This document shows positions 1 to 38,214 of a stretch of DNA of 38,214 nt, one piece after another. Position 1 is the first letter of the stretch; each line of letters starts with the position of its first letter. Made by a program: the position numbers and the translations under genes. Under the pieces are notes generated by a model. The model saw nothing but the letters and a program-made list of their open reading frames with translations, ran no database searches and had not been told where the DNA came from. Origin of the DNA: an uncultured Deinococcota bacterium (GTDB taxonomy: Bacteria; Deinococcota; Deinococci; Deinococcales; Trueperaceae); the NCBI GenBank assembly GCA_947311535.1, contig CAMZLP010000077.1, forward strand, positions 1-38,214, in the 5' to 3' direction.

Positions 1-516
1 ACCAGTTGCGCCAGTAGCACCAACAGGACCAGCAGGACCAGCAGGACCAGCAGGACCTTGAGGACCAGGAATTACAGGAATCTCAAATGACTGTCTACGA
101 CCACAAGATAGACGGATTTCGACATCTTGGGTATTTGGGTTTGCATTAGCAGGGTCAATAATATTGAGCCTGACTGTACCAATTAGACTGGAGGCGGCAT
201 TGTCAGGACAAATGGTTCTAATTTCCATTAGGTCACGATCATCAATACCTTGAATATCAATAAAACCAGAGTAAGAAACAATTGTTAACCACTCTGCGCC
301 TCTAACTACTTCAGCAACATAACGAATTGCGGAAGTGTTTACATTGCGCCAAACAAAAGTTGAATTGCGCGCTTCTCCTATTGATGACGTAATGTCATAT
401 ATAGGAGTAGATTGTGTTCTTGGTACATCAACTACTAGTTGTTGCGCTACTACACTTTGCAGTAACATTAAGACAGCAACAAGTAAGCTATACCATGTTA
501 TACGGTTTCTAATCAT
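1..516 (-). CDS. Secreted collagen-like repeat protein (5' part, runs off left edge)
   Basis: Reading the minus strand from the ATG at 516 gives 172 codons without a stop to the window edge. The N-terminus (MIRNRITWYSLLVAVLMLLQ, then SVVAQQ) is a signal peptide with a likely cut after SVVA. About 120 residues of unrecognised, probably beta-rich sequence with two cysteines follow (TICPDN and RLSCGR). From about residue 155 the protein enters Gly-X-Y triplets (GPQGPAGPAGPAGPVGATG), a collagen-like triple-helix stalk still continuing at the edge. A GGGAGGG ribosome-binding site (plus-strand 527-533) lies 10 bases before the ATG. Bacterial collagen-like proteins are usually surface or extracellular, so a secreted fibrous protein is inferred. 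The C-terminal domain and anchor are outside the window. Confidence 0.85.
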   Translation of the reverse strand, partial: MIRNRITWYSLLVAVLMLLQSVVAQQLVVDVPRTQSTPIYDITSSIGEARNSTFVWRNVNTSAIRYVAEVVRGAEWLTIVSYSGFIDIQGIDDRDLMEIRTICPDNAASSLIGTVRLNIIDPANANPNTQDVEIRLSCGRRQSFEIPVIPGPQGPAGPAGPAGPVGATGATG

Positions 517-922
517 AAAGATTGAACCCTCCCTTTCCTTCTTTTAAAACTTTGCAATGCAGACACAGGGCTGCAAAGAGCAAACAAAATTAAACTACCT
601 TCTGTAATTGACCTGAATTTGTTCAAAACTCACATCCCCCAACAAGGCATTAATTAAGGTGTTTATCCTACTTTAGGAAAGTAAAATAAAACAACCTGGT
701 GCCTACAATCCAAATAATCCTAACACAAATATTTGACATTTCCAATGACTGATAACCAAAAATACTCATTGAAAAAAGGGTTTTTTATTGGCTTAAGCGC
801 TTATTATCATTTTTATGTCTAAATTGATAAATTTGAGCTTTAATGAAAAAGAAACTTGATTATTTAAAAAAAGGTAGTTAAAAGAGTCCTTATTTTGCTG
901 AAAATTTGTAGTATTAATAAGG
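517..922. other. Divergent intergenic region between collagen-like gene and recG
   Basis: About 400 bases without a supportable ORF. It holds an imperfect inverted repeat at 550-578 (CTTTGCA...TGCAAAG) close to the collagen-like gene, an A6-GGG-T6 hairpin near 774-788, and the 8-base palindrome AAGCGCTT at about 795-802. On the recG side a TAGTAT box (909-914) lies 8 bases before the recG ATG, with no convincing ribosome-binding site. No strong -35/-10 pair is seen for the collagen-like gene. Confidence 0.5.
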
Positions 923-3301
923 ATGTCAAGTTTGTTTGAAATTAGAAAAAGAATTTTGGGACCACTTAGGCTCGAGCTGAACTCAAATTGTCAAGATACT
1001 GCTGTTGTAGGCGGGATAGAAAAACTAGTTAATATTATAGGCAAACCTTTAAAAGATATAAGAGCTCTTGTAGAAAATTATGCTGAATTAGATTGTGAAA
1101 AAAGAAAAGAAAAAATAAAAGAGGCTATATATATTATTGAAACTGCCCTTAGTGAGCAAAAAAAACTTGATGAAGATAGGCTCGAGCCTGAGCAAAATAT
1201 TGGTACACGAAAAGATAAAAGTACAAAAAATCTTAATCTAACGAGCCAAGATATTTTGAATCAAGAACTAAGCACTAAAGCTATAGGATTAGCTGCTCAG
1301 GCCCCTAAAAAGCTAGCTACAATCGCTATAAAGACCTACAGGGAGCTACTTACTCACTATCCACGTAGATATGAAGACCGCCGTGCTTTGCCGCATTTTG
1401 CAGCTCTGCAAGAACAAGAAAGTGCTACGGTAAGCGCCACTATTAGTGGCCGAAAAGCAATAAAAGCCAGATCGGGCATGGCAATAGTAAGGGCATTTTT
1501 AGAAGATGATTTTGGAGCTAAATTAACAGCTGTATGGTTTAATCAAGCTTGGATAGAAAAACAATTGTTCCCAGGACAGAAGATAATTGTTACGGGAAAG
1601 TTAAAAAGACAAGGGCGTAAATTAGAATTAAATGTTGAACATTTTGAACTTGATGAGGATAGCGAATCGTTATCTATTAATAGAATAGTTAGCATTTATC
1701 CAACTACTCAAGGCTTGTCTCAGGCTTATATTAGACGTTCTATTTTTCAATTATTAAATGAATTACCTAGAATTCAAGACTATTTACCGAAAAGCATTAT
1801 TGATAAAAATTCATTATTAACATTAGATGCAGCTTTGCGCGAAATTCATTTTCCTAGTTCTGAAAAACAGTTACAAAAAGCAATTAGAAGGCTAAAATTT
1901 GACGAATTTTTGTTCTTAGAACTGCGAGTTTTATTAAATAGAGATACAAGCTTATTGGGCAAAAGCTTCAAAAATGCCAAAAAGCATTTAGAAAAATACC
2001 TCGAAATACTGCCTTTTGAAATGACTAAAGCTCAAAAAAGAGTGATAAAAGAAATAATTTCAGATATGTCTGAGCCAAAACAAATGGCTAGATTATTGCA
2101 AGGTGATGTTGGTTCTGGCAAAACTGCGGTAGCAGCAGCGGCTATATATATAGCCATAAAAAACGATTATCAAGCTGTATTAATGGCTCCTACCGAGATT
2201 TTGGCAAGGCAGCACTTTATTAACCTAAGTGAATATTTGTTTCCTTTAGGTATAAAGCTTGAGCTATTAACAGGAACAATGAAAGCCAAAGACCGCCGAG
2301 AGGCAAGAGAGCGATTAAAATCTGGCCAAGCTGATTTGATTATTGGTACTCATGCTTTAATACAAGAGGGGGTGGAATATAAAAAGCTTGGTTTAGTAGT
2401 AATTGATGAAGAGCATCGTTTTGGGGTAGAACAACGCCGTAAATTATTAGAGGATTTACCAGATGTTTTGGTCATGAGCGCTACACCAATACCAAGGTCT
2501 TTGGCACTTACTCAATATGGTGACTTAGAATTATCTATTATTGATGAATTGCCACCAGGGCGTAAAGCAATTAAAACAAAACTAATGAATGCTTCTAAAA
2601 GACGAGAGGTTTATAGATTTGCTTGGGGTGAAATCACAAAATCTAGGCAGGTTTATTTGGTTACACCGCTAATAGAAGATAGTGAAGCCTTAGAAAATAT
2701 TGTTTCTACTACTCAAATGTTTGAAGATTTGCAGCAAATAATGCCAAAAGCTTGCCGTATGGAAATGTTACATGGCAAAATGCATGCTAGCGAAAAAGAA
2801 GAAATTATGGAGAGTTTTCGTAAACATGAGTTTGATATGCTGGTTTCTACCACTGTTATTGAAGTTGGGGTTGATATTGCTAACGCCAGCGTAATGATTA
2901 TAGAAAATGCCGAGAGATTTGGCTTGTCACAACTTCATCAGCTAAGAGGGCGAGTAGGCAGGGGGGAATATGAGAGCTATTGTATTTTGGTAGCTGGCGA
3001 CCGAAGTAAAAAGACCCAACATAGACTAGAAGTAATAGAAAAATACACAGATGGATTCATAATTGCCGAAAAAGATTTGGAATTAAGAGGCCCTGGTGAG
3101 ATACGTGGTACTCGTCAATCTGGTATGCCTGATTTGATTTTAGGTGATTTAAAGCAGGATATAGACATAATAGAAAAAACCAGAGATTTGGCAATACGAA
3201 TGCTTAAGGCTGACCCTAAGTTAAATGCTAACTGGGCTAAGAGGTTAAAGAGCGAGCTTAGGCGTAGGAGTGATGCGGTGGGGTTTCGGCAGATTATTTA
3301 G
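923..3301 (+). CDS. recG: ATP-dependent DNA helicase RecG with N-terminal extension
   Basis: RecG remodels stalled replication forks and branch-migrates recombination intermediates in the cytoplasm. The 792-residue product has the OB-fold wedge domain (about 130-290), helicase lobe 1 with Walker A GDVGSGKT (394-401) and DEEH box (495-498), lobe 2 with QLRGRVGRG, and the RecG-specific LRGPGEIRGTRQSGMPD hook. It is about 100 residues longer than E. coli RecG. The extra N-terminal module (MSSLFEIRKRILGPLRLELN onward, with CQDTAVVGGIEKL) resembles the extension I recall from Deinococcus and Thermus RecG. The start is accepted because homology begins at once; TAGTAT 8 bases upstream and the lack of a Shine-Dalgarno site suggest a leaderless mRNA. 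Two GCTCGAGC palindromes lie in the extension (971, 1181). Confidence 0.95.
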   Translation: MSSLFEIRKRILGPLRLELNSNCQDTAVVGGIEKLVNIIGKPLKDIRALVENYAELDCEKRKEKIKEAIYIIETALSEQKKLDEDRLEPEQNIGTRKDKSTKNLNLTSQDILNQELSTKAIGLAAQAPKKLATIAIKTYRELLTHYPRRYEDRRALPHFAALQEQESATVSATISGRKAIKARSGMAIVRAFLEDDFGAKLTAVWFNQAWIEKQLFPGQKIIVTGKLKRQGRKLELNVEHFELDEDSESLSINRIVSIYPTTQGLSQAYIRRSIFQLLNELPRIQDYLPKSIIDKNSLLTLDAALREIHFPSSEKQLQKAIRRLKFDEFLFLELRVLLNRDTSLLGKSFKNAKKHLEKYLEILPFEMTKAQKRVIKEIISDMSEPKQMARLLQGDVGSGKTAVAAAAIYIAIKNDYQAVLMAPTEILARQHFINLSEYLFPLGIKLELLTGTMKAKDRREARERLKSGQADLIIGTHALIQEGVEYKKLGLVVIDEEHRFGVEQRRKLLEDLPDVLVMSATPIPRSLALTQYGDLELSIIDELPPGRKAIKTKLMNASKRREVYRFAWGEITKSRQVYLVTPLIEDSEALENIVSTTQMFEDLQQIMPKACRMEMLHGKMHASEKEEIMESFRKHEFDMLVSTTVIEVGVDIANASVMIIENAERFGLSQLHQLRGRVGRGEYESYCILVAGDRSKKTQHRLEVIEKYTDGFIIAEKDLELRGPGEIRGTRQSGMPDLILGDLKQDIDIIEKTRDLAIRMLKADPKLNANWAKRLKSELRRRSDAVGFRQII

Positions 3302-3333
3302 TTGCTTATTTGCAAACAGGGTTCAAGCTTTAG

Positions 3334-4227
3334 CTAGTCCGACCGCTTTGCAAATTTTGAAGCGGCATTTTTAGGATTTGTTTTGATTCCTTCAAACAAA
3401 GGGATTATATCTAGCATAAAAGACTGCATTCTTTGATTTAGTTCTTTTACTCTGTTTTTTATTGGGATTACCTTGATAGGGTGCTGCTCTAGGTATAAAT
3501 TTTGGTTTAGCTCGAGCCCAAAGCCAGGAATACTGTTAGGATTTTTGGGGTCACTTAGGCGTTTGGCAACACCTGCATTATTAAATGGGTCATTTATTAA
3601 AACTTCATCAGGTACGTCGCTATCTTTAATTATATCTTTAAAGTTTTTGTATAAAACCTCTACTAAGTTTTGAGCTAAGCTTGCAGGAACAGAAATATGT
3701 TCTTTAGTTGATTTTGCCTCACCATTGCTTTTGCCATTAGTTATAAAACTGAGAGCAGGGCGCTTCGTGCCGACATCTGGGCCAATTAGCGGGCCATTAG
3801 GGCTCATAGCATGGGCACTAATGAAATATAAGATTTCATTTTTTGCAATAATTCTGTCTAAGCTGGCATGATAGGGGTCATAATATCTAGCTAGGCGTTC
3901 TTCTAGCATATTTTTAGTAAATTCAAAACCCTCGCAATATAAGCTTTTGGCATCAAAATCGGTAATTTTTATTACCCCATTCATACCGCCCGTGTCACGC
4001 ATGCGATTTAGGTCAACTACAAACCGTGAAACTGTGGCATTTACAATATGGGCATTGGGGATAAAAAAGATTTCGTCAGTTAGGGGGTCACCTTGTTTAA
4101 ATAGATGATTTAAGCGTTCTTGGCGTTTTTCATAATCATGCACGCCCTCAGCTAGCATTTCTGCCAAAATATGAAACGGAGCGTGACCTGAACTATGAGG
4201 GGTATCAATGAGGATTGGTAGTGACAT
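3334..4227 (-). CDS. N-formylglutamate amidohydrolase-like protein
   Basis: A 297-residue protein of the N-formylglutamate amidohydrolase family (HutG-like). Members are zinc hydrolases releasing formate or an amine from N-acyl amino acids, classically the last step of histidine degradation. Visible family signatures are the N-terminal HSSGHAP metal-site segment, VVDLNRMRDTGG (where the family has V-DLNRP), SAHAMSPNGPLIGPDVGTKRP (where the family has DcHs...P-i-lG), and GFGLELNQNLYL near the C-terminus. No other hut gene is nearby, so the substrate is uncertain. It converges on recG. A TATAAT box ends 8 bases before the ATG and no ribosome-binding site is present, so translation is probably leaderless. 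Confidence 0.7.
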   Translation of the reverse strand: MSLPILIDTPHSSGHAPFHILAEMLAEGVHDYEKRQERLNHLFKQGDPLTDEIFFIPNAHIVNATVSRFVVDLNRMRDTGGMNGVIKITDFDAKSLYCEGFEFTKNMLEERLARYYDPYHASLDRIIAKNEILYFISAHAMSPNGPLIGPDVGTKRPALSFITNGKSNGEAKSTKEHISVPASLAQNLVEVLYKNFKDIIKDSDVPDEVLINDPFNNAGVAKRLSDPKNPNSIPGFGLELNQNLYLEQHPIKVIPIKNRVKELNQRMQSFMLDIIPLFEGIKTNPKNAASKFAKRSD

Positions 4228-4235
4228 AGCATAAG

Positions 4236-4241
4236 ATTATA
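4236..4241 (-). promoter_or_regulatory. -10 box of a leaderless promoter
   Basis: On the minus strand TATAAT is followed by 8 bases and then the ATG of the amidohydrolase-like gene. Transcription should begin at or within a base or two of the start codon, leaving no 5' leader. Confidence 0.6.
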
Positions 4242-4403
4242 AATGATTTTGGTGGTTTTGACTGTGTGTAGTTTCTTTTAAAGAGCAAGAAAGTCTAAGA
4301 ATGTTTAAAAAAGCTAATTGACCGTAATGCTTTCGGGTCAAATATCCCTTTTGCTTTTCTATTTACTCTGTAAAAATCAAGTATCAAAGAATCGGAGATA
4401 AGC

Positions 4404-5126
4404 ATGTTTAAAAATTTAGGATATAGTTTGACAGTTTTATTATTATTTAGTGTAAGCCTTGCTCAAATTGATAGCAGCAAATACGATAAATTCTTTAAAG
4501 GTCAATTGACAAGCATTGATGAAGTATTAGAAGAGGGTGAACACTATGACTTTTATGACTTTAACTTTAAAAAAGGTCAGGAAATAAGTTTTGAACTCTC
4601 TAGTGATGATTTTGATACCTATTTGTTCTTAGTAACCCCAGAAGGCCCTAGTTTTGATGCTGATGATTATAAAAGCGAAGATGCTAAATTTGTAACTCGC
4701 TTAGCTATACCAATTGCTGCTGATGGGCCTTATCAGATTGTTGTGACAAGCTTGCACGCTCATGAAAAAGGTGACTATATTCTAGGTGTGAACATCAAAG
4801 AGGATTTTTATCAAGATTTTGTAACTGGCACTATAGAAGCACCCGATAAAACTTTGGAAGAAAATCATTTTTATGATGAATTTAAGCTAACAATCTCTGA
4901 GGGTGAAATAGTAACTATGGCTTTGATTTCACCAGATTTTGATACCTTATTAAAACTAACTATGCCAGATGGGAAAATCTTATCTAGTGATGATATTGAC
5001 GGCCAAATTGGCTTCTCAAGGCTCTCTTTTATTGCCGAAGAAAGTGGTATTTATAAAATATTTGTAAGCTCTAGCTATGTAGGTGAAGTAGGGGTATACC
5101 AATTATCTATTGCCTATAGCAAATAA
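4404..5126 (+). CDS. Secreted protein with two PPC domains
   Basis: A 240-residue protein with a signal peptide (MFKNLGYSLTVLLLFSVSLA, cut probably before QIDSS). Two tandem PPC (bacterial pre-peptidase C-terminal) beta-sandwich domains follow, at about 28-130 and 135-238. Each has the pattern G-x-Y-D-x-Y-x-F near the start, DFDTYLFL or DFDTLLKL in the core, D-D acidic turns, and a closing aromatic strand (IVVTSLHAHEKGDYILGV; IFVSSSYVGEVGVYQLSI). PPC domains are usually C-terminal appendages of secreted peptidases; here they form the whole protein. It is the first of three PPC genes in a row. GGAG lies about 8 bases before the ATG. Function is unknown; a periplasmic or surface binding role is an inference. 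Confidence 0.8.
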   Translation: MFKNLGYSLTVLLLFSVSLAQIDSSKYDKFFKGQLTSIDEVLEEGEHYDFYDFNFKKGQEISFELSSDDFDTYLFLVTPEGPSFDADDYKSEDAKFVTRLAIPIAADGPYQIVVTSLHAHEKGDYILGVNIKEDFYQDFVTGTIEAPDKTLEENHFYDEFKLTISEGEIVTMALISPDFDTLLKLTMPDGKILSSDDIDGQIGFSRLSFIAEESGIYKIFVSSSYVGEVGVYQLSIAYSK

Positions 5127-5220
5127 CTAAGATTGGTTTTTAATTAAGAATAGTTAACTTAAGGTTTTTTAAAAAGTGCTATACTGCCTTTGGAAATTTT
5201 TTAAGGAGTTGTTCTTGATT

Positions 5221-5970
5221 ATGGTAATAAAATTTAAAATTGTTAGAAATATTTTTTTGTTGTTAGCTTTTAGTAGCTTTGCTACTTCTTTTGCCCAAGA
5301 GTTGTCTTATGACAAGGTATTTGATGGAGAGCTAGTTGAAAGAGATGATACTCTTGAAACTGGTGAGTACAGTGATACTTATACTATGCGTTTGAAAAAA
5401 GGACAAGATGTTACATTTGTTATGACTTCTAGTCAAATAAAAACTTATCTTATTGTTGTAGCCCCAGATGGCAAACAATACGATGTTGGCGATGGGACAG
5501 AAGATGAAGCATCATTAGGTTCTGAAACAAGCCTGACCATTCCAATTAGTAAAAATGGCAAATATGAAATCACTGCTACTAGTTATAATGTTGGTGAACT
5601 AGGTTCTTATAGTGTGGGTGTTGCTATTAAAAAAGGAGTCTATTCTGATTTTTCTACGGGTATGTTAGTCCAGGGTGATACGCAATTTGAAAATGGTGAA
5701 TACTTTGATACAACAGAATTTAATTTTGAAGAAGGCGAAAGAGTTAGTATAGCTATTTTGTCTGATGCTGATGGCTTTGATACCTATTTATTAGTTGAAA
5801 CCCCTGATGGACAAACTTTAACAAATGATGATTTTCCAGAGGGCAATTCTAATACTTCACGAATAGAATTCGTTGCCACCCAATCTGGAACTTATGTTGT
5901 AATGATAAGCTCTTATGATGTTGAAGAAATTGGCAATTATATACTTGCCGTTGGACGTAAAAAGCCTTAA
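5221..5970 (+). CDS. Secreted protein with two PPC domains (second of cluster)
   Basis: A 249-residue paralogue of the preceding gene. The signal peptide (MVIKFKIVRNIFLLLAFSSF, then ATSFAQE) is followed by two PPC domains (about 35-135 and 140-248) with the repeated GEYSDTY / GEYFDTTEF openings, FDTYLLVETPDG core and SYDVEEIGNYILAVG closing strand. The upstream ATG at 5176 is rejected as a start because a TGCTATACT extended -10 box (5177-5185) lies there. AAGGAG (5203-5208) is 12 bases before ATG 5221 but only 6 before an in-frame TTG at 5215, so TTG 5215 is an alternative start adding two residues. Spacing to neighbours and its own promoter suggest separate transcription. Function not recognised. 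Confidence 0.78.
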   Translation: MVIKFKIVRNIFLLLAFSSFATSFAQELSYDKVFDGELVERDDTLETGEYSDTYTMRLKKGQDVTFVMTSSQIKTYLIVVAPDGKQYDVGDGTEDEASLGSETSLTIPISKNGKYEITATSYNVGELGSYSVGVAIKKGVYSDFSTGMLVQGDTQFENGEYFDTTEFNFEEGERVSIAILSDADGFDTYLLVETPDGQTLTNDDFPEGNSNTSRIEFVATQSGTYVVMISSYDVEEIGNYILAVGRKKP

Positions 5971-5974
5971 CTGC

Positions 5975-6002
5975 TTGTAAGCTATTTAAATCTAGTTATA
6001 AT
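5975..6002 (+). promoter_or_regulatory. Promoter of the PPC metallopeptidase gene
   Basis: TTGTAA (5975-5980), 16-base spacer, TATAAT (5997-6002). A purine-rich AAAGGGGG ribosome-binding site follows, ending 10 bases before the ATG at 6031. Confidence 0.55.
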
Positions 6003-6030
6003 TACAGACTCAAAAGGGGGTTGTTTTGTA

Positions 6031-7941
6031 ATGAAAACTAAATTGATTGGCATTTTGCTTATTTTATCTTTTGGTTTTGTTTTTGCGCAAAATACTGGTT
6101 CCTTTCGCTATGCTTATGAAGACTCTAATAGTGATTTGTACCGAGAATATGCCCAAATACTTAGCCAGCGCCAGTTTTTTGAGACTATTGCAGGAAATTT
6201 AAATGCCGCAATTGCTTTGCCATATGATATTGGTTTGGTAGCTGTGCAGTGTGATACTACAAATGCATTTTGGTCACCAGATAACAAGGCTATTGTAGTT
6301 TGTTACGAGATGTTAGAAATATTGATAGATGCATTTAGAAGAGATATTAGCAATCAGCAAGAACTATCAAATGCGGTATTTGGAGCCTTGGAATTTATCT
6401 TTTATCATGAATTGGGGCATGCCCTAATTGATATTTTTAATATACCCTCGACAGGTAGAGAAGAAGATGCAGTTGATCAGTTTTCAACTTTATTTTTGCT
6501 AGATACCGATGTTGGTATTGCTTCGGCTTTATCGGGCGCTAGCTTTTTTTATAAAATTGGTCAAGCAAGTGGTGGCTCAGTTCAAGATTTGGCATTTTGG
6601 GACGAACACTCTTTAAATCAACAAAGATTTTATAATATAGTTTGCTTGGTTTTTGGCTCTGACCCTAACCGATATCAGAACCTAGTTTTACAAAATTCAA
6701 AAGGCTTTTTACCAGGTAATGGTAGTGGTATTTTACCAAAAGAACGTGCGGTGCGCTGCCCTAGCGAATATGCAGATATTAGTAGAAGTTGGAATATCTT
6801 GATTAATGACTATGTGGCATTTAAAAATAACCCAAATAATAATCAAAATACAAATGCTTCGACAAATCCACCAGTGACGACAGCACCAGTAGCTAGCCCA
6901 CCCACAAATCCTGTATCACACCCTGTTGCAAATAACCAGGCTAATTATGAAACCTATAATGGTAATTTAGCTACTAATGATTCAACTTTAGATAATGGTG
7001 AATATCTTGATCTCTATGAGCTCGAGCTGATAGCAGGTCAAGAAGTAAATATAGCTTTGGCATCTAATGATTTTGATACTTACTTAATTGTTCAAAGCCC
7101 AGAAGAGATAAGCTATGAAAATGATGATGCAGCAGAAACAACTGCTCAATATTCATCAAATATAACTATACCTGTAATTGTTAGTGGCACTTATAAAGTT
7201 GCTGTAACCAGCTATGAAGCTGCTAGCCAAGGTGCTTATCAATTAGTAATTAGCAAACAAAATGATGTTTATGATGGTTTAAGCGAAGAGCAGTTATCGG
7301 CTGCTGATGCACAGTTTGATAGTGGTGAATACTACGATGTCTATGAATACAATTTTAGTGCTGGTGAACACATTACTTTAGCTCTTAGCTCGAGCCAATT
7401 TGATCCATATTTAATGGTAATTTCACCATCAGAACAGCGCCAAGAAAATGATGACTATGCTGGTCAATCTCATATTTCGCGCTTAGAATTTGATGTTGCT
7501 GAGGCTGGTACCTGGAAAGTATATGTAAGCTCTTATGAGCAAGGCGAATCTGGAGCTTATCAATTAGTAATTGGCCATGGCAATGCTCAAACTGCTGGGC
7601 AAGCAGCACCGCAAGCTAATAATACGCCAGCAGCTACAGTTTATAATGGTAGCTTGCAATTTGGCGATAGTACTTTAGATACTGGTGAATACGCTGATCT
7701 TTATGAAATTAACTTAGCTGTTGGTCAGCAAATTGTTGCTAATCTTAGTTCTACTGGTTTTAATACCTATTTGGGGATTCGTTCACCATCTGGGGTTGTA
7801 ACAGAGCTTGATGAGCTAGCAAACCAAGCGCGCCAATCCAGAATAAGTTTAACTGCCAATGAAGCTGGTATTTGGACTGTATTTGTGACTACCATGCAAG
7901 CTGGTGAGCAAGGTAATTATTCTTTAAGTATTAGAAAATAA
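6031..7941 (+). CDS. Secreted DUF4344-type metallopeptidase with three PPC domains
   Basis: A 636-residue secreted protein. After a signal peptide (MKTKLIGILLILSFGFVFAQ) comes a domain of about 250 residues with the zinc-peptidase motif HELGH (126-130) followed by GREEDAVDQFS (REED at 143-146), where the second acidic residue would supply a zinc ligand. This arrangement matches the DUF4344 putative metallopeptidase family. A low-complexity Asn/Pro/Thr linker (about 270-305) leads to three PPC domains (about 308-410, 415-515, 530-636) with the same GEYxDxYE ... FDTYL ... SYE...GAYQLVI pattern as the two upstream proteins. Secreted proteolysis is inferred from the motif; the substrate is unknown. 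The neighbours may be partners sharing the same domain. Two GCTCGAGC palindromes occur (7021, 7389). Confidence 0.8.
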   Translation: MKTKLIGILLILSFGFVFAQNTGSFRYAYEDSNSDLYREYAQILSQRQFFETIAGNLNAAIALPYDIGLVAVQCDTTNAFWSPDNKAIVVCYEMLEILIDAFRRDISNQQELSNAVFGALEFIFYHELGHALIDIFNIPSTGREEDAVDQFSTLFLLDTDVGIASALSGASFFYKIGQASGGSVQDLAFWDEHSLNQQRFYNIVCLVFGSDPNRYQNLVLQNSKGFLPGNGSGILPKERAVRCPSEYADISRSWNILINDYVAFKNNPNNNQNTNASTNPPVTTAPVASPPTNPVSHPVANNQANYETYNGNLATNDSTLDNGEYLDLYELELIAGQEVNIALASNDFDTYLIVQSPEEISYENDDAAETTAQYSSNITIPVIVSGTYKVAVTSYEAASQGAYQLVISKQNDVYDGLSEEQLSAADAQFDSGEYYDVYEYNFSAGEHITLALSSSQFDPYLMVISPSEQRQENDDYAGQSHISRLEFDVAEAGTWKVYVSSYEQGESGAYQLVIGHGNAQTAGQAAPQANNTPAATVYNGSLQFGDSTLDTGEYADLYEINLAVGQQIVANLSSTGFNTYLGIRSPSGVVTELDELANQARQSRISLTANEAGIWTVFVTTMQAGEQGNYSLSIRK

Positions 7942-7965
7942 GACTATGGTTATAAATTAATAATC

Positions 7966-8000
7966 TTAATAAAGGTGGGTTTTATACTCGCCTTTATTAA
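7966..8000 (+). terminator. Hairpin after the PPC cluster
   Basis: TTAATAAAGG (7966-7975) pairs exactly with CCTTTATTAA (7991-8000) and a T-rich stretch follows. It lies 24 bases after the stop of the PPC metallopeptidase and ahead of the next promoter (TGCTATAAT at 8028-8036). Confidence 0.6.
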
Positions 8001-8100
8001 TTTGTCCTCGCAAAAATTGCTTTTATCTGCTATAATCCTTTTCCCTTAATAAGAACCCATAAATATAAGGATTTTGATTTTGGGAGAACGGTATTAACTT

Positions 8101-8910
8101 ATGGGATTTTTAATAATAAGCGACATAGACCATACACTTTTAAATAATGACGGTGAATTATTGACTGCAAATATAGAGGCACTTGCTAAGGCTCGAGCAC
8201 TCGGAGCAACAGTTGTTTTATCAACTGCACGCAGTTTTGCAGGCACACTGAGTGTACATAAGGCCTTAGATTTAGAAACGCCCCTGATTGTAAGTAACGG
8301 CACAATTATAGCAACAAAAGAAGGGAAAATATTAAACACTGAGGCTATAAAAAATGAAACGGTTGTTGATGTATTTAAGCTTTACAAAGAGACTGGCAAT
8401 GCTTGGATTTTAAGAACGCCTAATTTCCCTTATTTTCATCCAGAATTAGCAGCTAATGGTGGACCATTTGGAATCGAAGAAAACCGTAAAACAATGAATC
8501 CTGACAATATGCTCGAGCATATTCAAAATAATGGCCATACGCCAATTGTATCAGCTAGTTTATTTGGAGCAAATCTGGAAAGCTTTTATAATGCTAATGA
8601 TTGGCGTGAAATGGGACTTATTCCGGACTTTTATCCACCTAGTCACTATTACAGCAAAGATGGTATGAGTGTGATGTCTGCTAATGCTAGTAAAGGCAAT
8701 GCTGCGAGATGGTTACAAAACTATATGGGTTTAAATGATTCGCCGGTAATAGCACTTGGTGACAATGTTGCAGATGCCACTATGTTTAGTATGGGCATAG
8801 GTGTAGCCCCAGAAAATGCCAAAGCAGAAGTAAAAGAACAAGCAGATTGGGTGGCCCCACATTGTGATGATGGAGCAGTTGCTGCGGCTATTAAAAAATT
8901 TGTACTCTAA
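8101..8910 (+). CDS. Cof-type HAD phosphatase
   Basis: A 269-residue HAD-superfamily hydrolase of the Cof/subclass IIB type, which dephosphorylates small phosphorylated metabolites. Motif I is SDIDHTLL (nucleophile Asp8, Asp10), motif II is VLSTARSF, and motif IV is ALGDNVADATMF near residue 220, followed by the family ending GVAPENAKAEVKEQADWV. An extended -10 (TGCTATAAT, 8028-8036) precedes it. GGGAG lies rather far (about 14-19 bases) from the ATG, so initiation is not strongly defined. It ends with a 4-base convergent overlap with the next gene. Substrate cannot be told from sequence. Confidence 0.85.
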   Translation: MGFLIISDIDHTLLNNDGELLTANIEALAKARALGATVVLSTARSFAGTLSVHKALDLETPLIVSNGTIIATKEGKILNTEAIKNETVVDVFKLYKETGNAWILRTPNFPYFHPELAANGGPFGIEENRKTMNPDNMLEHIQNNGHTPIVSASLFGANLESFYNANDWREMGLIPDFYPPSHYYSKDGMSVMSANASKGNAARWLQNYMGLNDSPVIALGDNVADATMFSMGIGVAPENAKAEVKEQADWVAPHCDDGAVAAAIKKFVL

Positions 8911-9326
8911 TAACCCAAAAGGATAATTTTATCAGAAATCACTAAATTAATAGTAGGCGCCTCTTCTAAATTAGTAGATACATATATTCGAGTTAGGTAG
9001 TTGCCGTTTTTGGTCCACTCATTTGCTGCTTCTATTTGATAATTAGCCATGACAGTATCTATTAATTCTTGTGCTTTGCTAGGTGTATAATTAGTAATTT
9101 GACAGAGCATAGTTTCATATACTTTGTCTAGCCTGGCTGTAATTAAAGAGCATTGCGGGTCTGCAGAGAATTCAAAATTACCAACTTTTTTTGAAATATC
9201 CGTGGCAATAGTTTGGGCATCAAAGGGTAGCTGGCTCTCTTGAGCCTTTAAACTTGGAGCAGTAAAGTAAAAAGCTAAACCCAGAGCTAATAGGGTAGAT
9301 ATTGTGATAATTGTTTTTGTTAGCAT
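8907..9326 (-). CDS. Small exported protein of unknown function
   Basis: A 139-residue protein with an N-terminal hydrophobic segment (MLTKTIITISTLLALGLAFY) ending in a possible Ala-x-Ala-type cut near PSLKAQE. The mature part has two cysteines (PQCSL, MLCQI) that could form a disulphide, and alternating charged and hydrophobic residues. I do not recognise the family. AAAAGGA lies about 7 bases before the ATG. It converges on the HAD gene with a 4-base overlap. Confidence 0.6.
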   Translation of the reverse strand: MLTKTIITISTLLALGLAFYFTAPSLKAQESQLPFDAQTIATDISKKVGNFEFSADPQCSLITARLDKVYETMLCQITNYTPSKAQELIDTVMANYQIEAANEWTKNGNYLTRIYVSTNLEEAPTINLVISDKIILLGY

Positions 9327-9445
9327 AAATATTCCTTTTTCTTGACAAGAGAATAACTTTGGTCAAATCTATAAAAGAATAGAGTCTTTTGAATAAAAAA
9401 GATATAAAAAGTTATGCATCTTTAAAAATAGCTAAAAAACATTAT

Positions 9446-9874
9446 TTAGTTTATTGAATAGATATCCAGATATATTTTAGTAATCTTAGCAAATTCTTTA
9501 AAACTGGGTTTGGTTTTGGTATAAAATAAATGGCTGTAACATTTGCAATCAGAGCAACCAAAGCCTTTTATTGAGCTATAATCATTATTGTTTTCTAATA
9601 GATTTGCCCAGATATGCTCGAGCCTATCCCCATTATAACTAAGCCAAGCTGCTTGCAATTTAATACTCTCAGTTAAATAATCAATGTGCCAGTGTGCTTT
9701 CTTTTTCCTAAAATGACGGGAGACTCGAGCTTTAATACCTCCGGGGCCAAAAGCACTACCGATATAAATATAGTAGCCAATTTTAATATCTAATAATCGT
9801 AAACGCCCAATCTGAATTTGTTTTTGCTCTTTGGCTCCTAAAATAACTGCATATGTTCCAGATTGAGCTTTCAT
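9446..9874 (-). CDS. DUF123 / GIY-YIG-fold protein
   Basis: A 142-residue protein whose opening SGTYAVIL, then YYIYIGSAFGPGGIKARVSRHFR and KAHWHIDYL, are hallmarks of the DUF123 family, a GIY-YIG-like fold sometimes fused to endonuclease III. The cysteine-rich segment GCSDCKCYSHLFY is also typical of the family. A nuclease or DNA-repair role is suggested by the fold but not proven. It starts one base after the stop of the upstream patB-like gene, so the two form an operon. Two CTCGAG cores (9617, 9724) lie in it. Confidence 0.8.
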   Translation of the reverse strand: MKAQSGTYAVILGAKEQKQIQIGRLRLLDIKIGYYIYIGSAFGPGGIKARVSRHFRKKKAHWHIDYLTESIKLQAAWLSYNGDRLEHIWANLLENNNDYSSIKGFGCSDCKCYSHLFYTKTKPSFKEFAKITKIYLDIYSIN

Positions 9875-9875
9875 T

Positions 9876-11036
9876 TTATTGCACAGCAGCGATAAGTTTT
9901 TTGATGGCAGTTTTTACATCTTCTTGTGAACTTGCAATATTCATACGCATAAATAGTGCGCCTTCACGCCCAAACCAATGCCCTGCGTTCATGGCAATCC
10001 CAGATTTTTTAGTAATTTGACTAAACATATTTTTGCTATCATCATAAATATTTCTAAAATCTAACCAAACCTGATAAGTGCCTTCTGGCTTTATTAATTT
10101 TATTTTAGATTTAGACTGTTTTAGCTCTGTTTCTATGATATTTATATTATTTTCAATAGTTTTTATTAGTTTTTTTAACCAAGCATCGCCGCTTGTATAG
10201 GCTGCTTCTAAGGCTACTCGGGTAAGGGCATTTGTGCGACCTAAATTGTATTTAGAAAAGCTTGTTTTTAGTGTTTTTCTAATATCTTCATTATTAATTA
10301 TGATAGTGGCATCGCTAATGCCGCAAATATTAAAAGATTTGGCTTCGGAATTGCAAACAGCAATTTTTTGATAGTTTTTTCGGTATTTTAAAACTGAATT
10401 AAATTTGTTATCAAATAAAATAATATCTTTATGTGCTTCATCAGCAATAATAAGCAGATCATTTCTTTGGCAAATATCAACTAGTTTTTCTAATTCTTGC
10501 TCACTCCAAACACGCCCTACTGGATTATGTGGATTGCAAACTATGAGGATTTTGTTCTTCTCTTGTTTGGCTTTTTCTTCTAAATCTTCAAAGTCAAAAC
10601 GGTACTTGCCATTTTCAAATTTTAAAGGATTTTTAATTATCCTTCTTTTGGTTTTACGAATTGTATCTTTAAATTCCATAAAAACAGGTGGCTGAATGAT
10701 AACCCCATCACGAACTTCGCTGAAATTTTCAATAATTAGGGCAATTGCTGTGGATATTGTGGGGCTATAAAATACCTCTTCGGCTTTTAAATCAACTTGA
10801 TAATGCTGTTTATACCAATTGCGTTGCGCCACAAAGAAGCTCTCTGGTTTATATTCGTAGCCTAGGCTCGAGCCTGATATCCTATTTATTAGAGCATCTT
10901 GAATCGGCTTGGCTATTTCAAAATCCATGTCGGCTACCCACATTGGCATCATTTCGCTGCTATCAAAAAGCGATTTTAGAGTCTCAGGTTTATTTTTGGT
11001 TAAAGGTAATTGACTAAGGTTTTTAGATATATTCAT
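9876..11036 (-). CDS. patB: PLP-dependent C-S lyase / aminotransferase, PatB/MalY type
   Basis: A 386-residue fold-type I PLP enzyme of the PatB/MalY cystathionine beta-lyase group, which cleaves cysteine S-conjugates or cystathionine to a thiol, pyruvate and ammonia. Visible signatures are MWVADMDFEIAKPI near the N-terminus, LGYEYKPESFF, NPHNPVGRVWS, IADEAHKDI (the Asp binding the PLP pyridine nitrogen), SEAKSFNICG with the Schiff-base Lys233, and MRMNIA (carboxylate-binding Arg) near the end. TATAAT ends 6 bases before the ATG with no ribosome-binding site, so it is probably leaderless. It is co-transcribed with the DUF123 gene. Beta-lyase versus aminotransferase activity cannot be decided from sequence. 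Confidence 0.85.
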   Translation of the reverse strand: MNISKNLSQLPLTKNKPETLKSLFDSSEMMPMWVADMDFEIAKPIQDALINRISGSSLGYEYKPESFFVAQRNWYKQHYQVDLKAEEVFYSPTISTAIALIIENFSEVRDGVIIQPPVFMEFKDTIRKTKRRIIKNPLKFENGKYRFDFEDLEEKAKQEKNKILIVCNPHNPVGRVWSEQELEKLVDICQRNDLLIIADEAHKDIILFDNKFNSVLKYRKNYQKIAVCNSEAKSFNICGISDATIIINNEDIRKTLKTSFSKYNLGRTNALTRVALEAAYTSGDAWLKKLIKTIENNINIIETELKQSKSKIKLIKPEGTYQVWLDFRNIYDDSKNMFSQITKKSGIAMNAGHWFGREGALFMRMNIASSQEDVKTAIKKLIAAVQ

Positions 11037-11042
11037 TGTCCT

Positions 11043-11048
11043 ATTATA
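11043..11048 (-). promoter_or_regulatory. -10 box of the patB-like leaderless promoter
   Basis: Minus-strand TATAAT, then 6 bases (AGGACA), then ATG. A weak TTGTAA lies 15 bases upstream. Confidence 0.6.
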
Positions 11049-11088
11049 GCGGTAAATGTTGTATTACAAGATCTGTGTCTATAATAGC

Positions 11089-11262
11089 TAATACCAAACT
11101 CAAGAAAGATGTTCTTTTTAGCTTTCTTATCAATATCAAATGGGGGGGGAAGGAGAAAGGAGAAGGGGGAAAGTCATAGACTGCGAAACTCTAAATAATG
11201 GACGTATAAAACAACTTGGGAAAGCTTTTCATAAGAGAAGTAGCTCATTGAGTTTGGTATTA
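11089..11262. mobile_element. MITE-like element with 13-bp terminal inverted repeats flanked by TA
   Basis: ATACCAAACTCAA at 11091-11103 is the exact reverse complement of TTGAGTTTGGTAT at 11248-11260. Both outer ends abut TA, giving a 15-base match overall, as expected of IS630/Tc1-mariner-type insertion at a TA dinucleotide. The 174-base interior has no ORF. It contains a second hairpin (AAGAAAG near 11102 with CTTTCTT at 11122-11128) and a striking G-rich polypurine tract at about 11142-11173. The element fills most of the gap between two minus-strand genes. No second copy is in the window, so mobility is inferred from structure alone. Confidence 0.5.
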
Positions 11263-11358
11263 AATATCTGCTGGGGCGAATACAAGAGTCCATAAATAGA
11301 TAGATAAAGGACAAAGTGGAAAGTTGTGGATAGCAATAGATGCTACAAAACGATTAAC

Positions 11359-12084
11359 TTATTGTTGGTTTTTATTGGCTAAAACTAAAAACACAAATCT
11401 AACTAGTCTTGGAAAGCGGTGCCAGCGTTTGCGGTCACTTAGTATCCTATAAGCCCACTCGAGCCTAAGCTTATGCGTCCACGGGGGGCTGCGCTTTACT
11501 GTGCCAGAGAGCACGTCCAAAGTGCCACCTGCCCCAATCATTAGTGGGATATTTAGTTCATTTTTATTCTTATACAAAAATAATTCTTGACCTTCTCCAA
11601 GCCCAGCAATTAAAAGTTCGGCATTTGAGGCTTTTATTATTTTTATAATGTCTTGGGCGTTATCTTTGTCAAAATAGCCATGATGATAGCCAGCAATTAA
11701 GGTGCCGTATTTTTCTTGGGTTTTTTTGGCAGCTTGTTTGGCTACGCCATCTTTTGAGCCCAAAAAAAACACTTTAATATTATTTTTGGCAGTAGCTAAA
11801 ATCTTGTCAATAAGTTCTACCCCTGCAACTCGTTCCAAGCTATAGCCATATTGCTTGGCAGCCCATGTTAGGCCAATGCCATCAGCAACTGTAAAGCTGG
11901 CATTTTCAAGAGCATTTTTTAGTTCTGAATCTTTTTGAGCATTTATTACAATTTCTGGGTTCAAGGTTACCAGTAGCTTTGGCTCAGGAGTTTTTATTGC
12001 TTGCAAAGACCAATTGCAGGCTTGCTCTAAATTGACAATTGCTAGTTTGTAATCTAAAACTTGGGCGTAGTCTATTTTGTCCAT
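11359..12084 (-). CDS. WecG/TagA/CpsF-family glycosyltransferase
   Basis: A 241-residue member of the GT26 family, which transfers N-acetylmannosaminuronic acid or N-acetylmannosamine to lipid-linked sugars in cell-envelope polysaccharide synthesis. Signatures are LVTLNPEIVINAQKD, TVADGIGLTWAAK (catalytic Asp region), FFLGSKDGVAKQAA, GYHHGYFD, LLIAGLGEGQELF, GAGGTLDVLSGTVKRSPPW and LEWAYRILSDRKRWHRFPR. The positively charged C-terminal tail is thought to mediate membrane association in the family. No other envelope polysaccharide gene adjoins it. It is divergent from bshC across 83 bases. Confidence 0.9.
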   Translation of the reverse strand: MDKIDYAQVLDYKLAIVNLEQACNWSLQAIKTPEPKLLVTLNPEIVINAQKDSELKNALENASFTVADGIGLTWAAKQYGYSLERVAGVELIDKILATAKNNIKVFFLGSKDGVAKQAAKKTQEKYGTLIAGYHHGYFDKDNAQDIIKIIKASNAELLIAGLGEGQELFLYKNKNELNIPLMIGAGGTLDVLSGTVKRSPPWTHKLRLEWAYRILSDRKRWHRFPRLVRFVFLVLANKNQQ

Positions 12085-12167
12085 TTAGCACCATTATTTC
12101 ATTAAATTGTGTATATTTTATAATCTAAATGACCGCTTTAAAATTTAACCTGCGGTAAGCTGGGTAA

Positions 12168-13721
12168 GTGTCACAGCAGCCAAAAAGCTTTTTAAGTAGC
12201 TATAAAAATAATGATTTAAAAGATTTCTTTAATATAAAACCCAGCGATTATAACTCGGCTTTGCAGATTGATAGAAAGATAAATCGCCAAGATTTGGCCC
12301 AAGCCTTAAAAGAAAATGCCAAAAGATTAGCTGCGCCTAAAGAAGCCTTAGCAGCTATTGATAAATTAGCCGAAGATAATTCAAAAGCTATTTTGACAGG
12401 CCAACAGGCTGGCTTGCTTTTGGGCCCTAATTACACAATATCTAAGGCTATTACGGCAATTAAACTAGCTCAAAAACTATCGGACAAAGAAAATAACGTA
12501 GTTCCAGTGTTTTGGGTTGCCAGCCAAGACCATGATACTGAAGAGGTAAATCATGCATATCTTTTGGATTTTAAAGAAGAATTACAAAAATTAAACGTTG
12601 ATTTAACAGCTGAAACCCCCGTAGGCAAAATTGCTATGGATGAGGCTTGGCTCGAGCAGATTGCAAATAAAATATCAAAACTTGATTACAAAGAGCCCTT
12701 TTTAAGTGAATCTTTGGATTTAATGAAAAACTCGGCAAAACTAGCCAAGAGCTATTCTGATTGGTTTATTGCCATGCTTTATCAGGTTTTGGGCCCCTAT
12801 GGCTTAATTATTATTGACCCAATGCAGCCCAAGATTGCTGAATTATTTAGGCCTCTTTTTGAAGCTGAATTGGCTAAGCCACTGCTTTCATCGCAGTTTA
12901 TAAATAAAGCTGCCGCAGAATTAGAAGTTTTAGGTTTTAAGGCTCAAATAGGTAGGGCAGAGGGTGCTAGTAATTTGTTTTTAGAAGAGGATTTTAAAAG
13001 ACAGTTGCTAAAGTTTGACGGTAAAAAGTTTTATACAGATAATCAAGAATATTCTAAAGCTGATTTATTGGCTATTTTAGACAAAAACCCAGCTACTATT
13101 ACTCCAGCTGCAGGTTTACGACCAATTACTCAGGACTTTATTTTACCAACCATAGCCACAGTAGTGGGGCCCGGAGAGTTAGCTTATTTTTCGCAATTAA
13201 AAGAGGTATTTGAACTCCATAAGGTAAGAATGCCGCTGATACAGCCAAGACTAACTGCAACTGTGCTCGAGCCTCCGGTAATACGTATTATGAAGAAGTT
13301 TGACCTCGATTTATTAGATATTGCTAATTTGGAAAAAATAAAACAAGAAAAGCTTTTAGAATTATCTGGCTATCAAGATATTTTTGATAAAAATTTGGCA
13401 GATTTGGAAAAATCTTTTGAGAATATGCTAACCGAAATCCAAAAACTTGACCCCACTTTAGTAAAAACCGTCTGCAAAGCAGAAATCCACATGCAAAAAA
13501 CCCATAATATTCTTAAAACTAAATCAGCAAAAGCCTTGTTAGAAAAAAACAAAGTCTATCAGAATCAATTTGAACGCTTAGAAAATCAACTTTTGCCCCT
13601 AAATTCAGCCCAAGAGAGATTGCTCAGCCCATTTAGTTTCTTTTTGAAATTTGGTATTGATAATGTGATTGCAGCTTTTATGCAATTGCCATTTGAGGGC
13701 AATCACAAGATTGAATTATAG
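12168..13721 (+). CDS. bshC: Bacillithiol synthase BshC (putative cysteine-adding enzyme)
   Basis: BshC adds cysteine to glucosaminyl-malate in the last step of bacillithiol synthesis, a low-molecular-weight thiol of Firmicutes, Deinococcota and others. The 517-residue product shows ILTGQQAGLLLGPNYTISKAITAI, VPVFWVASQDHDTEEVNHAYLLD, the nucleotidyltransferase-like Rossmann core and a coiled coil (about 390-460) before the LSPFSFFLKFG ending typical of the family. The start is GTG at 12168, chosen because MSQQPKSFLSSY matches the family beginning. A TATAAT box is at 12119-12124. The bshA and bshB genes are not in the window. Two GCTCGAGC copies are at 12651 and 13266. A weak hairpin with a T-tract near 13737-13806 may terminate it. 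Confidence 0.92.
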   Translation: MSQQPKSFLSSYKNNDLKDFFNIKPSDYNSALQIDRKINRQDLAQALKENAKRLAAPKEALAAIDKLAEDNSKAILTGQQAGLLLGPNYTISKAITAIKLAQKLSDKENNVVPVFWVASQDHDTEEVNHAYLLDFKEELQKLNVDLTAETPVGKIAMDEAWLEQIANKISKLDYKEPFLSESLDLMKNSAKLAKSYSDWFIAMLYQVLGPYGLIIIDPMQPKIAELFRPLFEAELAKPLLSSQFINKAAAELEVLGFKAQIGRAEGASNLFLEEDFKRQLLKFDGKKFYTDNQEYSKADLLAILDKNPATITPAAGLRPITQDFILPTIATVVGPGELAYFSQLKEVFELHKVRMPLIQPRLTATVLEPPVIRIMKKFDLDLLDIANLEKIKQEKLLELSGYQDIFDKNLADLEKSFENMLTEIQKLDPTLVKTVCKAEIHMQKTHNILKTKSAKALLEKNKVYQNQFERLENQLLPLNSAQERLLSPFSFFLKFGIDNVIAAFMQLPFEGNHKIEL

Positions 13722-13980
13722 CTTTGGGAAAATATCTTAGCTGCTGAAATCTAGAAAATAAAATATCCGCTAGGATTGTGATTGTAATCTCAGCTGATTT
13801 TTTGGTCCATTATTTAAGGTCTTGCAGTCTACAACTTTATCCCTTCTACTTTTTGATTATTTAATATTGATTAGAAAACTAAAAGCAAAACCTTTCTTGA
13901 GTTTGCTATAATTACTAACTTCCGAATGCTTTTTACTTTTTTTCTTTTGTTTTTCCTTACCTTTATTATAAGATTGTACA

Positions 13981-15351
13981 ATGTCTAAGAAATGGATAAC
14001 TAAGTTAGCAAAATTATTAAAAGAAGATCAACTGAGCACAGGGGAGAGTGTGCTTTTGCAGCACTCAAAAGGTGAGTCTTATAGTTTGTCGGTATTACCA
14101 GATGTGGTGGTATTTCCTGAATCCACTGAAGACATTGCTCTTATTATGAAGTTTGCCTATGAAAATGAGATTGCTGTTACCCCAGTGGCTGTAAATTCTA
14201 GTTTAGAGGGTCATACAACCCCGCTTAAAAAAGGAATATCTTTAGATTTGATGCGAATGAATCGTATTTTGGAATTTAGCCCTGAAGACCTGCTTATTAG
14301 CTGTGAGCCAGCAGTTACTTATCCACAAATCAATGAATACACAAGAAGAAGCGGTTTGTTTTTTCCAATAGACCCCGGAGCTCATGCTTCTATTGGTGGC
14401 ATGATTGCAACCAATGCATCTGGTACGGCTGCTGTGCGCTATGGGGTGACTGCTGATTATAATTTGGCTTTAGAACTGGTAACGCCAAGTGGTGAAATTA
14501 TAAATACTGGCTCCAAAGCCAGAAAATCCTCTAGTGGTTATAATTTAAATTATCTTTATGCAGGCTCCGAAGGTACTTTGGGAATTATTACTAAAGCTAC
14601 TATTAAGCTGCTAGCATTACCAATTGCTGCTAGTAGTGCCAGAGTCAGTTTTAAAGATATTTTTAGTGCTACTCAATATGTTACTCAGATTATTCAATCT
14701 GGCATTGCAGTAGCCCGTTGTGAGCTGGTAGATGCTGCTAGTATTGCAGCGGTGAATGCTTATAAACAAACCTCTTATCCAGAGGAGAACACAATATTTT
14801 TAGAGTTTCATGGAAATTTGGCTGGGCTCGAGCCTGACTTAATCCTAGCTAAAGAACTAGCCCAAGATTTGGGAGCAGGAGCTTTTGAAGCTAGTACTGA
14901 CCCAAAAGAAAGAAGCATTCTTTGGGATGCTCGCCACAGTATGTATTATGCAGTTGTTGCCCAAAATGCTGGCAAACTAAATATTACTACTGATGTTGCG
15001 GTGCCAATTTCAAAATTGCCAGAAATTGTTGAAGCGAGTCTAAACAGCTTTGCAGAAGCAAAGCTAAATACTTATATTGTAGGCCATGTTGGTGATGGCA
15101 ACTTTCACTTAATTGTTTTTTATGATCAGGCAGATATAGAACTAGAAAATAAAATAAAAGAGATAAATAAGAAAATGGTTTTGCAAGCCCTAGAATTAGC
15201 TGGAACTTGTACTGGCGAACACGGTGTAGGCATAAGAAAACTAGCTTATATGGAGCAAGAACACGGCAAATCTTTAGAAATTATGCGCGCTATCAAAAAG
15301 ACCTTGGACCCAAAAAACATCATGAACCCCGGTAAAAAGATTCCATTATGA
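13981..15351 (+). CDS. FAD-linked oxidase, GlcD / D-lactate dehydrogenase type
   Basis: A 456-residue flavoenzyme of the VAO/PCMH superfamily. The N-terminal FAD-binding half carries VVFPESTEDIALIMKFAYEN, AVNSSLEGHTTPLKKGISLD and IDPGAHASIGGMIATNASG. The C-terminal half has GDGNFH (371-376) and GEHGVG (412-417), the metal and substrate histidines of glycolate or D-lactate dehydrogenases, then KKTLDPKNIMNPGK. It oxidises a 2-hydroxy acid to a 2-oxo acid; D-lactate or glycolate is likely, but the substrate is unproven and no glcE/glcF follows. TAAGAT ends 6 bases before the ATG, which fits a leaderless start. Its stop overlaps the next start (ATGA), so the downstream NTPase is translationally coupled. 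Confidence 0.88.
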   Translation: MSKKWITKLAKLLKEDQLSTGESVLLQHSKGESYSLSVLPDVVVFPESTEDIALIMKFAYENEIAVTPVAVNSSLEGHTTPLKKGISLDLMRMNRILEFSPEDLLISCEPAVTYPQINEYTRRSGLFFPIDPGAHASIGGMIATNASGTAAVRYGVTADYNLALELVTPSGEIINTGSKARKSSSGYNLNYLYAGSEGTLGIITKATIKLLALPIAASSARVSFKDIFSATQYVTQIIQSGIAVARCELVDAASIAAVNAYKQTSYPEENTIFLEFHGNLAGLEPDLILAKELAQDLGAGAFEASTDPKERSILWDARHSMYYAVVAQNAGKLNITTDVAVPISKLPEIVEASLNSFAEAKLNTYIVGHVGDGNFHLIVFYDQADIELENKIKEINKKMVLQALELAGTCTGEHGVGIRKLAYMEQEHGKSLEIMRAIKKTLDPKNIMNPGKKIPL

Positions 15352-15869
15352 AATTGGTAGTTGCTTCAAAAAACCCGGTGAAGGTTCAAGCTAGTAAAAA
15401 GGCCTTTGAAGATGTATTTAAAACTAAAATTGAACTTCTAAGCTTAGAGGTAGCATCAGGAGTAAGTGATCAACCAAAAAGTGACAAAGAATCTTTGCAA
15501 GGTGCAGCTAATAGGCTAGAGGCAGCTCGTCAGGAAATAGCAGATGCTGACTATTATGTTGCCATAGAAGCAGGTATCGAAGACAGCCTCGAGGGCATGA
15601 TGTCGTTTTCTTGGCAACTTATTTTGCACAAAGACAAAATAAGTAAAACTAAAACCCAAACTATATTTTTAGCAGAGCCGTTAGCTGAGCTAATCAGGCA
15701 AGGTTATGAGCTAGGCCATGCTATTGACAAAGTATTTGATAAAAATAACAGCAAGCAAAAGCAAGGTGCTGTTGGGGTTATGACCGAAGGTTTAGTAACT
15801 AGAGAAAGGCTTTATTATGATGGGATTGTGCTTGCTCTAATTACTTTTAATATTATGGCTAAAATTTAA
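15348..15869 (+). CDS. yjjX: Inosine/xanthosine triphosphatase, YjjX/DUF84 family
   Basis: A 173-residue house-cleaning NTPase that hydrolyses ITP and XTP to prevent incorporation of deaminated purines. The opening VVASKNPVKVQASKKAFEDV is the family's phosphate-binding signature, followed by GVSDQPKSDKES, YYVAIEAGIE (catalytic acidic residues) and QGAVGVMTEGLVTRERLY. Length matches the family (about 170-180). The ATG overlaps the upstream stop. Its 3' end overlaps the convergent lipoprotein gene by 4 bases. The CTCGAG core at 15588 has flanks CC...GG, differing from the usual GC context. Confidence 0.88.
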   Translation: MKLVVASKNPVKVQASKKAFEDVFKTKIELLSLEVASGVSDQPKSDKESLQGAANRLEAARQEIADADYYVAIEAGIEDSLEGMMSFSWQLILHKDKISKTKTQTIFLAEPLAELIRQGYELGHAIDKVFDKNNSKQKQGAVGVMTEGLVTRERLYYDGIVLALITFNIMAKI

Positions 15870-16357
15870 AAAAATGCTTGGATATTGCCATTAGTTAAAT
15901 TCACCGTTCCGGGTAAGCTGATAAAGTCACTATCAGTGCTGGCTACTCCAATCCAGTATTTATTTTGAGTGACTATACCGGCTAGTGTGTTACCACCAAT
16001 TGAAATATCTTTTTGAATGCCAGATTTTAGTCTTATCACGCCAGATATTTTTTTATCAGCGGACGATTGGCTTAGAACACATTTTAGAGCTAGCCCAGGT
16101 GCTGGGTCGGTTTTGCGGGCAAAGACAATAACATTTAGTTGCTGAAACCTACCCAAGCTGCTGCCAGATTTATATATGGCCTTGGCATTGTATTTTACAC
16201 TTGTAAAGTTTAGGGGCGCAGATTCTGTGACCTCGCTGTAGCAAATTGTGCCAAAAGTAGTGCCTGCTGGCAGTTCTATATCTGGCACAGCTATCCCTAG
16301 CGGTGCAAACGAACAACTGGATAAAACTATCAGGGCTATTAGAATTAGATACTTCAT
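15866..16357 (-). CDS. Putative lipoprotein of unknown function
   Basis: A 163-residue protein with a lipoprotein signal peptide (MKYLILIALIVLSSC, lipobox LSSC, lipidated Cys15). The mature part is beta-rich with two further cysteines (TICYSE, LKCVLS). No family is recognised. It begins 9 bases after the lon stop, so it is probably read through from lon. That pairing does not itself indicate a function. Confidence 0.7.
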   Translation of the reverse strand: MKYLILIALIVLSSCSFAPLGIAVPDIELPAGTTFGTICYSEVTESAPLNFTSVKYNAKAIYKSGSSLGRFQQLNVIVFARKTDPAPGLALKCVLSQSSADKKISGVIRLKSGIQKDISIGGNTLAGIVTQNKYWIGVASTDSDFISLPGTVNLTNGNIQAFF

Positions 16358-16366
16358 TTAATATGT

Positions 16367-18760
16367 TTAGGCTCGAGCCGATACCCCATCACTACTAGAG
16401 TCTTCTAATGGTGGTACAAAATTTGTCTCGTCAGTTTTAATAAGCATAATTTCCAAAACTTCTGCAAAATTTTTGACAGTGTTTACGGTTAGCTCTTTTA
16501 AAACCAATTCTGGCACATCTTCTAAATTTGCTTTATTAGCATCTGGGATAATCACATGCTTTATGCCAGCTTGGTGGGCCGCCAAGAGTTTTTCTTTTAC
16601 GCCACCAATAGCCAATACTCGGCCACGCAAGGTTATTTCACCAGTCATAGCTACATCACCCCGAATAGGGCTATTAGTTAAAGCACTAACAACGCTTAAA
16701 GCCATTGCAACACCTGCACTAGGACCATCTTTAGGGGTGGCTCCTTCTAAAACATGAATATGTAGGTCAACATTTTCATGAAAATTTAAAGGTAGATGAA
16801 ACTCTTCGGCATGATTACGTAAATATGCAATGCCAGCTTGAGCGCTTTCTTTCATAACGTCGCCAAGCTGTCCAGTTAGAGCTAGTTTACCTTTTCCTGG
16901 TAGGCTTACAGTTTCTATATCTAAAGTTACACCACCAACTGGTGTCCAAGCTAAGCCATGAGTTAAGCCAACCTGAGGCTCTTTTTCAGCCTTAGTGTCA
17001 CGATATGGTGCTACTCCTAAAAGATTTGAAATATCCTCAGTACTTAATTCTTTGATGCCATTCCAGGCTTTATCCAAATATTCTTTGGCAGCTTTACGGG
17101 CAACTTTGGCAATCATACGGTCTAAATTACGTACTCCAGCTTCACGGCTGTATTCTGTAATTAGTTTGCGTAAAGCATCATCAGGTATTGCTAATTTATC
17201 ACTCATACCGTGGTCTTTTAATTGCTGCGGTATTCGGTACAGTTTGGCAATCGCCATTTTTTCTTCTAAGGTATAACCAGAAATGCGAATTATTTCCATG
17301 CGGTCTAAAAGTGGTCCTGGGATTGTATTAAGGGTATTAGCAGTAGTTATAAACATTACTTGTGATAAATCGTAAGGAATTTCTAAATAGTGATCATTAA
17401 ATTCATTATTTTGCTCAGGGTCCAAAACCTCCAATAATGCCGAAGATGGGTCACCACGAAAATCACTAGTCATTTTGTCAATTTCATCTAATAAAAATAC
17501 TGGGTTAACAGTTTTTGCGGTCCGCATTCCTTGGATAATTCTGCCTGGTAATGAGCCGATATAGGTCCTTCTGTGGCCTCTTATTTCAGCTTCGTCTCTT
17601 ACTCCACCTAGGCTCATGCGGATAAACTTTCTATCCAAACTACGAGCAATTGATTTGGCTAAAGATGTTTTACCAACTCCTGGTGGACCAACCATGCACA
17701 TAATTGGTGGTTTGTAGTTTGACTCTTTCATATCTTTAGTAAGCTGTCTTACTGCCAAGAATTCTAATATCCGCTCTTTAGGCTCATCTAATGAAAAATG
17801 GTCTTCATCTAAGATTTTTTGAGTATGTTTAGTGTCTAAATGTTCGTTGTCTTTCTCACTCCATGGTAAATCCAGTAATACTTCTAAATAACTTCTTACC
17901 ACAGTAGCTTCTGGTGAACCTGAGTTCATTTTGGCTAATCTATCAAGCTCTTTATTTACTCGTTCAAATGCCTCTTCTGGCATTTTTTTATCTTCTGCAC
18001 GTTTTCTAAGTTGGTCTATTTCAGAGACTTCATCATTGCCTAGTTCTTTTTGAATGGCTTTTACTTTTTCACGCAAATAGTATTCACGCTGATTAGAGTC
18101 CATTTGTTTTTTTACTTGGGCATGAATGCGTTTTTCAGTATCAAAACGCTCTAAGTCTCGGGTTAATAATGCCAAAACAAAATCCAACCTTTTTATAACG
18201 TCTAATTCTTCTAAAATCTTTTGTTTTTCTGTTACCGTCCAAATAGCATATTTTGTAACTATATCAGCCAAAGTACCAGGTTCTTTTATATTACTAAAAG
18301 TTTCTAGATGAAAAGCATCAAGTTTTAAAGATTTATTAAATTGTACATAGTCTTTAAAAGTTGCTTTTGTTCGTGAAATCAAGGCGCTGATATGGTTTAT
18401 ATCATCAATGGTTTTATGTTCAGAAACAGTTTGCACTCTTGCTTTTAGAGTTCGATTGTTTATATAAGATTCTACCCGTACTCGCTCTTTACCTTCAATT
18501 AGAACTTGTAAAGTATCATCAGGTAATCGAATAACTTGTTTTATAAGGCTCAAAGTCCCAAAGCGATAAAGCTGTTTACCATTTGGATCATCAACCTTTT
18601 GGTCTAACTGAGTGACGAGCAAAACTCGGTTGTCAGCAGCTTGAGCATCTTCTAATGCTTGCTTTGATTTTATTCGACCGACATCTATATTTTCTAAAGT
18701 TCGAGGTAATACAACTTGACTGCGTAAGGCTATTACTGGTAGTTCCCAATCCATAGTCAT
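16367..18760 (-). CDS. lon: ATP-dependent protease La (Lon)
   Basis: A 797-residue cytosolic AAA+ serine protease that degrades damaged and regulatory proteins. In order: the N-terminal substrate-binding LON domain (about 5-200) with a coiled coil, the AAA+ module with Walker A GPPGVGKT (358-365), the LGGVRDEAEIRGHRRTYIGS pore segment and Walker B FLLDEID, and the S16 protease domain with Ser681 in DGPSAG and Lys724 in GVKEKLLAAH forming the catalytic dyad. Length is normal. The start follows family length; no clear ribosome-binding site is visible. The final residues SARA are encoded by a GGCTCGAGCC palindrome (16370-16379), the only copy in this long gene. The lipoprotein gene follows after 9 bases. 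Confidence 0.97.
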   Translation of the reverse strand: MTMDWELPVIALRSQVVLPRTLENIDVGRIKSKQALEDAQAADNRVLLVTQLDQKVDDPNGKQLYRFGTLSLIKQVIRLPDDTLQVLIEGKERVRVESYINNRTLKARVQTVSEHKTIDDINHISALISRTKATFKDYVQFNKSLKLDAFHLETFSNIKEPGTLADIVTKYAIWTVTEKQKILEELDVIKRLDFVLALLTRDLERFDTEKRIHAQVKKQMDSNQREYYLREKVKAIQKELGNDEVSEIDQLRKRAEDKKMPEEAFERVNKELDRLAKMNSGSPEATVVRSYLEVLLDLPWSEKDNEHLDTKHTQKILDEDHFSLDEPKERILEFLAVRQLTKDMKESNYKPPIMCMVGPPGVGKTSLAKSIARSLDRKFIRMSLGGVRDEAEIRGHRRTYIGSLPGRIIQGMRTAKTVNPVFLLDEIDKMTSDFRGDPSSALLEVLDPEQNNEFNDHYLEIPYDLSQVMFITTANTLNTIPGPLLDRMEIIRISGYTLEEKMAIAKLYRIPQQLKDHGMSDKLAIPDDALRKLITEYSREAGVRNLDRMIAKVARKAAKEYLDKAWNGIKELSTEDISNLLGVAPYRDTKAEKEPQVGLTHGLAWTPVGGVTLDIETVSLPGKGKLALTGQLGDVMKESAQAGIAYLRNHAEEFHLPLNFHENVDLHIHVLEGATPKDGPSAGVAMALSVVSALTNSPIRGDVAMTGEITLRGRVLAIGGVKEKLLAAHQAGIKHVIIPDANKANLEDVPELVLKELTVNTVKNFAEVLEIMLIKTDETNFVPPLEDSSSDGVSARA

Positions 18761-18886
18761 AGTAAACCCGACTTTACTAAGAATTACCGTAAGATGGCTA
18801 ACTCAAGCTTAGTAATTGTAAGAAATATTAAACTTGTATTAGTCAATTATGAGAGCTTTATATGGTCATTAACAATATTTCTAAAA

Positions 18887-20269
18887 TTATTGATTTAGTT
18901 GATATTCTCTACCCCATTTTACAATTTCGGCTTGGCGACCTCGGCTATTTAAAGATTGTTTGAAATGCTTCATAACCTTTGGTTCACCATGCACCAAATA
19001 AGCTTTGGCATTGCCAGTAGAAGAAATCCACTTTAGCAAGTCATCTTTATCAGCATGTGCCGAGAAACCACCGATTGTTTTTATTTCGGCGTTTACAGTA
19101 ATTGTTTCACCGTGGATTTTGACCTTTTTGCGACCATCTACTAATAACCTGCCCAAGCTGCCAGATGCTTGGTAGCCTACTACTATTAGGCAGGCATTTT
19201 TACGCCATAAATTATGTTTTAGGTGGTGAGTAATTCGACCACCAGACATCATGCCAGAACCAGCAATTATGATAGTTAAACCTTTCATGTGGTTGATAGC
19301 TTTTGATTGTTCGGCAGTTACAGTATACTCGAGCACATTTGGTTCAAAGGGGTCTATACCTTTTTGCAATTCTAACTTTATAGGTTCTATAAATTCGTTA
19401 GCGCAAGCCTGATAAAGCTTAGTGAATTTTGTAGCCATTGGTGAGTCAAGAAAGATTGGTAATTTGCCGATTCTACCAGCCTGCTGCTGCTTTAAAATTT
19501 GATGCAAAATAACCTGAGTACGTTCCAAAGCAAAGCTCGGTATCATAATTGTACCTTGGTTTTTTATGGCTTGTTCCAAAAGCTCTCTAAATTCAGCTTC
19601 GGTTGCTTCCATAGAGCGGTGGTTTCTGTTGCCATAAGTTGTTTCAATTACTACAATATCAGCTTCATTGGGTGGTTTAGCGTCTGCTTGCAACGAGCTC
19701 TCGTAGTTACCTAAGTCACCAGAGAAAATAATCTTACCCTCGGGGCTATCTATTTCTATAAAAGCACTGCCTAAAATATGGCCAGAAGGGCGAAATTTGG
19801 CAACTACTTTATTGCCTAAATTTATATTTTCATTAAATTCAATTCTTTTTAATGAGCTTAATACTGCCGGAATATCATCTAATGTGTAAAGAGGGTCTTT
19901 TATCTTGCCCTCTTTACCTTTGCGTTGAGCCTTTCTGATATTGCGTTTATAATCTTCTTGCTGTATTTTTGCCGAGTCTTTTAAAATTACCTCAGCGATA
20001 TGGTTAGTAGAATTTGTAGCTAAAATATCACCACTGTAGCCAGATTTTAAGAGTATGGGTAAACGCCCAATATGATCAAGATGACCATGGGTTAGTAAAA
20101 CAATATCAATTTCAGATGCATTAAATGGAAAGTCTTCATAATTCTTTGCTTCAACTTTTTTACCACCCTGAAAAAGGCCACAGTCTATTAAGACCTTTAA
20201 GCCATTAATCTCTAATAAATGACAACTGCCTGTTACGGTTTCTGCTGCGCCTGCGCTTATTAATTTCAT
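18887..20269 (-). CDS. Metallo-beta-lactamase / beta-CASP ribonuclease (TTHA0252-like)
   Basis: A 460-residue RNA-processing nuclease of the CPSF73-like group, resembling Thermus TTHA0252. The MBL part has GAAETVTGSCHLLEINGLKV, LTHGHLDHIGRLPIL (zinc ligands), SGDLG and VIETTYGNR. The beta-CASP insertion follows (about 210-350; GTIMIPSFALERTQVIL, PIFLDSPMA). GSGMMSGGRITHHL, GGFSAHADKDDLL and AYLVHGEP complete the active site. It probably cleaves RNA as endo- or exonuclease. AGGAGA lies about 5 bases before the ATG. It is the last gene of an operon, 21 bases after another MBL gene. Confidence 0.9.
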   Translation of the reverse strand: MKLISAGAAETVTGSCHLLEINGLKVLIDCGLFQGGKKVEAKNYEDFPFNASEIDIVLLTHGHLDHIGRLPILLKSGYSGDILATNSTNHIAEVILKDSAKIQQEDYKRNIRKAQRKGKEGKIKDPLYTLDDIPAVLSSLKRIEFNENINLGNKVVAKFRPSGHILGSAFIEIDSPEGKIIFSGDLGNYESSLQADAKPPNEADIVVIETTYGNRNHRSMEATEAEFRELLEQAIKNQGTIMIPSFALERTQVILHQILKQQQAGRIGKLPIFLDSPMATKFTKLYQACANEFIEPIKLELQKGIDPFEPNVLEYTVTAEQSKAINHMKGLTIIIAGSGMMSGGRITHHLKHNLWRKNACLIVVGYQASGSLGRLLVDGRKKVKIHGETITVNAEIKTIGGFSAHADKDDLLKWISSTGNAKAYLVHGEPKVMKHFKQSLNSRGRQAEIVKWGREYQLNQ

Positions 20270-20290
20270 AAAATCTCCTATTTTTATTTA

Positions 20291-21178
20291 TTATATTTTT
20301 TGCCAACTTAGTCGGTTATCTATAAGACTTAATTCAATTTTGCCAGTTTCACGCAAATATGACAAGTAAGCCTGAATAGTGCATAAGTTTAAGTAGTAAC
20401 GCGGAATGTCAGCGAGCTGGACGTTTAGTTTATTGCAAGTTTGCTCGAGCACATCTTCGCTTGTTCCACCATTACAGCTATCTTCTATCACTCTAGTTAC
20501 AGAATTAAAAACTGCTACATTCCGTTCAACCAAAGCTTTTATTTCTGTTGTGGGCTTGCCATGTCCGGGTAAAATAATTTTGTAATCATAATCCAACAAT
20601 TTTTTTGCAGACTTAATTTGCTTAGCAATGTCTTGGCCAAAAGGCATTGGGTATTTATCAAAAACCTCATTACCAAAAACAGCATCGGCAGCAATTAAAA
20701 CCCCATCTACCAATACCGAAAAATGCTTGTGGGCATGACCACAAGTATCAATTATTTCAAACTCAAAATCATCAATAATTAGTTTGCCCTCTTGCAAAAT
20801 ATACTCAACAGGGCTTGCTTTGGCCATTAACCATTTAGACGTTAATTCTTTTAAGGGTTTAGCACCATTAAAAATATAAACTGGCTCTAAATAAGGGTTT
20901 TGAATAATAGCTGCCTCAAATTCTGGGGCATAGACTTTGGCATTGTATTGTCTGAGCAAATAGTCATTACCACCATAATGATCAGCATGAGAGTGGCTGT
21001 TAATAATTGCAATTGCTTTTAGCCCTAAACTATCTAGAGCTTTGCGAATATTGCGACCATAGTTTTTGTCTTGACCTGTATCAATTAATACTGCATTTTT
21101 AGCCGATGTTTTAACAATGGCACAGTTAACGGCACTAGCTAAATAGTATACATCTTCGCTTAATTGCTCTAATTGCAT
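20291..21178 (-). CDS. Metallo-beta-lactamase fold hydrolase
   Basis: A 295-residue single-domain MBL protein. Metal ligands are visible in INSHSHADHYGGNDYLL (HxHxDH), the DTCGHAHKHFSV segment, IAADAVFG and the late histidine in ILPGHGKPT. The C-terminal helical tail (about 230-295) resembles the helix-turn-helix-like extension of glyoxalase II-type hydrolases. Substrate unknown; a thioester or lactone hydrolase is possible. It lies 27 bases after rsmB and 21 before the beta-CASP gene, in one operon. Confidence 0.8.
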   Translation of the reverse strand: MQLEQLSEDVYYLASAVNCAIVKTSAKNAVLIDTGQDKNYGRNIRKALDSLGLKAIAIINSHSHADHYGGNDYLLRQYNAKVYAPEFEAAIIQNPYLEPVYIFNGAKPLKELTSKWLMAKASPVEYILQEGKLIIDDFEFEIIDTCGHAHKHFSVLVDGVLIAADAVFGNEVFDKYPMPFGQDIAKQIKSAKKLLDYDYKIILPGHGKPTTEIKALVERNVAVFNSVTRVIEDSCNGGTSEDVLEQTCNKLNVQLADIPRYYLNLCTIQAYLSYLRETGKIELSLIDNRLSWQKI

Positions 21179-21205
21179 GCCTTAGCATAGCAAATATTTA
21201 TGAAA

Positions 21206-22399
21206 TTAGTTTATTAGTTTGGCTATAAAAAAGCCATCTAAGCCATCATAGGGCAATAAAAATGTACCGTATTCAGTTTCAAAATGAGGCAGAGAGGTCT
21301 CAAAGCTTTCAATTTTAAAATCACTATTTTCTAAAAAATCTTTGACTACTTCAATTGTTTCAGATTTTGTAAGGGCACAAACGCTATAAACCAAAGTACC
21401 ATCTTTTTTGGTTAGTTTGGCAGCGTTAGCAAGCATTTGTCTTTGCAGCTTTGCTGAGGATAATAAAGATTTTTGCTCTAGGCGCAACTTGATTTCAGGA
21501 TTGCCACGCAAAGTACCAGCGCCAGAGCATGGTGCATCTAATAGCACTTTGGCTGCGGGTTCTATATCTGCTAGCTTTTGTAAATCAAAACTTAGGTGCT
21601 CAGCATTAAAACCAAGGCGTTTTAGGTTCTTTTTGGAGGCTTCTATTTTTCTGCTATCTAGCTCTATGCAAACTACCTTAGCACCGCTTGACGCTATTTG
21701 AGCGGCTTTTATGCCGTTGCCACTAGCTAGGTCCAAGACTCTTTGATTGGGCTTAGGCTCGAGCACATGCACAGGTATAGTAGAGCAAGGGTTTTGGGCT
21801 TGAATATTTCCATTTTTAAAAGCTTTTAGATGATTAAGAGCTTTTGATGGCTTAATAGCAAGAGTGTTTTCAACAGGGCCAGGAGTTACGATGCAGTCTT
21901 CTGCAACTAGTTCACTATGAGCGTTGTCGTGATAACTTATGAGCCATAATGGCTCAGGCTCGAGCATGGCTCGAGCAATATTAATAGCAGCATCTTTTCC
22001 AAATAATTCTTGCCAATCTTTAAATAACCATCTAGGAACGCTATATCGCAAATTATCTGTAAGTTCAATATCTTCAACTCTACGCAAAACAGCATTGACC
22101 AATCCGGATAAACGACCATATTTTTGTTTTATAAGCTTAACCCACTCATTTACTGCTGCTCGTCTGGGTGTACCTTTTATTAATATTTCATAACTAGCAG
22201 CAACTAGGGCATTCATAACATCTTCTGGTAATTTGTCAGGTCTTTTTAATAAAGGTTTTAAACAAGCTTCTAAATAAATATAATTACGCAAACTGCCATA
22301 ACTAAGACTAGTGACAAAGCTTTTATCTTGCCCTGATAGCCTTGCTATTTCAGAATTAATGACATAACTAGCAAATGCACCGTTTTTAACACGGTGCAT
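21206..22399 (-). CDS. rsmB: 16S rRNA m5C methyltransferase, RsmB-like
   Basis: A 397-residue RNA cytosine-C5 methyltransferase that uses SAM, expected to modify C967 (E. coli numbering) of 16S rRNA. The N-terminal NusB-like RNA-binding domain (about 1-130; GAFASYVINSEIARL, RRAAVNEWVKLIKQKYG) is followed by the Rossmann methyltransferase with VLDLASGNGIKAAQIASSGA, LLDAPCSGAGTLRGNPEIK (cysteine for release) and VYSVCALTKSETIEVV (catalytic cysteine). It starts 34 bases after the metallopeptidase gene. TAGTAT ends 8 bases before the ATG and no ribosome-binding site is seen. Two GCTCGAGC copies lie only 11 bases apart at 21959 and 21970. Confidence 0.9.
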   Translation of the reverse strand: MHRVKNGAFASYVINSEIARLSGQDKSFVTSLSYGSLRNYIYLEACLKPLLKRPDKLPEDVMNALVAASYEILIKGTPRRAAVNEWVKLIKQKYGRLSGLVNAVLRRVEDIELTDNLRYSVPRWLFKDWQELFGKDAAINIARAMLEPEPLWLISYHDNAHSELVAEDCIVTPGPVENTLAIKPSKALNHLKAFKNGNIQAQNPCSTIPVHVLEPKPNQRVLDLASGNGIKAAQIASSGAKVVCIELDSRKIEASKKNLKRLGFNAEHLSFDLQKLADIEPAAKVLLDAPCSGAGTLRGNPEIKLRLEQKSLLSSAKLQRQMLANAAKLTKKDGTLVYSVCALTKSETIEVVKDFLENSDFKIESFETSLPHFETEYGTFLLPYDGLDGFFIAKLIN

Positions 22400-22433
22400 T
22401 ATTTTTAATACTATTTTTCTAGTTATTTTAAAC

Positions 22434-23108
22434 TCATCTACGGCTACGAGAAATGTAATAAAGCAACCACATTATAGAAGTGGCAGCAGCGGCAACATAA
22501 GTCATAGCAGCGGCGGTTAATACATTTTTTACACCAGCTGAATCTTGTTTGGTTACAACACCTAGCTTATTTAATTGAACAGCAGCACGTCTACTAGCAT
22601 CAAATTCTACAGGTAAAGTAACAAGCTGAAACAAAACGGCTGCCGAAAAGAGTATAACGCCTATTTGAGTTAGGCCAGAAAGCCCAGTAAAAATCCCAGC
22701 CATAATCACCATTGGCCCAAATCGTGAACCAATATTAGTAGCAGGGACTAAAGCTGATCTTATATTTAACGGTGTATAAGCCTTAGCATGTTGAATTGCA
22801 TGCCCAACTTCATGAGCGGCTACAGCCATTCCTGCAACTGTGCTATGGCTATAATTACCTTCTGATAAATTAACTGTTCGATTAGCTGGGTTATAGTGGT
22901 CACTTAGTTGACCAGGTACAGCTTTTACCTGTACATCTTCCAAGCCATTGGCATCTAATATTAGGCGTGCAGTTTGGGCACCCGTTAAATTTGAAGTATT
23001 TAAAACTTTAGACCATTTAGCATAAGTTGATCTTAGCCACATACTGGCTAAGCCCGTTAAGGCCATTGATGCAAAAATTATAAACAAATATCCTGGTGAC
23101 ATATACAT
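22434..23108 (-). CDS. Membrane zinc metallopeptidase (YugP family)
   Basis: A 224-residue integral membrane protein of the YugP / putative neutral zinc metallopeptidase family. It has an N-terminal membrane segment (about 5-25), the zinc motif VAAHEVGHAIQHA (HEVGH at 99-103), a pair of hydrophobic segments around 120-165, FDASRRA with a likely third ligand (LPVEFDASRRA), and a C-terminal membrane segment. The physiological substrate is unknown. AAGGAG lies about 7 bases before the ATG. It is the first gene of a minus-strand operon continuing into rsmB and the two MBL genes. Confidence 0.88.
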   Translation of the reverse strand: MYMSPGYLFIIFASMALTGLASMWLRSTYAKWSKVLNTSNLTGAQTARLILDANGLEDVQVKAVPGQLSDHYNPANRTVNLSEGNYSHSTVAGMAVAAHEVGHAIQHAKAYTPLNIRSALVPATNIGSRFGPMVIMAGIFTGLSGLTQIGVILFSAAVLFQLVTLPVEFDASRRAAVQLNKLGVVTKQDSAGVKNVLTAAAMTYVAAAATSIMWLLYYISRSRR

Positions 23109-23241
23109 AAAAAACTCCTTTGTAAAAAAATCTAATAATTATTTAGTGTAAATAAGCATAGTGATTAACATTCCCATCCCCATACTTGATAATACCATAC
23201 TCAGATATTATTAGTTTAAATATAAAATACAATTTTAAAAG

Positions 23242-23279
23242 CCATAAAACCCACATCGATAGTAATGTGGGTTTTATGG
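23242..23279 (-). terminator. Intrinsic terminator of spoVS
   Basis: A perfect 15-bp inverted repeat: CCATAAAACCCACAT (23242-23256) with ATGTGGGTTTTATGG (23265-23279), loop of 8. On the minus strand the stem is followed by CTTTTAAAATTG. It starts 17 bases after the spoVS stop. Confidence 0.8.
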
Positions 23280-23295
23280 TTCCAAATGGCAATTG

Positions 23296-23571
23296 CTATT
23301 TGGATTCTTTTTTAATAGATTTTATAAAAAAGCGAACTGCCGTTCTCTCCTCATTTTGTAATTGTAGCTTTACAAATGAAGGTTGTGCATATAGATCTAA
23401 TTGATCAGCTTCTATATAGCTTCTTGCAATAGCCATAGCTTTGACAGCTTGGTTTATTGCTTGTGGCCCGATAGCCTGTACTTCTACCGCTGATTCGGTA
23501 CGTAACAATGCTGCAATAGCACCTGCTACTGAATTTGGTTTAGAATTTCCTGAAACGCGTAAAGTTTCTAT
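23296..23571 (-). CDS. spoVS: SpoVS-family protein, probable non-ATG (ATA) start
   Basis: A SpoVS protein, a small Alba-like fold found in sporulating Firmicutes and, without sporulation, in Thermus and Deinococcus, where it is thought to be regulatory or nucleic-acid binding. Signatures are LRVSGNSKPNSVAGAIAALL, VEVQAIGPQAINQAVKAMAIARSYI and EERTAVRFFIKS. The open frame extends upstream to an ATG at 23652, but that extension (YIYYLDRLLSYFLGG) is unlike any SpoVS N-terminus. Family proteins begin with Met directly before (E)xLKVS. Here that codon is ATA (23569-23571), preceded by ATT, with AAGGGGG six bases before the ATA. I therefore place the start there (91 residues, normal length). A sequencing error changing ATG to ATA is the main alternative. 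Confidence 0.85.
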   Translation of the reverse strand: METLRVSGNSKPNSVAGAIAALLRTESAVEVQAIGPQAINQAVKAMAIARSYIEADQLDLYAQPSFVKLQLQNEERTAVRFFIKSIKKESK

Positions 23572-23586
23572 AATACGCCCCCTTGT

Positions 23587-24181
23587 CCCCCCGAGAAAAT
23601 AGGACAGTAATCTATCTAGGTAGTAAATATAGCATTTATGATAGATTAGCATAAGACCAAATGATGCATAAAACCTTAATAATTTAAGAATTACTAAATT
23701 AAAGTGGATAAAAAAGCCATAGGATATTTTTATAATTGCTTAGTATTTATAAGCTCAGAGATGTATTCAATGGACTTTGCTGTTATCTTAGGAGCTTTAT
23801 TGCTAGTTTTGTAAAATCAAGGCTTATTAAAATATTCGCCCTCATTTTTGCTGTTTCTTAGCTAACTAGCCATGATAACTGGCTAGTTAGCTATATTAAT
23901 AAAGTAGAATATAGCAATTCATAATATTGATATTGGATTAATACATATGCATTATTTAGGCATAAGCAACAATTACGTATTTACTATTATAGCTTGCTTT
24001 TTTGCAGACTTGCTAAAAATATTTTAACAAGTATTTTAAGGGCATATGAAATTAGAATAGAAATAAATGCACTTTATTATTCGGGGTGATTACCGCTAAT
24101 TTAGAATAATCCTTGCTTAATTGGTTTTTTAATAATTAATGTAAGAAAATTCTAAGTTTCTTAATTTAAAACGTTAAAAGC
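23587..24181. other. Long intergenic region between spoVS and the ilv promoter
   Basis: About 600 bases without a supportable gene, AT-rich. It contains the start side of spoVS, the 13-bp hairpin at 23859-23893, and an AT-rich inverted repeat near 24010-24035 (ACTTG...CAAGT around AAAATATTTT). No ORF with a ribosome-binding site was found on either strand. A small RNA gene is possible but I cannot define one. Confidence 0.4.
23859..23893. repeat. Perfect 13-bp inverted repeat (hairpin)
   Basis: TAGCTAACTAGCC (23859-23871) and GGCTAGTTAGCTA (23881-23893) are exact complements with a 9-base loop. No T-tract follows on either strand and neither flanking gene points into it, so it does not look like a terminator. 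It could be an operator or part of an unannotated RNA. Confidence 0.6.
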
Positions 24182-24210
24182 TTGACAGTTCTTATTTTGC
24201 TTCGTATACT
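24182..24210 (+). promoter_or_regulatory. Consensus promoter of the ilv-leu-cimA operon
   Basis: TTGACA (24182-24187), 17-base spacer, TATACT (24205-24210): an almost ideal sigma-70 promoter. The expected transcription start (about 24217-24219) coincides with the GTG of the leader peptide. Confidence 0.85.
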
Positions 24211-24218
24211 CACGAACA

Positions 24219-24278
24219 GTGAATAACTTAGTCACAACTAGTCTTCTGCTGATTTTAGGGTTCAGGGGTGACGTTTAG
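24219..24278 (+). CDS. Branched-chain attenuator leader peptide (leaderless)
   Basis: GTG at 24219 opens a 19-codon ORF ending in TAG (24276-24278): MNNLVTTSLLLILGFRGDV. It holds five Leu, one Ile and two Val codons, with the run CTT-CTG-CTG-ATT-TTA at 24243-24257 as the obvious stalling site. There is no ribosome-binding site; GTG lies 8 bases after the -10 box, so it should be translated from the 5' end of the mRNA. The last codons (AGG-GGT-GAC) encode one arm of the antiterminator. The arrangement is that of ilv/leu operon leaders of enteric bacteria, but the sequence is different. Confidence 0.8.
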   Translation: MNNLVTTSLLLILGFRGDV

Positions 24279-24332
24279 TAGTTTTATTAAATTCTAAGCA
24301 ACGACATCCCGCCAAAAATTGGCGGGTTTTTT
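24265..24332 (+). terminator. Attenuator: antiterminator arm and intrinsic terminator before ilvB
   Basis: Terminator: CCCGCCAA (24308-24315), loop AAA, TTGGCGGG (24319-24326), then six Ts (24327-24332). Competing pairing: GGGGTGACG (24265-24273, inside the leader ORF) pairs with CGACATCCC (24302-24310) over eight of nine positions (one G-U, one A-A mismatch) and removes the first three bases of the terminator stem. A ribosome stalled at the Leu/Ile codons would leave 24265-24273 free and favour read-through; one reaching the stop codon would cover it and favour termination. Confidence 0.78.
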
Positions 24333-24358
24333 ATTAGTGTATAGGAGGTAGTAGTGAG

Positions 24359-26071
24359 ATGACAGGTGCAGAAGTAATCATAAAGGCGCTCGAGCGCGAG
24401 GGAGTTAATACCATTTTTGGTATGACAGGTGGAGCAATCATGGTTGTTTATGATGCAATGTATGATTCTAAAATCAATCATATTTTAATGCGCCACGAGC
24501 AAGGAGCTACACATGCGGCTGATGCATATTATCGGACAACTGGAAAAGTTGGAGTAACTATTGCAACAAGTGGCCCAGGTGCTACAAACCTAATTACTGG
24601 TTTGGCTAATGCGATGATGGATTCTGCGGCGATAGTAGCAATTACTGGTAATGTACCAAGCGGTTTAATTGGTACTGATGCCTTTCAGGAAGCTGATATT
24701 TATGGGATTACAGGCCCTGTAACCAAACATAATTACTTAGTGCGAGATGTGAACGATTTGCCAAGAGTTATTAAAGAAGCATTTCATATAGCTTCTACAG
24801 GTCGTCCAGGACCAGTTTTAATTGATATACCCAAAGATTTGCAAATCGAAGAGTTTACCGGTGACTTTGACGCCGAAATGGATTTGCCCGGCTATAAACC
24901 AACTATTAAAGGACATGCAGGGCAGATTAAAAAAGCAGCTGAGGCTTTAAAACTTGCCAAGAAGCCAATTATGATTGTTGGTGGTGGCTCACAAAGTGCA
25001 GCTGATGAACTATTAGAATTTGTTGAAAATGTTGATATACCAGTAATTACAACCTTGATGGGAATTGGGGCTTTTCCTACAGCTAAAGATCAATGGTTAG
25101 GTATGCCAGGTATGCACGGCACTGTCGCGGCAAACAAAGCTATTTCTAATTGTGATTTAATTTTGGCATCTGGCATTCGTTTTGATGATAGAGTTACTGG
25201 CAAAATATCTACTTTTGCACCAGAAGCTACTATAATTCATATGGATATAGACCCAGCTGAGATTTCTAAATTAGTAAAAGCTCATGTACCAGTTGTTGGT
25301 GATTTAAAAAATATTTTACCAAGACTATCTGAATATTCAGAGCGCTTGGATATTGATGATTGGCGTAAACAAACTGCAGCATGGAAAGCAAAATATCCTG
25401 AACGTTACAATACTGAAAAACCATTGGTAAGCCAAGAAGTTATTGGAATGCTGCGTAAAGAAACAACTGACGATTGTATTGTGACTACTGAGGTTGGTCA
25501 GCATCAAATGTTTGCAGCAAGATTGTTTCCAACCGAAAAACCAAGAACATTTGTGACCTCTGGTGGTTTAGGAACAATGGGTTTTGGCTTACCTGCAGCA
25601 GTAGGTGCTGCTTTAGGTAATCCGGGCAGGCAAGTTGTTTGTATCGCTGGTGACGGTAGCATTCAAATGAATATTCAAGAACTAGCTACAATTTATAAGC
25701 ATCAGTTACCAATAATAATTGCCATCATTAATAATGGTTGCTTAGGCATGGTAAGACAATGGCAAGAGATGTTCTTTTCTGAGCGTTATGCCGAGATATA
25801 TTTAGCTGATTCAAATCCAGATTTTGCCAAACTAGCCGAAGCTTATGGTATAGAAGGGCACAATATTCATGACAGAGAATCAGCTAAAATTGCTATCGAA
25901 AAGGCAAGCAAGAGCAATAAACCAGTTTTGCTAAACTTTTTTGTTTACGAGGCTGAAAATGTATTCCCTATGGTGCCAGCAGGTGCTGGAGTTGCTGATA
26001 TGATAATTGGTGACCAAATGCCCGAGGGGGACTATGACGATGTTATCTATGAAGCGGAAGTAGTAAAATGA
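24359..26071 (+). CDS. ilvB: Acetohydroxyacid synthase large subunit
   Basis: A 570-residue thiamine-diphosphate enzyme joining two pyruvates to acetolactate (valine, leucine) or pyruvate and 2-oxobutyrate (isoleucine). The N-terminal PYR domain has FGMTGGAIMVVYDAM and the catalytic Glu47 in RHEQGATHAADAY. The middle domain binds FAD (GIRFDDRVTG). The C-terminal PP domain carries the TPP motif GDGSIQMNIQELATI...NNGCLGMVRQWQ. AGGAGG (24343-24348) is 10 bases before the ATG. Expression is controlled by the attenuator just upstream. It overlaps ilvN by 4 bases. Confidence 0.97.
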   Translation: MTGAEVIIKALEREGVNTIFGMTGGAIMVVYDAMYDSKINHILMRHEQGATHAADAYYRTTGKVGVTIATSGPGATNLITGLANAMMDSAAIVAITGNVPSGLIGTDAFQEADIYGITGPVTKHNYLVRDVNDLPRVIKEAFHIASTGRPGPVLIDIPKDLQIEEFTGDFDAEMDLPGYKPTIKGHAGQIKKAAEALKLAKKPIMIVGGGSQSAADELLEFVENVDIPVITTLMGIGAFPTAKDQWLGMPGMHGTVAANKAISNCDLILASGIRFDDRVTGKISTFAPEATIIHMDIDPAEISKLVKAHVPVVGDLKNILPRLSEYSERLDIDDWRKQTAAWKAKYPERYNTEKPLVSQEVIGMLRKETTDDCIVTTEVGQHQMFAARLFPTEKPRTFVTSGGLGTMGFGLPAAVGAALGNPGRQVVCIAGDGSIQMNIQELATIYKHQLPIIIAIINNGCLGMVRQWQEMFFSERYAEIYLADSNPDFAKLAEAYGIEGHNIHDRESAKIAIEKASKSNKPVLLNFFVYEAENVFPMVPAGAGVADMIIGDQMPEGDYDDVIYEAEVVK

Positions 26072-26604
26072 GCTTAGAGAAACATGTTTTAAGTGTGACC
26101 GTACGTGACAAACCAGGAGTTTTGGTTAGAATTGCTAGCCTTTTTGCAAGGCGAGGTTTTAATATTGAATCTTTATCAGTGGCTAAATCTGGGATTGCTG
26201 GTTATTCAAAAACAACTTTTGTAGTTAAAGGTGCTGAAAAGACTGTTGAGCAAGTAGAAAAACAATTACAAAAACTGATAGATGTGATAACCGTAGTTGA
26301 TCATTCAGAAGCAAAATATGTTGACAGAGAACTAATGCTTTTAAAGGTTACTGTAAAATCTTCGGAAGAACGTACTGAAATCAGACAAATTGCTAGTGAT
26401 TTTAGAGCAAGAATTGTTGATGTGCATAGAAATGCACTTATTTTTGAAATCACCGGCGATGAGGGCAAAATGGAGGCTTTTATAGAGCAAATGAAACCAT
26501 TTGGGATTGTAGAACTAATAAGAACAGGTCGGGTTGCTCTAACCAGAAGTGCTGCTGACCCTAAAATATTAAGAAAAGCAAAAATTACAACGAAAGTAAT
26601 TTAG
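26068..26604 (+). CDS. ilvN: Acetohydroxyacid synthase small (regulatory) subunit
   Basis: A 178-residue regulatory subunit that stimulates IlvB and gives valine feedback inhibition. It has the N-terminal ACT domain (VTVRDKPGVLVRIASLFARRGFNIESLSV) with the glycine-rich effector loop and a C-terminal ACT-like domain (about 80-165; LMLLKVTVKSSEERTEIRQI, FEITGDEGKMEAFIEQMKPFGI). The start codon overlaps the ilvB stop (ATGA), so the subunits are translationally coupled. Confidence 0.95.
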   Translation: MSLEKHVLSVTVRDKPGVLVRIASLFARRGFNIESLSVAKSGIAGYSKTTFVVKGAEKTVEQVEKQLQKLIDVITVVDHSEAKYVDRELMLLKVTVKSSEERTEIRQIASDFRARIVDVHRNALIFEITGDEGKMEAFIEQMKPFGIVELIRTGRVALTRSAADPKILRKAKITTKVI

Positions 26605-26656
26605 TAAAATTGCTGTAGTTTTAGGGTATATTAAAAAGAAATTATTTAAGGAGTAA

Positions 26657-27658
<1,002 letters not shown>

Positions 27659-27723
27659 TTAGAAATTAAGAATTAAGAACTGGGGATAATCCCTTGTGCT
27701 TGCCCTAACTTGAAAGCAATATC

Positions 27724-27900
27724 ATGGCTATCTTAGCAATTAGAAAAATATCAACAACCTATATTTTAGATACTTGTATTGATAATTATGCTCGAGCAAA
27801 TTGGCGAGAGGATTTTGATCTTGTCAATTGTGATGTGCGTAGGCTTACCAATAATCAACGACTTTCAAGCTCTATTTTTATTGGACTTTCAAGAAACTAA
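27724..27900 (+). CDS. Possible 58-residue ORF between ilvC and leuA
   Basis: ATG 27724 to TAA 27900 encodes 58 residues beginning MAILAIRKISTTYILDTCID and ending IFIGLSRN. There is no ribosome-binding site and no recognised family. It contains a TGCTCGAGCA palindrome in the Ala-Arg-Ala frame (27790-27799), the only copy not inside a well-supported gene. The 264-base ilvC-leuA gap is long for this tight operon, so it may be a small gene, a decayed gene or a second control region. The ORF extending leuA upstream to 27779 in another frame is rejected because leuA has a good start at 27923. Confidence 0.3.
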   Translation: MAILAIRKISTTYILDTCIDNYARANWREDFDLVNCDVRRLTNNQRLSSSIFIGLSRN

Positions 27901-27922
27901 TTCTTATAGAAATGGAGTAAAA

Positions 27923-29455
27923 ATGTCTTACGTAAAAATATTTGATACAACCCTTCGTGATGGTGAGCAAGCCCCTGGGATTGCCTTAAACCCAAACCAA
28001 AAGCTAGAAATTGCCCATGCTTTAGCTAATTTAGGTGTAGATATAATTGAAGCAGGTTTCCCGATTGCTAGTAGGGGAGATTTTGATTGCGTTTATCAAA
28101 TTGCCCGCGAAGTCAAAGGCCCAGTGATTTGTGCCTTAGCTAGAACCGATAAAAAAGATATAGAACGAGCTGCAGAGGCGATTAGAACGGCTAAAAAAGC
28201 CCGTATTCATACCTTTACAAGTGCTTCTAAGGTTCATTTGGATTTTATTTTAAAAATGAGCGAACAAGAAGTCTTAGAACAAACTGATGAAATGGTCAGA
28301 TATGCTAAAAGCTTTGTTGATGATGTTGAGTTCTCAGCTCAAGATTGCATGCGGGCAGACCCTGAATTTGTATATCAATTGGTGCGTATGGCGATTGCAG
28401 CAGGGGCAACAACTGTTAATATCCCTGATACTACAGGTTATGGCACACCAATTGAATATGGCGCGCTTATTAAATCTATTTTTGATAATGTACCTGAAGC
28501 ACACGATATTACTATTTCTACCCATTGCCATGATGATTTGGGTTTGGCAGTTGCCAATAGCTTAGCTGCAGTTGAAAATGGAGCTAGGCAAATAGAATGC
28601 ACCATTAATGGTATTGGTGAGAGAGCTGGCAATACTTCTTTAGAAGAATCGGTAATGGCCTTGTACACCCGTAAAGATTATTATGGTTTAGAGCTTGGTA
28701 TTAATACCCGTGAGTTATATTTTAGTTCGCAACTAGTTGCTAGGCACACAGGGGTAGAAGTGCCACCTAATAAAGCAATTGTTGGTGATAATGCTTTTGC
28801 CCATGAGGCGGGCATACATCAAGACGGGGTATTAAAAAATAAAGATACTTATGAAATTATGAATGCTGAAATTGTCGGCCGTGAGGCTGGCGTGCTGGTG
28901 ATGGGTAAGCACTCTGGGCGTAATGCTTTTAGAAAACGTCTTACTGAGCTTGGTTATACCGATGTTGACGATAAATCATTAAATGCATTTTTTAGGCAAT
29001 TTAAAGATTTAGCTGACCTTAAACAACGAGTTAGTGATGATGATATTATTTCATTAGTTGATACCGAAACTACTAAAATAGAAGAATTGTATAGGCTCGA
29101 GCATATCCAATTTCAATCTGGAACTGGCGGTATGACACCAAGTGCACTAATTAGGCTTAAAACCCCAGAGGGTATAAAAGAAACAACTGCTTTGGGCAGT
29201 GGCCCTGTTGACGCTAGCTTTAATGCACTTAAAAAACTAAGCCCTATGCCTATCGAAGTAGAATCTTATGATTTGCGGGCTATTGGTAGCGGTACTGATG
29301 CTTTGGGTGAAGTTTCGATAAGAGTTAAAAGCAATAATCAAATTGTTCATGGTCAGGCGGCATCAACAGATGTTGTGCATTCCTCGGTACTTGCTTTTGT
29401 AGATGTACTAAATAGATTAGCTGCTGGGATTGGTAAAAATAGAAAGGCTGTTTAA
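27923..29455 (+). CDS. leuA: 2-isopropylmalate synthase
   Basis: A 510-residue enzyme condensing acetyl-CoA with 2-oxoisovalerate, the committed step to leucine. The TIM-barrel domain opens with FDTTLRDGEQAPGIALN and has the metal ligands HCHDDLGLAVANSLAAVENGA and NTSLEE. The C-terminal LeuA allosteric domain (about 380-505) ends in GQAASTDVVHSSVLAFVDVLNRL and should bind leucine for feedback inhibition. GGAG lies about 6 bases before ATG 27923; the in-frame upstream extension is not homologous and is discarded. One palindrome copy is at 29096. cimA follows 9 bases after the stop. Confidence 0.95.
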   Translation: MSYVKIFDTTLRDGEQAPGIALNPNQKLEIAHALANLGVDIIEAGFPIASRGDFDCVYQIAREVKGPVICALARTDKKDIERAAEAIRTAKKARIHTFTSASKVHLDFILKMSEQEVLEQTDEMVRYAKSFVDDVEFSAQDCMRADPEFVYQLVRMAIAAGATTVNIPDTTGYGTPIEYGALIKSIFDNVPEAHDITISTHCHDDLGLAVANSLAAVENGARQIECTINGIGERAGNTSLEESVMALYTRKDYYGLELGINTRELYFSSQLVARHTGVEVPPNKAIVGDNAFAHEAGIHQDGVLKNKDTYEIMNAEIVGREAGVLVMGKHSGRNAFRKRLTELGYTDVDDKSLNAFFRQFKDLADLKQRVSDDDIISLVDTETTKIEELYRLEHIQFQSGTGGMTPSALIRLKTPEGIKETTALGSGPVDASFNALKKLSPMPIEVESYDLRAIGSGTDALGEVSIRVKSNNQIVHGQAASTDVVHSSVLAFVDVLNRLAAGIGKNRKAV

Positions 29456-29464
29456 AACTATAAA

Positions 29465-31042
29465 ATGAAAAATAAAATCGAAATCTACGATACAACCTTG
29501 CGTGATGGCACGCAAGGTTTGGACTTTAACTTAACCGCCCAAGATAAAGTGGCAATTGCCAAACGTTTAGATGAATTTGGCGTAGATTTCATTGAAGGTG
29601 GCTGGCCTGGGTCTAATCCAAAGGATATGGAGTTCTTTGAGATGATGAAAACGGTTGACTTAAATACGGCTCAACTGTCGGCATTTGGTTCAACTAGGCA
29701 TCGTAATAATTTGGCAGAACAAGACCCAAATCTACTAGCTCTTTTAGAAGCAGAAACCTCAGTAGTAACTATTTTTGGTAAAACTTGGGATTTGCACGTA
29801 ACCACTGCTCTTGGAGCAACGCTTGCAGAAAATTTAGAGATGATAAAAAGCTCTATTGCTTTCATGAAATCACATGGAAAAATTGTTGTTTACGATGCTG
29901 AACACTATTTTGACGGCTACAAAGCTGACCCAGAATATGCTCAAAAAACCTTGCAAGCAGCCCTAGATGGTGGAGCTGATAGATTGGTTCTTTGTGATAC
30001 TAATGGCGGAAGCTTGCCAGATTTTGTTGCTGCTAGGGTTAGCCAAGCCATAAAAGATTTTGATTGCCCCATTGGGGTACACACTCATAATGATTGTGAG
30101 CTTGGTGTGGCTAATTCATTGATTGGGGTAGAAGCAGGTGCTGTGCATGTGCAAGGCACTATTAATGGTTACGGTGAGCGCTGCGGGAATGCCAATTTGA
30201 CTAGTATTATTCCTAATCTAGCTATAAAAATGGGTCATGAGCAACCACAAGATTTAGAACAATTACGTGAGCTAAGCCATTATATTGACGAGCGAGCTAA
30301 TTTACAGCCAAATATAAGAGCTGCATATGTTAGTGATTCTGCATTTGCTCATAAAGGCGGCATCCATGTTTCGGCAGTTAATAAAAACCCAGATACCTAT
30401 GAACATATTAAGCCAGAGCTAGTTGGTAATAAGCGGCGGATTTTATTATCTGATTTATCAGGTAGAGCCAATGTGCTTGCCAAAGCTGATGAATACGGTG
30501 AAGTGGTAGATGGTAAAGACCCAGCTATAAGAGCGATTGTTGATAAAATGAAAGCTTTGGAGAATCGGGGCTATTCTTTTGAGGGTGCTGAGGCTAGCTT
30601 TTTGCTAATGAGTAAAAAGGTGAAAAAGGAGTATACACCTTACTTTAAATTACATGGTTTTAATGTAGCTATTGTAAAAAGAGATGGTGACAAAAAACCT
30701 GTGGTAGAAGCAACTGTTAAATTAGATGTCGGTGGGACATTAGAGCATACCGCCGCCAGTGGAGACGGGCCTGTTAATGCACTTGACCGAGCTTTAAAGA
30801 AAGCTTTATTACGTTTTTATCCTAGTTTGGGTCAGCTCGAGCTTATTGACTATAAAGTACGAGTACTATCTGGCGTTGAGTCTGGCACAAAGAGCGTTGT
30901 TCGGGTACAAGTAGAAACAAGCGATAAAATAGATACTTGGGGCACAGTTGGTGCAAGCACTGATATTATTAATGCCTCTTACGAAGCTTTGATTGATGCT
31001 ATGGAGTATAAGCTTTTAAAGGATCAAACTAAAGCTTTATAA
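29465..31042 (+). CDS. cimA: (R)-citramalate synthase
   Basis: A 525-residue relative of LeuA that condenses acetyl-CoA with pyruvate to citramalate, feeding 2-oxobutyrate to isoleucine without threonine. It is assigned to the CimA group by YDTTLRDGTQGLDFNLTAQDKVAIAKRL, FIEGGWPGSNPKD, HTHNDCELGVANSLIGVEAGA, GYGERCGNANLTSI, HKGGIHVSAV and LSGRANV, which differ consistently from LeuA. The C-terminal regulatory domain ends in WGTVGASTDIINASYEALIDAMEYKLL. It is the last gene of the operon; ilvD and leuBCD are elsewhere. One palindrome copy is at 30836. Confidence 0.94.
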   Translation: MKNKIEIYDTTLRDGTQGLDFNLTAQDKVAIAKRLDEFGVDFIEGGWPGSNPKDMEFFEMMKTVDLNTAQLSAFGSTRHRNNLAEQDPNLLALLEAETSVVTIFGKTWDLHVTTALGATLAENLEMIKSSIAFMKSHGKIVVYDAEHYFDGYKADPEYAQKTLQAALDGGADRLVLCDTNGGSLPDFVAARVSQAIKDFDCPIGVHTHNDCELGVANSLIGVEAGAVHVQGTINGYGERCGNANLTSIIPNLAIKMGHEQPQDLEQLRELSHYIDERANLQPNIRAAYVSDSAFAHKGGIHVSAVNKNPDTYEHIKPELVGNKRRILLSDLSGRANVLAKADEYGEVVDGKDPAIRAIVDKMKALENRGYSFEGAEASFLLMSKKVKKEYTPYFKLHGFNVAIVKRDGDKKPVVEATVKLDVGGTLEHTAASGDGPVNALDRALKKALLRFYPSLGQLELIDYKVRVLSGVESGTKSVVRVQVETSDKIDTWGTVGASTDIINASYEALIDAMEYKLLKDQTKAL

Positions 31043-31073
31043 ATTAGCCACTATTTTCATTCGATATAGGATT

Positions 31074-31835
31074 TTAAGGTATTAAACTACCCTCTTGTCT
31101 ACCATATTCAAGTGCTGGCTCATCTCGACCTACGTAGATATTAACAGTTTTGCTATGTTTACTATTCATGGTGTCGCCAACAATGGCTGTAAAGCTACTA
31201 TGGCCGGCAATAGTTTTATCAATATTAATGGTGATTTTACTTCCACAAGGATACTTAGCCAAAATATCTCGACTAACTGCAACGTGCTTCCAAGCTTCTA
31301 GGGTAATACCACAAGCACCAGAGCCGCCAGTTACATAGCTAAAACCAATGCTTTGCAAGTCAAAACTGCCCTCGGGTAAAGCTGCTGCAACTATTTCTGC
31401 TGGGTTGCTATTGCTTGGGCTCGAGCCTTGATTAGTAGTTTCGCTTTGAGTGGCTACTTCTGTATTAGTATTTGCTGTAGTATTTGCTGTGCTGTTGGCT
31501 GTGCTGTTTGCTGTAGTATTTGCGCTACTATTTTCATTTACTGTAGTATTAGTATTTGCTGTTGTAGCGGCATTTGGATTATTAGGGTTGACTACTTGAA
31601 CCATATCACCGGTGCTATTACTATTGCTTGTATCTGGGTTTGGATTGCTATCAGTTGTAGCATTAGAATCGTTTGCTGAATTAAGATTATTGCTTGGATT
31701 TGTTTGGATTATAGGATTACTGTCACGGCTAAAGCCTTTAAAGTTAAAGCTTGGCCCATAGAGGGTAATACCTACTAGTAAGGCAACTATAACTAAAGCC
31801 ATCAATAATCCTAAATCTAATAATTTGTCTTTCAT
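31074..31835 (-). CDS. Membrane-anchored protein with low-complexity linker and double-psi-barrel-like domain
   Basis: A 253-residue protein. ATG 31835 is preferred over a TTG six codons upstream. One membrane segment (about 5-27; LGLLMALVIVALLVGITLYG) is followed by about 130 residues rich in Asn, Thr and Ser with repeated (N/S)TTAN and NTTANS units, a flexible spacer. The C-terminal ~100 residues (GACGITLEAWKHVAVSRDIL, YPCGSKITI, VGDTMNSKHSKTVNIYVG, ALEYG) look like the double-psi beta-barrel of 3D/RlpA-type proteins, with two cysteines. The role is probably at the cell envelope. GCTCGAGC at 31419-31426 encodes Gly-Ser-Ser at the end of the spacer. Confidence 0.65.
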   Translation of the reverse strand: MKDKLLDLGLLMALVIVALLVGITLYGPSFNFKGFSRDSNPIIQTNPSNNLNSANDSNATTDSNPNPDTSNSNSTGDMVQVVNPNNPNAATTANTNTTVNENSSANTTANSTANSTANTTANTNTEVATQSETTNQGSSPSNSNPAEIVAAALPEGSFDLQSIGFSYVTGGSGACGITLEAWKHVAVSRDILAKYPCGSKITINIDKTIAGHSSFTAIVGDTMNSKHSKTVNIYVGRDEPALEYGRQEGSLIP

Positions 31836-32046
31836 AATTCTATCCAATCGCAAAATTTAAGTACTAGCAATTACCTTTTAGTTCTTTGATTATAGCCCGA
31901 AATATAATTTTTAGGGCTTTAAGAATAACAAAATTTTGTTAATAATCTCACAACGGATAAATTTAGTAATTATCAAATTTATGCTATTATTGCGCTAGTG
32001 AACTAAAACTACTAGCTCCAAAAACTATTATTAGGAGGAAGACTGA

Positions 32047-32097
32047 ATGACTAGAACAGGCAATAATTTAATAAAATTTTTGGGGTATGAATTATGA
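32047..32097 (+). CDS. 16-residue upstream ORF translationally coupled to DUF4258 gene
   Basis: A very good ribosome-binding site (AGGAGG, 32033-32038) precedes ATG 32047 by 8 bases. The ORF MTRTGNNLIKFLGYEL ends in TGA at 32095-32097, overlapping the ATG of the next gene (ATGA). The next gene has no ribosome-binding site of its own, so it is probably translated by ribosomes terminating here. A TATTAT box is at 31985-31990. Confidence 0.55.
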   Translation: MTRTGNNLIKFLGYEL

Positions 32098-32483
32098 TAA
32101 AGAAACGTTTGCGAAAAAGAACATTAGCAGATTTACAACCTCTTGTTAAAGCAGGAAAGTATAGAATTGGTTCGCATGCAGTTAGGCATTCTTTTGCTGA
32201 GGGATTTACTGAAAAAGATATTATAGGCAGTATTTTATATGGAAAAGAATTACTGCGTTATATCCAAGATGAACGATTACTAGTTTTGGGCTATATTTCG
32301 GTAAGTGCTGATGTTCGAATTCCTTTGCACGTTGTGCTCGAGCACAAGCTCCCAAGACAGGTAGATATAATCACCGCCTTTATCCCTCAGCAGGCTCATA
32401 GAGTTATGTCTCGTGGTAGATTAGCAGAATTTTTACGACACGATTTTAATCAAGCTGAAGTGTCTTTTGTTGGTAATAAATAG
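32094..32483 (+). CDS. DUF4258-like protein
   Basis: A 129-residue protein. Residues about 18-90 (KYRIGSHAVRHSFAEGFTEKDIIGSILYGKELLRY, then LVLGYISVSADVRIPLHVVLE) fit the DUF4258 pattern, in which a helix with His-x3-R and an E-x-D-I element precede a beta sheet. This fold is related to RelE/toxin-like small proteins, but many members are not toxins. No antitoxin-like gene adjoins it; only the 16-codon upstream ORF does. GTGCTCGAGCAC, a 12-base palindrome, lies at 32334-32345. The gene ends 2 bases before the convergent tatD. Confidence 0.65.
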   Translation: MIKKRLRKRTLADLQPLVKAGKYRIGSHAVRHSFAEGFTEKDIIGSILYGKELLRYIQDERLLVLGYISVSADVRIPLHVVLEHKLPRQVDIITAFIPQQAHRVMSRGRLAEFLRHDFNQAEVSFVGNK

Positions 32484-32485
32484 CT

Positions 32486-33244
32486 TTAGATTGGTAATTT
32501 ATAAACTTTTATGGCATTGGCATCGGTATAAGCTTCTACTTCTGCTAAGCTCTCGCCACGTAATTCGGCCAAAAATGCAGCAGTATGCCTAACATAAGCT
32601 GGGGTATTGCGTTTGCCACGTTTTGGCACTGGGGCAAGATACGGGCTATCAGTTTCTAGCATTAAATATTCTTGGGGTATTATTTGGGCAGCTTTATGTA
32701 ATTCACTTGCTTTTTTATAGCTTAAGTTACCAGCAAAGGAAATCATCCAATTTTGCTCGAGCCCAATTTTAAGTAGCCCCTCATGACCATTAAAGCAATG
32801 TAGTATTCCTCTACTTACGCCACTTTCTCTAATCATTTTCATAGCTAGCAGGCTTGCATCTTCTTTGCCTTGCTTGTCTCTAATATGTAAAATTAAAGCT
32901 TTATCTAGCTTTTTTGCTAGTTCAGCCTGCCAGATAAATGCTTCAGCTTGAGTTTCAAAAGTTTCATCGTCCCAATAATTATCAAAACCAGTTTCACCAA
33001 TGCCTACAACGGTATCATTTGTGGCTAGTTTTTCTATGCCTTGGCGAATTTTAGCATCTTTGGCATCGCTGGCATTATTGGGATGGATACCAACAGCTAG
33101 CCAAACATTTGGGTAATTGTTGGCAATGGCAAGGCTATTTATAGAACGCTCTAAGCTAGTACCAACAGTTACCATGGCTTTTAAGCTAGAATCGGCGGCA
33201 TCATCATTTTTACAAGAATCTAAGTGGCAGTGACTATCTATCAT
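32486..33244 (-). CDS. tatD: TatD-family metal-dependent deoxyribonuclease
   Basis: A 252-residue TIM-barrel hydrolase. Metal ligands and family motifs are MIDSHCHLD, AVGIHPNNA, VVGIGETGFDNYWD, ALILHIRDK, GILHCFNGH, and LMLETDSPYLAPVPKRGKRNTPAYV. Family members degrade DNA 3'-5' and act in repair or quality control. TATTAT lies 9 bases before the ATG and no ribosome-binding site is visible. A GCTCGAGC is at 32755-32762. Confidence 0.93.
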   Translation of the reverse strand: MIDSHCHLDSCKNDDAADSSLKAMVTVGTSLERSINSLAIANNYPNVWLAVGIHPNNASDAKDAKIRQGIEKLATNDTVVGIGETGFDNYWDDETFETQAEAFIWQAELAKKLDKALILHIRDKQGKEDASLLAMKMIRESGVSRGILHCFNGHEGLLKIGLEQNWMISFAGNLSYKKASELHKAAQIIPQEYLMLETDSPYLAPVPKRGKRNTPAYVRHTAAFLAELRGESLAEVEAYTDANAIKVYKLPI

Positions 33245-33670
33245 AATTTAGGGATAATAACATGAAACAGCAGTGCTAAGGAGTAAGAAACTATTGGCAC
33301 GTTCACAAGCCAAGCCTAGAACTTGATAATAAATATTAAAGACTAATAAATCAAAAATCAAAAGAGATTAAGAACTAAGGAGTAGCAATTGAAGATTTAG
33401 GAAGTAAAAACTTAGAATCTAGAAATCTGTAAGAATATATAAGAAGAGGAATTTAAACCAATTTCTTAGTACTGTTGCTCTTACTTAGTCTAAAACAATA
33501 CTTAATTTTGTTTATTTACTAAATTTTAGATGCAATAGTCAATATTCATCTAATCTTAATAAAAGCTAGGCTGCTAGGCTTTTTTTTGGCTTTACTTAGA
33601 ATAGTGATAATTTTGTAAGAGCTGAGTTGATATTATTTATTTCAATGTTAATTCGTTAGGAGAGTTTTAC
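33245..33670 (+). other. Non-coding region with a terminator-like hairpin
   Basis: About 430 bases with no ORF I can support. The left part (33270-33450) is strongly purine-rich on the plus strand, with loosely repeated AAGAACTAAGGAGTA-like segments. A hairpin at 33561-33583 (AAAAGCTAG / CTAG-G-CTTTT) with a run of eight Ts reads as a plus-strand intrinsic terminator although no plus-strand gene precedes it closely. It may end an unannotated transcript or attenuate the next gene. TTGATATTATTTATT near 33623-33640 and GGAGAG before ATG 33671 belong to the next gene. Confidence 0.45.
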
Positions 33671-33847
33671 ATGATGCAATCTACAGACGTCGGGAAACAA
33701 ATTCAACAACTCTCAACAGAAGAGCTAAGCCATATGATATCTCAATGTGAGCAATCAATCGCTGATGAATCTGCTGTTATAGAAGATTATGAAAAGTTTA
33801 TCGTAGGCCAACAGGAGTTGGCAAGACGAACTTGGTCACAAGCCTAA
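33671..33847 (+). CDS. Small 58-residue protein, co-transcribed with rlpA
   Basis: ATG 33671 to TAA 33845-33847 encodes 58 residues, opening MMQSTDVGKQIQQLSTEELS and ending QELARRTWSQA. It is predicted to be entirely helical, acidic and soluble, with a heptad-like pattern that could form a coiled coil. AGGAGAG lies about 8 bases before the ATG, which supports real translation. rlpA begins 11 bases after its stop with no strong ribosome-binding site, indicating one transcript. No family is recognised. Confidence 0.65.
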   Translation: MMQSTDVGKQIQQLSTEELSHMISQCEQSIADESAVIEDYEKFIVGQQELARRTWSQA

Positions 33848-33858
33848 AGGCAAGTTGA

Positions 33859-34518
33859 ATGAAAAATATGTTAAATTTAAGAAACTTGCGTTTTTTACTT
33901 GCTCAAATACTACTACTATTTATAATGCTAAGCAGTTCTTATAGCTTAGCTCAGAGCTTTGTGCCGATTCAAGGAATGGCTTCTTGGTATGGCCCCAAAT
34001 TTGCAGGTAGATTAACTGCTAATGGTGAAATATTTGACCCATCTGAGTTGACGGCAGCCCATAAAACTCTAGCTTTTGGTACTATCGTACGTGTTACTAA
34101 TGTGACTAATAATTTGTCAGTGATTGTTCGTATAAATGATCGTGGGCCTTTTGTTAAGCAAAGGGTTATAGATTTATCAAGATTTGCTGCCGAGCAAATT
34201 GATATGATTGGCCCAGGTACAGCCGAAGTAATTATTGAAGAAGTGGTATCTGAAGTTGAGATAAGCCCAGTAGAAGTAGTTGCGCTTGATGATAATTTTC
34301 AGCAAGCAGGGATAGATAGCTCTTTATATAGTTTTGATATTATTTCTAAGCAGCATAAAGTTGGAGAATTAATTGTGTTAGGCTCGAGCCTATCTGAGCA
34401 AAGACTATTAGTAAGAGTAGTTGCAAATTCTAGCTCAGTAGGTGACTACAATATATACCTCTCCCCAGAGCTATTTGCTAGCCTAGGGGAGCAAGTAAGT
34501 ATTATCTCAGACCGTTAG
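33859..34518 (+). CDS. rlpA: RlpA-family septal ring lytic transglycosylase-like protein
   Basis: A 219-residue secreted protein. The signal peptide (about 1-31, LLAQILLLFIMLSSSYSLAQ) is followed by the RlpA double-psi beta-barrel (about 36-125; GMASWYGPKFAGRLTANGEIFDP, TAAHKTLAFGTIVRVTN, VRINDRGPFVKQRVIDLSRFAA). In Gram-negatives RlpA cleaves glycan strands lacking stem peptides at the septum. The remaining ~90 residues are not a standard SPOR domain that I can recognise. A GGCTCGAGCC (34381-34390) encodes Gly-Ser-Ser. It overlaps trpA convergently by 4 bases. Confidence 0.88.
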   Translation: MKNMLNLRNLRFLLAQILLLFIMLSSSYSLAQSFVPIQGMASWYGPKFAGRLTANGEIFDPSELTAAHKTLAFGTIVRVTNVTNNLSVIVRINDRGPFVKQRVIDLSRFAAEQIDMIGPGTAEVIIEEVVSEVEISPVEVVALDDNFQQAGIDSSLYSFDIISKQHKVGELIVLGSSLSEQRLLVRVVANSSSVGDYNIYLSPELFASLGEQVSIISDR

Positions 34519-35291
34519 CGTTTGCAAGCAGCTGCAATTTCGGCAGCTAATTCATTTAAATTATTATCTGCAACTGATTGTATCATTGCAGAACCAACAA
34601 CAACCCCGTCAGCGATTTTAGCAATGGGGTTTGCTGTTTTGGCGTTAGATATACCAAAGCCAACAGCAATTGGTAAATCAGTTATTGCTTTGGCTCTTTT
34701 TACTAAACCAGTTACTTCTGTTGGTAAACTTTGCCTTGCACCTGTTACTCCAGTTACTGAAACAGCATAAATAAAACCACGGCTGGCTTCTGCTACAATT
34801 TTTAATCTTTTATCTGTAGAAGTTGGTGCAATTAAAAAGATAGTATCTAAATCTAATTTTCTGGCAATTGGTATTAGCGTATCAGCTTCATCTGCTGGCA
34901 AATCTGGTAATATTGCGCCATCTGCTCCAGAATCTTTTAAAGCCTTTAAAAAACCTTCTTCACCACCACTATAGCAATATATTGGGTTGTAATAGGTCAT
35001 AACCACAATAGCTTTGTCTGTTTTTTGTCGTAATATTTTTATAAGTTCAAATACTTTGGCCGTAGTCATTCCTTGCTGTAAAACTTGTTCGCCAGCTCGT
35101 TGTACAGTTGGCCCATCACCTAAGGGGTCAGAATATGGAATACCAAGTTCTATCATGTCGGCATGCTCGAGCATGTTTAATGAATATTTTATAAAGTCAC
35201 TTTCATTTGGGTAGCCAGCAGTTAGGTAAACAATAAATGCAGCTCGGTTTTCTGCTTTGGCTTTTGCAAAAACTTCTTTAATTCGGCTCAT
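34515..35291 (-). CDS. trpA: Tryptophan synthase alpha chain
   Basis: A 258-residue TIM-barrel subunit that releases indole from indole-glycerol phosphate and channels it to TrpB. Signatures are [11 protein letters not shown] (catalytic Glu equivalent nearby), [20 protein letters not shown] with the catalytic Asp, [11 protein letters not shown] and [12 protein letters not shown] choose ATG 35291 (MSRIKEVF) over 35303 because GGAG lies 6 bases before it. The start lies inside the 3' end of trpB (14-base overlap), so the two are coupled. A 14-base palindrome CATGCTCGAGCATG is at 35162-35175. Confidence 0.96.
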
Positions 35292-36504
35292 TTTTGTCTC
35301 CATCTGTCATTGCTAATACTCGCATTGCTTCGCTTACATCTTTGTCACCTCGGCCAGAAAGATTGATGATAATAATTTTTTCCTTGCTCATTGTAGGTGC
35401 TAATTGCATAGCATAGTAAACAGCATGCGATGATTCTAAAGCTGGTATTATCCCCTCAATTTCACTTAATGCTCTAAAACCTTTTAGGGCATTAGTATCA
35501 TTTACAGAAACATACTCAGCCAAGCCTTCATCTGCAAAATAAGAATGCTCAGGCCCAACTCCTGGATAATCTAGGCCTGCCGAAACAGAGTGGGCTGGCA
35601 AAATTTGCCCATCATCATCTGATAGCAAATACATTAGCGAGCCATGTAGTACCCCACGTTTGCGCTTACTAATGCTTGCGGAATGTTGGCCACTATCTAA
35701 GCCATGACCGGCGGCTTCTACACCATAAAGCTTGGGTTTTTTGCCCTCTAAATAAGCATACGGTGCAAAAATTCCAATTGCGTTGGAGCCACCACCAACA
35801 CAAGCTACAACTGCCGCTGGTATTTCGTCGCCCTCTAGCTCTTTTAGTTGTTTCATAGTTTCGTAACCGATTATGCTCTGAAAATCACGAACCATAGCAG
35901 GGTAGGGGTGAGGCCCAATGACTGAGCCAATTATGTAAAAAGTATCCCGAACGTTTGTGACCCAGTCTCTAATGGCTTCATTGGTTGCATCTTTTAAGGT
36001 CTTAGTGCCGCTGCTAACAGGTATTACTTCTGCACCAAGCAATTTCATTCTATATACATTTAAAGCCTGTCGCCTTATATCTTCTTCGCCCATATAGACA
36101 ATGCAATCCAAATCAAATAAAGCGGCTGCGGTAGCAGTAGCAACACCGTGCTGGCCTGCCCCAGTTTCGGCAATTACTCGTTTTTTACCCATGCGTTTGG
36201 CTAATAGTGCTTGGCCAATGGTGTTATTTATTTTGTGTGCGCCAGTATGGTTTAAATCCTCGCGCTTGAGGTAGATTTTGGCACCACCCAAGTGCTTGGT
36301 TAGATTTTCGGCATAGTATAAAATACTTGGTCTACCAACATAATTACTCAGATGATAAATATATTCTTCTTGAAATTGTAAATTGATTTTAGCTTTTTGA
36401 TAAGCGTTGCTAAGCTCATCTAGTGCCGGAATTAGGGTTTCGGGGACGTAACGACCGCCATAAATACCAAAACGACCACGTTTATCTGGTTGAGGGAATT
36501 TCAT
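35278..36504 (-). CDS. trpB: Tryptophan synthase beta chain
   Basis: A 408-residue PLP enzyme condensing indole with serine to tryptophan. It shows [39 protein letters not shown] with Schiff-base Lys91, [18 protein letters not shown] with the catalytic Glu, and [14 protein letters not shown] for phosphate binding. GGAGC lies about 6 bases before the ATG. It is first of a two-gene trpBA operon; the other trp genes are not in the window. A short ORF lies in the leader (36560-36619). Confidence 0.97.
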
Positions 36505-36559
36505 ATAGTGCTCCTTTTAATTATTTGTTTGATGGGTGTATGAAAAAAAATAATATATC

Positions 36560-36619
36560 TTACCAGCGTTGATGTTGATGTTTGTAGCTTTTCGGTGTGC
36601 GTTTGCGGCTTGGTTTCAT
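36560..36619 (-). CDS. Possible leader ORF upstream of trpBA
   Basis: Minus-strand ATG 36619 to TAA 36560 encodes 19 residues, MKPSRKRTPKSYKHQHQRW. It is strongly basic, more G+C-rich than its surroundings and ends in Trp directly before the stop. No ribosome-binding site is seen. It lies 55 bases before trpB with a T8 run (36542-36549) downstream but no clear stable hairpin. A regulatory leader peptide is possible; a single Trp codon is weak support. Confidence 0.3.
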   Translation of the reverse strand: MKPSRKRTPKSYKHQHQRW

Positions 36620-36647
36620 ATTCAAGGTCATTTTATGATGTAAAACA

Positions 36648-36805
36648 GAATTTGTCTAGTCTATACCTACTAGATTATGCAAAACTACCATCTAGCTAAA
36701 TATTCTTTGCTTTTATAAATATAACCTATGAATAATAAAAGAGACAGGTATAAAAATTACTTGACATCAAAAAAAAATTGTCTATTATTAGGTATTGGGT
36801 AGCTA
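36648..36805 (+). repeat. Promoter cassette, direct repeat copy 1
   Basis: 158 bases nearly identical to 37860-38016, with only a few substitutions and one length change in the A-run. It includes an operator-like inverted repeat TCTAGT-N8-ACTAGA (36655-36674) and the complete -35/-10 promoter, and drives the lipoprotein gene at 36844. Confidence 0.92.
36761..36788 (+). promoter_or_regulatory. Promoter of the lipoprotein gene (in repeat copy 1)
   Basis: TTGACA (36761-36766), 16-base spacer containing nine consecutive As, TATTAT (36783-36788). Confidence 0.8.
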
Positions 36806-36843
36806 CTCTAGAATAGTAAAATTTCTTTTGAGAGGAGAAATTT

Positions 36844-37389
36844 ATGATGATGAGGAAGAGGATTTGGAAGTTTGGCTTTCTGTTATTGGTTTTTACTGCT
36901 ATATTGCTTAGCTGTAAGGATAATCAGAAACCATTGGTACAGAAATTTGATGTCAATGGTTTACCTGATTTTCAAGTTGTTTTTGAAATAAATGGGCATG
37001 AGGTTAGTGCATATGAATTTATTAAAGACTCAACCGATGCTGAGCTCGCTTTTTTATCAAAAGAGCAATTGATATATATGTCAAAGGTATTGAAAACTGA
37101 TGAAATTAAGTCTTTAAGTCAGACCAAGCAAGATGCAATTACAAATCCAGAATTGTTTCGTAGTTTGCAAGTAGGGCAAGTTAAAAGTGAGATGATCTTT
37201 TTTAATGATGATGGCAAAGAGATATCAGCACTAGATTTTTTTCTAAATGATTTTGTAAAAGGTGGTAATACATTAAAGAATATGACCAAAGAGCAGAGAT
37301 TGAAGCTGCTAAATCAATTATCTGATACGGATATTGAGGGGTTAAGTTTAGAGCAAAAAGAAGCTTTAAGAATATATAGAAATGAATGA
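36844..37389 (+). CDS. Putative lipoprotein of unknown function
   Basis: A 181-residue protein with a lipoprotein signal (FGFLLLVFTAILLSC, lipobox LLSC). The mature part is acidic and helical, with two related segments: INGHEVSAYEFIKDSTDAEL...LSKEQLIYMSKVL and DDGKEISALDFFLNDFV...MTKEQRLKLLNQL. The pattern x-(D/E)GxEVSAx-F...T-E-x-L suggests an internal duplication of about 80 residues. The family is not recognised. AGGAGA lies about 6 bases before the first of three ATGs. The stop overlaps an ATG (ATGA) of the downstream frame. Confidence 0.7.
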   Translation: MMMRKRIWKFGFLLLVFTAILLSCKDNQKPLVQKFDVNGLPDFQVVFEINGHEVSAYEFIKDSTDAELAFLSKEQLIYMSKVLKTDEIKSLSQTKQDAITNPELFRSLQVGQVKSEMIFFNDDGKEISALDFFLNDFVKGGNTLKNMTKEQRLKLLNQLSDTDIEGLSLEQKEALRIYRNE

Positions 37390-37412
37390 TAATGAAAATG
37401 GAGAAAAACAAT

Positions 37413-37685
37413 ATGCTACAAAAGAGTAAGGGCTGGACAATACAATTTATTATGATTTTGATATTCGTTGCTATATTATATTTAGGTAGTATTGTAATAG
37501 CCGATAATTGGGTTGATTATGAAGAGAGCGGAGGATGTGAGAGGAACGGCTATTGCACCTCTGGAGATAACCGTTGGATAACCCAAACATGGGTTGCACA
37601 TAAGGACAGGAATAATAATGCTTATGGTCATGATATAATCTACAAGCATATATATACCTCTTGGTGTAATTGTGCTCTTAATTGA
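37413..37685 (+). CDS. Small single-pass membrane or secreted protein
   Basis: A 90-residue protein starting at ATG 37413, preferred because GGAG is 9 bases upstream; an in-frame ATG at 37386 would add nine residues and overlap the lipoprotein stop. One hydrophobic segment (about 8-30, IQFIMILIFVAILYLGSIVI) may be a signal peptide or an anchor. The outer part has four cysteines (GGCERNGYC, WCNC) that could form two disulphides. It may be a small secreted, bacteriocin-like or surface peptide, but no family is recognised. Confidence 0.6.
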   Translation: MLQKSKGWTIQFIMILIFVAILYLGSIVIADNWVDYEESGGCERNGYCTSGDNRWITQTWVAHKDRNNNAYGHDIIYKHIYTSWCNCALN

Positions 37686-37708
37686 TATTTTTTGCTGATA
37701 AACTGACA

Positions 37709-37756
37709 AGCGAGTAGGGCGGATAAGTAAAGTGCTATCCGCCATCTATCTACGCT
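37709..37756 (+). terminator. Long hairpin after the small membrane protein gene
   Basis: GGCGGATA (37718-37725) and TATCCGCC (37736-37743) pair exactly. Outer arms AAGCG-A-GTAG and CTACGCTT extend the stem around a small internal loop. No T-tract follows, so it may be a weak terminator or processing site. A second partial copy (GGCGGATGGCGC) lies at 37768-37779. Confidence 0.45.
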
Positions 37757-37859
37757 TAATATTTTGTGGCGGATGGCGCAGAGCTTCTATAAATTATTTG
37801 CTAAAGGGAGTATTTATTGCGAATAATGTGAGGCTTAACCGCTCTACGGCTGCTAAAGT

Positions 37860-38016
37860 GAATTTGTCTAGTCTATACCTACTAGATTATGCAAAACTAC
37901 CATCTAGCTAAATATTCTTTGCTTTTATAAATATAACCTATGAATAATAAAAGAGTTAGGTATAAAAATTACTTGACATCAAAAAAAATTATCTATTATT
38001 AGGTATTGGTTAGCTA
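37860..38016 (+). repeat. Promoter cassette, direct repeat copy 2
   Basis: 157 bases matching 36648-36805. The A-run is one base shorter (eight As), which reduces the promoter spacer from 16 to 15. Beyond the cassette the sequences diverge completely. Confidence 0.92.
37973..37999 (+). promoter_or_regulatory. Promoter in repeat copy 2
   Basis: TTGACA (37973-37978), 15-base spacer, TATTAT (37994-37999). The shortened spacer predicts weaker activity than copy 1. Confidence 0.6.
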
Positions 38017-38029
38017 GCATAATATCGTA

Positions 38030-38131
38030 GTGCTAAATCCAGAAGTTGCTAAAGCTTTTCCAACAGATGAAGCTGTAAATGATGCTCTACTTTCGTTAAT
38101 TAAAATTGAGACTTATGGAAAAGTCGTATGA
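38030..38131 (+). pseudogene. Short ORF or gene fragment behind the second promoter cassette
   Basis: GTG 38030 to TGA 38129-38131 gives 33 residues; the core NPEVAKAFPTDEAVNDALLS resembles the C-terminal part of small antitoxin-like or CopG-like proteins, but I cannot name a family with confidence. There is no ribosome-binding site and the expected N-terminal part is missing. An ATGA overlap starts a second, quickly interrupted frame (ATG 38128). It looks like a toxin-antitoxin-type remnant cut by the cassette duplication; the right edge of the window prevents a fuller view. Confidence 0.35.
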
Positions 38132-38214
38132 CCACCAGGAACAATATATCTAAGCCAGCTTAAAGGATTATTAGTTGGTTTGAGTTCAAAGAATCTTTCA
38201 AAGGCTGTTAGTTG

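Follow-up and report, generated by a model that had tools for sequence, protein, structure and literature searches.

The octamer GCTCGAGC belongs, like cyanobacterial HIP1, to the class of highly iterated palindromes. In the genome analysed, whose organism belongs to the Trueperaceae (Deinococcota), it was found 1,592 times in 2,717,585 bases (586 per Mb), versus 41 occurrences of its reversed control CGAGCTCG. The preliminary description of this DNA had taken the sequence to be undescribed; no earlier description is given in the literature cited here, where neither this sequence nor this phylum is described for a palindrome of the HIP class.

The window, i.e., the whole 38,214-nt stretch of DNA that was analysed, contains 27 copies of the octamer and 31 of its core CTCGAG (Table 1) at an exactly counted G+C content of 36.8%. 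The preliminary description had given the same two counts, with a G+C content of about 36% by eye and a chance expectation of 0.1-0.2 copies; dinucleotide shuffling of the window yielded a mean of 0.14 copies and a maximum of 2, with none of 100 shuffles reaching 27. All 27 copies, the outermost at 970-977 and 35165-35172, lie inside open reading frames (ORFs) of at least 100 aa and, as had been noted, in genes of both strands. They are read as x-Leu-Glu-x (20), x-Ser-Ser (4) or Ala-Arg-Ala (3). The next base pair, said to be often palindromic too, is so at 14 copies (GG..CC 6, TG..CA 5, AG..CT 2, CG..CG 1). HIP1 itself (GCGATCGC) has no copy in the window; GCTCGAGC is therefore not HIP1 proper. 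The original observation is correct, and the phenomenon is larger than first reported.

Table 1. Copies of the octamer and further CTCGAG cores in the window, with peptide reading or sequence context and host ORF; (-), minus strand.
Element	Position	Reading or context	ORF
GCTCGAGC	970..977	R-LE-L	923-3301 (RecG-like, name by eye)
GCTCGAGC	1180..1187	R-LE-P	923-3301
GCTCGAGC	3510..3517	G-LE-L	3334-4227 (-)
GCTCGAGC	7020..7027	E-LE-L	6031-7941
GCTCGAGC	7388..7395	SSS	6031-7941
GCTCGAGC	8191..8198	ARA	8101-8910
GCTCGAGC	8511..8518	M-LE-H	8101-8910
GCTCGAGC	9616..9623	R-LE-H	9446-9874 (-)
CTCGAG core	9724..9729	in ACTCGAGC, one-off at position 1	
GCTCGAGC	10866..10873	GSS	9876-11036 (-)
CTCGAG core	11458..11463	in ACTCGAGC, one-off at position 1	
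GCTCGAGC	12650..12657	W-LE-Q	12168-13721 (BshC-like, name by eye)
GCTCGAGC	13265..13272	V-LE-P	12168-13721
GCTCGAGC	14826..14833	G-LE-P	13981-15351
CTCGAG core	15588..15593	in CCTCGAGG, other flank	
GCTCGAGC	16371..16378	ARA	16367-18760 (-), Lon protease
CTCGAG core	19328..19333	in ACTCGAGC, one-off at position 1	
GCTCGAGC	20443..20450	V-LE-Q	20291-21178 (-)
GCTCGAGC	21757..21764	V-LE-P	21206-22399 (-)
GCTCGAGC	21958..21965	M-LE-P	21206-22399 (-)
GCTCGAGC	21969..21976	ARA	21206-22399 (-)
GCTCGAGC	24388..24395	A-LE-R	24359-26071 (IlvB-like, name by eye)
GCTCGAGC	27388..27395	G-LE-R	26660-27658 (IlvC-like, name by eye)
GCTCGAGC	27790..27797	M-LE-Q	27779-29455, near 5' end; start codon uncertain
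GCTCGAGC	29095..29102	R-LE-H	27779-29455
GCTCGAGC	30835..30842	Q-LE-L	29465-31042
GCTCGAGC	31419..31426	GSS	31074-31853 (-)
GCTCGAGC	32336..32343	V-LE-H	32094-32483
GCTCGAGC	32755..32762	G-LE-Q	32486-33244 (-)
GCTCGAGC	34382..34389	GSS	33859-34518
GCTCGAGC	35165..35172	M-LE-H	34515-35303 (-), TrpA-like (name by eye)

The excess holds genome-wide, being neither limited to the window nor near Markov expectation. In 22 pieces of the genome that include the window and total 250,496 bases, 163 copies were counted where a trinucleotide Markov model predicts 2.6 (z about 100), and GCTCGAGC ranked first among the 29,379 observed 8-mers with reverse complements merged. Deviations fell mainly at the two ends of the octamer: of the 75 one-off neighbours, 47 differed at the outer position, where 7.2 of 56 were expected (both strands), and 28 at positions 2 to 4 (48.8 expected). 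The six bases adjoining the octamer showed weak preferences of at most 0.40 bits per position, revealing no longer unit of the REP or MITE type. A GC-rich palindromic octamer that dominates the over-represented 8-mers, exceeds what codon and amino-acid usage give and deviates mostly at its ends is of the same kind as HIP1, as had been proposed.

Synonymous-codon shuffling of the sampled genes predicted 4.4 copies, whereas 152 were observed, a 35-fold excess. The octamer fills 152 of the 310 places that the proteins permit, with 35 of 44 for Ala-Arg-Ala, 25 of 70 for x-Ser-Ser and 92 of 196 for x-Leu-Glu-x. It is hardly credible that the palindrome stems from an assembly artefact or from a bias in codons, codon pairs or peptides. 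Leu-Glu is indeed encoded by 20 of the 27 window sites, and codon usage covers part of the signal in two relatives, namely about half of CCTCGAGG in the Thermus-like G039 (76 vs 39.5 under codon usage) and much of CTCGAG in G012 (156 vs 112.7 under synonymous shuffling). However, the motif is found in all three frames, the excess left after shuffling refutes such a bias in the window's genome, non-coding DNA of family f5 carries CTCGAG too, and the palindrome is present in many separate assemblies.

Across Deinococcota, CTCGAG exceeded its reversed control more than fourfold in 12 of 31 genera, which represent four of the five families, while its flanks varied among lineages, with G..C in that of the window. 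The shared unit of the phylum is the hexamer CTCGAG, and preference for the outer G..C depends on the lineage; what the preliminary description had said of a HIP-like unit stands for the kind of element but not for the octamer as the unit in common. CTCGAG density varied over tenfold within the phylum and was highest in the f5 genomes, where about three quarters of the Leu-Glu places are filled by CTCGAG. In two lineages, whose flanks follow no strict rule, there were 6 to 8 hexamers per kb. Two lineages of the phylum carry tens of thousands of CTCGAG hexamers. For synonymous shuffling G009 was resampled, two of its three first pieces being N; G076 (all N) and G108 (a 537-base piece, N) were left out, and the samples of G045, G049 and G069 were below 10 kb and too short for detail.

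Conservation at synonymous positions was determined in two congeneric pairs. At conserved Leu-Glu pairs, CTCGAG was kept at 23 of 25 sites from G001 to G017 (other spellings, 3 of 22) and at 32 of 37 from G040 to G044 (other spellings, 0 of 5), in both cases far above synonymous expectation. CTCGAG thus survives a divergence that scrambles other synonymous spellings, which implies that some process acts on single sites. Between genera, sites mostly occupy new positions: pooled over five relatives (G001, G017, G011, G009 and G008), 8 of 55 sites of the window's genome were kept versus 36 of 428 same-composition octamers, with no clear difference, and 0 of 14 versus G003, in a comparison of few sites with the same ones recurring in each pairing. 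An apparent lack of one-off variants where sites were lost is not relied on, with very few sites available at fixed amino acids (2 of 7, 4 of 9, 1 of 3 and 1 of 10, vs about 60 to 66% for other hexamers).

In an unlikely explanation, though one to be taken seriously, a bias of repair or mutation would act by itself: a mismatch- or gene-conversion-like ratchet would convert near-matches to CTCGAG and protect it, and the sites would be functionless. This explanation is consistent with the high occupancy of permitted places, the lack of excess among internal one-off neighbours and the differing positions between genera, as well as with the non-coding DNA of some relatives; CTCGAG density there was at least that of coding DNA in three of four f5 genomes, and in G001 the ratio of sites to two-off neighbours (6:11 non-coding, 39:134 coding) revealed no non-coding sparing. 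The window's genome, in contrast, has only 2 sites in 31 kb outside ORFs of at least 60 aa, and the ratio was 2:51 in non-coding and 160:530 in coding DNA (Fisher p = 4e-4), a sparing that counts against a purely sequence-driven ratchet. Some one-step transition neighbours in f5, about twofold in excess as from ordinary decay, also speak against it.

A selected binding site that needs no methylation, bound by a factor of recombination, segregation or the nucleoid, or by a chi-like one, that changes its preferred flanks from lineage to lineage, is quite unlikely. The conservation of sites in the two congeneric pairs and the strong iteration of one core, under changing flanks, in four of five families would suit it, as would the slightly regular spacing of sites (CV 0.81 to 0.94 in seven of eight samples, with G041 at 1.10). 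Sites less than 20 bases apart were rarer than expected in f5, in part since overlapping copies of the motif are impossible, but in the window's genome they were commoner if anything (0.042 vs 0.013 expected). Furthermore, a palindrome, unlike chi, carries no direction, and a segregation signal present at 6 to 8 sites per kb, as in two lineages, would be dense; we know of none so dense.

No site was present in 10.2 kb from five stretches of the window's genome that carry genes resembling those of restriction enzymes, methylases or transposases, compared with 7.5 expected (P = 5e-4); these palindrome-free stretches were presumably acquired. Such absence would also be expected of a signal for DNA uptake or self-recognition like those of Neisseria or Pasteurellaceae, which are short, genome-wide and of similar density, about 0.6 per kb here being of the right order. 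This explanation is nevertheless very improbable. The known uptake sequences are longer than 8 bp and not palindromic, CTCGAG densities vary over tenfold in the phylum, and the first 50 kb of plasmid MP1 of D. radiodurans, a transformable species, contained 8 CTCGAG, which is no excess. Viral scans covered 87 loci of at least 127 stretches reported, and among the best 25 of the 87, which were inspected, no AT-rich viral locus dense in GCTCGAGC was found. Two viral loci, L375 (17 vs 1) and L340 (15 vs 0), are GC-rich.

Within Trueperaceae, the palindrome is associated with an orphan adenine methyltransferase, termed A1. In G001, G011, G005 and G016 the A1 gene has dnaG on one side and the V-ATPase operon on the other, with no restriction partner apparent by eye; by fold, the solved structures closest to A1 are CamA and then M.BseCI. 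Truepera radiovictrix carries A1 together with a weak excess of the palindrome. Among 37 Trueperaceae genomes, the median ratio of GCTCGAGC to control was 8.9 in the 9 carriers and 0.9 in the 28 non-carriers (p = 2.5e-4); counted per genus, the association weakened to p = 0.07 (7 genera vs 10). G003 and G024, where dnaG adjoins the V-ATPase genes without a methylase, showed at most a small excess (50 vs 27 and 60 vs 40 copies). In genus g25 of family f4, 14 carriers and 4 non-carriers showed no difference in the CTCGAG ratio (p = 0.96). A1 was not found in the f5 genomes at E up to 1e-20, nor in the assembly of the window's genome (92% complete), where E up to 1 gave weak matches in type IIG-like genes; G009 (67% complete) gave only a weak match. 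A methylase cause, as raised in the preliminary description, has indirect support from an orphan enzyme associated with the octamer among Trueperaceae, none of which was found in the window's own assembly.

Other methylases were surveyed as well. One common to the phylum was rejected: PF01555 had no match in the window's genome, G001, G009, G011 or G017, and PF00145 was present in 8 of 19 genomes searched, the distribution of its most similar enzymes (G040, G044, G045 and G001; 59 to 74% identity) not being that of the palindrome. The window's genome yielded type IIG-like genes and one m5C methylase fragment at the end of contig C87, with CTCGAG specificity assigned to none. The fragment was set aside because it is 61% identical to a methylase on plasmid NC_001336 that we take to be GGCC-specific. 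No phage record matched A1. Nine of 84 matching plasmid records were opened; a protein of 248 to 357 aa directly follows the A1 relative in seven and a second methylase in two. No XhoI-type family was recognised in these following proteins by Pfam or PADLOC (seven each) or NCBIfam (six), the Pfam matches being insignificant, with weak REase_II matches for two.

We favour a methylation-linked process as the cause of the palindrome. CTCGAG would be marked by an orphan methyltransferase, or by one of changing identity, and the replication or mismatch-repair machinery may use the marked hexamer. Sites would then be preferentially gained and preserved in resident genes, similar to Elhai's proposal for HIP1, and the outer base pair would reflect the preference of each lineage's writer or reader. 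This reading is supported by the 152 copies versus 4.4 predicted, the maintenance of sites, the site-free, presumably acquired stretches and the A1 association, and is weakened by the A1 missing from the assembly of the window's genome, the null result in g25 and the f5 genomes, where A1 was not found. For the joint reading of a HIP-class octamer with CTCGAG as shared unit, a lineage-set G..C and a methylation-tied process, we see a chance close to, but short of, even. It is also possible, if somewhat doubtful, that Deinococcota have a HIP system of their own and of independent origin, its core present in at least four families, its outer pair set by the writer or reader of each lineage and its permitted places filled to about half in the window's genome and to three quarters at Leu-Glu places in f5. 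The architecture of G, methylatable hexamer and C would then be convergent, most likely through methylation-directed repair, and, if this is true, loss of the orphan methylase would account for loss of the palindrome in some Trueperaceae.

To our knowledge, HIP1 has been known for decades without agreement on its function, and the case had rested on one phylum. With 1,592 copies beyond chance and protein needs and a core common to many relatives, Deinococcota appear to be a second case of the HIP puzzle with the same architecture. Since the phylum has cultured bacteria, ideas on the methylase link, on what the outer G..C does and on selection versus biased repair become testable, natural contrasts being relatives without the palindrome and the two hexamer-rich lineages. 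The finding also matters where XhoI is used in these bacteria or their metagenomes are binned by composition.

Among known systems, GCTCGAGC is unlike the uptake sequences of Neisseria and Pasteurellaceae in being an 8-bp palindrome found in three reading frames. Like HIP1, which with its variants reaches 300 to 2,700 per Mb in most cyanobacteria (Elhai 2015, PMC4390886), it consists of G, a palindromic hexamer and C, is the dominant 8-mer of its genome at a density within that range and varies mostly at positions 1 and 8. An orphan methyltransferase link is suspected for both, and for HIP1 the same work made a repair-type proposal and termed the relationship to methylases a mystery (PMC4390886). 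Unlike HIP1, the core is CTCGAG rather than CGATCG and stays constant while flanks change between families, the flank rule is not strict in the two lineages of 6 to 8 hexamers per kb, and a matching methylase was not found in the assembly of the window's genome. Nocardia has an orphan CTCGAG methyltransferase with the motif clustered by dnaA (Blow et al. 2016, PMC4752239); the two systems share the hexamer, a solitary methylase and a proposed role outside restriction, whereas the sites described here are spread genome-wide.

Exact counting in the window (G+C, 36.8%) revealed 27 copies of the palindrome GCTCGAGC and 31 of its CTCGAG core, as the preliminary description had stated, with dinucleotide shuffling (100 shuffles) giving an expectation of 0.14 copies of GCTCGAGC. 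All 27 copies lie within ORFs of at least 100 aa, where they code for Leu-Glu in mid-octamer (20), x-Ser-Ser (4) or Ala-Arg-Ala (3). In the whole assembly holding the window (2,717,585 bases, 191 contigs, 92% complete), 1,592 GCTCGAGC were found versus 41 for the reversed control, i.e., the letters read backwards, and in a sample of 250,496 bases (22 pieces) GCTCGAGC was the top over-represented of 29,379 8-mers, with 163 copies seen versus 2.6 expected. Based on this genome-wide count and 8-mer rank, both tests by which the initial claim was to be refuted, counts near Markov expectation and an enrichment limited to the window, fail. We conclude that the repeat is real, genome-wide and a member of the class of highly iterated palindromes exemplified by cyanobacterial HIP1.

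Codon bias is not the source of the excess in the window's genome. Shuffling of synonymous codons in 210 sampled genes (25 shuffles) yielded 4.4 ± 1.6 GCTCGAGC versus 152 seen, all three reading frames being in use (34, 26 and 92 copies). The octamer is used at 152 of the 310 places permitted by the amino acids in this sample (Ala-Arg-Ala, 35/44; x-Ser-Ser, 25/70; x-Leu-Glu-x, 92/196) and at 0/17 permitted places in G003, a relative with little excess. Sequences one base off GCTCGAGC are in excess when the outer positions differ (47 versus 7.2 expected), with no excess of internal variants (28 versus 48.8 expected). Relative to ORFs of 100 aa, seven of the 159 sampled sites fall beyond or on an ORF boundary (0.18 per kb versus 0.74), and the 31 kb not covered by ORFs of 60 aa contain two sites. 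Five stretches of restriction, methylase or transposase-like genes or their neighbours, chosen by annotation, partly by eye, and slightly AT-richer, contain 0 sites in 10.2 kb versus 7.5 expected. No sparing of non-coding DNA was seen in the relative G001, and in three of four genomes of family f5 the non-coding site density equals or exceeds that of coding DNA.

Further compositional features were observed. AAAGCTTT is dispersed in the window (14 copies versus 1.3 expected from base composition alone), and in the window's genome the bases around GCTCGAGC lean weakly towards the wider form TAGGCTCGAGCCTA (G at position -6), codon context still being included. In a 243 kb sample of this genome, GATC is strongly depleted (180 versus 824 expected from base composition), and CGATCG, GTCGAC and GACGTC each stand at 2 versus 28.

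In trees of IlvC and V-ATPase subunit I, the window's genome fell close to G001 and G017, with support of 96/95 and 97/97, respectively; those of TrpB and IlvB did not resolve its position. In a structure search, the window's Lon protease matched solved Lon proteins, with a Thermus entry at the top. We assign the window to an AT-rich genus of Trueperaceae (Deinococcota). CTCGAG was more than twice as frequent as its reversed form GAGCTC in 54 of 111 Deinococcota genomes searched, and genus medians exceeded 2x in 20/31 genera and 4x in 12/31, the latter spanning 4/5 families. Since the GAGCTC control lacks codon correction, and CTCGAG in G012, G003 and G024 was just 1.3 to 1.4 times that expected after codon shuffling, the lower ratios may mean little. 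CTCGAG is densest, at 6 to 8 per kb, in four f5 genomes (26,619 to 28,178 versus 4 to 15 GAGCTC) and two of genus g24 (21,868 versus 25 and 14,690 versus 2); after codon shuffling, the f5 excess was 10-fold in G040 and 4.6-fold in G048. No CTCGAG excess was found in G037 (683 versus 1,525 control) or in D. radiodurans MP1, of which the first 50 kb were counted (n = 8). For GCTCGAGC itself, a ratio to control above 8 was reached in 7/37 Trueperaceae genomes.

GAGCTC is nearly absent from f5 and g24 (2 to 25 per genome; under codon shuffling, 0 versus 13 expected in G040 and 1 versus 44 in G048), and GGCC occurs once in 20 kb of G040 versus 55 expected. A dispersed repeat of f5 (table) is largely palindromic, as judged from both-strand matches at several places.

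Coordinates of individual features
Feature	Location	Coordinates	Observation
899-aa type IIG-like gene	locus L013 (contig C40)	194-2890	IS200/REP-type transposase domain match mid-gene; as if by in-frame gene-in-gene insertion
Dispersed f5 repeat (example)	G040, contig C1 (L044)	6350-6382	about 28 to 33 bp, ~90 to 100% identity; many places in G044, G048 and G052

Flanks were tallied in the window's genome, G041, G040 and the Thermus-like G039, the g24 samples being too short for a flank rule. CTCGAG is flanked by G..C at 159/214 sites in the sample of the window's genome and by C..G at 123/263 in G041, and palindromic flanks of whatever kind occur at 84/457 in G040. CCTCGAGG makes up 80/83 CTCGAG in G039 and 39/45 in the initial 50 kb of pTT27 from T. 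thermophilus HB8 (L235). Thus, the core is common to lineages and the flanks are lineage-specific. Codon shuffling in G039 explained about half of CCTCGAGG (76 versus 39.5 expected) and CTCGAG wholly (79 versus 98.7 expected), which argues for avoidance of other TCGA in Thermus, not strong iteration. TCGA is nearly confined to CTCGAG there (TCGA, CTCGAG and CCTCGAGG, respectively: 49, 45 and 39 in the pTT27 stretch; 86, 83 and 80 in G039), implying its avoidance outside the CTCGAG, mostly CCTCGAGG, context.

Between the congeners G040 and G044 (72% DNA identity, 11.4 kb), CTCGAG was kept at 49/69 sites versus 86/381 for hexamers of the same composition. At conserved Leu-Glu, it was kept at 32/37 sites versus 0/5 for other spellings (reverse direction, 34/37 and 0/7), and from G001 to G017 at 23/25 versus 3/22 (reverse, 23/31 and 3/16). 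Comparison of the window's genome with five other genomes, which carry 454 to 875 GCTCGAGC per Mb, revealed no clear difference between sites (8/55 kept) and controls (36/428). From these counts, sites are durable inside two genera and mostly elsewhere between genera; the conservation at synonymous positions sought in relatives was evident in the two congeneric pairs and not clear across genera.

A profile search found no PF01555 enzyme in the window's genome and, for PF00145, one 109-aa fragment at a contig end; type IIG-like genes are present. An adenine methyltransferase family, A1 (matching PF02384, PF07669 and PF22837), was detected in 23/111 genomes, comprising nine Trueperaceae and 14 of genus g25 in family f4 (E up to 1e-20). 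In G001, G011, G005 and G016, A1 is flanked by dnaG (named by eye) on one side and the V-ATPase operon on the other, and in G017 it adjoins that operon; the stretches read around A1 in G012 and G008 contain neither. No restriction partner was apparent by eye at these loci.

Among 37 Trueperaceae, A1 carriers have higher GCTCGAGC ratios (motif to control; p = 2.5e-4 with relatedness ignored, p = 0.07 per genus), and G003 and G024, where dnaG adjoins V-ATPase genes without the methylase, have little or no GCTCGAGC excess. These data favour methylation-linked maintenance of the palindrome, which is our first choice of mechanism, held tentatively and at slightly under even chances. Against it, the window's genome and G009 reach ratios of 39 yet lack A1 (the former having neither A1 nor dnaG in the 1.8 kb remaining between the V-ATPase operon and the contig end), A1 and palindrome are not associated in g25 (p = 0.96), and f5 genomes are without A1 (E up to 1e-20). 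A candidate for the orphan methyltransferase sought at the outset is associated with GCTCGAGC across Trueperaceae and missing from the assembly holding the window; biased repair alone and a binding site independent of methylation are both serious rivals to methylation-linked maintenance.

The structure modelled for A1 (mean pLDDT 88; alignment A2, 20/23 carriers) was closest to CamA, then M.BseCI, with M.TaqI lower, and the sequence profile placed M.BseCI first. M.BseCI and M.TaqI recognise ATCGAT and TCGA, respectively, and CamA is not known to recognise either, so these likenesses would at most hint at a TCGA-containing target of A1.

CTCGAG methylation is reported, in excerpts of the respective sources, for Halorubrum, Micrococcus luteus and giant viruses, and Blow et al. 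2016 (PMC4752239) describe a Nocardia orphan methylase for CTCGAG, a motif that clusters there near dnaA. For cyanobacterial HIP1, Elhai 2015 (PMC4390886) reports methyltransferases matching the palindromes and proposes that G + hexamer + C is favoured when repair is steered by a methylated C that follows G. This model fits partially, because it requires methylated cytosine and A1 belongs to a family of adenine enzymes, and because it favours outer G..C, a rule that f5 does not show. In the same paper, some genomes carry HIP1 without the CGATCG methylase, which resembles the palindrome without a matching methylase found here. Being genome-wide, the top 8-mer and of the form G + hexamer + C, with CTCGAG as hexamer, GCTCGAGC is HIP1-like in kind, as first supposed. 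No earlier description was found among the open-literature matches listed, a scope outside which most subscription-journal papers fall; as a word, GCTCGAGC occurs in one paper, unrelated by title. As far as searched, the sequence, the phylum, a common core whose flanks vary by lineage, and the high density reached by the hexamer in two lineages are new to this class of palindromes.
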